This document shows, one piece after another, positions 1-64,000 of a DNA stretch of 64,000 nucleotides. Within the stretch, counting starts at the first letter, position 1. Every line of letters begins with the position of its first letter. Source of the DNA: Aspergillus flavus (taxonomy: Eukaryota; Ascomycota; Eurotiomycetes; Eurotiales; Aspergillaceae); contig NC_092404.1 in NCBI RefSeq assembly GCF_009017415.1, positions 1,054,001 to 1,118,000 of the forward strand, in the 5' to 3' direction. The notes beneath the pieces were generated by a model. It had not been told where the DNA came from. It did not search any database and was given only the letters and a program-made list of their open reading frames with translations. A program made the translations under genes and the position numbers.

Positions 1-729
1 ATCAGGTGCTACGACCCGACTATAGAAGTTCAGCGTTAGACCTCTCCAGCCTGCTCGGACGGATAGTCTCTGCGGGAGCTTGTCTCCCAATGCTCGACTC
101 TCCAATTCAGTCGGCAGAGTGTGGCTATGGAAGACGGTGCGGGCGTCCCAGAGTCCCGGGACGAGGTGGTACTTGATGAAGGCGCGGATGAGCTCCTTGG
201 GCGGTTTGTGGTCGTCATGGTGCGGGATCTTCTCGAATGCGTCGTCTGTGGGCGCGAAGAAAGTGTGGTTTGCTTCTGTCGAGTTGAGGAGATGGACTAG
301 TTCCTCGTCTTCTTTGATAAGCTTCGCCAGGATGGTGGTGTATTTGCTTTCAGTGATGAGCTCGTAGATGGTCTTGTCGGAGGGCGGGTGGTGTGGGGGA
401 TGTAGTTGGGAGAAGGGAGGCAGCTCGGTGATGTCCAAGGGGAAGTATTCTGCGTCGTCATAGTCGTCATCGTCGAAGTAGTCGTAGTCGTAGTCTTCTG
501 CGTCTACTGTGTCAAAGATCGGGGGGAGGATGTCGTCTAGGCGACTGTTTTGTATTTCGGATGCGGCGTCCAATAGTGAGAGTTGAAGGAGGTAATCGTC
601 GAGGGCGGCCTTATCGTTTACGTCTATGTTGTTGAGGTCGAGGTCTTTTAGGGCTTGTTGGGAGGTGGGAATGAATAAGGCCGAGGAGAGAGTGGCGGTT
701 GCTGCCACCGTCCAGAGATGGACCTTCAT
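1..729 (-). CDS. FAS1 (fasciclin) domain secreted protein, 3' part missing
   Basis: The reading frame opens at an ATG (727-729) and stays open to the window edge, so the C-terminus lies outside. The first ~18 residues (MKVHLWTVAATATLSSAL) look like a signal peptide. A leader region follows, with a very acidic Asp/Tyr stretch encoded near 440-500, and then a fasciclin fold. That fold is recognisable from the KTIYELI...YTTILAKLI start and the hallmark TFFAPTDDAF near residue 155. Fungal FAS1 proteins are secreted or cell-surface proteins usually linked to adhesion or the cell wall; the exact role here is unknown. At least 243 residues are present, and no intron is needed in the visible part. 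A second FAS1 domain may follow beyond the edge. Confidence 0.8.
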   Translation of the reverse strand, partial: MKVHLWTVAATATLSSALFIPTSQQALKDLDLNNIDVNDKAALDDYLLQLSLLDAASEIQNSRLDDILPPIFDTVDAEDYDYDYFDDDDYDDAEYFPLDITELPPFSQLHPPHHPPSDKTIYELITESKYTTILAKLIKEDEELVHLLNSTEANHTFFAPTDDAFEKIPHHDDHKPPKELIRAFIKYHLVPGLWDARTVFHSHTLPTELESRALGDKLPQRLSVRAGWRGLTLNFYSRVVAPD

Positions 730-1509
730 GGTGATTCGATTTTAGTATCACTTAGGGTATCGGGATAAACACGATAAGGGAGGATGGGTGCGGGATCAAC
801 GTAGCTAGTACACGGGTGTTGAGCTGTATTTATGCTGGGATATAGGCTGCCGATTAGATATAATAAGCACCAGCGTTAGACTTTCCAGCCGAGCCGATTG
901 ATCAGGATCCTTGAATAAGTCCACCTTGAGCTGTCCAATCTGCGACGGTCTAGAGCATTCGTAATCGTATTCGTGACCGAAAATGTGATTTAGCTCTGAG
1001 ATTCATGACGCTAGCTTACTGTCATATAACATGATGTCACGGGCTTAGCACGGTCACGCCATGTGGAGGATATCTTAGTGATCCAACGTTTGGTAGAACA
1101 AAAGCTACGCGGATGAATAATGCCATGGTTTTCATGACTCGTGATTCATTATTTTAATTTTGCGTTTAACTGCGCTTCCGACCATTCGCTTTCACACGCT
1201 TCATATTATGAACAACCAAAGGCGGAGATACTACTCGACCTCATAGTTCAAGTGGATACACCAGCATCGGCCTTTGCGGAAATAGATAAAGACTCGCCAT
1301 GTGGGGAGCTAGCAAGTTGGGAAATAGAGGGGATGGTTAAATAAGTAGACTGACACCAGTCCAAACATGCAAATGTCAATAGAGTAAATTCCGCAATTGC
1401 TGTGATTGGTATCGCATGAGAGTAGGGAACTCGTCTTGAAATCCTCAAAGACCAGATGCAAGACTGGTAGTCAAGAATGGCCAGTGCTGTCCGTCGTATG
1501 AGAGTTCGC
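730..1509. other. Intergenic spacer, no gene seen
   Basis: This lies upstream of the FAS1 gene and downstream of the Lsm7 gene. The only reading frames are short and look like chance; a 67-codon one begins with GTG. It presumably holds the FAS1 promoter, but I see no clear motif. Confidence 0.5.
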
Positions 1510-2047
1510 TTACTCCTCCGCTTGCACGAAGGGGTTGGCAATCTCTTCACTGCCATCGGCAGGAGAGATGAGTACAATGATAGTACCACGAGCAACGATC
1601 AAACCAAGAGAACGAGTATTCTCGTTGCCCTCGTCATCTATTTACAGGCCGTTAGAGTTAAGTAGAGAGGTAGTGGACAAGTACTAGAGCCACATACCGC
1701 GCATAGATTCCTTGACATCATCGAGAACCAGGTTCATCAGTTGGTCAAATCCCTTCAGCGTGCCGACGACTGTACTGGTCAGTGGATCCAAAAAAGTAAA
1801 AAAAAAAAGAAAAATATAAAACTGATATGACAGGAGTGGACCTACCTTCTCTGCCACCATTGAACTTCACCCGAACTTCCTTATCCATATACTTGCTGAG
1901 GTCGAGGATGTTTTCCTTTTTGGGCTTCTCCTGCTGCTGTGCACCGCCACTGGCACCGCCACTTTTGGCATGACCGCCACGGCCGCCAGACCTGTCATGG
2001 CCTCCGCCGCGGCCACGACCTCCACGGAAAGATCCTCGTTCGGACAT
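1510..2047 (-). CDS. LSM7: U6 snRNA-associated Sm-like protein LSm7
   Basis: Three exons (2047-1846, 1769-1698, 1637-1510) join in phase into 133 residues. The product starts MSERGSFRGG, with an RGG/Gly-rich N-terminal tail, then carries the Sm fold. The Sm1 motif runs from ENILDLSKYMDKEVRVKFNG through EVVGTLKGFDQLMNLVLDD, and Sm2 is LGLIVARGTIIVLISP. LSm7 is a ring subunit of both Lsm2-8 (nuclear, U6 snRNA stability and splicing) and Lsm1-7 (cytoplasmic, decapping and mRNA decay). An upstream in-frame TTG at 2062 is not a credible start. Introns are 76 and 60 nt with normal GT-AG ends. The RGG tail is longer than in yeast, as in other filamentous fungi. Confidence 0.92.
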
Positions 2048-4316
2048 GCTTGGCTGGGACAAAGTTTTTTTGTTTTTTTATTTTTTTGTGGTTTTTATTT
2101 GTTGATTTATTTCCTCGGTTATAATATAGAGAGGGGAAAAGATAGTAAGACAAGAGAGGGGAACCGATGAGGGGAATTGTCTAGAATTGCAATGGGTGGG
2201 TGCGTGAGAGAGACCGGATCCCACTTTGGACTTGGTTGGTCCGTCAAATTGCAGGAAAGGATGGGGTGGAAGGGGGACGGGTGTATGAGGGATTTTCGAG
2301 GAGGGGCCAATTCAGTAAGTCAGCGGCAAGAGAACAGATGTGCTGTGCCTCTGTGGTTCAACAATAATAGCAGCAACAGTAGGACAGCGGCAGGCAAGGT
2401 AGCCGTGAGAGGGAACCGTGAAGTCACGGGAACGGACTTCTAAGCACCGCCCAGAAAAAAAAAGAAAAAGCAAAAAGGAAAAAAACTCTGATAACACACA
2501 ATTACTGCGCGTCACACGGACGGTGACCATACCTTACTCCCGTCCCGTACTAGTGTGTATGGAATCCAGTCCACATGGGTCCTAAGAGGACAGTGGAGTG
2601 GACGGCCAGCGTCGGCCTTTACCCAATGGAGGTCGAGCTTAGGCAGCACCCTTACGAGCGGAGCGGCAAGTTGGGTTGGTGTCGGAGAATGGGACCTTCC
2701 ATTTGTACCGGTATCGACCAAGTATGTACATCCACACTCGACCATTATCCTCCGTTTGGTGTTGGGGCGCCTCCGAGTGACACCTCGAAGAAAAGAAGGG
2801 GGGAAAACAGGTTTTTGTTACTATTTATCAATCGAAGAATTTCCATATGGGCCTCATCACGGATGACCCTGGAATCTTAGGTTGTCATTGTACTACCGAT
2901 AGGCCGGTCATGCAAGGGGTTTCAGAATTTGGTCCCTCGGCTGGTATCTTTCCTCCTATCTGATATGGACTGATGCAATCAGAAGGGATTATAACATAAG
3001 CCCCATCAAACTTCGGGAAAATAGCGGTATATCTTTTCTACCCTGGTCCTAAAATTCCAATCCGATGCGGATCATAATGATAATAATAATAACATTGTGC
3101 TCGGGAGTCAAAAAGCAATCTCTCAATAATAAGATCTCAATTCATCAGTCAAAGAATAAAAGAAAATGGCTCAAGATGCTCTCCTAGGCTGCCGGTAAGA
3201 TTGAGTACCAAGTAGAAACGGGTATGGAAGGTGACGAGTTCAGTTCCGAGCTCCCGGGCCACACCGAATGGACGGCGGAAGAGACCGGCGGGACTCCGCC
3301 CGCTACGTGCTGGGCTGCCTAAGGCGCTAAAGGTACTCTCATCTACCTTGTCTTGACGGGAACTGCGACTAAGAGGGATCGGGTTAGATGAGACTTTCAA
3401 GGATCGCCCAATCCCCGGCTGTGGGTTCGGGTCCATTCAGTCCAGCCATTCATCGTGTCCCACTCGGCATCATCGAACCTTACGGGAGGGGAGGAAAAGA
3501 TTGAAGGAAGAGAGCTTTTGCGTTCCGCTCACCGTCAGCCACTGCTCCGTTGGTAGTATCATTGGGTGTTTTGTTTCGCTCATGTCCTTTCCCCAGTACT
3601 TTCACTGGATGAGAGTTGTCCTGACTACTATCTTCCATTCCAAGTCAGGAACGGAAGTGATTGGGTTGAATGACAATTCAATTCCCAGTCACACCTAAAG
3701 ATAACCAATATTGATTGAACGAACGCGATATTTCCCAGGAGAAACTTAACCTACCAAACGGCTATTCCGTTCCGTCCGCCTTTTTTTTTCTCCTTCAATC
3801 TCTTGCGCCATATATACGCCTCCCGTGAGCTTCCTTTCCTCTCCCCAGCATCCGCTCTCTCCCTTTCCCCTCCCCAACATCTTCTCTCTCCCTTTCCTCC
3901 CTCTCCCCTCCTCTTCTTCCGCATCTCGGTGCGCGTATCCTGGCCTGTTCATTACACCTTTTCTCTTCCTTTCTCTTTGTGTATTATTTTTCTCGACTTT
4001 CTTCCCCGAACCCCAGATTCGTTGGGGTAACTCTTATTGTCATTACCTAACTTGAACGGGCACGAGTGGCTGAACTTGCAACCCGCACCGCTGGAGCCTG
4101 AGTCCCTCCGCCATCGGCTGCACTTCTTTCGTCCACGTTCTCGTTACTCAATCGCCCTGGAATCGCTTAATAATTTTCCCTTTGCGCTTCTGACGCCATC
4201 TTCCACGAGTCATTGGCGCTGTCTTTTTCTTTTCTTTTCTTTTTTTTCTTATTGTATTTAGTCAATCCGCTTCGTGACTCGTGCGCCTCCCCGGCTCACT
4301 TTCTCTTCCGCACGCC
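2048..4316. other. Large divergent intergenic region between LSM7 and the Zn2Cys6 gene
   Basis: About 2.3 kb without a credible coding gene; the frames present are short and unlike any family I know. It should hold both promoters and a long 5' leader for the rightward gene. The part nearest that gene is strongly pyrimidine-rich. Confidence 0.5.
3808..3930 (+). promoter_or_regulatory. TATA-like box and CT-rich promoter tract
   Basis: A TATATA element near 3811 is followed by about 90 nt of nearly pure C/T on the + strand. CT-rich tracts just upstream of transcription starts are common in well-expressed Aspergillus genes. It sits about 390-500 nt upstream of the Zn2Cys6 ATG, which implies a long 5' leader. 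Confidence 0.45.
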
Positions 4317-6299
4317 ATGGAGTCCAGGACAGCGACGGCAGAGCCGTCTAGCAAGCGACCTCGATCGCCGTCCGGCGATTTCCCTCCCATCGCTTCTAAA
4401 GTCCCCAAAACACATTCGAACCACCTGCAGATCAACTACTTGGCGCGTCAGTATCCGGATAATCTCCCACTGGTCTCCATCGATGATACGATGCCCGCGA
4501 TCATACACCTGATCGGTGAATATGACGGAGTTCTCCATCGCCACGAGAGTATCGCTGGAAATTTGGGTGCATGCCCTTTGGGACCCATTCTGATCAAGCG
4601 CTTTGAGCGCCTTTTCGATGGCCCTCCCCGCGTGCTCAAATCGCACGGCAAAGACTCTCCCAACATCACCTGGCTGGACGTAGTGGAGTTCGCCAAGAAC
4701 AAGCCTGAGCAGTTCAATCTGGAGAAGACCCGCAATGGTGTGCGAGTCTGTCAATTCTACACCAAGCAGTGTCGGGTGGAGATCAGCGAAGAAGACTTCG
4801 TGCTGATTGCGTCGGGAATGCCGCAGAAAATGATCCCCCCGCAGCCAATTATCGAGGATGAGGAGAAGGAGTTAGGCGCGTTAGAGATTTTGGAGAAAAA
4901 CCTCCAACAAATTATTCAGGTCGCAGACCAAGGTGAGTTTCCAGGCAAAGCGATGTGTATATCTGCCGGTGCTAACCGCTCGCCTCGTCTAGTGTCCGCG
5001 CGAGCGAGACAACTTAATCATCGTCTCAAAAACCGAAGAACAGCGATTGTCACCCGCCGAGAGAATGATCTATCTCTTCATTCGCAGTCGCAGTCGCAGC
5101 CGCAGTCGCAGTCGCAGCAGCAACAGCAACAGCATCGCTCCATCAGCCCGGTTTGGCGCGACGCCAATGGAAGTCAGCATCCGCTGAACGGCAGCAGTCA
5201 CTCGAACACCGGGTCTCCCTCCACCGGCTTCGTTGCGGTTAACACCGGCCGGCCCGGTGGGGAACCTACAACTGAAGATAATGCGCTGTCTCAACAATTC
5301 ATGTTCTCGCACTCCAACACAGATAATGTCACCATTATCAATGGGACCTCCATCAAAGGCGCATCTCCGACAACGCGCGCGGAGCTGATGAAGAAGTTCT
5401 TCACTACCCAAGACCGACAATCTCGCAGCTATGAAGAAGGAACTGGGTCTCAAAACCGCCAGTCATCCCGGCCACGGCCACGGGCGTCGGATGCGACAGA
5501 GTACAATATGTACACCCCCACCGCGGCCACAGTTGCCATCCCCAACACGCCATCATCGCTACTTCCTCCGCCCAAGTCCCACCACCATGAGAAGGACGAC
5601 GGCGGCCCGTTCAAGATGGAGATGGTTGCCCGCATGGAGGAGCTGCAACGCGGCGAACGCATACTGCCCCCATGTGATCGGTGTCGTCGCCTCCACATGG
5701 ATTGCTTGAAGAACCTTACAGCATGCATGGGCTGCACGAAAAAGCATGCCAAGTGTTCTTGGAAGGATGTCAAAGCGGAGGAGCTACAGGAGTCCCGTGA
5801 GCCCCGTGAGCCACGCCCTGATCCAATGGCACGGGAGCGACCGGAGAGTTTGACCCCGAAAGAGTCCTTGCCGACGACCACAGCACCGGCACCGATGGCG
5901 CCATCTATATCTTCTGTGCCCACGCCCCCTTCAGCTGCAGTGGTGCCCGAAATCGATCGTCACCGAGAGATTGAGTACAACGTGCGCAGGGAGTCCGCTC
6001 CGACAGCGGGCCCCATACCTGGGGCTCCACTCGGCAAGGAGCCGTCGCCCCGCCGGGCGATGAGTGAGATCCGAGGCGGCTCCTTAAGTCATGACCGGCA
6101 TATCGGTATCAACCGCAATACCAACCCAGCCGCCGAGGATGATGACCCAGATGCCAACCAACGGCTGATGCAGGCGATCCTCGACACGGTTGACCACCAC
6201 GCGCGGGCCGCAGCCGCGGCGAAAGAGGGCGGACAACCGATGACTGAGCGTGAACGCGAGCAAGAACGAGACCGAGACCGGAAACTGGTGAAAGCTTAG
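4317..6299 (+). CDS. Zn2Cys6-motif putative transcription regulator with Gln-rich linker
   Basis: Two exons (4317-4932, 4993-6299) give 640 residues. The 60 nt intron is a multiple of three and has no stop, so a plain ORF reads through it; GTGAGT, a GCTAAC branch site and TAG show it is an intron. An in-frame GTG further upstream is not the start. The conserved N-terminal ~200 residues match no domain I can name. A Ser/Gln-Pro tract follows (encoded near 5086-5132). A binuclear cluster then shows the exact spacing C-x2-C-x6-C-x6-C-x2-C-x6-C (CDRCRR...CSW, encoded 5671-5763), and the charged C-terminus ends in an Arg/Glu-rich helix. The cluster is central to C-terminal rather than N-terminal, unlike Gal4-type factors. 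It is probably nuclear; targets are unknown. Confidence 0.8.
   Translation: MESRTATAEPSSKRPRSPSGDFPPIASKVPKTHSNHLQINYLARQYPDNLPLVSIDDTMPAIIHLIGEYDGVLHRHESIAGNLGACPLGPILIKRFERLFDGPPRVLKSHGKDSPNITWLDVVEFAKNKPEQFNLEKTRNGVRVCQFYTKQCRVEISEEDFVLIASGMPQKMIPPQPIIEDEEKELGALEILEKNLQQIIQVADQGEFPGKAMCISAGANRSPRLVSARARQLNHRLKNRRTAIVTRRENDLSLHSQSQSQPQSQSQQQQQQHRSISPVWRDANGSQHPLNGSSHSNTGSPSTGFVAVNTGRPGGEPTTEDNALSQQFMFSHSNTDNVTIINGTSIKGASPTTRAELMKKFFTTQDRQSRSYEEGTGSQNRQSSRPRPRASDATEYNMYTPTAATVAIPNTPSSLLPPPKSHHHEKDDGGPFKMEMVARMEELQRGERILPPCDRCRRLHMDCLKNLTACMGCTKKHAKCSWKDVKAEELQESREPREPRPDPMARERPESLTPKESLPTTTAPAPMAPSISSVPTPPSAAVVPEIDRHREIEYNVRRESAPTAGPIPGAPLGKEPSPRRAMSEIRGGSLSHDRHIGINRNTNPAAEDDDPDANQRLMQAILDTVDHHARAAAAAKEGGQPMTEREREQERDRDRKLVKA
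5086..5132 (+). repeat. CAG/CAR microsatellite encoding Ser-Gln/poly-Gln
   Basis: Repeats of tcgcag followed by cagcaacag encode alternating Ser-Gln and then a run of Gln within the Zn2Cys6 protein. It is likely length-polymorphic. Confidence 0.8.
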
Positions 6300-6871
6300 T
6301 TTCTTCTTTCTCTTTTCTTCCTGTTTTAGCCTTGCATTTTTGTGGGAAATTCATGTCATGTAGCATGGGCTGTGGGGTTTATAAGGGTGTTATCTATTGT
6401 GTCCATGCTTTGTACTACTTGAGCGTTTTAGCGGATATCCTAGTGGTTTAGTTCCTCTCGTGTTGGGCATATTGCATATATGAACAGATTGGCATGCTTC
6501 TTTGGACAACACAGCATTTACTATATAATATATCAGAGCTCTGGCAGGTTTTGCAAGGGCTATACATCTTCCAAGCCTTCATTCGGTCACCCAAATCCTA
6601 TTTCTCTTAAGGTTAAGATCTTTCTACATCAGTCTGTTATGAACCCTTATCTTTAAGGCCACAGTGAGCGGGGCGCCAGATCTGGCTCCCACTGCTCCAA
6701 CTGCGGGATACAAATACTACCCCCACCTACTATTTAATCAACAGACTCGGTTACAATAACACCCATTGTCCACCAGGGAGACGGCTAGGCCAAAACAAGA
6801 AAAGACTCTCTTCAAGTATACTATACAGAAATTCTCTTTCTCGACCCCCATCCCCCAAACAATATAAGACA
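6300..6871. other. Intergenic, 3' UTR of the Zn2Cys6 gene and promoter of the methyltransferase
   Basis: No gene was seen. The first ~100 nt are T-rich and probably 3' UTR; there are no clear promoter motifs. Confidence 0.4.
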
Positions 6872-7816
6872 ATGCTCCGTTCGCGCCTACGGAACCTCCC
6901 CGCCCCGAGCGTCCCAGCACCAGATCTACACGAGGATCTCAACACTGAGATCAACGAGTCACCGGAGGATGTATTCGGGGCTTTCCGGTCGCAGCTCCTC
7001 CCAGAGGCCCTGGCCAGGAACTTCTCTATGGCACCCGCTGGGGCGACCTGAAGATCATGGTGCCCACGTACCCGAGCCTAGATGATAAACATTCAAACGA
7101 GAATGCTACAGATCAAGCAAATCAGGTCAACGAAGGCCGCGAGCTATTTGCCCATTACATATGGAACGCAGCCATAGTAGTGGCCGAAGGCGTCGAAGAC
7201 ACATATTATAGCCGCACGGGGCCACAGCCCGAGAAATCAAATTCGCATGAACTATGGCATGTAGAAGGCGAGAGTGTACTGGAGCTAGGCGCCGGTGAGT
7301 GGTCTCTTTTCTTCATAGACCTTCCATCCATCCATCCATCACGTCCAACTAACACCCCATCCAGGCGCCGCTCTCCCTTCACTCATCTGCGCACTGGCCA
7401 ACGCGGCCAAAGTCGTAGCAACAGACCATCCAGCCTCACCCGCCCTCACAGGCCCAATCGCCTTCAACATGTCCTCCAATCTCCCAGACCCATCCACCGC
7501 GCAGGTCTCTATCTACCCGCACGAATGGGGCGTGTTCACCGCCCCCTTCGCCCAGGAAAACAAGGGCGCCTTTACCCGCATCATCGCGGCAGATTGCTTC
7601 TGGCAGAAGTCGCAGCATGAGAGTCTCGCGCGTTCGATGGCGTGGTTCCTTGCTCCTGGTGGGAGAGTCTGGGTGGTGTCTGAGCCGCATTTGGGTCGTG
7701 CGGTTGTGGTGGGCTTTTTTGAGACGGTTTTGGCATTGGGGTTTGAGATTGAGGTGGTCTTTGAGAGGGATTTGATGTCTTATATTGAGTCGGGGGTTGA
7801 GGTGAGGAGGGAATGA
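6872..7816 (+). CDS. EFM7/NNT1-like protein N-terminal/lysine methyltransferase, apparent frameshift in 5' part
   Basis: The protein resembles the Efm7 (Nnt1) seven-beta-strand methyltransferases, which modify eEF1A using S-adenosylmethionine. Visible landmarks are RELFAHYIWNA (membership motif before the SAM site), SVLELGAGAALPSL (SAM-binding motif I, split by an intron at 7295-7364), VVATDHP (acidic ribose loop), IIAADCFW (motif II region), and a C-terminal VEEVFERD-like segment (EIEVVFERD). The N-terminal ~40 codons from ATG 6872 (PAPDLHEDL...SPEDVFGAF) are in one frame, while RGPGQELLYGTRWGDLKI from about 7000 on is in another. No intron of usual size joins them, and the first frame hits TGA at 7049. 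Either a one-base indel has broken the gene or the start is elsewhere. The decayed eEF1A-like gene next door is a curious neighbour. Confidence 0.65.
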
Positions 7817-8365
7817 GTGCCTGTTAGAGGGAGTTAGGAGGATCATTGGAGGCAGTGGTGTGTGATTGCTGTTTTGAAGTGGGGTGGGGGGTCTTGATTT
7901 TGGGGATATATGGGGGTTTTGGTGGATTGGGCGAACTATATGGTTGTTATGGTTATATTGATATTGGAGATTTGGACCCCCACCTGGGACTTGGGTGTGG
8001 TTTAAAATTTTGTTTGGTTTTGTAGATTGAAAGGGTAGATTTCTTGGTTGGTGAAGAAGGTAACTACGAAATGTAAATAGAATATTCGATTTGAGGTCTG
8101 GTGGACTTGATAGATGTGTTGATGGGCATCTGCCGTTTACCATGGGTACCTGGAGGCCTCTGCTCTGGATTTTATTTGTTTTTGTGCTGGAATATTCGTA
8201 GACTCGGGATGACAGGAAATTTTGGATGTACAAGATATGTAGAATGTAGAATAGAACAAATAGTAATAGAAAAATCACGCACTGACTAAGTGGGTGGTTG
8301 GTCCCTTATCCGAATCCGCCATTTCGTAAATACTAATGGGCTCTCATCTCGTCACAGCCGGCAGC
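7817..8365. other. Convergent intergenic region
   Basis: Strongly G/T-skewed on the + strand just after the methyltransferase stop. It holds the 3' ends of two convergent units and no gene that I can support. Confidence 0.4.
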
Positions 8366-9837
8366 CTAATCTGAGTAATTCTCGTGGTCATACTCGTCAC
8401 TCTCATCCTCGACGGTACCAAACTCGACGCTTTGGACGGTCCCAACACCGACAGTGCAGCTCCATTTACGAATAATGAAGCGTCCAAGACAGGGGTTTTT
8501 GCTGTAGGGCTCAACGCACATGGGCTTGGTGGGAACCATCTCGACAATGGCGCAGTCACCCACCTTGATAGAATCGGGTGACTGTTCGGTCGGCCTGCCA
8601 GTACGGCGGTCCTTCTTGTGCAGGATCATCGAGAGCGTACAGGGAATATGGGCAGTAAGGCAGTCTACAGCCGCGGTATAGCCAGGACTGATCTCGCCAG
8701 AGTGGCTCAGAATGATAACTTGGGCATTGAAGGAGGCAACACTCGCCGGGGGGTCATTGTTAGGATCACCAGCGACATAGCCGGGGCGGATCTCCTCCTC
8801 AACCTCTATGATATGAACGCTGACGTGTTCACCTGCATGACCTGCATGGAGCTCCTCGTCATTACGCTCGATAGATACCACTTCAGCAGTGATATTGGTC
8901 GGGGCGATGGTTAGCTCCATGCAGGCGTAATAGTTCCAGTCTCGATACGGCCGACCAGCAAAGTACCGATGTCGGGTACCTCTTTGACATCCCGGATGGG
9001 TAGACGTAAGGGCTTATTAGTAGCGTTGCGGTGCGACGGGGTTACCAAGGCGTCGATGGCATCAAACAAGGTTTTACCCTTCAGAACGCCGTACTTGGTC
9101 TCACTTGTCCAGCCCTTGAACCAGGGCATATTCTGAGACTCCTCCACTAGATTATCACCGTAGAGGCCAGAGATAGGGACGAAGGCCACTGCCTTAGGAT
9201 TATAGCCGATCTTTTTTATGAAATCGGAGGTCTCCTTGACAATCTCATTGAGGCAGTCATCGGTATACCTAGGTGTATCCATCTTATTCACGGCAACAAT
9301 AAGCTGGCGGACCCCTAGAGTATATGCAAGTACAAGGTGTTGACGACTTTGGCCACCTTGATCCACACCGGCCTCAAACTCACCATTGGTAGCAGAAGTG
9401 ACGAGGATCGCGCAGTCGGCCTGCGAGGCACCGGTGATCGTATTCTTAATCCCACGCTTACGTTCAGCCCTCAACTTCTCAATGGCCCATCCGTACTTGT
9501 ACGAGGGACCAGCTTCCTGTGGGGAATGGTTATCATGTGGCCTAACACCCGCACACAAGAGATCTGAAGACAGAGAAAGCATACTTCCGTACTCCGCGAT
9601 GGGATTTCCGCTGACCCTGCCGTACTGGTAGATCAGTTGATCTGCATCAGGAAAGTGAGTATGCTATCCGGCAGATGGAGCGGCACGGGCAGTCTGATAT
9701 ACCAGCGGTAGTGGACTTGCCGTGATCGAGGTGGCCGAGAAAGACGGCGGTGATGTGAGGCTTTTCCCTATTGCAGGCGGGGAATGGCCTAGCAACAGAC
9801 GAGGTGAAGTAAAAGTTGAGAGGCTGACTTACGACAT
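8366..9837 (-). pseudogene. Degenerate eEF1A-like (EF-1 alpha) gene
   Basis: The sequence is unmistakably eEF1A-derived: P-loop [40 protein letters not shown] (NKxD), [25 protein letters not shown], and in domain 3 KPMCVEPYSKNPCLGRF. Three damage points are visible. The stretch between RKRG and IKN is gone, removing the switch regions and the DAPGHRD (G3) motif. A missing base near 8920 shifts the frame in the P-G-M region and gives a stop after GTITPAWS. The C-terminal tail is acidic (EDESDEYDHEN) instead of Lys-rich. GT-AG introns at the 5' end (9768-9832, 9642-9702, ~9513-9584) are kept, so this is a decayed duplicate and not a retrocopy. The ATG at 9837 starts M-S-E-K-P-H, like normal MGKEK-H. 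Confidence 0.85.
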
Positions 9838-10195
9838 CGTGGCGGTTGAAAATGGGTTCTTGTAGTTCTCTGAAAGATACGAACAGATTCTTAAGGATGC
9901 TTGTTATAAGGTATGTACTATAACAGAGCCTGTACAGGTGCAAGAGCAAGAATGACAGCCAGGAATACATAAAGAGGGAGGTGTATGAGTGAATTGAGAC
10001 TTCAGGGTCAAAAGATAGAAGATTGTAGCAGTGGGGGAAATTTTGAGGGCAAATGCCCTAGTGGTGTTGGTCTCGACATTGATGCCGATCGAGGTCAAGG
10101 CCCCTCTAGTGAGGTCGTGCATGACTGCATGATCGGCTGAAAAGGAAGTGGGTCTCTATCGTACTAGTACGTACTCCGAGTAGAGTGTGATAGAT
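9838..10195. other. Intergenic, upstream of the eEF1A relic
   Basis: No gene was seen; there are only short frames without family resemblance. It would contain the ancestral eEF1A-like promoter. Confidence 0.35.
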
Positions 10196-10199
10196 ACGA

Positions 10200-10520
10200 C
10201 ACGGAGTGGATCTTCTCTCAATCTGCTCCAAATTTATAAGGTTTCGTCGTGTTGTTCGGTAATTGTTGAATCCAATGTTACTCTGCGATAACGTTTCGAT
10301 TGTGCGGAGCTGAGCTTTGATGGCTGCTGTCTGTAGGGCCTCTTCCTCTTCGATAATTTGAGTGACGCTTTTGATATCTCTGAGCTTGTCCTGGTATCAA
10401 CGGAGAAACGTAGATTGTTCTTTTTGACGTTTGTAGGCGTCGTTGAGTCGAAATATCGCCTTGAGAAGGGCCAGAATCGAAGCAGTGGCTGCTACGACAC
10501 TCTTGTATCATATTAGCGAT
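10200..10520 (-). pseudogene. Relic resembling the N-terminal helical domain of fungal STAND/NLR-type proteins
   Basis: The reverse strand reads VVAATASILALLKAIFRL, then NDAYKRQKEQSTFLR, a stop, then YQDKLRDIKSVTQIIEEEEAL and ALKAQLRTIETLSQ-like helices in the same frame. An amphipathic Ala/Val/Leu start followed by helical, charged segments is typical of the small N-terminal domain in front of fungal NACHT or similar STAND proteins. There is no downstream nucleotide-binding domain and one internal stop, so at best it is a fragment. The resemblance is weak and could be coincidental. Confidence 0.3.
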
Positions 10521-11300
10521 ATCCCGTGATGATCGCCTGAGGCTAACGAACTATTATAGCGGCTAGTAAAGATAACAGTCTGAGCATACTGCCCATATGA
10601 AACATAGTCATGACCGCCAATCAGTCCATATATGTGGACAAGGTATTGACTTATGCCCTGGGGTGTAGAAATCAGAGTAAGCGAGAGATATAAGAAATCG
10701 ATTTCTGACTGGATTATCAATCTAGGTACGATCAGTAGGAAACTGAAGACCTTTTTATAGTCAAGTTTATACAAAAGCTCTCAGAAGCCACAAAGGGCGT
10801 CAAAGGGCAGAAACAAAATAATAAAGGCATAGTGGCGAAGGCAAACAGCTTATAAAGATGCTAAACGTCCACAGGATTGACATATCAAAAGTCGCTCCCA
10901 GTTCAGCACCACGGCAAACTAAACTATCTAGGGCAGCAGACAACAAGCTGCTGTCCATGTCAGCTCTGGATTTGTTATATAGTCATATCTGATAATCAAC
11001 CTTCAACATGTTTTGATGTATTCTAGTGGTGATTGTAGACCCTATTTGGCGAAGGAGGTCCAGTTGTACAAGAGAACCACATAGATATATATATATATCC
11101 TTGGAAAGAGATGTTCAATACAACAAATGTATTGGAAATGTTTATTTTGAAGATGACCCTCTCGGTTTTACCCATTGCGGGGGCCAGCATTTTAGAGTTA
11201 TAAAAATACCATCAACTGTATGTGAGAAAAAGATAAGATACTAACTATTATTGTAGGTTCAACAAAGGACAGACAGAGGGTAGGCACTCAGGAGACAAAC
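10521..11300. other. Intergenic, no gene seen
   Basis: AT-rich with scattered stops in all frames. Short frames here have no family resemblance. Confidence 0.4.
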
Positions 11301-11302
11301 TC

Positions 11303-11316
11303 AAAAAAGCAAAAAA
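11303..11316 (-). terminator. Pol III T-run terminator of tRNA-His
   Basis: Two runs of six A on the + strand (six T on the transcribed sense) lie 30-43 nt downstream of the tRNA 3' end, as expected for RNA polymerase III termination. Confidence 0.55.
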
Positions 11317-11345
11317 GAAGTTACAAATCAAGTCATACGCCTTGT

Positions 11346-11436
11346 TGGCGCTGCTGGGAATCGAACCCAGGTCAATTCGGATTTGCTGGGTGGGAACCAC
11401 CACAACGAATTATGATCACCACTACACTACAGCACC
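11346..11436 (-). tRNA. tRNA-His (GTG) with a ~19 nt intron
   Basis: Read on the reverse strand, the acceptor stem GGTGCTG pairs with CAGCGCC (one T-G pair) and the discriminator is A. The anticodon stem ATTCG pairs with CGAAT around a TT-GTG-G half-loop. About 19 nt (TGGTTCCCACCCAGCAAAT) follow position 37 before the 3' half-loop C, which is the standard place for a eukaryotic tRNA intron. The T arm CTGGG-TTCGATT-CCCAG is perfect, and GTTCGATTC is a B box. The anticodon GTG decodes His; the extra G-1 is added after transcription. There is no CCA in the DNA, as expected for a nuclear gene. Confidence 0.88.
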
Positions 11437-11774
11437 TTGATTTGTTGAGAAATTGTTCTTGATATGAATCTATAAAGCTAGTTGCTGTTATACAAAGGGC
11501 CGTCAAATACAGAACATCGGCAATGGTATTAGCCGTTGACTGTGGGAATGGATCCTATTCTCCACAATCCAAGTCGTTAGTATTACTCTTCATCCTAGGT
11601 TAAGTGGGGGGGGGAGGAGATGTCGTTCTGTTTTCTAGATTTCACAGACCCCTCCTTTGCATCTATCTCATAGTGTTAAGCCCAATTCCTTTACTCTGTC
11701 GCAGAGCGTAGGTAGAGGATATGATACTGTCGATGCACCCCGGATATACGGCTTAATGCACCGCCGTCGATCAG

Positions 11775-11836
11775 CGGGGTGATATCCGGACGAAATTCCC
11801 ATCCCACCCACCAACAACCCCCGGATTGCTAATCCG
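11775..11836 (+). promoter_or_regulatory. Paired CGG/CCG inverted repeats, candidate Zn2Cys6 binding sites
   Basis: Two elements lie about 265-325 nt upstream of the dioxygenase ATG. At 11775-11789 there is CGG-N8-CCG(G). At 11822-11836 there is a perfect 6-bp inverted repeat CGGATT-GCT-AATCCG, that is CGG-N9-CCG. Inverted CGG triplets are the classic target of Zn2Cys6 dimers that control catabolic genes. Which factor binds is unknown. Confidence 0.45.
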
Positions 11837-11989
11837 CCATAATCCCAATGGCAATTCCCATCGGCAGATCCATCGGGGAGAACTTACACATTCCCCATGA
11901 AGGAACCAATTCCGCTGCAACCATGCTTATTCAACTCTTATGCATCATCCGATCTGCCCAATGCGGGGGGTGATGATCCACTCTTTCTT

Positions 11990-12060
11990 GCAGTATATAG
12001 GAACCACAACTCGCAATTGACTTTTCCCCTTTACTTTTGTCTTCTTCCACCCATTCTTAG
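11990..12060 (+). promoter_or_regulatory. TATA box and CT-rich core promoter of the dioxygenase
   Basis: A TATATA element at about 11993 is followed, 30-60 nt later, by a T/C-rich tract (cttttcccctttacttttgt). The ATG lies about 105 nt downstream of the TATA, giving a short leader. Confidence 0.5.
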
Positions 12061-12099
12061 TGATACGTACTCTTCAATAGTGAGGAATTGAAACACAAA

Positions 12100-13240
12100 A
12101 TGGATCCCTCACAGGTTAAAATCCCACCCATGAAGGACCTGACGGTCGACAACATTACGGAAAATGTCATCCGCATTAACTCGCTGTGTGAGGATGAGCG
12201 CATGAAATATGTTCTCGAACGACTGGTTTCGCATTTACATGATTTCGCCCGCGAAACGAGACTCAGTTCTCAGGAATGGATGGCAGGGTTAATGTTCCTT
12301 ACGGAGGTGGGGAAGATTTGTTCGGATGTGCGACAGGTAAGTAAACTGTATTCTACTTCCATACCACCCAAATAAAACACGGAAAAAAAAAGGTCATGAT
12401 ACTGACATGAAAAAAGGAATTCATCCTTCTCTCCGACATCCTCGGACTCTCAATCCTCGTCGACTCAATCGACCACCCCAAACCCCCCGGCTCGACCGAA
12501 GGTACAGTCCTCGGCCCCTTCCACACGCACGAAGCCGAAGTGATGCCCCACGGTGACAGCATGTCCCACGACCCCAAAGGCGAGCCGCTCCTCGTCGTCT
12601 GCACGCTCAAAGATACCAACGGCAACCCCATCTCCGACGTGAAGATCGATATCTGGGAGACGGACTCCACGGGCCACTATGACGTGCAGTATGCGGATCG
12701 GAACGGCCCCGATGGCCGCTGTATCATGCGCAGTGATGACTCTGGCGTGTTTTGGTTTAAGGCGATTACGCCGGTGCCGTACCCGATTCCGCATGATGGG
12801 CCGGTCGGGAAGTTGTTGAAGAAGTTGCATCGCCATCCGTTTAGGCCGAGTCATATGCATTTTATGTTTGAGAAGGAGGGGTATGATCATTTGATTACGT
12901 ATGTTTCTCTCTCTCTTCTATGCTCTATCTGTTGTTGGTTTTGGGGTGTGGGTGGCTAATGGTTGGTAGGGCGCTTTATCTTCGGAATGATCCGTATGAG
13001 ACCTCGGATGCGGTCTTCGGAGTCAAGGATTCTCTGGTGGTTGATCTCGGGAAGGCAGGCCCGGAGTATGCGAAGAAGTATGGTGTTTCGGAGGACCATG
13101 CTCTTCTGACATATGACTTTGTCTTGGTTTCGGATGCCGAGACCAGCGCTTTGCGCGAGCGGAACTCTAAGGTGGCGTTGGACAAACTGGGCCGCAAGGT
13201 GAAGATAGTGAACGGTTTGCCTGTGCCGGATCTGGATTAG
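12100..13240 (+). CDS. Intradiol ring-cleavage dioxygenase (hydroxyquinol/catechol 1,2-dioxygenase type)
   Basis: Exons 12100-12336, 12417-12898 and 12970-13240 join in phase into 329 residues. The enzyme class opens catechol-type rings between the two hydroxyls with non-haem Fe(III), feeding the beta-ketoadipate pathway. An N-terminal helical dimerisation domain (to about residue 110) precedes the catalytic domain. The expected iron ligands are visible: Tyr in GHYDVQY, Tyr in TPVPYPIP, and two His in RPSHMHF. GPVG-x-LL and HPFRPSHMHF are most like hydroxyquinol and chlorocatechol dioxygenases, so hydroxyquinol is the likelier substrate, but residue-level specificity cannot be settled here. 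There is no signal peptide, so it is probably cytosolic. It converges with the Vps3-like gene, leaving only 82 bp between the stops. Confidence 0.9.
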
Positions 13241-13322
13241 GTAATGAACTTGGATGTGATGTGAGATGAATTAGTATGGTCGTCATTTATGTCGTTATGT
13301 ACACTATCAATAGAACATGGTA

Positions 13323-16300
13323 TCAATCACCGCCACGAGGTTCAACCATATCTCCGAAATCATCCCCATCATCGGCGGGCAGAACTGCGGGGGCATTGGC
13401 CTCTTTTAAGCACCGCAGTCCCTCGCCGTCCTCCAGCCAGCCGCCGACCTTCTCCACTCCCTCGATATACTCCGCGCCTACCCGTAAGTTCAAGCTTGCA
13501 CTGAGCGCTCGTTCTATCCGGGTTTCACGGGTCTCTGAGATGAGCACTCGGAAGACATGCGCAAGAAACCCGCTCAGAATATCAACACTCCAGTTATCTG
13601 GAATAAGCCGGAGGACCTCGCCCACATCGAACCAGGATGCAAATCGTGCCAAGAGGTCACTAGTTCGTTCGATGCATTCCGAAGGGTCCTGGATATGTAG
13701 AAACTCATCGAGCAAATACCCGAACAGCTCGCTCTGGTGCGACCGGTCAGCAAATTCTGTGGAAGTGTTTGTCGAGCTGGTACTCCGAGGACCGCCGAAT
13801 AGGCAGTATCGAACTGCAGAGTCGTAGTCGCCAAGGCCATGTGTAAGAAGGTGCAGGGCTTCTCGATGACGACCCTGGAGCCCATCGAGTATAATAGACT
13901 CCGATACGAGTTCGTTTTGAAATGGCTCAATCCGTGCAAGAACAGCTGGAATGGAATACGTTAATTTGGGAGACGGGACCGACGAGAATTGACTACTACC
14001 GCCTCCGCCAAGCAACTGGAGAAGCCGAAGTCGAGATTGCCACCAAGATTCAGAGGGTGTGTTTTCGTGAATAAAGTTCATATACGTTGGTTTCGGTGGT
14101 TGTAATGCACGGTAAGTCGAATATGATTCCGCAAGCGACGACCGAGCAGCAGGGGAGGTCTCAAGAACAGAGAGCACAGTATCAAGATAATATGAAAGGA
14201 GGTCATCTGCGTATTGTGTATACTAGGTCAAGAGTTAGCAGATAGAAATTTAAAAAGGAGATGGGGTAGAGCCAACATTCTTTGAGAAAACCAGGTGCTC
14301 CAAGTAATCTTGAACTGCGTTGGGTGCTCGTTCCTTGAGCAGGCGGACAACATTTGCAGGGTCTAATTTGACTCTACTAGTGTTGTCCGCAAAGACTTGT
14401 ATACCAAGACTAGGGTTTCGCTGTGCCAACCAAGCACCATATTCCTCAACAAGCTGTGCATCTTTGATCTTGACCAAATACCTGCGCATCTGTGTCTCAA
14501 CGCCAGAGGCGGTGGTCTCATTCCCAGAATCTTCCTCCCCTTCAATGATCCGCCGCCACGTCTTGAGGACATTACGGGACATCTTTTGGCTCTGGTACAA
14601 GCGACTCAGGAGAAATAGTCGCTTGTAGTTTTCCAGAAGCGCGACTGCCCGGTCAAAGTTACCCTTCCAATTATCCACCAGCCTATTCAATTCCGTACGT
14701 GTTCGTGAAGAAAGGCGGTGTTCCGTAGGTACATTTGAATCTTGTTCCAGCAGCAGATGCAGGAGAGCCGCATCGACGCTATCGAATATGTAAGCGTCGT
14801 CCGTAATGCTGCCATATCCTCGTTTTTGCTGCCAGGCAAGTAAGAAACGCTTGATCATATTCAAGACCCCGCTATCAAAGACGTCGGGTTCTTTGGAAGC
14901 TTTTACACTATCCAGGCGCTTAAGGTACACCTCTGAAACCTCTGCCAGACCCCCATGAACCCAGATGCCCTGCGGTCCTTGCAGAACTTCTTGGCGCAGA
15001 AGGGGGACCAGTAACAAGGCCACTCTAGGGTCCAGCTCACCGGCAATGAGTGCTTTCTCTGTGGCATCGATCGTCGCTCCATCCCTGACAGTCGGGTCCA
15101 TGAAGACCAGATCGCCGAATAGGAGTAAACTGGATTTTTGCTTCACGTAGTTCAAGCCCAGGAACTCAGCCTCCGACTTAGGCTCTGCTTCTTGTACCAT
15201 TTTGATAATGTCCATAATCACATCACGCCTTAAGACACTGTGGTCGCTCCCCTGCGATTCTTGGGCACCTTGAAGCGCATCGTTCAATTGCATAGTCAAA
15301 GGGTTTTTCACGACCCGCCAAATCTGATTACCACTCCACAAAACAAGGCTGCTTTGGGTTTTGCCCAATCCACGCGCGAACTTAGCTTCGTCGGCATTTC
15401 GCTCCGCTTCCCAATCGGGCGTGTCTTTCGTTCCTTCGGCGTCGATTGCCTCCTGAGATTCGAACAGTTCTTTTTCTTTCTGTAGCTGCTCTATCGATGC
15501 CTGTGTTCTCGGGTCGGTTGCAGGTATATGTGGTGATAGCGACGGGGTTCTCAAACGGACCATTTGCAGCAATTCCCTCATCTCGCCTACTTCGAGCTGG
15601 CTGGGGGAGAGTGTATGGAGAAGTCCAACGTGAGATTGCACGGAAGGTATCTCTACCCAGCTTTTGTGATTGTCTGCATTTCCGGGGTCGACATCCCAAA
15701 GTTGTACCTCCAAAAACTTGCGTAGCTTTCCGTCTTGGTCGGCCTCTATGACTGCAAGGATGAGATCCTCACGGGTGTCGTTGGGTGCTCCAATAAGGTT
15801 ATTTTCGTCGCCCTTGTCAATGACAACCGACTCCGGGTACTTGTGAAATGTGATTGTTCCGCGGACTACATCACCGTCCACGTTGACAAACATTCCAACT
15901 CCTGGTTCGGTCGCATCGGTGCCTCTAACCAGCAAAAACTCAGATGATGTCGGAGAAAGAATATGTGGTTTTAATTGTGTCGACGATTGCTTTGGCAATG
16001 GTGGAAGCGGCTTTGGATCTTCACGAGGACTAGGCTGCGAATCGCGCGATGGGTGCTCCGATGATGTCCTTGGCGAAGTACTATCACCTCGTTCCTTCGA
16101 GCGTGAACGGGTGGGTGTCCCGGAAGTGGAGGAGAGTTCAGGTGTTACAGAGCTTGAACGATCCTGTGAAGCTGATCGTGCATTCGGCTGAAGCATCCCG
16201 GAAAGTGTATTCAAACTGGGGCTTCTGCCATGTGCATGGCTCTCGGCAGAAGAGCTAGGTGACAACGAGGCGGGCGGCATGTCTTCTACTTGACCAGACG

Positions 16301-17284
16301 CTAAGGCTTCATCGAAGAAAGACATTGGAAACAAAGGTATCTTTTGTTGATGTTCCACATCTAGCAGGGAATACGAGCGAGCATCCGCAGCACAGGTAAT
16401 TATGCCTCGTCGTGATGCTGTCAAACATCCGGGAAACTCAATGTTCCGCACCAGTCGAGCATCGTCGCCAATCCGCACGAGCATCATTTTGTTCTGCGTT
16501 GCAACCATTACAACCGGCCTCTCCGGCTCATCCATAGATGCATTCTGGTCAAGACCACCGATCCAACAACAGTTGTTAACCTTCGTGTTCTCGCGGAATG
16601 CTGGGCTGAGCTCCGGTAGCAAGTAGAATGTAGCAGTTCCATTGCAGAGAATGCAGGCTTTGTTCACGGATGGAAGGAGAACAATTTGCTGGATACCTTG
16701 CTGCCTGTTCGTCACTGAAGCGTTCTTGGAAAACGGAATGGGCAATCTCGAGGCTAAAATGAAGGATGGCTCGTTGGTGTTATCCGATGGATCAGGCGGA
16801 AGGCAGACAAAATGTAAGATTTCAGCAGCGGAGGTTCCGATATAGAGGTTGTCATCTGTCAATGGCAGTTAGCGCATGCGATGGAATTGTCCAAACGATG
16901 TCGTCTTGGAGCAGACATACTCCAATATTCAACGCAAGTGATATGGACGTCGTCATTGGGGTCGTCAGCCGTCAGAGGTACTTCATCGAAAAGAGGTCGT
17001 AGCATATAAGGTACGGCTTTCGGTGGAGTGATCTTCCGCTTCTTGCGGGGAGTGGTGCCATCGTCTTCTGACACCATAATGAGGCCCGCTCTGGTGTCAC
17101 GATATGAGATGGTTCCTGGCACGGCCTCTGAGGGGAAACGTCGGAAGCTTTGGAGGTGATGTCCTAAAGTGGCTTAAGAGTGGGCCCCAGCCGGGGTTAG
17201 ATTTTGCTGACTCAGGCACACCCAGTGGAGTCTTTCCCTACGTCTACTACGTCGTATCAAAGTATCAAACTTCCTCTCCACCAT
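13323..17284 (-). CDS. Vps3-like CORVET tethering subunit (TGFBRAP1/Vps39 family, CNH domain)
   Basis: The main exons are 17122-16921, 16855-14277 and 14222-13323, all joining in phase, for more than 1220 residues. The N-terminal block has the Vps3 signature: LRPLFDEVPL, ITCVEYW, then NLYIGTSAAEILHFV, which opens a citron-homology-like propeller. It is followed by a low-complexity Ser/Pro/Arg linker (about residues 270-360). The long C-terminal half is alpha-solenoid with KRFLLAWQQKRGYG and LLEYL-type repeats. Vps3 links Vps21/Rab5 endosomes within CORVET. The second exon has no ATG before a stop. An upstream mini-exon (ATG 17282-17284, MVERKFDTL..., donor GTAGGG, acceptor CCTCAG) fits the phase and is my tentative start. 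Splice 14223-14276 uses a weak GTTGGC donor. Confidence 0.8.
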
Positions 17285-17967
17285 AACAAAGTACGTGTAC
17301 TTTTGTTTCAATTCTATACTCAACAACGGATATAGTCTAGGCTACTTAACTACGCAATTGACGGCCTCTTCTTATCAACTGTATTGTCTCGGTTATGGGC
17401 TCTTATATGCACCGTGCTCGGTGTCTACACCACACTCTAAATATCTTTATAGTACTAGCGCTAATAGTGCAATTAACTTTGATTCCATGGACCTGGAAGC
17501 ACTTAAAGGTACTGTAGCAGATATAAGTTTCAAGGATGCAGTAATATCTCAGGTATATCTCATACACGGGTATACCTGGGAACAATGTATATCCTACAGT
17601 CTCTATTGAGGATTGTGAATTGAAATGAACAATGTTTACAGGGTGTCAATTGACCAACATAGCACACATGAAACAGTTATAACATGGAAAGATACTCTGT
17701 GCGCCATTAATCAACAAAGAGATTTAGATGACATGTTCCAGGGTCTACTACGTGTCCCGCGGCACATGTCATGTCAATCTAAGAAAAGCAGTAGCTTACG
17801 CGTTCGGATCATCATCGGGCCGCCCGGAGCGTCTCATGTCTCCGCATCGCATACTGTATTGTTACTCAGAGTCTCTTCTTCTCAGAAGCGGTGTTGATGT
17901 TCTTTTTTCCTGTGGGGCCGTCGTTCAAGATTCAATGTATTTGTAATAATCTATAAAATCCTCAAAT
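17285..17967. other. Divergent intergenic region between Vps3-like and CASP genes
   Basis: No gene was seen. It carries the promoters of two endomembrane-traffic genes head to head. Confidence 0.4.
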
Positions 17968-20410
17968 ATGGATTCTTTCGCGCTTACGGAGGGCATTGTG
18001 CCTGATTCAAACAATCAAGATGGCCACGATGCCGAAAAGGACACCACTGGAAAGTTGCCCGAGGGGGCTAACAAGTTTCAACGCGCTATTGCAGCTTGGA
18101 GAGGTACCTTACTTAAAATGGCATATTCTGACGTACCCAGTTTGGAAACTAACTAGTCGGCTTTAAACAGGTATTGACCTGTCCAATACGATCGCGAAGT
18201 TAGATTCGACTGCCTCCGACATTGTCGCTCAGCAGCGCGATGCCCTCGTTCAAAGGAAGGATCTCGCCCAGAAGACGAAGGATTTCCGAAAGCTGGATGA
18301 CGCGACCAAGCTGGCGGAATTCAAGGGCCTGTTGAAAGGTTTGTACCTTTCCCTACGGATCTCGTTTCGGCACTGGCGGGCTAACGGGTTCATGACCAGC
18401 GTACCAAAGCTTTATCGACGTCTTGACGAACCAGGGGAAAGCCTCTTCCAACGCTTTCCTACAGCTATACTCTTCCTTGTCAGAGGCCCCTGACCCTTAT
18501 CCGCTCCTTGAGGCATCCGTCGACTCCCTCGTTCATTCCGAAGAAACCGTACCGAAATTAACCTCCGAACGGAACCAACTACAGAGCAACGTGGACCGCC
18601 TTACCTCTCAATTAGATGATGCTGAAAAGCGACTCGAAGAAGAACGGACCGCAAGAAAGAAGTTGGAGGATAACCAGGAATCAAAGATCAAAGAGATTGA
18701 GTCTTCTTGGTCAGCCGTTTTGTCGGAGAAATCGAACAATTGGACCGCCAAGGAGAAGAGCTTGGAAGAGAAGGTAGAGAACCAAGAACGCTTGATCAAG
18801 GAACTCAAAGCGAGCTATGAGGTCTCACAACGGCTGGGCCAAGAAGAGAGTAGTGGTGATGGCCACCAACAAGGAGGGGCTACCGCTGCGGAACTGGAGC
18901 TGGTGTCAGCCGATCTCGAAAAGACTAGTATTAGGCTGGCAGAAGTAGAGGCAAGGAATGAGCAATTGAGACTTGAGCTGGCTCAAGTTGTCTCGCATTC
19001 GCAGCCAGAGCAGACAACATCCGTTGAAGAAGACCCCGCATACCTTCGCCTTCAATCGGAGAACTCTTCCCTATTACGCAAGTTGGATGCAGCACGTTTT
19101 GACAGAGAGTCTGAACGGCATTCTTGGGAGGCCAAGATATCGCAATCCGAGAGGCATGGCGCCAAAGTTGCCGCTGAGAGAGATGAGTTACGAACGAGGT
19201 TGGACAAGGTCGCGGATTATGAAGATATCCGCCGCGAGCTGGAGATGATAAAAGTAGGTGGCTATACCCTTTTCCTTCAACGAATGCTAACAGCCGCCTA
19301 TAGTCTATCGAATTTTCTGCCGGTGACGATGATGATGCCCGAGACTCCACGGATGATGCCGCGATCGCCGCCAATGGCGCCTCCAAGGCTGGTGCAAAGA
19401 ACAGTTTAGAGCAGCTTCTGATGTCTAGAAACAAGAAGCTCACGGACGAACTCACCATTTTACGGGTATCACACCGGGACCTCCAGGGCCAACTCGAGAC
19501 TCTGCGTGAAGACCTGTCGACGACTAAGGAGGAGCTTGAAAAGTCCCAGAAACTCTCTACTACTCTTGAGAATGATCTCCTTCGGGTGCAGGAAGAGGCA
19601 GCGAATGCCTTCCCATCATCTGCGATGTCCGTTGCAGGCACGTACACATCAAGGCACCCCTACTCCTCTCGCCGGGGAGGTACGTCGCCGACATCATCAA
19701 TCATCTCGGGCTTTGACCACTCTTCTGGGTCTTCCAACACCATGGATGCCATTCGAGCAGGAGAACCTGTTGGGGGTGGCTCAGGCTTATTGCCGATGAT
19801 CCAGGCACAGCGAGACCGGTTTAAGAAGAAGAATGCGGAGTTGGAGGAGGAGCTCTCAAAAATGTACAACTCAGTAAAGTCGCTTCGGCAGGAAGTTTCT
19901 TCTCTTCAGAAGGATAATCTCAGTCTGTATGAAAAGACTCGGTATGTATCAACATACAACCGTGGCCAGGGGGGCTCCTCCTCTGCAAGTGCCTACGGGA
20001 ACAAGCCGAGCGCATCCTCTGTCCATCTGTCTGCGGACACACCATCGGGACTCTCACTTGATCGCTACCAATCTGCCTACGAGGCCCAGATTTCGCCGTT
20101 TGCTGCTTTCAAGGGCCGGGAATCTGTACGGGCATATAAACGCATGAGCCTCCCTGAGCGGGTTGTCTTCTCTCTTACCCGAATAATCCTGGCTAATCGG
20201 ACTAGCCGGAACCTATTCGCCGGGTATTGCTTCGCCATCCATATTCTTCTGTTCGCTATGTTATACATGATGAGCACGATGGAAATTGAGAAGCACAGCG
20301 CAAGCTTAGGTGCTGCTGCTGTGGCTGGTGGAGCTGGCAACATCCATAGTAGCGGCCAGCAATTAAACGGGGACGACTGGCAACAAGAGGGATTCCATAA
20401 TGGCAGATAG
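17968..20410 (+). CDS. CASP-family golgin (Coy1-like), Golgi membrane coiled-coil protein
   Basis: Four exons (17968-18103, 18171-18338, 18400-19253, 19304-20410) give 754 residues. An N-terminal conserved block (NKFQRAIAAWR, GIDLSNTIAKLD, QQRDALVQRKDLAQKTKDFRK) is followed by long Glu/Lys/Leu-rich coiled coils, and then by the CASP C-terminal domain. That domain shows LLPMIQAQRDRFKKKNAELEE, LRQEVSSLQKDNLSLYEKTRY, RYQSAYEAQISPFAAFKGRE and RVVFSLTRIILANRTSRNLF. A single transmembrane helix (YCFAIHILLFAMLYMM) and a short lumenal tail complete the tail-anchored golgin plan. The family acts in intra-Golgi retrograde tethering. The Ser/Gly-rich insert in the centre is of low complexity. All introns are GT-AG, 50-67 nt. 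Confidence 0.92.
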
Positions 20411-21519
20411 ATAGGGGGCTGGACTTTCCCAATTTTTCCTGGATGCGATCTCACCTTTCGTTGATTTGCGGGAGTTGGCGTCTATGGGTAACGATATTAA
20501 GAATGTACTATTCATCACTATATTTCCGATTAGCTCTGCAGGCAAGAAGTTAGACTACTATCTAAATACCCTTTCTATCTTAATAGCTGCACATTTTCAG
20601 TGCCGAGAGAGAGTTCGAAACTACCTAAGATAGTATCCCTCTTGATAAGTTCATTACCAGTCTTTTGTACGGAGTAGAGTGATAGATAATTGACGACTAT
20701 ATATTAGTATCCCTAGGTATAGCTATTTTAACTACTAATAGTTTCAGTACCTAGAGTAATGTTTTAAATTATTATCTATATTTGATATACTAAGATCTTA
20801 AAACCTTTTTATAAAATAAGTAAAAGTCTCATTATAATAGAGAAGAGCAAGGCGCTAGGCCAGTAAAAATATATTATAGAAGCCTAATGTAATCCCCTGA
20901 ACCACTGACAATGATCCTATCAGTAAGTTACTTTTCACGCCGAGAGAATTATGAAGGCATAATAGAACATACTTGGGTAAATAGTCTACAAGAGACACAA
21001 GGCATGAAAATCTATATCCTGGTCAGGAGAAGTAATTCTTTTCTGCCTTTTACGGAGCAACGGAGAGCATTAGCGTACAAAAATAGTGAGCAAGGCATAT
21101 CGTAGTAATAAAGACGCTTGTAATAATTCCCATACGATAATAGATACTTAAAGGGTATACTATGGGAAGGCGACCGTAGCCATAGAATGTGGGCTAGATC
21201 ATCGATATCTTTGGGCCGTAACGTTTCCCAGTACACGTGGAAAGTCAACACCCAAGGCAGCTTCATTGCAGGCCACACTGCATTAGTTACATCCAGAGGG
21301 ATAAAACGTTTCATCAGGTAGCCATGCATGAATAGGATGTTCATGTCGGCACGTGTTTGCTGGTCGTCACCTTCCACTCGGCCCAGTATATGTGCATCCG
21401 AGGGTACTAACTGTGCAACTGCATATCATTCCCAGGAATCATTTGCTCATCGTGGTTGAGGAAAAATCAAGATTCTACTGTACACATCACTGATTATTTC
21501 ACTTCAAGAAAAGGCCCCG
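20411..21519. other. AT-rich intergenic stretch marking the island edge
   Basis: About 1.1 kb, very AT-rich between 20560 and 20900, with no complete gene. This is where conserved housekeeping genes give way to accessory genes. A possible coding relic lies inside and is listed separately. Confidence 0.45.
21012..21430 (-). pseudogene. Unrecognised coding-like relic
   Basis: The reverse frame reads with protein-like composition (DAHILGRVEGDDQQTRAD, MNILFMHGYLMKRFIPLDV, WVLTFHVYWETLRPKDIDDL). It lacks a clear ATG at its upstream end and a recognisable domain. It could be a terminal exon or a decayed fragment. I do not recognise the family. Confidence 0.25.
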
Positions 21520-23027
21520 ATGGCGATCTCTTCGATAATCTTGAATCACGAGGAGAAGCGTATTCGTGAATTTTACCGCATAGTTTACTTATTAAGCTCC
21601 CTAGGCCTCAGGAGAGGAGATCGCATCAAGAGAGGAGATCGCATCAACAGAGGAATTTCAGTTGAACAGAAAAAATTCAGTGTTGCGGAATATAGGCGGA
21701 ACGTTGCCGACGCGTTGGCATACATATCTGCGTATGACAAAACGCCAGCCCGTGTGACTGCTGTTGCGCTTGGAATCGAAGAGGGTAGGCTAGTTGTATG
21801 GATAGCAGCTAACCAGGAGGTGAAGCCCAAAGTCGAGAATTTCCTAAACAGCGTGCTCAGTCGGCTTGATCAAATCGCATATGATCCTGAGTTGGAATGT
21901 GATGATTTGGTTGATTTCGTCCTCCAGTTCAACTGGAAAGGAGTCAAGAAATACCACGAGAAATTTGGTTCTGAATGGGCCAGTTACTACGAACCTCTCC
22001 AATCCTCAGGTCGGTCATTGAATCATTGCTCCTAGCGTATAAGAGACACACATGGCTAATGATTAGAGGAATAGGTCACAGCGTTCTCCGAGAGTTGAAC
22101 CACTGGGTTCAAGAAACATGCCCCAAACCTGGTAAGCCGGAGGATATGGCGGACCTGGCGAGGAAGTGCTACGAGGAACGCAAAAGAAACGGTGGAGTGT
22201 TCCATATGCTGAACGAAGCTACCAAGCAGGGCATTATGTCTTCCAAAGTGTCTGAGCAGTTATGTAACCTGCTTTACAAGATCGGGAAACATATTACTAT
22301 GTGCTTAAACTTGATCGATGCGAGAATGTCGCTCACGGAGGACTTCAAGCATGGTGCCGTGGTGAAACCAGTTCGTGTCCCTGCCCGACACCTTGACAGA
22401 ACTGAATGGAGATTTTCCTTTGATAGCATTACAACTCATATATTCCGGAGTGAAAGTGAGAAGCAGACATTTTACGGCCACGTTGATCTTTTCCATGATC
22501 ATGAGGTGATATCGGAAAAATTGCAGACATGGGTCAAGAATCCTCTTCGAGTGCACGCAGAGATTCAACTGATCAACCACTTTGATACCAATAACAGCCC
22601 GCTACTCGAGGAAAGAAATCCATACATTGGCTGTAGTAAGCCTGCTTGTTACCTATGTTACAAGTATATTGCCCACCATCCCAGACAATGGTTTCGGCCA
22701 CCTTCCCATCAAAAGCTTTATTATTCTTGGAGTCTCCCAAAACCGCGAGGGAAGGAGAACCGTGAAGAGTTCTTGGCTACAACAGCAGAAGTCCTCCAAC
22801 GCGAACTACGAGAAGATATTGCGAACAAGCGGGGGCCGAGATCGGAATTTGACGATTCGACTGCCGGGGTCACATCAGTTCCTCATACTTATGCAATGAA
22901 GAAAGAGGGATATGTCAACCCACAGTCGACTGTTGGTAGAACTATGGAAGCAGGGCACGGTAAGGCGGGACCCCTTGCTCTTCACGAATGGCTCTATCTA
23001 ATTGATGTAAGCTGGCATATCGTCTAG
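21520..23027 (+). CDS. OTT_1508-like deaminase-fold protein (HAE ... PACxxC)
   Basis: Two exons (21520-22009, 22075-23027) make 480 residues. The C-terminal part carries a cytidine-deaminase-type zinc signature: HAE at 324-326 (VHAEIQLI) and CSKPACYLC with Cys355 and Cys358. This matches the fungal OTT_1508-like deaminase group, proposed (from comparative genomics of the deaminase superfamily) to act on nucleic acids. The N-terminal ~200 residues are helical, with a paralogous counterpart in the next gene. Substrate and activity are not known. The gene lies tail to tail with a second, diverged copy, 344 bp stop to stop. A (GAG)n repeat follows the stop. It could instead act on free nucleotides. 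Confidence 0.75.
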
Positions 23028-23371
23028 GAGAGTGATAAGTGTAGTAGGAGGAGTGAGAGCAATTGGGAAACCGGACCATGATGACGAGGATAATCATGAT
23101 GATCATGAGGAGGAGGAGGAGGAGGAGGAGGAGGAGGAGGAGGAGGAGGAGGAGGAGGAGGAGGGTGGCGGTGGTGTTAAACTTCTTTAAACGGGCTCTC
23201 ATAGAGATTGTATCTTGTGACCTTACGCCTAGAATGCCCGAGAAGGGTCTGTCTCTCTGCAAGAGATCAAATGCCATTTCAACTATATGCTAGACTTATT
23301 CCAATCATCTCTCTGCATGTGTCATGATGGACCGTCAAACATTAAGAGCAGAACAAAAAGGAAAACCAGAT
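23028..23371. other. Convergent spacer between the two deaminase-like genes
   Basis: It holds the trinucleotide repeat listed separately and the two 3' UTRs; there is no gene. Confidence 0.5.
23107..23164 (+). repeat. (GAG)n trinucleotide microsatellite
   Basis: About 19 near-perfect GAG/GGA units lie just downstream of the first deaminase-like gene. Frames through it (poly-Arg or poly-Leu) are artefacts. Confidence 0.9.
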
Positions 23372-24990
23372 TCAGGTAATGAAAAATGTTCCCTGCCTTC
23401 CCCTGAAAACCACTTCGTCCTCTTCATCTTCATCTTCATCTTCACCTCCAGCATATTGGTCACAACCAGAAGGCTTGTCACCTTCGGTACCTAATGGAAA
23501 TCTATAAGGAGTAGGACATTCATCAGCTTCGCCATAAGATAGGTCCTCCGATTTCGTGGTAGTCTCAGAGGAAAGGCTAAACGACTGTGATATATCATCG
23601 TCCATCAATGACTCATTACTCTCGGAGCAACGATCCAGTACAAAACTCTCAACATCTCTGCGAACGCGCTCCGTAATTTTGCGCAGTATATCCGTCTGTT
23701 CTTTAAAATGTGCGCTGCTTTCGGCAGCTTGGATGTCAGGCAAGCGCCAGTGGAGGTCAATATCGTTTGGATCGCATTTTCGCAAGTGGTAGTTGAGGCG
23801 ATGTGACATATATTGACTGCAGAGGTAGCAAGACGGTTTGCTAGTGGCAATATATCTGTCGTACTTGTCGAAATATTGTACCCGATTACTCTTATCAAAA
23901 TAGTCCACAAGGCGAAGCTCCGGATGAATTTGGGTAAGAACATTTTCTTGGTAGTATTTAAGCCGTTCGATAAGCTTGCTGGGCGCAGGCACGAATCGCT
24001 CTAATACTTGACTGAGCTGCTTGGAGCGTTGACTATCGGAAAACATCCGATGGGCTATATCATCAAGATTTAGCTTCTTTCTGACGAGAGGGATCTTCAT
24101 GCGCTCTCCAGGAGGTACGTTGTAGACCTTAATTTCCCTGTGAAGATCCTGGCGTATGGAATTTGCTGATTTGAGAAGCAGCTCACACATTGCCATAGGC
24201 ATAGTCAGGTTTAGCAGCTGTCGATGGAACTTTTCGAACAATCCCGCATCCCGCTGGCTTTGGCAAACGAAACGTTTGAATATCTCAAACTTCCCATCCT
24301 GGTATGCAGAAAAGCAACTGCGGACCAGACCCGGCATATCATTTTTGGGCAGTGCCATACCATTACTGCTGAAAAACGTTCTCCGAAACCAATCCGCGAA
24401 GTCGAAACGAAGACTCGAATTGTCTGCATGGCTTCATATTAGTTACAGATTCCAAACCATAGGGAAGCCATTGTCATGCCTTTCGGGTCGCTGGACCTAG
24501 CAGCCATTGAATTTATGCAAATGGGCGCAATTTGATGAAATATCATTTGATACACTGCGAAGCTATTCTCATTGTGCAATCCCGTCACGTAATTTGAAAT
24601 TTTCAAAAGGTCTCTATTCCACGTTTCAGCACATAAGCCTGCATGGAGAGCACCTGTGACCATGTCTAGTAGTCTTTTTAGAAATTGAATAACCCGGTCA
24701 CTGACGTCCGGGCTGCCTGCGACGGCGATAACTACACTATCGTGGTCGTATCCTGCTGTGATAGCCAAGTCGCACCCTTGCTCAAACGCTGCAAGTTGAA
24801 CGAGCGCATTGAGGAAATCGCGGCGGTGATGTAAGATTCCTCCCACCTCGCCAACATCAACTACCTCGATATCCTTCTGCTCTACCATCTGCTCCTGTAA
24901 TGCACATAGTAAGGATAGAGGTTCATAGAGCCGCCGGAGTTCTCGTGGTCTATGACAGACATAGGGCGAAGAGGCCGGACGTTGCGCCAT
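23372..24990 (-). CDS. OTT_1508-like deaminase-fold protein, second copy (HPE ... PSCxxC)
   Basis: Exon 1 runs from ATG 24990. The deaminase exon ends at a stop at 23372. The best phase-consistent splice removes 24414-24496 (donor AG|GTCCAG, weak; acceptor after TTCGAG), giving 511 residues. With this model the zinc motif is His328-Pro-Glu330 (IHPELRLVDYF) and Cys360/Cys363 (SKPSCYLC). The N-terminal half resembles that of the upstream convergent gene (LxNALxxL...AVAxG), so the two are paralogues. The C-terminal tail is acidic (EDEDEDEEDE), unlike the other copy. Ala to Pro in HAE is tolerated in deaminases as long as His and Glu remain. The weak donor leaves open that exon 1 and exon 2 are separated by a frameshift. 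Confidence 0.65.
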
Positions 24991-27082
24991 GTTTGGTCAC
25001 GGCTTTCCGAAGTCTCAAGGTGAATGTATTCGGGACTTGTCAGATCCTTCTTATTCGTGACTTTATAAGCTTTTGCTGAAGTGCTGCTGACTAGCTCTTC
25101 GTCAACGATGATTCAAACATTTATCTAGGACGCGCTTGGGCGAGTAACATCCAATATAATATGCGAGAATCGGATGAAATCAGCTTCCCAATTAGCCTGC
25201 CGCGTGCTGCCAACTCCCCGGCTGGGGGAGGGGCAGCCCACAAACCAGCAGGTCCGTTACTAGAAGCGAGTTTTGTTAAACTAGAGTTTTGTGTTGTCTG
25301 TACGACTAGTAGCACGCCTTGCCTTTCCATACAAAAGAATCAGTTTGATGACCAGATCCTTTAGGCAGGACACCAACTTTCCAGCCCGTATTTCCTTTGA
25401 GCTTCGACGGGGGATACAAACCCCGTTAGTACATCATTTGATCCAGGATGTCTGCGCGAGCCTTGTCCGGAACTAGCGTGATTGGCCATGTTTGGCTACA
25501 GGTTGTATGTCCAGGAGGTCGTCGTTGTACTCTAGAAATGCAAGCTGCAGATACATGGACCTCGATATGTATGCACCTATCCTAGCTGCACATTAGGAGA
25601 CTCATAGTGAGGCGTCATCCTTTGTTAGCGCTATGTGACGTATGCCCTTTCCCGACTTTGTAGTAAATGTTCACCCAATGTGACAAGCCATCTGCACTGA
25701 CCAACTGAGTTTACTGGCCGAGATACTATCGCACCGATAATCCTCCACGTCACTCTGTGTAGGCAACTCATGGTAATATATGCTGTTACTGACAAATGAG
25801 ATAACTTATCCCAGGTGGCCTTCAAACCTACAGTGCGATACGAACCCAAGCCTCCTGCTAAGTCCACTGTCCGATAACTGGCTTAAGCGTCGTGTTATCG
25901 CCGCTTTCCACATTGGTGCTAGGAAACTCGTCCAGCCTATGTGGTATTTTGGGCATCAATCGACCTATGTCAATCATACCTGAGATACAGGTATCTACTC
26001 GTGTATCTGTTCTGTGGTGCTTGGAAAAACTAAGAACGTGGCTGTCGGGCCATACCTGGTCTTGTTTTTTAGCCACTAGACCTGGCCGTTGTCCGTTAGC
26101 GAATTCAATGCCCGTAGGAGCCCGAGGGGCTGTGAGATATCTTATGCTGTATGGATTCGGATATAATAACAACCTTCCCGAGTGGAGATCAAATTGCCGA
26201 TCACTTGAGGGTAGACTTGACCCAAGCCCGCGGGATTAACACTACGCGCTGATTTCCACCCCCCCACCGTATATCTAAAATTAATATTTCCGTACGCTCC
26301 ACATTTCATGATCGCGACAAACGCTAACCATCATAACGTAAATTGATGCTTGGCCCTGTATGTCATTCGTACCTCGATCTGCATAATCTACCACTAAATG
26401 AGCCGAGCTCACTCGGGCAACCCATGTATTATGGCAATCTTTGGGTCCTCAGGATACTAGGATTGTCCGGCCTTGCTACTAGGCAACCGTAATGGAGGAG
26501 TGCAGTGCCTATTTAGCCCTAACGTTAATGCACAGTAGAGCTATGGGGAATAGATGGTTGACGCCCCCGCACCTCTAAACTAGGACAAGTAGAGGCAAGG
26601 CGAGGAGAGGAGTGAAGCCTTGAACGCGATTCGGGCGTCGGTCCACGGCGGAAGAGTGATAGTGGAAGTTTATTTCACCATCAAGACATGCTCTCAGCCG
26701 TGCGCGATTTTATGCGCGTAGTAATGTCTGATACCACCGGATCCATGCAATGGGTGCCGTGGTCAAGTACGATGTCAATCATATTATGCAACCCTGAGCC
26801 AGCTGGCTAGCAGTCAGCGGTCCGAGCGTTAGGAAGCGGATGCGAGTCAGGGTTGTGCTTGTGGTTCACCAGTGGCTGCCCTCCTTGGGCCGGATCCTAG
26901 GGTAGCGAGCTGTACGAGTAAATGGCCAACACACGCATGCGCTTGGCGCCATCTCTGTACTCTCGGTGCCGAAGGATTATCCAGATGGCCAACAGTGAAG
27001 CATTGTCCCTTGGTTAGGTAATGAACTATTGGGCAAGCATGATCTACGTAACGAGAACGCTCTTCAGTAATCGCGAGAAATC
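24991..27082. other. Gene-poor 2.1 kb spacer
   Basis: No coding gene, RNA gene or recognisable transposon was seen. Frames are short and uninformative. The stretch is unusually long for this gene density and may contain decayed mobile DNA that cannot be recognised by eye. Confidence 0.4.
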
Positions 27083-27938
27083 ATGGCTTATAAAGCCTTC
27101 CCCAATACTGGAAACTGTCGTCGCAACAAGGTATTATCGCAGCTTCCAAGTCTGGCCAACCCACTAGTCCTGAAAATGTCTCCTGCGGCTCACCAGATCG
27201 ATGACTGCTACACTATCGCCGGTAAGTTTTGTCTATTTTATGGGAAGGCATGGTGATTGATGAACACCTAGATTTCGAGATTGGCAAGCGGCTGTTTACA
27301 ACTCATATGGCCGTGCAGTTAGTCGTGGCCTCACCTGAAGGTAGAGAAATTGGCTCCCTGGTGAGTTTTGCCTACCGCTACATAGTGACCTTTTAGGTCA
27401 CGGATGGCTAACGATCCTCTAGTCCCAGTTAGACGCCCTGATCACTGGGTATGACTTTGAAGAAGCTATTGCCACCTTGGTAAAAGCTGGCTTGGATGTT
27501 CCCCGAACAAATTTGGTTTGTGATGAGACCTATGAGGACGTCCTCTATAAAATCATAGGACGTACCAGACTAGGTGACTCGAAAGAATCCTTTCCCACAT
27601 TGTTGGGGCAACTCCCGTTGTTGGATCTATCAACTGATGGGGTAGACCTCACGGTCACTGCCACCACTCAACGGGTAGCGAATGGGCTTAACCTTAGTCC
27701 CCCAGGTTCAGAGGCCGACAATTGGAAGTATACATGTCGTTTGTGGGAGGATGCACAGGGAACGGGAGAAGAGCCAAAGGTAACGGAAGCATGCATTAGC
27801 AACTTTCCAACTAGGTTTCGGATCACGATTCAGTATTGTGGTGTGGAAGCCTCTGGTGAAGGAAGAAACAAGAAAACAGCGCGCCATCTCGCGGCTAGAC
27901 GTGTTTGTGAAAGGCTCAACCTACGGCTATCCTTGTGA
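27083..27938 (+). CDS. Small protein with C-terminal double-stranded RNA-binding motif
   Basis: Exons 27083-27221, 27272-27360 and 27423-27938 (GT-AG introns of 50 and 62 nt) give 247 residues. A second in-frame ATG at 27176 would give 216; an in-frame TAA precedes the first ATG. The C-terminal ~67 residues (about 177-243) look like a dsRBM: RFRITIQYCGVEASGEGRNKKTARHLAARRVCERL. The GxGxxKKxA(R/K)xxAA helix is the RNA-contacting part. The N-terminal ~150 residues match nothing I know. Such stand-alone dsRBM proteins often partner Dicer or deaminases. Here the gene faces a Dicer-like gene tail to tail, 580 bp apart, and follows two deaminase-like genes; partnership is inference. Confidence 0.65.
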
Positions 27939-28518
27939 GTTGCAAAAGATATGTATCTATAGCTCGATTGTTTGAGACAATTGGAGCGGTAGTGAGTTGG
28001 CATAGCTAATCTAAGGCTCAATTATTTCATTAAAAGCACTGGGCATACTAGTTACTGGCGTCAAATATACGAGAGCTTGGTAGAAATACACTCTTTTGAA
28101 AATCCACAAGTCCAGATCACAAATAGCTGTAGCCTGGCTAGTCTCGTAGGAGGTTTTAGGTGGTTGGAATTCCACATTAGCATGGCAAGATATGTTGATA
28201 TATCATGTTCCATCATCAAGCCGATACAATGGCATAAGTCAATGGATCTGATTACACTTGATCTTGAGAAATACCAATCACCAGACTTTGAAACTGTAGT
28301 ACAAGGTAGGAGATTAAGAAGAACCCATGTGTAATTTCATTCATTGTACCCAAAGTCTAGTAATTGATTAAAGATGTGGCTGCTTGCTGTGGTAGGGAGT
28401 GTTTCGATTTGGAGTAAGCATTGCGCAGTAGGTGAACGATTACAGCCGCCAGTTGGGCAAGTACACTGCGTTTGCTTGGTCTTCCAGAGCAACTGTCGCT
28501 AGGCTGTCCACAACTACA
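27939..28518. other. Convergent spacer between dsRBM and Dicer-like genes
   Basis: No gene was seen; it presumably contains both 3' UTRs. Confidence 0.4.
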
Positions 28519-31500
28519 CTATATTTGATTGACATGCGCTGTACCCTCGCCTGGTGGATCCTGCCAGAGATTCTGTGCTTGTGTAGGAGCCGGCTGTTTG
28601 GGATGATCTGTCACCACATCGTGAGATATAAAATGCTCAAGAAGTGGCAGGATTCCCAGTCTTTCGGCCAGAGCTTCCGACTGCTGTAAGCTAGCCAAAG
28701 AGTCGATGTATATCGCACCGAAAACACTCTGGACAATGTCAGAGAATACTTTGAGACCCCGAAAGACACTTAGTCGTGCCCAGGGATATATTCCGTTTTC
28801 CCATAGATCCCTCTTGATGACGTGGAGCTGACTGGTGAGATCTTCCACCAGACTGGATACCTTGTCTGAGAGAGAGTCGCTCTGTGAGCGTAGAAAATGA
28901 TAAAGCGCTACTCGGCCACGGGTCTGAATGACGCTTGGGATGCCCATACTATCGACCTCAATAATATCGTGTTGCTTCTCCCAATGGAACGTGAGACACA
29001 GGAATGCAAGGAACATATTGTTGGTCACAGCGGATTTCAGAGATTGCAGCCTTTTGGAGCTGGTAAAGCTCTTCTGCCTATGTAAGTACCTGACAACTAC
29101 CAATTCGATGATGCCGGCCCCAAGAAAGGATAGACGCCGATAAGATGCTGTCCCATAGAGTCCGACACAGGATGGGTGTGTCATTGATTCTATCGCCAGA
29201 CTTTTATCAGAAAATGTGTATCCAAGCAGGGCTTCCAGATCTATTATGGTTGAGGCACCCAGTGACTTGGATGGCCGAGACTTAGAATAAGTGCCATCGT
29301 AGAGAGATATTGTAGTCCAGGACTTGATCTTGGGGATCATTGCTGCTGCACATATGAAAGCCTGATCCAGTCCGTTGTCTAGGAAGGCAGCGCCGGCCAA
29401 GGCCTTGACCATATCAGCAACAGTAGCAGCGCCAACATATCTCCGCCTGGTGGGACCACTTTTTGACAGTGTTGTTGATACGAAAAACGGCCGCCACCGT
29501 TTCCCGTTGAACCGTGTAGTTATAAGATAGGATCCAAACCCAGAATGACACAACGCGGCTGCAAGCCCCGTATCTGACACGATGGAATCCTTCACGCTAG
29601 TTAAAAGGCCCTCGTGCCACAGAGTGTGATGCAGAAATAGCTGTCTCGTTATGAGAAACTTTACTATCGCGTCCCCGATAAACGCCATAGAGCGAAACTC
29701 GGGGCGATGCATATCATCGGTTGGGCTGAGAGCAATGCATAGCAAGTCCATTCGTTCGAAACGAGCTGCTTGGGGGTTTGAAAAGATCTGTTTCCTCAAT
29801 TTTTCTGCGATCAGATATACACCAATTCGGTGAATTATGCTCGGAGCTAACAGGGCAGCTTCGGCATAGATAGATGGAAGCCGATCGACCAAATAATCAT
29901 CAGCTGCCAACTCGCTCAATCCCTGTCGGACCAAACTTGTGGAGTGCTGGTTCTCTGTCGGTGTGACCGTCACTATCTTTGGATCGTAGAGAAAGTTGCG
30001 ACGTCGGGTCAATGGATGTATCTTGCCTCTGATACGTAGGTTTACCCCGTCTCTATGAGGGTCCTGGCACTCGTGCCCATCTATGACTTCGATACGCAGT
30101 GGGCGAGAGGTCTTTGTGACATGGCGCAAGAGGCCGAGCGAACCGGGCACAGTTGGGCGCTGCTGCAAGCAGGCAGCCAGGCTTGTCCTTCCGGAATGAG
30201 CCTCTAAGAATTTAGACATCGCAGCGGGATCCCTTTCTGGGACAATGATGTTAACATAGTCCGTGTTTAATTGGGTGCCGTGGCATTGATGTATGGACTG
30301 TAGAATTAAATGCGTCACCTGTTGACATATCGAAATGTCCGTGGAAACTGGCCTGGCCGAGCTCACAACTGCCTTATACTCCGTCCCGGAACCTAGGAAC
30401 AATGGAATACGAGTTTCGATTCTCAATGGGACTGGGAGAATCATGAAAAGTTCAATGTCTTCTCGCTGTGGTCTAGCAATGCGAAGCTCATGGCTAAAGA
30501 GCTCCCCTCCGCGAGACCAGAGCAAAGACACATCATGCCAAGGATCTAGCTGCTCAGATATGATATAGTGCGATTTTGGTGAGAGATCCTTTTCAATGAT
30601 GTCTGACAGTCGCAAGGGTAGAAAGTGATCATTGATAAGCCTGGCGTGAAACAAGGCCTTGTATGCTTGTAGGGCTGCATCTTCCTTTGCCCACTTTTTC
30701 TTCGCCCATTTCCTGAGACTCTTGAACGTCTGGAGGGATGGGTCAAGATTGCTGGGCAGCCTGACGATTGCCTGTACCTGGCCGCACTCGTCCGTCTCGT
30801 AGCTAAATGCAGGACTATTGCTCACAAATGGCTGAGCCGGTAATTCCGCGCAGAACCTATACAGGTGGCTAATGGCATTTCCCATAGTCATTTGAGCTCT
30901 GTTTGGTCAGTTTAGGAGTTCACAGTTTTGAGGGACATGTACACACCCTGTGGAAGAACTGAAAGCTAATGAGTCTCTGAGCCGTTCATCATGGTTCAAG
31001 CTGTCTGGGAGCACTGTCCTTCCCTCATCTTGAAGTTTTCTAACCAGCTCACTCTCCCGAAACTGGAGTAGGCTCACATTTTTTAGATCCTCTTCATCCT
31101 GAAGGAAAATGAAGAATTTGGACTGTTCTCTCCGTGCGCGCCCCCGACGCTGAATGAATGATTTTAAATTTAAGGTACAGTTGAAGTTCAGGACTGTGTT
31201 GCATGCCGGTATATCCATTCCTTCCTCCAGTGCGTCGGTAGTAATAATAAGGTCTAGGACCCCGTCCCGGAACTTTTGAAGTGTTTCCATTTGGCTTCGG
31301 ATATCATGAACATCTCCGAGCCTGGTTTTGCTTTGGTGAATCCGGGACATACCCACAAATGTCCCACAACGAAATCGTCGGCGTGTTTCTGGGTGATTTT
31401 CTATCAGCCATTTCAATGCAAGTACAGTTGCTCGCAATGAGACAAATATCAGAGCCCGGAATCCTTTCCTATGTTCCTCGATAAGAGTATCAAGTAAGCG

Positions 31501-32847
31501 TTGACTCATGGGTGAGATATTATCAGAGTGAACTAGCTCGTCATAATCTTCTATATTACCTAGCTTGCAAAGCATCTCCATAGCATATTCTCGTTCAGGG
31601 CTCGGAGTGTGTGTTTTCTCAGCATTCATTCGCATGTGTTCTTTGAATTGAGTAATTGAAGTCTGAATGTACTTCGTGGCGGCCCAAGGTCCTAGCTCCC
31701 TCCCTATTGTTTCCGCTTGGTTGCTAAAGCGAGTAAGATGTTTTTTTGCATTTTTCGAATATGAACCTCGTTCATAGGATGATTGTAAAAGTCCACGTAT
31801 TCTTTCGAGTATCAATGACGGACTTGGACTCGTCATTGAGCCACGCAACGGCACTAGGGGCACAATTAATGGTTGGTTTGTAAAGCGTAACAGCTGCGCA
31901 TAAAACTGGCGTGGCGTCTTGCACGGGCTGTGTAGTCTTCTCTCAATTTTCCTTTCGTTTACCTGTCAGGTCCTAATCTCGAATCTGTTCCCAATGCCAG
32001 ATGTATACATACTCTAAGGTGGAAATATTAGACAAAATTGGAGACGCTGTGAGGCCCAGGATGTATGGTGTTTGTTTGTCATGGCTCTGTGGTTCAGTGT
32101 GATAGTATTCTCGCATTATCTTACTGGCGGCATGGTCATCAGTGCAGTGGTGAGCTGGTTAGTCTGTCAGCTAACATCACATAGGGAGTGTCATCCATCT
32201 TTCCTCAGAACTTGCCTTCATCGAAGATAATCAAGGACAACCGGTCCATAGTTACAAACCTATGGACCAGGGCATCATAAAGAACCTGGTAGGTCGAGAT
32301 TGCAACCTTCACGCTGGCCAGGGCAATGTTCCACGTTTCCACAGTACCCCAATGATCGACGTTATCGTTACTGGTAAATGATCTACACCACATAGGAGGA
32401 ACATGGGCAGTGATGGTACGAACATGCTGGTTGCACAAAGCGACCGTTGGACACAAAAACCAGATAAGCTGCGGGAGGTTAATCATACTGTCCATATAGT
32501 AGGTAAGGACATCTTGCCTTGTCTGGGTCCCCTCGGTCTATCTCTGCGAGGATCCGGTGTATGGCACTTGTTTAAGTCTTGAGTACTTCAGCCCCAACCG
32601 AAAATGGATACGTCCCTTACATCTGTGTTTTCCCCGTTCCCGTGGGCATCTTAAAGGGGTGTTATTTAACATTGCATCCAGCTTTGGACGTAGAGAATAG
32701 AGGGGAAATGGCTCCACTTACCACTACAATCAAATTTCCTTCTAAACTCTTATTCACCATTTCCACTTGATAGTCCCTGATTTGAAAGTGCGTATCAACT
32801 GCGTCGCCTGGGACAGAGCCTTGGGTGTTATGCATGGTGGATGCCAT
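28519..32847 (-). CDS. Dicer-like protein (DCL2 type) with degenerate RNase III domains
   Basis: Seven exons (32847-32722, 32649-32621, 32566-32518, 32468-32216, 32154-32013, 31951-30947, 30898-28519) join in phase to 1327 residues. The order is DExH helicase, helicase-C, Dicer dimerisation domain (TGAQMTMGNAISHLYRFCAELP), PAZ-less linker, RNase IIIa, RNase IIIb. There is no C-terminal dsRBM. The helicase looks intact: MPTGTGKT (43-50), DEAHH (from D151), LTASP and QRRGRARR. The nuclease sites are not. In IIIa the LEFxGD motif is MAFIGD (E940 to A) and DxxE is DMVK (K1033). In IIIb it is LSFLGA (S1125, A1129) and DIVQ (Q1258). Dicers make siRNA from dsRNA; this one should not cleave normally. 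Introns 32469-32517 and 32155-32215 are GC-AG. It may be a dsRNA sensor, a dominant regulator, or a decaying paralogue. Confidence 0.85.
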
Positions 32848-33806
32848 GTGGGAATGTGTGACAGACTGTTTCGGTGCTCTCGAGATACGATTTAAACGAC
32901 GCTCACCGGAGCACTGTGCTATATATTTGTATATGATAGGAAGAATATCCTAGGGAGCTATATATGTCGAGAGCTACATTATACAAAATGTACAACATTG
33001 CAGATTGGAGACGACGATGCATTTTCTGCCCAACATCTAATTTACTAGAGCTGACTGATAGTGGCCGCCTCGTTTTGAACACGTATCTAGCATGGCGCCC
33101 TCCTGCAATGCTCAGCCTTGCATCGGTTCAGCGAAAACCAACAAATCACTGTCGGACCTAACCCTCCCCTTTCTTTTGTCATCCAATGATAAGTGCTTTT
33201 GCTATATTGTACGGGCGGAAGAACGGAAAGAAGAAGGAAGGAGAGGGGGAGATAGAAGAGCATTTCGACCTTTAACCACAAGGTCTAGAGTGGGTGGACT
33301 TTCACCCGCTGTTCTTCAATGACGACAATACGGACCCTAAGCCCTGGCAATAGGCCTCTTTCTTCATGATATCATAGGATCAAACAGAGCCTACTCCCAT
33401 AGTCTCGAGGACACTGACCTGCAGCTGCCGTTATTCGACTTTTTGTAACCGACTTACTGATGGCCATTCCGTTCAAGCGTGGTTTGTACGGGACATCACC
33501 AAAGCAACAGGCCAATTATGCAACCTCTTCTATTGTAAGTCTGATCAACGCCAGACGAGCTGAGAAGGCCGAGAGTTATTAAGATAGCCCCGAGATTTAA
33601 AGTATCTGGATAAAGCTAAACAGAACTTTCTAAATCCTAGAATAATGTACTTGCTTTCAATGTACCTCGTTCAGCTCTTGGAACTACTGACTTACAGAGC
33701 CTAAATGTGTACCTCAATTCTGGGAGGCCTTTGCAAGCCAAATATCAAGGGAAAGGGATTATATGTATGAAATAGCAATGAGGCTGTATTGAATTAGCTA
33801 GGCTCT
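32848..33806. other. Intergenic, Dicer-like promoter and no other gene
   Basis: Only short frames without family resemblance; the next gene is on the same strand. Confidence 0.4.
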
Positions 33807-34595
33807 CTACTTTCCCGTGCCGGTACCGGTCGTGTCTTCATGCATCCTTTTGTAATGTCTCCGTAAGTTGTCCTTCCGCGTGAAGGGTTTGGAACATATC
33901 CCACAGGAGAACGATTCCTCCATATTCCATTGATTCTTGGCCCACAGTTTGTGCGCTACCATTACGTGCCGACGAATATCTTTTGCTTTTGCAGCTTGGA
34001 CGGTACATCCAGGGCGGGGACATAGAACAGCTTTGTGGGTCCTCATATGCTTTCTGATATCGTTAGAAAAGGCACTGATGCAGATGGCAGAAGGATCTTA
34101 CATGAAGTGCGCCTTCTGCTTGAAGCCACGACTAGATTGGCTTTTCGGACGGTCGCAACGATAGACCCTTTCTGATGTGGCACTGGAACGATCGTAGGGA
34201 AGGCTTCTAGTTTCTTCCGAGCCCAGATCACAATTTGGCAGCGAAAGGAAAGACGCCTCTACCTCACCAGCTCTCGTTGACCCAGCGATTTCCAAATAGT
34301 CCTCCATGTCAGACAACCACCCAGTACTCTAAGGAGACTGATGTGCGTCTTCCGGGGACGTAATGCCTTGATGGGAGTTCTCTATTTGGATCAGATTCGG
34401 GTCAGGATAAAGGTATGGGAATGGCTCCAGCGTTGTACTGATCATAGTTGATTGCACCTCAAGATGTGGAAACGCAAAGGGGCCTCCAGCTGCCACGGGG
34501 TCGTCTGATATTTCGGTGGTGGGTATAGTCAAGCCCGAGTACCAAGTCGGGTCCTCGTTATAGCCAGGGAGAAGTGACTCCATGGCTAAAATCAT
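33807..34595 (-). CDS. C2H2 zinc-finger protein with an in-frame stop, possibly a pseudogene
   Basis: Exons 34595-34102 and 34053-33807 join in phase (48 nt intron). The joined frame has one TAG at 34329-34331, after EDAHQSP and before STGWLSDMEDYLE. The zinc-finger part lies after it: LCPRPGC-x12-H-x4-H, then SFSCGICSKPFTRKDNLRRHYKRMH, a canonical C-x2-C-x12-H-x4-H, at the C-terminus. A degenerate first finger spans the intron (YRCD...HMRTH). Either translation starts at the ATG 34305-34307 (MEDYLEIAG) and the upstream frame is not coding, or a nonsense mutation removes the DNA-binding part. The N-terminal segment (PTTEISDDPVAAGGPFAF...) is plausible as an activation region. Targets are unknown. 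The acidic, Pro-rich N-terminus suggests a former transcription factor. Confidence 0.6.
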
Positions 34596-35980
34596 GTGCG
34601 GAGGGGAACAAACAGGACAAGATTACTTCATGGTTGAAACGCCCGGAAGCGAAACTGACTGCTACCTCTGTGCCTTGGTGTACGGTAGGGAACAGGGAGT
34701 AGAAATACTCACCAGATCGCTGGCGCCAATTCTGTGTCAGTGTTGGGCGACAATGGTTCCGGGGCTATTAGGGCTAACATTAAAATCATAGTGGACGATA
34801 ACCCCTCGCCACGTCACCACCACCTACCTCCCAACTTTCAATTGACCCAGCACACGATACCATAATACGACAGAGTAACATCCCACTAAAAGGTGCATGC
34901 AGCAGACACATCACATATCCGTCAACCGAGCAAATAGCCCACCACCTATAGGACATAGCCAACGCATAATTACCAAGAGTGACCGAATTTCACCTCTGCT
35001 GCACGTTACCTATGAACAAGAAGATAAGCGTAAATTTGTTAGAGAGGTAATCAAAAAGTCTCCGACCCTTGTGTTTGGGGCCCCGTTTCTACTTATCCCG
35101 GCAGCTATTGTCACAAATCGGAAAGATAACCTCCCCGCGAGGCTGTTTGGTGAAAATGATTAAGTTTTGTCAACATGACGCGGAAGAATACCTACTTTGC
35201 TGTGAGACCTACTCGTAACCATGGTAGACTTTTCTATCGAAAAGTCCGAGCCCTAGTTTGTCTCTGGCATTATGATTTTAGATACGTAAATGTTACCACT
35301 CCAACTGGTGCTGTGCCTCGGCTTTATCTCCTTGGGTCTTACGTTACCAGGGGTGATTTCCTACGTCATTCTACAGGTGAGATCTCTTGAAGACTCGGGG
35401 TACGTTTCAAGGGTATATTCAATATTGCTAGCCAATGACCGTTCCAAACAGATGCTCAAAGCCCATAAATTCGCCTAAATGCCGGGTACCGTTAGATGGC
35501 ATGAAGTGCCATAAGCCAGGATGACCAAGGTCAGAATCTCATGATGACGGCTGGGTCGGTGTGACGGTGGCCATAAGGAGGCTTGTAAGGGTGATGTTCA
35601 TTGGGGCTTGACAATGATTCGGACAATGTTATACTGCCCCTTTGAGATGCATGACATTGAACCAGGCATATTACAGTCCATGGAATGTAGGGTCGTTAGC
35701 GTCAAAAAGTCGTAATTAGCCGATACTTGACCAGGGAATAATTTGATGCCCCTATCGCTCAACCGTAAACGGTCGCGATTGTGGCATCCAACACATTGCA
35801 AAGTGTAATGAGCAAGAAGGTGGCCGCTATTTTCAAGGTGATTCCAGTCAATGGCCGACCCTCAATTCAGAAGAGGAAGGATGGTCTGGAGGTCTTTCGG
35901 TTGTTGCAATATGTAGCTATTGTCTATCATCTCGAGCTGGAGCGGGGGGCAGAACTCTTGAGGTTCGTAAAGCATCATCT
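34596..35980. other. Intergenic, no gene seen
   Basis: The window's frames here are short and not protein-like; nothing recognisable was found. It separates the zinc-finger gene from the RNase III-like gene. Confidence 0.4.
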
Positions 35981-37539
35981 TTATAACCTTCCCAGCTGCC
36001 TCGCCCAATGCCCGCAGATAGCGTCCCTGAGAATGGTCGAGGATGGAAACGATGTCGCGAAAGACGGACTCGGGTACCTTGGAGAGCCTAGTAGCTCGTT
36101 AGTTAGACCTTCGGCTATCCCATATAGCACATACATATTGTCAGTCAATTCCAGTCCTGGATGGTGGAAATGTTGCGGATAAGGGATTAATGCGAGTATG
36201 CCATTGCCGAACCGCTCCTGTAGGATGTGAAATCTCCGTGCGAGTAGTCGAAGGTTGCGAACATGATTGTATCCCTTTTTATATTCTGGAGATCCCGGTT
36301 CGAGACCAGGGAGCACTTGCTTCATCATCGCTGTCGTCAGCTTTGACTCTGCAATTTTAAGGGGATTACCAGCTCGTTTGATGGCCGATGCGTTATAAGC
36401 TGGGGTTGTAACAAACCCTGATAATGATGGAATCTCACACCCACCACAGGCTTTGAATAAGTATGAGATGTGGTATCTTCGAAATAAATTCAAGCCCGTG
36501 ATTGTCTGGTCGATGAGGCAGATATTAGTATATGTGTCTGCCTTCGAGGAATGCGTAGAGATCTGCAGATGAAGCTGGTCGGTCCTCGATCGCCAGGTTT
36601 GCATCGCCTCTTTTAAAACCAGAACCGACAGTGAGCTGCCAGAAGCTAATATTAGCCGTTTCAAAAGATCATCGTACTGTTTCAGGCCGGCCTCCTGGAT
36701 GGCTATCTCAATTTCTGCGCTAAAGTACCATTCTCGCGGGGTTCGTATAGATCTCGCTTGACATTTCATGGTTTCTTCCTCCAGGAAGGATACAATTGGA
36801 TTATGCATCTGGTGTCGACCTCGCATTGGCTTTGGTTGATTCTCCCCACTCTTCTCGAACGAGATATCCATCGATCGTTGGGGTTTGCTCACCTGTGCCG
36901 TGTCTGGTAGTAAATCTGTCGTCTCGGCACGTCTGTCAGGTTCCCCAGAGAGTAATATGGGCAGATGCGTATCCATATTTATGCTAGCCTGTAGCCGTGT
37001 TGGATCCACCCCGTTATCCTCTTGAGTAAAGAACCTATCATAGTCTTTGGTCAGTCCCTGGTTTAATCAGCATCCATAATAACGCCTTACCCTATATTCT
37101 CCAATATCTGCCACGTACGACGATGGCTTCCCCCACAGTCGAGATGTGCGGCTGCAATGATCGCTGCCATGGTCCTTCCGACTGTAATGTGACGTTCTTC
37201 GCCGGGCGGCGAGTTGTATGGAATCATCCTGTCAATAGCCGTGCGTTGGGCGACTGAAACAAGATGAGCGTAAGTACACAGTTTTTCCTTTCCTGCGGCA
37301 ATATCGCCTTCTCAATGTCAGATTAGTCGAACATCCACGAGCTCGATGTCCTCACCTGGTGGAATGCGCGTCTGGTAAGCATGGAACGAAAGACATAGAC
37401 GAATCAAATCAATCCCTAAATCCCCCAACCATTCCCTGTCGGCCCTAGGCGCTATAAGAGCGTCATAAAGGTGGATCTGTGGCTCATTCTGGTAACCCAG
37501 AATGTGTGCGACTTGATCAATGCTGGTATTGATGTCCAT
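35981..37539 (-). CDS. RNase III-fold protein with half an active site
   Basis: Exons 37539-37356, 37253-37091 and 37034-35981 join in phase to 466 residues. The first ~110 residues have the fungal RNase III-like layout. HILGYQNEPQIHLYDALIAP corresponds to the helix with the substrate patch. REWLGD supplies Glu36 and Asp40, matching E41 and D45 of bacterial RNase III. HITVGRTMAAIIAAAHLDCGG is the second signature. There the usual D-x-x-E is R88-x-x-A91, so two of four metal ligands are lost. No dsRBM was recognised in the remaining ~350 residues, which match nothing I know. The family is found in fungi as stand-alone mini-RNase III proteins of unclear role. With the degenerate Dicer nearby, it could hint at a dimer with split sites, which is conjecture. 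Confidence 0.65.
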
Positions 37540-38080
37540 CTTGCGAGATCAATTGAATAAATGCTAACCTAACAAGACTAAGCGTTTTGATCACAGATAT
37601 GCTTGGATATCTTCGTGGAAACTGGTCGAGGTAAATATACATCCACTGCACCCCTCGGGTATACCGAGCAGCGTTCCCTTTCCGTTATACATCCATCATG
37701 CAATTCGCCAAGTCTCACCGTGATTTTGAACCAATATCGACATCCATCCGAATGCCTCGTTTCGACATTGGTTACAATGGTTATCTTTGCTCCCATTGAT
37801 GTCATGATACTTACGCGACTTACCGGCTAGCCTCACGGGACCAGATAGCCAACTCATCATCTCCTGCTTTGACTGTTGTTGTTGGATATATGAATCTTTT
37901 TTTATTCTCGGTATATCGCGTGGCTGGGTGTTAATTGCCATACAGTACACTAGACACGAGATCTAAGAAAATGGTATAACCGTATAAGTTCTTTGCCGGG
38001 CGATCATACATGCATTACGTTAAATTTAGGGGCCACTAAGCAGAGCTTTGTAAATATGCGGTTGCAAATAACTCATGTCG
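37540..38080. other. Intergenic, no gene seen
   Basis: It contains the promoter of the RNase III-like gene; no other coding signal was found. Confidence 0.4.
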
Positions 38081-38267
38081 GAGGCCCATTTATGCGGGAG
38101 GCCCATTTATGCGGGAGGCCCATGATGCGGGAGGCCCATTATGCGGAAGGCCCATTATGCGGGAGGCTCATTTATGCGGGAGGCCCATTTATGCGGGAGG
38201 CCCATTATGCGGGAGGCCCATTATGCGGGAGGCCCATATACGACAGTTCCATTTATGCGGGAGGCCG
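38081..38267 (+). repeat. Tandem 17-18 bp minisatellite (GGCCCATTTATGCGGGA unit)
   Basis: About ten diverged copies of a 17-18 bp unit (consensus ggcccatttatgcggga, some copies one base shorter) run head to tail. One copy has cgacagttcc inserted. Frames across it give the artefact motif MREAH repeated. There is no sign of translation or of an operon or CRISPR. Confidence 0.9.
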
Positions 38268-39377
38268 ACTATGACATGGATACAGCACGCACGGCTTCGT
38301 CAGCTTGGTTGGGCTTACCTGCCCCCGACCACGGGAAAATCTCGTTCTTGTTTTTATTTTTATTTTTATCCTTATTCTTATTTTCCTTGTTATATAATTA
38401 TGGGACAAAGCTACTAGAAAATGAATTCGATCACATCGATCGCCTCCCATTCAAGTCATCTCAGCTCAGCTCAATTTCTGTCCATTTCTTACATGTCACC
38501 AGTCACGAGCGAGAGTGTAATTGATCAGTCTTTGGTTCGTCGAGGTTGCAGTTTATTTCTAGTTGCGATATTCAGTCAAAGGTAGCCGAATGTCCACCAC
38601 TAAATCCTGACTCCCATGAAAAACGTGCCAAACCCACCCATGGGTTTGAGTGGGCTTGGGCGAGGTCTCGAATCTCGGCACATTTTTTGGAACTTTTCCC
38701 GCACCATCTTCAAAAGTATCTACTCTCAACCGCTTATAAATCAACCAATTCTGTATTACTAGCAAAAGTAGACGGAAATTTACATTCAAAGTATACAGAA
38801 CAGGGATTAAAAACATGGATCGAATAAGTATACATAGCGTGTTGATATCGTTAATTTTTAGATTTGTCAATTTTTACTTTTCCTGTATAATATAGACTCC
38901 TTATGCTATTCTCTTCTATATAGATCAATATCAAAGTGATATAATAAGGATTGGTTGAGTTATAAGCATTTAAAAATAGCTATTTTGGTAGATGTTGCGC
39001 GAAAAGTTGAAAAAAATGTGCCAAGAACTGAAGGTAAATTTGCACACACCTAAGTAATAATCAATCACCAAAAGGGCTGTGGAACTGGTGGTGTTGAAAG
39101 CCGCATTGATCGATATCATTTTCTCGATCTTTCTTTATTTCTTGCTCTTTAATTCATTGTCGAACATGAATTTGAGAAGCACTGACCTATTCTCAGCCGC
39201 GAGGACCGCTACGGGTGCAGGAGGCTGTGCGAGGCTGAAAGAGGATGCGGGAGGCGGGGTATTCATGAAGGCTGAGAGGTCATATCGTTGTGCATACCTA
39301 TACACATATACATACAATATCATTCCTGTTCATTTCATTGATTGTAGACCTCATACAAAGTCGACTGCACTGTGGAA
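38268..39377. other. AT-rich spacer with copy A of the HET-flanking repeat
   Basis: No gene was seen. Copy A of the flanking repeat lies inside at 38546-38593. Confidence 0.4.
38546..38593 (+). repeat. Left copy of a 48 bp direct repeat flanking the HET gene
   Basis: It matches 43371-43418 at 42 of 48 positions, with the last 25 nt (ending gtagccgaatgt) identical. The two copies are in the same orientation. Confidence 0.75.
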
Positions 39378-42269
39378 ATGGATCGAGTCTCCAATATCGC
39401 CGGTCGCTTCCAAAGAAACTTGACAGAATTACATACAGTATGTGAACTAGCTATCAACTTTCGAGAGGATCAATGTGAAGTTCTAATACCAGCTCGGTTA
39501 TCCTTGAAAAGCGGTACCACGGAGTTAGCTTTCAATACCTCCCCCTACAAGGACCTTCGGACATCCGTCTACTCAGTATCCAGTCTGGAAGGCCAAGTGA
39601 TGGGATTTCCTGCTCCATACGAGTCGTTAGCCTTGACGAAAACCCAGAATACACGGCTCTCTCTTATACCTGGAGGAAACAGCACTCACCCTTGCGTGGT
39701 GGCGCCCTCATGGCGTTTGAAACCATGAGATCGATCTATCAAGGGAATTTATTTGATATGCACATTCCAGAGGTTGAAACAGAGGAGCGCAACCCCAAGA
39801 CCATCCTGTGCAATGGCCGCAGAATTAATGTATCTTTGAATTTATATGACGCCTTGCTATCACTCAGACAGATACAATCAAAGAGTTGGTATTGGATTGA
39901 CGCATTATGCATAAACCAAAGGTACCTGACATCTCATATTTGTTGTCTAAATTGGCCAGAGAAAGGCAAATGGAGCATGAGACTAAATAGTTTATCAGTG
40001 ATGCGGAGGAAAAGACTCTTCAGATTCAGAAGATGGATAGAATATACCAATCTGCCGAGCTTGTTCTTGTCTGGCTCGGTGACTGCTCGTCAAAGTTAGC
40101 TCGAGGTCTTCCCAGCTTAGAAACACTCGCGAAGAAGACGCAAAATGAACTACCGCCGCTGCCCAAGTTCAAGGGGCCTGGTGGGGAGTTGCAAGCGGCG
40201 GCCACGACTGCGGTAGATCTTTCCTGTCGGCAATGGTTCAAGCGGATCTGGGTACTCCAAGAATACCTTTTAGCAAGAAAAGTCAACTTCCTCTATGGTA
40301 ACAATGAAGTTAGCTTGGGTGCCTTACTGACCGCTTGTATATGGGTATCTCATGACCCTGGTGCCGCAATGACACCCGAGCTGCCAATGAAGGCTGAATT
40401 GAGAGAAGCCCTTGCCCACACTAATGACATCCCCAACTTCTTGTTAGCTCGCCAAGCCATTGGTCAGGGCCGCAGGTTGACCCTCCGCGAATGGCTTCGG
40501 GCATGTCGAAGGCGCTATGCTAAAGATCCCAGAGATTTTGTGTTTGGCGGCCTATCTCTGATTTGCCCTGAGTCATTGAAGATAGACTATCAGCGCCTTC
40601 AGCTGGGAGATTATCCATGCGTTGAAACTCAGGCGCCTATACTCCCTCCTAGGGCGGGTATACACTCTCAGAAAGACAATCGATTCACTGCGGAACATCC
40701 CACTGCCACATTTAAAGGCCCAACATCATCATCACTTATACCTGGGGGTCTATGGGATTTCCTCAGGGCTGACTATGCGGCCAGCGAAGTCGAGGTACTT
40801 ATCAATGTTGCAGCGTGCCTGCTTTCCCAGAAAGGGCAGCACACCCTCGATCTGCTTTCTATTGCGGCTCGTAGGCCGTGGGATGACTTTGACGCTGACG
40901 TACGCAATTGGTTCTGGCCTCGCGCTCATCCTATTCTCCCATCTTGGGTCCCAGCTTTGGGTTCCAGGGGTGTAAGTTCATCGGACATTTGCTCAACTCG
41001 TCCACTTTTACTTTACCCTACCCCCCTGTCAACACAGATAACGGCGCATACTAATCTGGATCTCTATAGTCTCTTGAACATAGCAACTTGGCATCTACAG
41101 CAGAAGCATCGGATCATGCTGGTACAACCTTTGCAGCTGGTATATTAGGACAGCCGGGCCCATCACCTAAGATCTCTCGCGACGGCAGGACGTTATTCCT
41201 TGAGGCTGCACCCCTTGACACCGTCGAGAATATACTTTTAGATAATACTCTTATGACAGATGAGTACATCGACATCCTAATTAGGTTCCTTGAAACTGTT
41301 GGCGGGATGCCCCGCGCTCACCTCCCAAGTGGTGGGACGAGTTTCGACGCGGTCGCAATATCCCTTGCTTCTTCGCTGTTCTTCTCTTTTCCCCAAAGCA
41401 CAAAACTAAACGTCACTAAGGGCCAAAACCATGAAGGAATATCCTTATCATCTGTAAATGAGCAGCATGCGCGTTTCTGGCTTTGTGAGTTTATCGAGAG
41501 CGAGGTGCGCCACTGGGTGACGTATTTAAGGATGACCCGCGAGGACTATGTTTTGGCGCATGGGGTTGAGTCCTCAGGAGCGAAGTGGCCAGAGGAAGCT
41601 AGTATAGAACGGCAGAAGAAACTGGATAGCCTTATATCCGCTTACTGGCAGCTGAACGAAAAGTTTGATGATCTTCCATGGTCTAGGACAGCAGATGAAG
41701 GTGTGGCGGCAGCAACAGCAGCAACGCCATCCAACGAGGTCACGTCCAATCTATGGGACCTCCTGGAGACCTTACAGTCTGCTGTTGATGAGAAAAGCTT
41801 TGTTTGGAAAAGGAAGCTATTGATCTCTCCCGAGGCACAGCAATACGTTACTGCCTTTTCTCTCGATCTTAAAAGGCGGAGCTTGTTTATAACGCAAGAC
41901 GGGCTTATTGGAATGGGGCCTAGTTGGTTGAGAAAAGGGGATCGGGTGATGCTGGTCAGAGATGCCAGTGTTCCTTACGTGTTTAGACACGTTGATGAGG
42001 AATTGAGGCACCAACTGCAAACAATGGAGATGAGGGAGGATTTGTTGAGAGAATGCTCCGTTGAAAGGAAATATAGCTTGTCACGGCAACTCAAGCGGCC
42101 CACCCTTGAGAGGCAAATATCAGACCTAAACCTGAGAATTAGCCACCTTCAATCTGGCACAAAAGATGGATGGATTTTAATTGGGGAGTCGTACATTCCT
42201 GGTGTCATGCTAGGAGAGGTTCTGGAAAGAGGCGGTTCTGAAATCTTTGGAAGGATTGCCATAGTATAA
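39378..42269 (+). CDS. Heterokaryon-incompatibility (HET) domain protein
   Basis: The phase-consistent model has exons 39378-39437, 39512-39921, 39999-40971 and 41070-42269, for 880 residues. The HET domain shows its usual blocks: GPSDIRLLSI, then EYTALSYTW (ends near 74), IDALCINQ (149-156), SDAEEKTLQIQKMDRIY, VLVWLGD, and RQWFKRIWVLQE (near 236). The long C-terminal region ends in GWILIGESYIPGVMLGE, also typical. HET proteins trigger programmed cell death after non-self recognition in filamentous fungi; the partner is unknown. The first-exon choice rests on the only ATG whose intron restores the frame, so the start is moderately sure. An intron at 39922-39998 is needed to read CINQSD. Direct repeats lie on both sides. 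Confidence 0.88.
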
Positions 42270-44014
42270 TCTTTTAATTCTGCTAATAAGGTTAATGCTC
42301 ATATCATGGCTCTCCAATCGTCAGGGATTACGCCCTTTGTGTTCCTCATAGCTAGGTTACATAGAAAAGGGTCTCTTCGTAATGCAGCTACTCTCATCCA
42401 GTTCCCATAGCTAAAAGTAAGCTTGGTGGACTATTTGAGGTCTACATATGTATTGCAACTTGTCCACCTCAGATTCTTCCCCATATTCATGCTAAAATAC
42501 TACGCCATAGAGTCATGTAGGATCGTTGATCGCCGTTTCACTGAACTGTATGCCATAAGTAGTGGATCGAATGGCCCCTTTAATGCCAACCTGATATCAC
42601 CCAGCTTGTGTAGCATGTTTTAGGGGGTCATTTAGCGTGCAACTTAATCTTGGGGTTTGTGTCTTGGAAGCATCATTTAGAAAGAGGAAGAGTACGTAGG
42701 TGGTGGAACTGGTTTCGCTGGTCTCCGTACTCACTTAAGTCTTTTCTTCCGGTCCCGAGTACCGAAGGCCGTCGCGTGGAAGGAAAACATGGAGACCGAT
42801 GACACGCTAATAACTGCCTTTCTGTGTGGCAAGCATTATATCAACCTGTTTTACAGTCCATGATGATGATTCATACTCTAACCCCTCGCTAGGCGATATG
42901 CGGGAGTACCACTACCTGTAATGTATCTGTGCGTCTATTAACAACAAAAAATGAATTTAAAAGTGGGGATTAGTGATATAGAAAGCTCTATATAAGAGGC
43001 GCTTAGATGTAGGAATGATGAATCTCTATTAGAGCGGTTATCGGGTCGGGTTCGGTGTTAGCCTGCCGGTCTCTTTAATCCTGAGAGAACTTAAGTGTGT
43101 AGACTTGGGAGGGCTAAGGATTTATATTTGTTCTCTTGAGAGAGTTTAAGAGAAATGGCGAGCTGAGTCAGGCAACCTAAATCCCATCTTCTAGATCTAT
43201 AGCGAATCTCTATGAACCAGTACAGGTTACAAGGTACAAGATGCGTAGGGTCTTGTAGATTGATCGTAGGTCTCGATGCGCCTCACTGCGAGCGAAGTTT
43301 GGCCAAAAGCGAGTCTATTGCCCCTCTTCCAAAATGCAATGTCGGTCGGATCTTGCATTAACCTCCCCTGTTGCAATTCATGTCTACTTGCACTATTCAG
43401 TCAAAGGTAGCCGAATGTAAAGTAATTTAACATCAAGCCATAGACATCTCCGTATTGTAGTGTCTCATACTACATTGCATTCGTGGCAGTTCACGCTGTC
43501 GAAGCTGGACAAGAGAACACATAGAGCTGGACCCTCTGCCTGATAGTTCTCTAGGTTCTCGGTGTATAGACTCAAAATTCTGATAGGGTAGTATTCCCAC
43601 CACAGTGATACAAATTACCTGCCCAAGCCATGTATCGGTGTGTATAAAACAGCAGTATTGTGCAAATCTCCAAACAACGAATTCTAGCTTTTTTTGTGGC
43701 CAAATGTCTTCATAATCTCCAGTTTGAAATTATCAGCTATAATGATAAAGACCCGCAGCAAACAGTCTGTACGAGGACTACAACAATCAAGGAGATACCG
43801 GTAGCTGCACTATCTAATGACAGTAGGTGTCCCTCTTATTTCCATGACTTGCTTTTGTAAGGTGCCCATTGCGTCAATAACCAAGCCGCGCCCTTTTCCC
43901 TATTCACCACTGCCTCGTTCGGAAATGAAATAATGCGACTTAGATTGATGAGAGATCAAATCAAGAGGAATGCAGGTCATGTAAAAAGTTGTTTTACTGG
44001 TGAAAATGAAGTTT
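42270..44014. other. 1.7 kb spacer with repeat remnants
   Basis: No gene was seen. It holds the 43316-43418 repeat block listed separately; the rest is unremarkable. Confidence 0.4.
43316..43418. repeat. Remnant copy of the coiled-coil gene 3' end plus right HET-flanking repeat
   Basis: 43316-43371 matches 47815-47868 (cccctcttccaaa, then aatgtcgg, then cggatcttgcattaacc) with few changes. The latter includes the last codons and 3' UTR of the coiled-coil gene. 43371-43418 is the right copy of the 48 bp direct repeat also seen at 38546. So three places share pieces of one sequence. Confidence 0.7.
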
Positions 44015-46590
44015 TCAAAGCTCCCAGTCGTCAGACCGACTCGATTTCTTTTTGGTCTTCCCCTTTTTCGACTTTTTCGATCTCTTCAAATCCCTCTGCT
44101 CGATTGAGGGGGCTCCTATTGGCTGATCCCCTATATAGTCATAGCCTGATTCAGTGACTATCTCTGCAGGTGTTGGCTCATCCACAAGAGGGGGAGCCTG
44201 CTGTGAAACTGGAGAAAGAATATCGGGGATGGTGGGACTTAAATAGGTATTGTTCACTGACATGTCAATAAATGTAGGGTCTTCGTTTTCGTAGAGATCA
44301 TCAATGCTGGCTTGTGGGGTATCAACCTTTTCCAGGTTGTCCAGCTCCTCTGGTCGATCGTCTTCAACGATGTCTATGTTAGATCACTTCATTAGTTGAC
44401 GGTATTGCCTCTCAGGGTGGGCGAGACTCTTACCGAGCCCTCGTATACCGATAAACATTCTACAAGTCTCAGATCCCTTCCGCAGGATATACAGTTTGCG
44501 GGAGAGTTGATCTCGGAGAGATTTGTTCTCTATTGACTCTCCCGCAATACGTGTCGCCAGGTCATCTGCCATATCGAAGACAAGTAACGGCGCAAATATA
44601 TCCGCGAGTGGCTTGATGAGATTGGTCTCGATGACCTCGATCGCCACACCGTCGATAAACCGTTTTAGAGCGACCTGATAGAACTTAATAAGACGAGGAA
44701 GCCAACTCCTAACAGATAGGACTGTCATACCTTGTAGTACGCAAGCATACACTCAAGCGCCTCTGTGGCAGCAAAGCGACTCATGCTAGACTCTGTGGAC
44801 TGAAGGATTGAATCATGAAGATGACGGAGATTGTATGATGGGCCATCCAGAGAGGTCGCTTCCAAGGATGAGACACCGAAGAAGTTGCAAATGATCGTTG
44901 AGAGACCATCTCCCCAGGCTTCGCGCCGGGCCTTTTGAAGATTCTCGGTAAAATAGTGATTGTATGTAATTGGATGGCCCTGCTGATGGGGCTGCAGAAG
45001 TTCACTGGTTCGTTGTTGTAGATCTCTGAGCAGCTGGTCAAACCTCGGGTCTACAATCTCCCGGAGCAGCCCCTTTGCCGTAGTAATATCACCTATATGC
45101 AGTACAACAGCTCGAACGAAGTCTTTCGCAATATTCCAGGCTGTCGTTACGTGACCTCGCGCGATAGCCTCCCATTGACTGGATTGCTCCCTGAATAGCT
45201 CCCCTATTATCAATGGATTGAACGTGCCGGGGAGCTCTTTGCCTCGTGTGTGTTTGAGGACATTTTGGATATGCTGGATATATTCTTCTCGCGTCACTAA
45301 AACCTGTTGTCTCGATACCGCCTCGCTCTCATCTCCATCTGTTATTTGACGATAATGACCGCCCGAAGTGATCCTTTCAGTGAATTCTTGATTCAGATTT
45401 TGTATTATGGCACGTATCCGTCTGCTATAGCCACTCGTTGACTGGCCACTATTGAAGAATGGGTCATTGTAGGTGCCATCGGTAGCAGTTCTCACAAGGT
45501 TCTGGAAACTCTGGCTGATATGCAAAAGATAGTACTTCTGCTCCGCTATCGTTGTTCGAGGGCTTCCAAGCCTCTCTAGCCTTCGTTGACAGTCGCCAAC
45601 TTGGACTTGAATTTCTTCTATCAGGCTGGGAAGTTCAGTCGCAATCTGCCCAAGCAGTACCTTGCTGAGGCGCTCCCGAAACGGCTTTATAGCCACATCA
45701 GATAACGGAAGATCTCGCCAGACACCCTTGGCAAAAAAGTGTTCTTCCTCCGCATCCCGTTCTGTTAACGTACCATTGCTCTTCTCTGAATCCTGGTTTT
45801 TCAGTACATGCCAACCGTGCCGGAAGGAGACCTGTTGATTTTTCGCCAGTGAGACAAACATCGCCTCAGTCTCCGATCCTGGGGTCAGCGTATCGGGTTT
45901 GGTGATGACACCCAGCGTCCGAGATCCGGTCCTATCTGCCTCCCGGGCTAGTGTAAGAACAATTTGATTGGCAAAATCGTTCTTTGCAGAGACCACAGCT
46001 AGAATAATTGAACGCGGCTCCCGCATATAGGATTGTACAACATCCTGCACGAGTTTAACATCCGCAGCCGACTGCTGCTTGGTTTCCGAATGGATAAGAC
46101 CGGGTAGATCGACAATGGTCAAATGCGGCCGGTCAGGGCCTGACACCTCTACCCGAAGTAGATCATTGGAAAACGCCTTTCCGTGCGTAGAGATACCCAT
46201 GATCGCTTTTGCATTGTCGATAAGACGTGGCAAGCCGTCGAAGCCTTCGAGCTGCTCGTGGAATTGGCTTAAAGACTGCTGTTCTGCCTCCGTTCGTGAA
46301 TGATGTGGCACAATGGACACGCTCACCCCGATCTGTGGGCTCTTGCGCAGGACGAGCTCTGTAGGAAATCGTGTACAGAGGTTACTTCGTACAGGGAATG
46401 ATACGCCCGAGATCGCTTCCAGGACCGAGCTCTTCCCAGAAGATTGATCTCCACAAACGATGATTTGGGGAAGCGAAATATAATGGCTGATGCCCTGCAA
46501 GCGCAGCGTGTCAATGGAGTCGAGCAATTCTAGTTGCTCCTTCGTGCAAAGCTCTTCAAGGGAGTTTGTAAAGAATTTTTTAAGGACCAT
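44015..46590 (-). CDS. Dynamin-family large GTPase (Mx/Vps1-like layout, no PH or PRD)
   Basis: Exons 46590-44731, 44674-44449 and 44373-44015 join in phase to 814 residues. GTPase motifs are clear: P-loop GDQSSGKS (47-54), switch-1 Thr in CTRFPTEL, DLPG (161-164) and TKPD (230-233). A long stalk follows, then a GED-like helical C-terminal segment (ALKRFIDGVAIEVIETNLI... LADDLATRIAGES). No PH domain or proline-rich region is visible, as in Mx-type and other fungal dynamin-like proteins. The tail is Lys-rich (KRSKKSKKGKTKKK), unlike Mx. The start is ATG at 46588-46590; an upstream GTG is not used. Such proteins often remodel membranes, and in animals Mx proteins block viruses. Whether this one does is unknown. 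Confidence 0.85.
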
Positions 46591-47854
46591 TTTGACTAGC
46601 CAGTGCGAGGTTACCACTTATGATTTCTAGAGATGATATTGGTTGCCTCTGGGGAACAGCGGCGAGCAAGACCTGATTTATAGATAATTCAACAGGGGGA
46701 ATTCTAGCATCCGACTTGGTTTCTCCTGCAAGGGCGAATTCCACAGGATAGGTTCTAGGCAAGAATAAGAATGTAGTGTGAGAAATAGAACTATCTCTGT
46801 TATACCCCATTCATCCCAGCCTACTTCGGTAGTAAGTAGAAAGCAATAGGGTTCATTGGACTGTGGCCGCCAGGCGTGCCATGTAACCTACGAGAACACT
46901 TCATCTGGCAACTCCATTCTTTCTGGTTTTGAATCAAGGATCATTGCAATCCGTAAGGGGCTCCAAAAAAGCTTTATGCGTGGCTCTACGAGGCAAAGAA
47001 TGTGTGGTTCTACCCTTCAGCTCGGATGCATTGGTCCCAATGAGGCAGTTACCACACCTTCAAGGTTATACTTCCTGAAATGGAATAGTGTCTCAGACTG
47101 CAATGACTTAAGAACCAATCAAAGAAGGCTCGTGATCACAATCATTGCTTGGATGGACTTCGTGAGCAAAATACAACAGTACCTGCTCATATTGGAATGG
47201 TGGCGCTAGGCTCGCTTGCCCATAACACACAGCCTATCTTGATCACAGGCGACTGTAAGTTCTCATGCATGATGATGACAGCCTACTGGCTGAAGACTAT
47301 ATGATTTATAATTAATGTACTACTCATCTAATGGCAGTCTAAAGCCCGACAGTGACGCGAATATAGATCTCGAAGAGAAGCTTGTTACTACCTAAATATC
47401 TATTATATTAGTGATTACAGTTGTTATTACTATTTCTGGGTTAGAAGTTGTCAGAATTGGAGACGGTAACATCCATACGATTCTCTACTATAGTTATATA
47501 GTTGTATTGAAAACTAAACCGTTCCAAAATTCATATGAGAAGGTGATAGTAACGTATGTGGAAGGGCAAATGGCCCTTATTATATGCCCCGCTCAGTCTA
47601 TGTGGTAAGATTTCGACTAATCTGACTGGCCTGGAGTGAACACTGTACCACCCTGGGGGATCCTAGTCTTCCGTGAGGACCTGATCTGATGGGGCTTTAT
47701 TAGAGATTTACGGAGTAGAAGAATAGATTTATGACTGGATTCCAAGAATAAATATGAGTCGTGAACATCGTGTTTCAAAGGAGATATCCAGCAAAGTTGA
47801 CCGAAAACGAATATACTGCCCCTCTTCCAAAGGCAATGTCGGACGGATCTTGCA
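46591..47854. other. 1.3 kb spacer upstream of the dynamin-like gene
   Basis: No gene was seen. It holds the dynamin-like promoter and, at its right end, the downstream flank of the coiled-coil gene, with the sequence repeated at 43.3 kb. Confidence 0.4.
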
Positions 47855-49410
47855 TTAACCTCCCCTGGATACCCGACTCTGTCTGGTTTGAGATTCATGT
47901 CTCTTGCGCGTATTCAGATGCTGCGTGAATGATTTCTCGTTTCTCGGGGATCTGGAGAGGTTATGGTTGTACCTGGGTACTTCTCGGAGGATAACTGCGC
48001 TTTCTTCGTTGGGCATGGTACGTTCGACGTCGAGCCATTTGCTTGGGGTTTGTCTTATAGACTCGCTGTCTGCCTGTAGCATAGATCCCTTGTGGAGCGG
48101 CGATGCCTCCCCGGGAGTGATAAAATGGGGAAACAGGACCAAAACAGGGTGTCCACGAAGGTCCGCACCCTTGCCTGTATTAGACCTTCCGGCTTCAGCA
48201 CAGAGGTGTCCATCAGAAATTGTTGTCACCCATTTAGAGCTCCGTTGCACTTTGCCCCACAAATCGGCTGCATTTTGGAGAAAATGACGGAGTTCGTCCT
48301 CGAACCCAGTACGGCCCCGCTCTAGTAAGGGCTCAACTATGTCGACAACCTCGAAGACAACGCTCTCAATGTTTTCGTCCACCTGCCTCTGTTCATCTGA
48401 TTCAAACACCTTTACTAGAAGTGCACGTAGTAATGCTTTCTCCTGAGATGTAATTTGATTGCACTGGTCAAGGACACAGCTCATTGGCATCCGGCTAGCT
48501 GGTGCTTCAAGACACAATGACTGGAATATATCGCGGGAGAGACGGCTAGAAATTAGGGATTGCACGCAGGAAGCACGGAGCTTTTTAGATTGTCCAATAG
48601 CAGGCGTAGGAAACATCGAAAAAGGATTCGGTGGTGTACGTGCTTTCCACTGGACTTGCTGAATGGTAGGGATTACCTTATTTATTGAATTTTGTTAGAG
48701 ATCGGTATCAAAGCACAACGTAAGTGATGGAGAATATACCTGGCTGATATCAGTCGGAAAATCCTTGTAGAAATATTTCTGAACCATGTCGCGCAAGGCC
48801 ACCTCGAGCTCTTTGATGTTCTGTATCCTAGCCTATATGAGCCTATAAATAATCTCGGCAGGATATATGAAGCGGGCACTTACAGATCAGGACCAAAGTC
48901 CTCCAGTTGAGTCGCCCGTTTCAATTCTTCAACTTCTTGTTGACTCTGTGCAAGGCGCCCTTGTAGACCGACGATTGTCGTATCCTTTTCTCCTAGTTCG
49001 GTACGGACCCGGCGAAGCTGCTCGTCTTGATTCCGGACCTTTCTTGATAGATCGTGTAACTGGGCGTCGCGACTCGTTTCTGCATCCTCCCTCGTTTTCT
49101 GTAACTGGGCCAGAAGCTCCTTCTCTTTCTCCACCCAGCCTTTGACCCGCTCTTCCAGGAAGTCACTCAGATGTGCCTTTTCAGTCAATAATGTTTGTTG
49201 CTTCTGACGCTCTTCCTCCAATTGCCGTTTGTGATCCTCTACTGTCGAATGTGCGGCCTTGAGTTGGTTCTCAAGCTCTGTGTTTTTATGTTGTAGTTCT
49301 TCGTGGGTTTTAAAAGATTTGGAATGATATATCACGTCTTCCGCTGCTGCCTGCAGAGCCTTGATGGAGGACCAAAAGGATTTGTCCTTTGACTTATCTT
49401 TGGGCGTCAT
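47855..49410 (-). CDS. Coiled-coil protein of unknown function
   Basis: Exons 49410-48884, 48827-48740 and 48676-47855 join in phase to 478 residues. ATG 49408-49410 begins MTPKDKSKDKSFW. About residues 25-170 are a long Glu/Gln/Lys/Leu coiled coil (ELQHKNTELENQLK, EEERQKQQTLL, REDAETSRDAQL). A short conserved block KELEVALRDMVQKYFYKDFP follows, then a more globular C-terminal half (RTPPNPFSMFPTPAIGQSKKLRASCVQ; RTGFEDELRHFLQNAADLWGKVQRS). I do not recognise the family. It lies between the dynamin-like and HerA-like genes on the same strand, so the three may work together, possibly as scaffold. Its last codons and 3' flank recur at 43.3 kb. Confidence 0.7.
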
Positions 49411-50735
49411 TTTGAATATAGATAAATGACTATTGGATATCACGTTTGCTTCCGATCACGATCATGAGGGATTGCACCCCTTTTTAAGCCATGGCCTACC
49501 TTGAGAGTATGCAAATTACATCTCTGGTAAATCCATTTGTTCCGACCTGCTACGACGACATTCATTTATGCAAGGCAAAGCTTTGCGTCGAAAGTTCTCC
49601 AGGATCGCGTGAGGCCCATATGCAAGGACATTGGCGGTCAGAACTTTCCATCCCCTTGCGTTGCAAATATAACATGGAGTCGCTTTGTGATCACCTAGCA
49701 TATCAGCAAAGACGGGGAGAGACGGCCCATTGTTGAAGCAGCTAGATAGGCACACTTTTGCTGGCACAGTGTTTCGGAATACTTTTTCTGTCATCATATC
49801 GAGTCTACCTTATATCCAGGTATTATAGGGATGCCTTCGTTCTATGACCTCCACCTAGTGTTGGATACTATTTGCCTCAATTTTCTATTGCACCACCCAT
49901 TTGTATACTATCCCTTCTCCTTGCTCATCAAATATGACACCCAGCCCGTGCTGTATTGTTGGCTGCCTACGATCTCAGGCGAGGGGTTACAGGAGCAGAC
50001 ATATGACATCCTCATTCTATCTGGAGGCAGCCTTGCAAGGAATAGGAATGTTATGAGTCGAGAAACTTGGGTTTTGGAGTTTTTCCATAGGCTACATATC
50101 GGAGGCCTGCAATTGTGGTCGCTTTGCAGCAACATCTTACCTCCCTAGCTTGTACCACAAGTTTCTTCTCCTCGATGGAAAATAGCACCTGCAGGTTAGA
50201 CTCATGATCCAATATGTAGATATAGTCAGGTTGCCATTGGAGTTGGGAGATGTATACTCTTGGATTGGGTTAAAGATGACACGCGTCGTGTACTGATGCT
50301 GATGCAAGCTATTCCTCCAATGTAAGGCAACGAATCCACGCCTTGCAGTGATAGACCTTGGATATAGTGCGAAAGGAATTATGCTTAAATAGAGCAGATT
50401 TGTGGAAGCTTTCTTTTCAATTATTGATGTAGGCCACTTACAAATTGAGTCTGACTATAGCTTGGTATGGGACTACTAGCGAATCGCGTTCAAGTTTGGC
50501 ATTCATATCACTGCACTGAGTGAAAAAGTGCAACACGGATAAGTGAGCAAGGCTTGACATGATCAAAATAATCCCCTCGGAGCACCCTTCTACTTGGGTG
50601 GATAGAAATCTTTCGGATGCGTAGCAACCTTGCTTCGAACGCCACCAGCATGTACCTGAAATGGTCAATTTTCCTTCACTGTAAAGTTGAAAGCTACATG
50701 GAGCCACACAAATCAAGACACAGAAAGTCTGGTGA
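49411..50735. other. 1.3 kb spacer, no gene seen
   Basis: It holds the promoter of the coiled-coil gene and the 3' flank of the HerA-like gene. Short reading frames here lack support. Confidence 0.4.
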
Positions 50736-52482
50736 TCAAACCGAAAGGACACTCTTTCCACCATCAGAGGTCAATCGTTCCCGGACTTTTATAGGCAAGA
50801 AGTCGGAACCAAGTCGGTGAAACTCCACCCGGCCATCCTCCAGTGTTCCAACCTTGACAATAGCGCTCGGCGCAAATAACAATGCTTCGCCAACGCGAAG
50901 ACGGACAATAATGTCAAACGCCGAGGGAGACTCCTTCTCATCCCCCGGTTCTTCCACCTCGCTGCCATTATTGCCAAAGCCACTCTTTGAAGAGAAAAGG
51001 TTGCATGCAGCTGCGGCAAGATGCTTTTGCAACGTTCGGAGCCATTCGGGGGAGGTAAATCGATGAACAATTGTAACAGAGCATAGATTCAACAAATCGG
51101 TCGAGATTGTCGGCTCTTGGGTAGAGATGATAACTCGTGTTCCAAGGTGTCGTTGAAGACGAACTGCTGATAGTAGTGTTTCTGTGAAAATCTGGGCCTC
51201 TGCAGAGGAGTTCATATACTTTACGCTTATTAGAAACATCCCTAAGCCTGGCAGAGTTGCATACCTTATGTGCTTCGTCAAGTGCAACCACCCGACCAAT
51301 GGTTGGGTCTTGTTCGAGGAAGATCCCCAGGCAAATATTGAAAAGCGAGCAGGCCGTTTCTGGGGATATACATGGACATGACATATCAACAATAGTTAAG
51401 CGACCAGGCTATATGCTTTAGCAGATACCGAGGGCGAAATGAATTCCCGACTTACCACTGGATCCCATATTGAGCTCTTTGTCACCTTTCTTTCCTTTGA
51501 CCTGGACATTTGTACTTGCTCTTGAGGCATAAAACTCTCTAGAGTATCGAGTCTCTGCTTCAAAGGTACCAGCTGATCCCGAGTCAGCCCACAACGCAGG
51601 ATTCTATCCTTGAACTCTTGATAATTGAATAGTGTCCCTGACTCCTGTTGTATTATCCGTAGTTCACGAAGGACTCGTTTCACCGTATGTATATATAGTG
51701 GTATCTGCCCGTCTTTCTGTCCGATAGCCATCAAATCCATCATCCGTTTCGTGTTCAAATGATTCTGGTCCAGTTGTAATGGATCAACTGGTATATTGAA
51801 CCTCGAATAGTAGCCCTATATCCTCTATGTTATGATCATTATCTATTATATCACGTTGTACAAAGCTTACCCGTATAGTGTGAATATTTGTGGGGGAGCA
51901 AAGTACTCGGACATGCACATCTGGGTGTGATGACAAGAAGGATGCCTCACAGGGGGATCCCACTGTGTCACTGATAAACGTATCATAATGGAAGACTAGT
52001 CCTGTTAGCGGGTTCGGCAACCTGCCGGCCTTTGAGGGTATCAGGCAGTTTTCCAAAAGGCATGACAATGTATGGCTCTTTCCGGAACCCTGGGAGCCAC
52101 ATATAAAGACGCTGGAAGGGTGTGAAACATTGAAGAGTAGTCGAGGATCCTTATCCAAGCTCGCGATAGGAGAGGCACGCTTTGGACGAAGATCTTGCAA
52201 AAGGGGCCTTGAACCGGCCAATAACCCAAACTGCGGGATCTTTGGCTTATCTTGACCATTTCCCAGGTTTGCATGACAAGCTAAAACACTGCTTGAGATG
52301 ATAGGTGCATACGCCGATTCATCTGAGACCACTTCGCCTCCATGACCGGATTTAAGAAGGCTTAGATGATATCGTATGACGTCGTCGGAGAATATTGGAT
52401 CATTCAGAGCTCCATCTGATAAAGGAGAAATGGTTTTGGTGGTCCCAGATGTTGAGCTAGTAAAATCCTCAATTGAACCCAT
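50736..52482 (-). CDS. HerA/FtsK-like P-loop ATPase
   Basis: Exons 52482-51871, 51815-51456, 51408-51265 and 51218-50736 join in phase to 532 residues. Walker A is GSQGSGKS (129-136, in SSVFICGSQGSGKSHTLS). Walker B with the catalytic Glu is VVALDEAHKY (D368, E369). A sensor-like Gln follows in RVIISTQEPT, then the HerA-type segment ISTDLLNLCSVTIVHRFTSPEW. This order (Walker A, DEAH, TQ-P, IIHR) is that of the HerA/FtsK superfamily, which pumps or translocates DNA. In prokaryotes HerA ATPases pair with nucleases and defence effectors. I see no N-terminal HAS barrel, so this may be a distinct fungal branch. No nuclease is adjacent. The intervening 51456-51815 exon (VKRVLRELRIIQQESG) fits a helical insert. 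Confidence 0.7.
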
Positions 52483-54189
52483 GTCTGTAGGCGGTTGATC
52501 CTCCGTAAGATATATGATGTATACTCGGATATGGGGGAAATGATGAGGTTTTCAAAAGTAGATTTCTGGGCCATTGGCCGGGTTGATGCTTTATGTAAAT
52601 ACATTAGTTGGTAGCTCATGATACATTAGGGCCATCAGTATCCACCACGTATGATGCCCTGCATAGTTATCCGAACCCCTTCCTACCTCATATTGTAACT
52701 GGCGACTAGAATGTAATAATGTGTCGGTAGAAGAAGTATGGACTAGATCGGCATACCATCCATGGCTTACTCGCATATAGCGTTGGAGGGGCATTGTTGC
52801 ATCATGCAGGATTTAAACGAGATGTCTCTCCGAGAGATTCCTTTGAATGAGGTAATCTATTCCATTCTGTAGGTTTACGGTACAGGGTACTGTATTGGGC
52901 TCTTACACTGTGTCTTTCCCAGTATGATGAATGCCGTAATGGATGGGGAGGAATTGCGGGCTTATGTCCCGTACTTTCCAGACGCCTCACCGTTGTAAAG
53001 CATAAATGCGGATCCCCCTAGTTATGGGGTTTGGTATGCACCCTATAGCCTGCAAAGTACTAAATCCACCGAGGTATTCATAGTACCTTTGATAAAGAGC
53101 AGCCCTGCGCAGTCAGTAGGCATCAAAAGATTTGAGATCTAGTTTTTGCATGAATGGAACAGCGAGGATTGTACCGATTCCACCCCCTTACTGTTCTTGT
53201 CGAAATACTGTAGTTGGGATCGTCACCTTCTAAGCCTAGAGTAGCAGTAGCTAGCAAGAATGGAAGCTCTATCCCTTCCTCGGGTAATGTTAGAGTGCAT
53301 CTAACCATGTCTTGGCTTTGCGGCAATTCCACTGTGCCACTTCCCAAAAAGGTGGTTTCCGCCTTGTGGGTGTTTTATGCCCCAAACAAGTATAGAGTTG
53401 CCAGCTAAGGTTCCTGAAAGCTATCGGCATGGAACACACACGTCCTAGGAGATAAAATGATAGTGAATTAGAGGGAAAATATAGAATATTCCGGGTAATT
53501 AGTCGTTGGATTAACAACATTTTGGCGTGAGAGGTTGACCATCCCAGCCATTACAGCAATTGATATCTCTGTCGCTACTGTTCAGAATTGAAACGGAGAA
53601 TATTGTCAGTGATAAGAACAGATCCCCGGCTACCTAGCATACTGATAATATACTGAGCTATAGCATGTTGCTTTGCAAGTAAATTTGTATTTCTAATTTC
53701 ATCCAACCACGTGACAAAAATCGATTGCTGATAGTCCTCGAGAGGCTTTTCTCGGGACTGGACACTTTTTCGTAGCTTGATATGATGGAACGGCTTACAT
53801 GTGAATCAGATTCTTATCAGGAGGGGCTTAAGGCGCTTGGTAATTTCTTATAGTTCTCGACAGGGCTTCTATCGCTGTAAATGATGGTGAGTTACTGCCC
53901 TGAAATAAAGCCTCGAGATATAGCTGAGCTTTCTGATCTGTGTTCTTGCACTGACTTGAAAAAGAAAGTAGATATTGACACGTACTACTACCACAGCACG
54001 AGGGCCCAAGATATGAAGGGTAAGAAATAATAGACTAGTCCCAAATTCCCATCTGCACCCCGTGAATTACCCAAATAGTGTTTCCCATGCCTTTCCTCAC
54101 CTCACTATCATCGTCACCTAATACCGGCTCATCATGCACTTGTATCTTTCCTTGAGCCACTTGTCAACTTCCTTCTTCATAGTGGGGAT
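52483..54189. other. 1.7 kb spacer, no gene seen
   Basis: Only short frames with no recognisable family. This may be the right edge of the accessory island. Confidence 0.4.
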
Positions 54190-54931
54190 ATAAAATACGT
54201 TTGGCTGCAATTCATGACATATGCAGGAGACAACTTGATCCGAATGACTCCGGTTTCCAGTAGATTGAAATGGTTAAACACAATAAACCATTCTCTGCCC
54301 CCAAAGATCAGATCAACATCGTCCCCAACAGGGGTCTCCCTGAAGGACGTTCTTTGAGCGGTTCGGTCTATCTCAAGCCAGACATCCTATCCATCCGTCG
54401 CCGATCAGATCCCGACCAAGCCAGAGCTGTTGCTATGCATTGGTGGGTGTACCAGGATGGATTACCCGTGGAGCAATGCGCTCGGTCAAAGCTGCAAAGC
54501 CTAACAGACCGGATCCAGCAGGAAACCAGGTTCTCTATATTAGTCGGGTTTGGAGTGGGGTTGATTCAAATGCAACCTGTGACCACCAACCCAGAAGTGC
54601 AATATGAACCTAATAACACGATCATTTCTTGACCAACTATGACGGCGAGTGATGAGACACTTCTGGAAATTCCTTAAGACGTTGAAGCCACGCCGAAGGA
54701 TATCGTGATCGAGATTGAGCAACTTCATGCGGACGCGGCTCTGGGGCAATGAACTTCTTTTTGCTCGCAGAAAGGCCATTGGAAGCCGTTGATCGCCTGG
54801 CCATCACTCGCCAGACTATCATGAGAGTTGCACGTGAACATGATATTCATACAACATTCCATTTACGATCTGTTCCTGGTACGGCCGGCAATGGGGCCCA
54901 TGGGCATTTGTTACGGAGAGGAGATGAATAA
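54190..54931 (+). pseudogene. Glutamine-synthetase-like (FluG/GS type) relic
   Basis: Fragments of the catalytic domain can be read in three frames: IKYVWLQFMTYAGDN with LIRMTPV near 54190-54260; KPFSAPKDQINIVPNRGLPEGRSL with KPDILSIRRRSDPDQARAVAMHWWVYQDG and QCARSKLQSLTDRIQ (54270-54632); IEIEQLHADAALGQ (to TGA near 54750); and RPLEAVDRLAITRQTIMRVAREHDI with SVPGTAGNGAHGH (to 54931). The order matches GS (conserved E-Q-x-H-A-x-x-A-x-G-Q-(F/Y)-E). Several frameshifts and in-frame stops break it, and the Mg/Glu-binding residues cannot all be restored. It lies 223 bp before the 5S gene. Confidence 0.75.
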
Positions 54932-55153
54932 CCATTTCTGATATTGAACTTTGTGCTCGCCCCACAACACAGACAACAACTCCACCACCTCCGCCCTGTC
55001 CTTCCGCACTGGTTCTCCTTTGCTCTTCCCGGTCTCGGACTCTCTCCTAGGCCTTTGCCATCTGCACGGGTGGCGAGTATCCCTTTCTGAATCTCATTAC
55101 CAATCTCCTGTATAGTACTACTCTATATAAACCTTTGCATACAAAAATCTGCT
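54932..55153. other. Spacer before the 5S rRNA gene
   Basis: It carries a TATATAA element near 55121, about 30 nt upstream of the 5S start, which could be a Pol III upstream element. There is no gene. Confidence 0.35.
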
Positions 55154-55272
55154 ACATACGACCATAGGGTGTGGAGAACAGGGCTTCCCGTCCGCTCAGC
55201 CGTACTTAAGCCACACGCCGGGAGGTTAGTAGTTGGGTGGGTGACCACCAGCGAATCCCTCCTGTTGTATGT
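55154..55272 (+). rRNA. 5S ribosomal RNA gene
   Basis: The 119 nt from ACATACGACCATAGGG to CCTGTTGTATGT follow the fungal 5S plan. The ends pair in helix I (ACATACGAC with GTTGTATGT). The internal control region (GTAGTTGGGTGGGTGACCAC) is present, and the sequence is close to known Aspergillus 5S. It is a dispersed copy, as is normal in filamentous ascomycetes. A run of nine T at 55281-55289 is the Pol III terminator. Confidence 0.9.
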
Positions 55273-55280
55273 GTTTCTTA

Positions 55281-55289
55281 TTTTTTTTT
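55281..55289 (+). terminator. Pol III T-run terminator of the 5S gene
   Basis: Nine consecutive T, eight bases after the 5S 3' end. Confidence 0.75.
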
Positions 55290-55330
55290 CTCATCGTTGT
55301 GTTGTTTATTGCTTTGCCAGCCAGGTGGTC

Positions 55331-57529
55331 CTAACTGCTATCCTCGGCATGCTGGAATGGATATCCGTATTTCGTAAATACGTCGCACCCAACCGATTTG
55401 GCCGGATTTCGAATATGATCTGGCGCTATATCGAGTGAGCAGAGGCTGTCAGCGTCAGTCCGATATTCAGGTATATGATATCCAGAAGTGCCAAAAACAT
55501 CGAAACTGGAAGAGTAAGCCGGGCCGCGGATTTTGAGAAGTTCGGGGACGGGGTTCGGGTTACGGGTACGGAAGAACGAGCTGAAGATATCATTCAGTAT
55601 CTGGGAGTGACGGATATCTCGAGAGTCGTAGTATGGGTTAACATTCTGAGTCTTCGAGTTCAAGGTACCCCAGACAGGCAGGACGTCAGATGTATGGCAT
55701 GTGGCGTTATAGTTGGTATTGGGAGAGCAGACTTTTGGGGTATCGATAGTGGTTTGAACGTGGCCGTGTTGAATCTGGACGGTATAGATAACGGGAAGTA
55801 CTGTACGGGCACCGTGCTGGAGGAGATAGGCCTGAGGGCAGAACCATTTCGAGTGGGTGAGAGCGTTGGCACCGGTGTTTCGGAGACTGTCTAGGTCGCT
55901 GGAGTTGATAGGGAAGGCGTCTGAGTTTATAAGAGACTCGGCCAGACCAGCAGGATAGACAGCGTTGAAGAATAGGCCAAGTGCAACTTTCGTGTTGCCA
56001 AGTAAAGGAATATGGGGAACATAGCGATCCACGTATAGGGCAGCTTCATCGGCCACTGTAGTAAACATAATAGGGACAGCGTTAGGAAGACGATTAGTCG
56101 CAAGCAAGGTATGGAATTGATCGTCAATAATGCCTGAACCATGGTCATCGACAATAGGCATAAGTGGTGAGCTAGAAACCTGGAATTTCTTGGTATGCAG
56201 ATAGTCATCTCCTACAGCCTTCGCAATTTCATCCGATGCATGCATAAATTCGGTAGAATTGTCGAGATATTTAGCCGCAGGGACAGAACGCAGACAGGAC
56301 AACATGACAAGCTCATCAGAATCATCACATCCGACAGCCTTTGCAACCTTTGGGGTAATGATCTCTGTGTACACCTGACGTGAATACCAGGGTATATCCA
56401 GGGCAGCTGACTGCACAACTGCACCGGAGAAAAGGCCACTGGCGGCACTTGAAGACAGCATTGCAATTACGCTTTGGCCCCCAGCAGACTGGCCAAATAT
56501 AGTAACCTGTGAAGGATCTCCACCAAATGTTGTTATATGCTGTTGAACCCATTTTAAAGCCAATATTTGGTCCCGAGTACCGTAGCTCCCAGTAGTCAGT
56601 TTGTTTGTTGCAAGCCAGCCCAGGGCTCCAACCCGGTAATTGACAGTGACAACCACAATATCATTACGACTAGCAAAGTTACCACCGTCGTAGTCAATCA
56701 TAGCCGTACTACCTTTAGTGAATCCACCCCCGTAGAAGTAAACCGCAACAGGTCTGTGTGTAACATTCTTACCACGCTGGGCTGGTAGCACGGGGGTATA
56801 AATATTCAGGTAAAGGCAATCCTCGGAGATTCGACTGTTTTCAAGAGTTCCAAAGCCTGACTGTGATTGAATACAGGAGGCTGGTAGACTCGTTGCGTCG
56901 ATCTCCTTCTGTCCAGTATATGGTTGTGGAGGTGCGAACCGTAACTCATTGACTGGGGGATTCGCAAAAGGTATTCCCAAGAACCTAAAGGATCGAGCAT
57001 CACGATAGCCGGTTATATCATAGTCATCAAACGATACAGATAGCCGAGAAGACTTCACAGGTTCCCTGTGTTTGTCCTTAGTAGGGGGAGCACTGGAGGT
57101 GCAAAGTGTCGGAAGTTTTCTATGGCAAGGTAGCGGAATAGCAGCCTTGTCTTTCTGAGAATATGCTGTGCAGGCATGCCCAGAGGTACCAGATGAACCT
57201 ACCCACAGTGTAGAGTACGGCTGCAGGTCCTGGATATGGACGAGATAGTCGAGTTCGTAGCCCAATTCGGTGCGATTGAGCTCAGATGTATCCTGGAAAG
57301 GGTAGAGACTTTCTCCAATGGCACCGCATCTAGCGTGTGCCTCAGCGTTGCTCAGAGGCTCATAGGACAGCACCGCTGCTGTTCCACTGTTCCAGGGGTC
57401 TAGGTAATTGTATTTCAAGGCCAGTAGTGTGCCTAGTGAGTCAATTCTAGGAGGAGCCTTGGGAGCTTCGCTACGCACAATAGCAAGTAAGCAAAACAAC
57501 GCAGCGACTGCAAGAGATTGGAAGTACAT
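55331..57529 (-). CDS. Secreted type-B carboxylesterase/lipase
   Basis: A single exon of 732 residues starts at ATG 57527-57529, not at the upstream TTG. Residues 1-20 (MYFQSLAVAALFCLLAIVRS) are a signal peptide. An unusual ~150-residue N-terminal segment with paired Cys precedes the alpha/beta-hydrolase domain. Typical motifs are SEDCLYLNIYTP (236-), the oxyanion GGG at 267-269 (VYFYGGGFTKGS), and the nucleophile elbow GQSAGG with Ser348. A Glu/Asp and a His of the triad are expected further on; exact positions were not fixed. It should hydrolyse ester bonds of lipids or aromatic esters outside the cell. Family members can also be cholinesterase-like. The 5S gene lies 59 bp beyond the stop. 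Confidence 0.9.
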   Translation of the reverse strand: MYFQSLAVAALFCLLAIVRSEAPKAPPRIDSLGTLLALKYNYLDPWNSGTAAVLSYEPLSNAEAHARCGAIGESLYPFQDTSELNRTELGYELDYLVHIQDLQPYSTLWVGSSGTSGHACTAYSQKDKAAIPLPCHRKLPTLCTSSAPPTKDKHREPVKSSRLSVSFDDYDITGYRDARSFRFLGIPFANPPVNELRFAPPQPYTGQKEIDATSLPASCIQSQSGFGTLENSRISEDCLYLNIYTPVLPAQRGKNVTHRPVAVYFYGGGFTKGSTAMIDYDGGNFASRNDIVVVTVNYRVGALGWLATNKLTTGSYGTRDQILALKWVQQHITTFGGDPSQVTIFGQSAGGQSVIAMLSSSAASGLFSGAVVQSAALDIPWYSRQVYTEIITPKVAKAVGCDDSDELVMLSCLRSVPAAKYLDNSTEFMHASDEIAKAVGDDYLHTKKFQVSSSPLMPIVDDHGSGIIDDQFHTLLATNRLPNAVPIMFTTVADEAALYVDRYVPHIPLLGNTKVALGLFFNAVYPAGLAESLINSDAFPINSSDLDSLRNTGANALTHSKWFCPQAYLLQHGARTVLPVIYTVQIQHGHVQTTIDTPKVCSPNTNYNATCHTSDVLPVWGTLNSKTQNVNPYYDSRDIRHSQILNDIFSSFFRTRNPNPVPELLKIRGPAYSSSFDVFGTSGYHIPEYRTDADSLCSLDIAPDHIRNPAKSVGCDVFTKYGYPFQHAEDSS

Positions 57530-58914
57530 ATTCAAGGCCCTCCGAAGGTAGTATTTCGGTAGAGTAAATGTAGAATCTTGGAAGGGACTCAATGGTCTGC
57601 GATGTAAATGGCGAGTTTTAGGGGTTAGGATGATCGCTTGGCATCCCTAGGCCCGACAAGCCTGGCAACCCTTTTTGCTCAAACATTTTCTAGGGTCCTT
57701 TAGGGCTATTCAAGCTTTATTAACATTGAACACATGCCCCACAAAGGCCCTTATAGGCCCCCTAGAGCACAACAATAGGGTTAGTATACGCTACACGCGT
57801 CCGAACTTCTCCGAAGGGCCTATCCAATGAACTAATGTTTAAATTTTTACATGAAAAATGTTCTCGTAAAATTTAGGAATAGTTAAGTTATGCTAGGATA
57901 GTCATTTGTGTAAATCGATACTGGCATTGATCAACTTCCTTTAATCACATAGGATCAGAGACAAAATTCTCAGGGAAAGGGTGCGGGACTACGCACCATA
58001 CCTGAGAGGTAGCTAATCAAGGATTTTTAATGGAACACTGCAGCCTCTCACTAGCTAGACTGCTGATCCTCTTCATCTAATGTGAGTTATCGCAGGTGTC
58101 ACATCTGTTAGGCGGTCGGGCCTCAGTAAGCATACATTTTATTCTACGTGTTTTACATGACAAGTCCATTGTATCTAGTAGTTTCCACATCACCAATTTG
58201 ACTTGATACTGGGGTTCAGCTGAACACCCAGTGGCTTGTACTACTACTGAGGTCTACTGCAAGGGACTTCCATCAAAGGCCAAGGTAAACATTCCCAACA
58301 GTTGGCCCTTTTCTATAGTTTTGCCGCTAGGATAGGTCATATTGTAGCTCGTAATAGACTTTACTTTATCACATGCGTCTAAGATTCAATAGTTACGCCA
58401 TGGAAGGTGTATCCTACATCTGTTGTGATATCAGATGCACCCGTCATTTGACAGATACAGTGATCCACCTTAGACGAACCTCAGAGTTATTGATGCCGGG
58501 TTGCAATGCACAATTTATCATACAGGCTTTTTATTGCTTTTGGGAAGAATTTGCACGGTTTACTCAGTCCATGTAGGTTGGCATTCTTCAGCTACGCCCA
58601 AAGTTTATCACACATAATCTCAGGTAGGAAAGATTGACATTCTGTACTGTAATGCCCCGCTTAATTAGACGAAAGCAGCCACGATGATTTATCTCACTTC
58701 TCGGGGTATTACAGTAGCCTCGGTAAAATAATGTGTCGAACATCTTGTCTTGAAACATTCCGCAGATCGGGGAATATTGTGGGATGAAGTTGGCGGTATA
58801 TCTAGTGGAAGCCTACCCCTCGAGATGCTAAAGTACAGTTGTACTGACAGGCTGATTTTCATTTCTTTCTTCCTATCTTTGCTTCACTACTGGCCTACCT
58901 CTTGCTGTTACATT
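57530..58914. other. Divergent intergenic region between carboxylesterase and ELO genes
   Basis: 1.4 kb with no gene seen. Both promoters must be here; no motif stands out. Confidence 0.4.
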
Positions 58915-60125
58915 ATGGCGGGCCCAATGCTGCCAATGTACTTTGGACTACCTGATGCTCACCTTTTCGAACTTCCTCCCGACTCTCATCCCCTACCTAG
59001 CAGTCCCGCATCGCGGTCCCAGCTATCGTGGGATAGGCCGATCAACATAAGCCCGGCTCTGTTCTATCACACGCTCGACGTCAAACTACCTCTGCTTATC
59101 GCCACCCTCTACGCATTAACCGTCTGTACTCTCAATTACATCAATCGAAAGCGACGGAACCGTCCATGGCCCCTAAGCCGTAGTCCGCTATTTCATCAGT
59201 TTGTGCTCATCCATAACGTGGGCCTGGTGCTCTTCTCTGCATGGCTTACTCTGGGCACTTATCAAACCATTAAATCAACCCTAATGGATCAACGAAACAA
59301 CCCACCTCTTGCATCTGCTATCCACGTACTTTGCAAATTCGACAGGAAAGACGAACTGAGCTATTTTCTCCAGCGCAGGGTATCAGAATCCCGTTCGCAC
59401 CTCGACCTCAATGATCATAGATCGGAAGTTGTCCATCCCGGAGTACTGGAGTTTGATTCCTTATGGGATCGTGGTATTGATTATTACATGTGGATGTTCT
59501 ACATGTCAAAATTCTATGAGATCGTCGATACCATGCTCCTCCTTGTGAAAGGAAAGAAGAGTTCCTTTCTGCAGACTTATCATCATGCAGGTGTCATGTT
59601 ATGCACATGGGCAGGTGTGAGATATGTGTCTCCACCCGGTCTCATTGGCCTTATGCTGAACTCGGTGATTCATACTATCATGGTAAGTGACAAGCAGCCA
59701 CCGATTTCTTCCTCAAGCATTCGCTAAGACCCGTCCATAACCAGTACCTTTACTACACCCTCACAACACTCAAGGTTTCAATACCTGGTTTCCTCAAGCG
59801 CATCCTCACTGGGATGCAAATCGCTCAGTTCATCTTGGGATCGATCCTGGCATGGTCATACATCTTTATTTCGTATGATGCGTCCATCTGGCCCCCCTTG
59901 GCCTCGATAAATAACAAACGTGAAGAAAACCGTGGGAATGAGAGTCGAACGAACATATTCTTTCATGAGGATAACTCCCAACTGATCCCCTGTTTGGACA
60001 ACAGCGGACAAGTGCTTGCATTGCTCTTGACCACAGTCTATCTTATCCCGTTGACTTTCCTTTTTGTTCGGTTTTTCATCAGATCATACCTGTCAGGATC
60101 GAAGCGAAAGTTGGTAAAACATTAG
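58915..60125 (+). CDS. ELO-family fatty-acid elongase (3-ketoacyl-CoA synthase) homologue
   Basis: Exons 58915-59682 and 59745-60125 give 382 residues. An in-frame ATG at about 58826 is possible but would add a hydrophobic stub; MAGPMLPMYFGLP is the more likely start. ELO landmarks are KFYEIVDTMLLLVKGKK (a common block), LQTYHHAG (the His box, with Gln in place of the first His), MLNSVIHTIMY and YYTLTTL. About seven transmembrane helices and a basic ER-type C-terminus (SGSKRKLVKH) place it in the ER. ELO enzymes condense malonyl-CoA to lengthen fatty acids. A ~50-residue hydrophilic insert (near KFDRKDELSYFLQRRV) is unusual for the family. Confidence 0.85.
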
Positions 60126-60464
60126 TGAGGGTAGGCCGTGAACGAGTTGCGACGGTACCAAATTCTTTTTTTTTTCCATGAGGTAATCATAGGGTGTGGA
60201 GAGTCCACTTTGTTCCCAGTGTACTACAAAGTAAAAAGACAGAATAACTAAATGGGAGACTTACTAGAAACCTCTTTTCCATCCTGTACTATGTGAAACA
60301 CCATTGTCAATTCAATCAATCAGAATTGTTATTAGAATTAGCTATATATACAGCATTTGATTGATATCTTTACTCTCCCAATTATCCATGGCTAATACTC
60401 TCCCAGCAGAACCCCAGATCAACTTGGTGACGCCACTGAGCCTCTGAAGCCACCTGCGTAGCAA
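60126..60464. other. Convergent spacer
   Basis: It holds the two 3' UTRs and one 15 nt stretch identical to part of the 5S gene (about 60190-60204), too short to count as a relic. Confidence 0.4.
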
Positions 60465-61411
60465 TCATAGTCGGATCTTGTTGAGCGTCGCTAACTGTTC
60501 CTCATACACCGCGTAGATACGCTGGCATTTATTTGCTTTGGTGTATGTGAACACAACCTGCAGAGCACCGATACCGATCGTCGCGGCGACAGGCAACCTG
60601 TTCCGACTTGCGTAAGTGAGGTAAAAGATGGACACGACTTCGACGACCGTGACGGAGACATTCACATAGAAGGCATAATAGTAGAGGTTACGCATTCTAA
60701 CATCTCCATGGGTAAAGCATCGTCTGAGTATGAGCGTCAGATGCGATGTGAAACCTGGCATCCCCGAGAACAGGACTATCACCATGTCAACGCATGCCCA
60801 TATACATAGGTGGGGGGAGGGAACCATCACTTACCCCAGAATATGCCAATCTCGGACATGATTCCCAGGTACCGCATTTCCTGTGCCCTCTCTACTGGTG
60901 CGTTCACAATGAGAAATACGAGGCCCTGGACTGCCAAGAGGACTCCCACATGATGAACCATGTATACCAGGCGTAGGCTCGTGTCGTAAATGAGGTCCAG
61001 GAGACTAACCGCAACCACGATATAACCGGCAAAGGTCGATGTCTCCCAGAGAGTCACGGACGAGTGGTGGTAATACGGGTCCGTCCATTCTTTGCCACCT
61101 ATCGTGACCTGCACTATGGAAGATGAGACGCAGACCAACAGGATACCTTTCAGCACTACATTCACATGGTGGAAGCAGAATCGTTGTTGTTCCTGAGGAG
61201 TAAGCTTCCCGTACATCGGACCGTAAAAAGAGTGAAATGCACGAGAATCCAGCATGACGCGATTCAAAGCCGCACCGAACAGCAGAATCACCGAAAGAAA
61301 GATACCATCAAAAGTGTTTAGTCGAGTCCCAGCCAGACATTCTTGATGCAGCGGCTGATCCACCCCATCATGCAAAAAGGCCTTGCAAGCCGAGTTATAC
61401 AATCTTTCCAT
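60465..61411 (-). CDS. Polytopic membrane protein, TLC-domain-like
   Basis: Exons 61411-60835 and 60775-60465 give 295 residues. The first ~35 residues are hydrophilic, then about six or seven hydrophobic helices follow, including FLSVILLFGAALN, VVLKGILLVCVSSSIVQVTI and YIVVAVSLLDLIYD. A MVHHVGVLL segment resembles the His-containing face of TRAM-LAG1-CLN8 (TLC) proteins. It ends in an Arg-rich tail. TLC proteins act in ceramide synthesis or lipid sensing; the match is partial, so the call is tentative. It lies tail to tail with the ELO gene, which may hint at a lipid role. Confidence 0.65.
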
Positions 61412-62618
61412 CAGTTACGTATGACGTCCTTTTTCTTCGAATGGTGAAATAACAAGGCGGAGAAAAAAAAAAGTCTGAGTAGATGGGCACAAGAAGAGGT
61501 TGTAAACGAAGGAATGGCTGAGCAAAGCGTAACCTAAGCCTGAGCTAGCATATTAAAGCAATGTGAGGTATCGATATTCCGATAAAAAATTGTGTTGATT
61601 CCCAACAAATACCATAAACGACTATGCAACATGGCTAGGGCCTTCAAGATTTACAATCATGCCGTGGATATTTGCTAGCTAGGTGCAGGGTGTTATGTTC
61701 AATCAACTATGTAAATTCCGATTGAGTTCTCCCACACTTATTTCATTCGCTCCTCAATCGCCTTCAGGGATATCGCGTTTGTTCTCATACAGAGTTAATG
61801 ATTCCTCCTTTTTCTTTTCTTTTTCTTTTTTTTTTTTTTTTAACCAATTGTCCTTATTGAATAGTTAGGCAAGCCTGATCGGAGATGTCGCCATACGATC
61901 CATGCCAGCTATGATAGGGTTTCATATTTGGGGCGTTCAATACCTAATCTGTCAACCGCTATTTTCGGACGAGTTCGGCATCCATCATATATTTAGGACT
62001 AAACTTTTGTTTAATTATTTACACACATTTCTTTTTTTTACTTTTTTTTCTTTTTCTTTTTCTTTTTTCTTTTCTTTTTTAATATCTATGAGAATAGGCG
62101 CCCTCGAGTGTAGGGGATTCCCCCGATATTCCTCCCCCCCCCCCCCCCCCCCCCCCCGGAGTGACGGGCAAGACAACTTTAGATTTTGAAGTTTTTCAGT
62201 CTTCATCCCGGGGCTGCTTTTCCGCTCGGAGATTCTTTTGTTATAATCTGTGATACTAATCTATATAAGTATTAGTTCTATAACTATAATAGGTAAAGGT
62301 AACGTAACTAGGAAAGTTTTATTTGGCTGTAATCTGTATAATTGGAATGCCTGGCGGTGTAATGATCGTTACTCTTTAGTTTTAGGCCTAGATTACAAGG
62401 TGATACCGAATATTATTCTTTCAATATAATGTATGCCTCTCCGAAGGATGTGTCAAGAATTTACACCTTCATTCTCCGACCTCAAGCCCCTTCTCTCTCT
62501 TTCTCTTTTCCCTGATAAAGGGGCCACATGTGAAAAACCAGACTTTGGCTGGGAAAGTCTCTTTGAGTCTTGCTATTGGAAGCGACTCCCACTTGTGAGG
62601 AACCCACAGTTAACAATT
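61412..62618. other. Spacer with homopolymer runs
   Basis: 1.2 kb with no gene seen. T-rich tracts lie near 61800-61850 and 62030-62085, and a C run near 62134-62157. Short poly-Phe and poly-Gly frames there are artefacts. Confidence 0.4.
62134..62157 (+). repeat. Poly-C run of 24
   Basis: Twenty-four uninterrupted C, with flanking C-rich sequence. Such a run is prone to length error in sequencing and in replication. Confidence 0.9.
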
Positions 62619-64000
62619 TCAGTCCCAGTTCTGGTTGCATCCAAATCTGTCCGACTGCACTTCTGGCAAAGATGAATATTCGTGCTTCCCATCACTTCCG
62701 TCAGGATACCAATGATCCTTGATGCGATGCATGAGGGCAGTAAGAACTATCGCTGTTAGCATTGCGTGTACAACAACAGTAATGAGCGGATTGGTGGTCC
62801 TACAGCAGAAGTAGAAAAGACCACAGGTGTATAGAATGGCCACGTATGCGGGAGCCATGAACCCAGTTCCTTCAATAGCTTGACACAAATCCCTCGACGA
62901 TCCAAATGCTACGAAGCTAAGAATCACGGCCACCTAGAAGCTGTCAGAGGCATATTCAAATCCCCAAATGCAGATGATACAGTACCATTGGAGTCACATA
63001 AGGCAGGTTGCTATGGACGTCTGTTGAAGCCTTGACCGTCCAATCAGGTATAACCAAGATTTCCACAATCCTGAAGGTCGCCGCAACCACCATTGTATAC
63101 CCGAAGACTTCGTGGATCTTTTTGCCCAGCATAGCCTCTTGGTGATGAGATGTGAACAATATCCCGAGAACCACGATGATAAGTGCTGGGATGAGATTTC
63201 TTTTAGTATGATGTCCCTTTCTTTTGCTGATCATGAGGCTAGCTGCTGCCCCACAAAGCACCATTAATGTGTACGACGAATGTTCTAATCGTCCAAGAAA
63301 GAAATGCCAGTCCTCGTCTGCATGATACCCGACTATCAGGACCACAATCATTACCAGGCCGCATGCAAGAAGCAGTACAGAATCATAGTAGTCGGGTGTC
63401 AGACTTCTCTGATTGGGCCATAGCCCAGCAGCGAAAGAGAGGAGTAGGAATCCTTCGCTCATTACGAGCACCAGGAGCACTGCATGTGAGAGGGTGTTGT
63501 AGTAGTTCTCGCGAATACCAACGGATTCTAGGGATCCAGCTGTTACGTGGTACCAACCAAGGGCAAAAAGTGCCATGGTTGCAATAGTGTAAGAACGGTC
63601 CAAGTATTCCAGAACGTACCCCGAGTGGACTTTCTGCTTTTGATGAATATATAATCCCAATGATTGTCGCACGAGCAGAAGAATAGTCAATCCGACTTGG
63701 GGGATTATATACGTGTGATATCCACTACCGCCATGGATCCAGAGCCCAATCAGCGATATTAAACCGGCTAGAACTTCCACAGCTGTGGCCCATGTCGATT
63801 GAATGATCTTCCAAACGTTAGCTATGCCGGTCTGAAAATGCATTACAGGATCTCATATCGCCGAGTAACTTACCCTCAGAGTAAAAGCTGAAGGTATCAG
63901 GAATGCAAAAGCCAGTACCTGGAAAGCAATAGAAACCCCGATCAAAGCGGACTTGAAATAGTTTGCGTTAGCGAATACCGAAACTACCGATTGAAGAGTA
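62619..64000 (-). CDS. Ytp1-like multi-pass membrane protein, N-terminus outside the window
   Basis: The visible exons are 64000-63874 (open at the edge), 63831-62986 and 62933-62619, joined by a very short 42 nt intron and a 52 nt intron. About 429 residues are seen. Ytp1 family features are the many hydrophobic helices and the block HHQEAMLGKKIHEVFGYTMV with RIVEILV. A His-rich motif HHQE and GYHADED are typical. The C-terminal ~105 residues hold further helices and a hydrophilic tail (HEYSSLPEVQSDRFG). Function is unknown; yeast Ytp1 resembles mitochondrial electron-transport proteins but is not characterised. The missing N-terminus probably holds the DUF2427-type domain. Confidence 0.85.

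What the first reader, a model, noticed from the sequence alone, without database searches (positions are those of the whole stretch)
21520..52482. Accessory island rich in RNA-handling, deaminase and self/non-self genes
Within about 31 kb lie two deaminase-fold proteins, a dsRBM protein, a Dicer-like protein, an RNase III-fold protein, a C2H2 factor, a HET protein, a dynamin-like GTPase, a coiled-coil protein and a HerA-like ATPase. Long spacers, repeats and broken genes separate them, while conserved housekeeping genes sit to the left. The domain calls are from visible motifs. A shared defence or RNA-surveillance role is inference, suggested by analogy with clustered immune loci.
Basis: partly seen in the sequence, partly recalled or inferred. 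Interest (0 to 1): 0.85.

Follow-up and report, generated by a model that had tools for sequence, protein, structure and literature searches.

The report
Antiviral RNA-editing locus with dead Dicer
This stretch of an Aspergillus genome looks like a known kind of fungal virus-response switch, in which an RNA-editing enzyme is thought to unlock a gene blocked by a stop codon, sitting beside an old Dicer relative that has lost the residues needed to cut RNA; that the dead Dicer helps to sense virus RNA is an idea to test.

Summary
The gene content is real. The window lies on a 3.085 Mb contig of an Aspergillus flavus-like genome. The left half (21.5-37.5 kb) reads best as an OLD-ZAO locus: two OTT_1508-like deaminases in a convergent pair and, 9 kb away, the genome's only close ZAO match, a C2H2 gene cut by one in-frame TAG (34331-34329) in a predicted hairpin loop. 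Public A. flavus and A. parasiticus models both start after that point. Between them lie a small dsRBM protein and an intact Dicer-like gene (dcl2-2) with kept helicase motifs but dead RNase III centres: all four catalytic glutamates are replaced in the 33 nearest of 38 homologues (27 named Aspergillus or Penicillium, 6 unnamed), one branch with 100% support; the other five and the genome's own Dicers keep those that could be scored. dcl2-2 and the deaminase share a contig length in 6 of 7 comparable species. Dynamin and P-loop genes on the right map to AFLA_042270 and AFLA_042300, named in print as virus-responsive. OLD-ZAO is known; my searches found no report of the dead Dicer clade. Sensing by Dcl2-2 is inference. 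'Repeats and broken genes' is mostly not borne out.

The parts
21520..23190 (+). OLD-A, OTT_1508-like deaminase, HAE...CSKPACYLC; intron 22010-22074 (by eye); a last intron before an acidic poly-Glu tail coded by the (GAG)19 array at 23107-23164 (3' end provisional)
   Evidence: PF14441 E 3.5e-21; 96% over 300 aa to A. flavus CA14_012113, P0046; TRF; sequence
23372..24990 (-). OLD-B, second deaminase, HPE...SKPSCYLC, convergent with OLD-A
   Evidence: PF14441 E 3.7e-12; 100% over 352 aa to A. flavus NRRL3357 G4B84_010617, P0041
27176..27938 (+). 216 aa protein with a C-terminal dsRBM; 3 exons (27176-27221, 27272-27360, 27423-27938; splice sites by eye)
   Evidence: PF00035 E 7e-6 on the spliced model; model
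28519..32847 (-). dcl2-2: Dicer-like protein, 1,327 aa, 7 exons, two GC-AG introns (32517-32469, 32215-32155); helicase motifs GTGKT, DEAH, LTASP and QRRGRAR kept; RNase IIIa and IIIb catalytic glutamates lost
   Evidence: splice sites by eye, guided by relatives
33807..34583 (-). ZAO/CHE1-like C2H2 gene: exon 1 34583-34102, intron 34101-34054, exon 2 34053-33807; two clear C2H2 fingers and a first one, by eye, that lacks a zinc Cys
   Evidence: the 150 aa after the TAG identical to A. flavus F9C07_1848591
34329..34331 (-). in-frame TAG (codon 85), the adenosine in a predicted CUUA tetraloop; candidate premature-stop editing site
   Evidence: background rate of such loops
35981..37539 (-). 484 aa protein with an N-terminal degenerate RNase III-like domain (REWLGD... 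/ GRTMAAIIAAAHLDCGG); no second copy listed in this genome
   Evidence: model; PF14622 below cut-off; PDB match E 1.9; search with its C-terminal part found only itself
39378..42269 (+). HET-domain protein, about 3 exons (start provisional)
   Evidence: PF06985 over two ORFs
44015..46590 (-). dynamin-like GTPase, mapped to AFLA_042270 (low end provisional)
   Evidence: PF00350 E 3e-38; mapping
47855..49410 (-). coiled-coil-type protein (extent provisional)
   Evidence: search found only itself
50438..52482 (-).
   Evidence: sub-threshold P-loop matches; mapping

Best explanation
The left half of the interval is an Aspergillus OLD-ZAO antiviral RNA-editing locus that also holds a dsRNA-recognition set. 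SHOWN BY SEQUENCE: two OTT_1508-like deaminases of different type (HAE and HPE) in a convergent pair; a ZAO-like C2H2 gene interrupted by one in-frame TAG; an intact Dicer paralogue (dcl2-2) with helicase motifs kept and both RNase III centres dead; a dsRBM protein; a weakly supported RNase III-like protein. INFERRED: virus infection yields dsRNA; Dcl2-2, unable to dice, binds it as an ATP-driven sensor, perhaps with the dsRBM protein; OLD-A, probably paired with OLD-B, edits the UAG in the zao mRNA hairpin loop to UIG, read as Trp; full-length ZAO then switches on the locus and growth-restricting outputs. Whether the dynamin and P-loop genes to the right are such outputs is open. I give about 0.85 to the OLD-ZAO identity, 0.95 to Dcl2-2 being nuclease-dead, and about 0.4 to a functional link between the two.
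For: PF14441 in both deaminases; HxE and CxxC residues kept. ZAO marks as published for OLD-ZAO and CHE1: a TAG between an open N-terminus and C2H2 fingers, A in a hairpin loop, and gene models starting at the first Met after the stop in two species. The 84 codons before the TAG are the only open frame of six, with coding score +1.0 against -19.7 to -30.5. Dead Dicer; one side of a branch with 100% SH-aLRT when the catalytic columns are left out; Dicer fold kept (best PDB match a Dicer, E 1e-24). In print: A. flavus partitivirus 1 raises DCL3.
Against: No RNA data were seen: neither editing nor expression of this ZAO is shown. The loop position is weak evidence (of 773 sampled TAGs, 212 have the A in a hairpin loop and 85 in one as tight), and the region is not more stable than shuffles (45 of 200 and 82 of 200 as stable). 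The first finger lacks a zinc Cys here but has it in A. parasiticus, which could mean decay. ZAO is not directly adjacent to OLD. In A. nomiae, dcl2-2 and OLD-B lie on different contigs, and 17 of 26 named dcl2-2 sources gave no OLD hit. PMC10372822 found no expression change in its Dicer candidates. That 'DCL3' in PMC10682719 is this gene is not shown in the passages I saw. No shared promoter motif.
Confidence: 0.5

Rival explanations
1. Dcl2-2 is a non-cutting regulator of ordinary RNA interference (a dsRNA-binding decoy or a partner of the active Dcl2 on contig C6). Its place beside OLD-ZAO reflects only a tendency of antiviral genes to cluster and be co-induced.
For: The genome keeps a Dcl2 with all eight residues and a Dcl1 intact at the six scored positions; the dcl2-2 helicase motifs are intact; linkage alone cannot tell partnership from clustering. 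In N. crassa, as reviewed, the Argonaute QDE-2 represses OLD-ZAO, so RNAi and OLD-ZAO touch anyway. Many dcl2-2 species gave no OLD hit.
Against: Linkage is seen in six species, one of them (A. uvarum) outside section Flavi as I recall; suggestive of more than loose clustering, not decisive.
Confidence: 0.3
2. The ZAO gene is a recent pseudogene and the TAG is an ordinary inactivating mutation; the locus is decaying in A. flavus.
For: Zinc-ligand Cys lost in finger 1; only one interruption, so a recent event is possible.
Against: The A. parasiticus model starts at the same downstream Met, which suggests that the stop is shared (not proven, its DNA was not seen). TAG in a hairpin loop before the fingers is the published OLD-ZAO arrangement.
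Confidence: 0.15
3. The TAG is removed by a small intron, so ZAO is not regulated by editing.
For: A pyrimidine-rich TTAG could serve as a splice acceptor (by eye).
Against: No strong donor nearby by eye. For the Fusarium homologue such introns were called erroneous annotations. The A. flavus model starts after the stop instead of splicing it.
Confidence: 0.1
4. The whole 31 kb is a chance run of accessory genes.
For: The right-half genes have paralogous matches elsewhere (HET on C6, dynamin on C3); no shared promoter motif.
Against: dcl2-2/OLD-A linkage in 6 of 7 comparable species, dcl2-2/ZAO gene numbers in A. parasiticus, OLD-A/OLD-B neighbouring numbers in A. bombycis.
Confidence: 0.1

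Closest known systems
OLD-ZAO system of Neurospora crassa (Honda et al. 2025, as described in the review PMC12754623, which I read whole; the original is not held)
   Same: OTT_1508-like deaminase near a zinc-finger gene; premature UAG in the zinc-finger gene; hairpin loop
   Different: Here two unlike deaminases form a convergent pair; ZAO is 9 kb away rather than next door; a dead Dicer, a dsRBM protein and an RNase III-like protein sit in and beside the module. Editing not shown here.
CHE1 of Fusarium graminearum (PMC11169179, parts 1 and 2 of 5 read)
   Same: C-terminal C2H2 fingers behind an in-frame TAG in a hairpin loop; the same annotation error (start after the stop)
   Different: TAG is codon 85 of 242 here, codon 146 of 310 there; a zinc ligand of finger 1 is lost here
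Dicer-like 2 (Dcl2), compared with the copy on contig C6 of the same genome
   Same: Helicase, dimerisation domain, two RNase III domains, Dicer fold
   Different: All four catalytic glutamates and, in this gene, one aspartate replaced; C-terminal tail shorter
RIG-I-like receptors and DRH helicases (recalled)
   Same: Dicer-type helicase without nuclease activity, proposed dsRNA sensor
   Different: Here the RNase III domains are still present as dead folds; sensing not tested

Membership tests
OLD-ZAO system | OTT_1508-like deaminase with HXE...CXXC | tested here: met
OLD-ZAO system | zinc-finger gene adjacent to OLD | tested here: inconclusive
   C2H2 gene in the same locus, 9 kb away with two genes between; only close match listed in the genome
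OLD-ZAO system | in-frame UAG before the fingers, in a hairpin loop | tested here: met
   loop background 85 of 773
OLD-ZAO system | UAG edited to UIG by OLD on infection | not testable with these tools
   no RNA data
Active Dicer | catalytic Glu/Asp set in both RNase III domains | tested here: not met
   5 of 8 residues replaced in the window gene
dcl2-2 clade (dead Dicer) | all four catalytic glutamates replaced, one clade | tested here: met
   window plus P0001-P0033, 33 of 33; the other 5 of 38 hits keep those scored; 100% SH-aLRT, quick tree
dsRNA-sensing Dicer-type helicase | intact helicase motifs I, II, III and VI | tested here: met
   window gene; by pattern in 13 of 33 relatives' models, the others mostly short models not looked at further
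dsRNA-sensing Dicer-type helicase | binds dsRNA and signals | not testable with these tools
   needs protein
RNase III | curated family score and four acidic residues | tested here: not met
   35981-37539 protein: PF14622 below cut-off; first motif E and D kept, second motif pair lost by eye
HerA-type ATPase | HerA/DUF87 domain | tested here: inconclusive
   only sub-threshold P-loop matches, on three ORF pieces rather than a spliced model

The most novel reading that the evidence does not exclude
A Dicer that lost its nuclease before Aspergillus and Penicillium split has been kept as a RIG-I-like dsRNA sensor. With a dsRBM protein it is the missing cofactor that licenses a heteromeric OLD deaminase to edit open the stop-locked ZAO switch, coupling dsRNA sensing directly to RNA editing.
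Probability: 0.25. Interest if true: 0.92.

Novelty: new variant of a known kind. Interest (0 to 1): 0.77.

Why it matters
The OLD-ZAO review read here says that OLD needs unidentified cofactors and that the details of virus-induced activation are unclear. A conserved, nuclease-dead Dicer with intact helicase motifs, linked to OLD in several species, is a concrete candidate for both and makes the question directly testable. It also means that automated 'Dicer-like protein 2' labels on this clade are misleading: by their residues these proteins should not dice. It would add a fungal case of an RNA-processing enzyme turned into a probable sensor.

Tried and rejected
Shared promoter motif: 7- and 8-mers in 12 upstream regions (10 island genes plus the second OLD pair) against 21 controls were no better than label shuffles (55 and 49 of 60 as good); at 9-mers no candidate was left and the script stopped with an error before its shuffles. 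PDB fold match for OLD: none at E <= 0.001. dsRBM protein as the detached C-terminal tail of dcl2-2: no significant similarity (best E 1.8). A remnant of that tail behind the dcl2-2 stop: on re-check the significant similarity ends at TDHPK; a continuation in another frame is by eye only. Search of viral contigs for dcl2-2: nothing. A ZAO at the other OLD loci: no C2H2 pattern in the 19 kb read around the second pair nor in the 6-6.5 kb read around each of three single copies, apart from one inside a deaminase ORF. Original OLD-ZAO paper: not held. PMC3210457: listed for AFLA_0423 but no occurrence in the main text held. Supplementary tables of PMC10372822: no look-ups allowed, so the direction of change of AFLA_042270/042300 was not seen. 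Transposon-rich island: no support. The idea that the Dicer gene is broken: rejected (an earlier join, used a wrong acceptor and was corrected).
Full report
WHERE. The window is C7:1054001-1118000 of a 37.7 Mb, 8-contig genome; C7 is 3.085 Mb long, so the locus is about 1 Mb from its nearer end. Proteins of three genes match A. flavus at 96-100%.

DEAMINASE PAIR. OLD-A (21520-23190, +) and OLD-B (23372-24990, -) converge. Both carry PF14441. OLD-A has HAE, OLD-B has HPE; the Cys pair and the Glu are kept in both. The genome search listed 7 such matches (a lower bound by the tool's own note); two others form a second convergent pair at C7:738-740 kb with the same HAE/HPE division. The HAE/HPE division recalls the Tad2/Tad3 heterodimer; that OLD-A and OLD-B pair is inference.

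ZAO. On the minus strand an ATG at 34583 opens a frame that runs 84 codons to a TAG (34331-34329), then on through one intron to C2H2 fingers that end at 33807. Two fingers fit the pattern; a first one is by eye. The upstream piece is open only in this frame of six and scores +1.0 as coding, against -19.7 to -30.5 in the other five (small training set of 36 kb of long ORFs); the piece between TAG and intron scores -7.3, with the next frame at -7.8, so it is not told apart by this score, though it alone is open. The TAG adenosine lies in a CUUA tetraloop in folds of 61 and 201 bases, but of 773 sampled TAGs of the window (about half of all) 212 have the A in a hairpin loop and 85 in an equally tight one, so this alone is weak. 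The A. flavus (F9C07_1848591) and A. parasiticus (RU639_009658) models both start at the first Met after the stop, one of the annotation errors reported for Fusarium CHE1. These were the only 2 hits of that search. One locus of the own genome matches well; the next has E 4e-4. Against function: finger 1 lacks its second Cys here, while A. parasiticus has it.

DEAD DICER. The gene at 28519-32847 (-) is open after splicing: 7 exons, 1,327 aa, two GC-AG introns, which may explain why several public models lack the N-terminus. Helicase motifs I, II, III and VI are present; by pattern 13 of the 33 closest relatives' models show motif I, and all 13 show the other three. The RNase IIIa set reads A, D, D, K and the IIIb set S, A, D, Q, where the genome's own Dcl2 reads E, D, D, E twice. 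One search scored the 7,993 candidates sharing most words and listed 38 hits. All four glutamates are replaced in the 33 closest (P0001-P0033: 27 named Aspergillus or Penicillium, 6 unnamed) and kept in the other five where scoreable (one has a gap). A tree with the eight columns left out puts the window and the 33 on one side of a branch with 100% SH-aLRT (quick method, no bootstrap, long outgroup branches flagged by the tool). Since Aspergillus and Penicillium members share the loss, it probably predates their split. Long open frames in them argue for use, not decay. The predicted structure (pLDDT 82.5) matches solved Dicers (E 1e-24). The window protein and models P0001-P0006 depart from relatives such as P0008-P0011 after the TDHPK motif, so the dsRBD-like tail appears lost there.

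LINKAGE. Searches (dcl2-2; OLD) share nine named species. In two (A. parasiticus, A. pseudonomiae) the tags show different assemblies. A. nomiae is the miss (292,289 against 45,345; only OLD-B was found there). dcl2-2 and ZAO are RU639_009656 and RU639_009658 on an 867,876-base contig in A. parasiticus. Seventeen of 26 named Aspergillus/Penicillium dcl2-2 sources (for example A. niger and all Penicillium) gave no OLD hit at E 1e-15; absence was not tested.

OTHER MEMBERS. The 216 aa dsRBM protein (27176-27938, +) lies tail to tail with dcl2-2. The 484 aa protein upstream of ZAO has a degenerate RNase III-like domain, weakly supported; a search with its C-terminal part found only itself.

RIGHT HALF. 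PMC6090018 (one passage) names AFLA_042370 an isoprenoid synthase and AFLA_042390 a GAPDH (GAPDH also in PMC8809346). A GAPDH lies at C7:1131.5 kb and a terpene-cyclase-like ORF set (by eye, WDDEID motif) at 1122.6-1123.9 kb. By eye six genes lie between the P-loop gene and the cyclase, as the numbers 042310-042360 require. The other dynamin match on C7 is 1 Mb away, and none lies near the GAPDHs on C2 and C6. So I map dynamin to AFLA_042270 and the P-loop gene to AFLA_042300. PMC10372822 (sections 11, 12 and 14 and passages read) lists both among common differentially expressed genes of partitivirus-swapped isolates; direction not seen. The same paper reports no change of 4 Argonaute, 18 Dicer and 3 RdRp candidates. 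PMC10682719 (passages read) reports three DCLs, all raised by AfPV1, and failure to obtain a DCL3 deletion; whether its DCL3 is this gene is inference.

PRIOR ART. [quoted passage not shown] Searches for dcl2-2 with Aspergillus, inactive Dicer paralogues, DCL3 with A. flavus, and Dicer pseudoenzymes (listings, the last showing 20 of 84) showed no report of the dead clade. A survey of 1,592 fungal proteomes (PMC12663654, abstract and passages) has no hit for 'inactive' or 'catalytic residue'. Of the five papers with OTT_1508 and deaminase I read one whole (PMC12754623) and passages of one (PMC13327615); neither spoke of Dicer linkage there. The library lacks most subscription journals.

VERDICT. 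The left half is a new variant of a known system with an unexpected, old, dead Dicer; the right half may be co-responsive. The sensing mechanism is a hypothesis.

Noticed in passing
G000 C7:738-740 kb (L023 8086-9030, L024 3-1064): A second convergent OLD-A/OLD-B pair with the same HAE/HPE division, without a C2H2 pattern in the 19 kb read.
   Followed up: partly
23107-23164: (GAG)19 codes for a poly-Glu tail of OLD-A; the A. flavus CA14 protein P0046 has 6 Glu in a row there.
   Followed up: partly
55154-55273: A 5S rRNA gene; it explains the dispersed element with 38 listed matches in the genome.
   Followed up: yes
38080-38266: A 16-base tandem repeat of 11.4 copies between the RNase III-like gene and HET.
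   Followed up: no
38545-38593 and 38673-39049: The first piece matches window 43370-43418 at 88%, the second matches C3:2707.6-2708.1 kb on both strands, so a small repeat lies before HET.
   Followed up: no
28519-28595: After TDHPK the dcl2-2 end departs from relatives in the window and in P0001-P0006; a continuation in another frame is visible by eye only.
   Followed up: partly
32469-32517 and 32155-32215: Two GC-AG introns in dcl2-2, a possible reason for N-terminally short public gene models.
   Followed up: partly
34102-34160: Finger 1 of the ZAO-like protein lacks its second Cys, which A. parasiticus has.
   Followed up: partly
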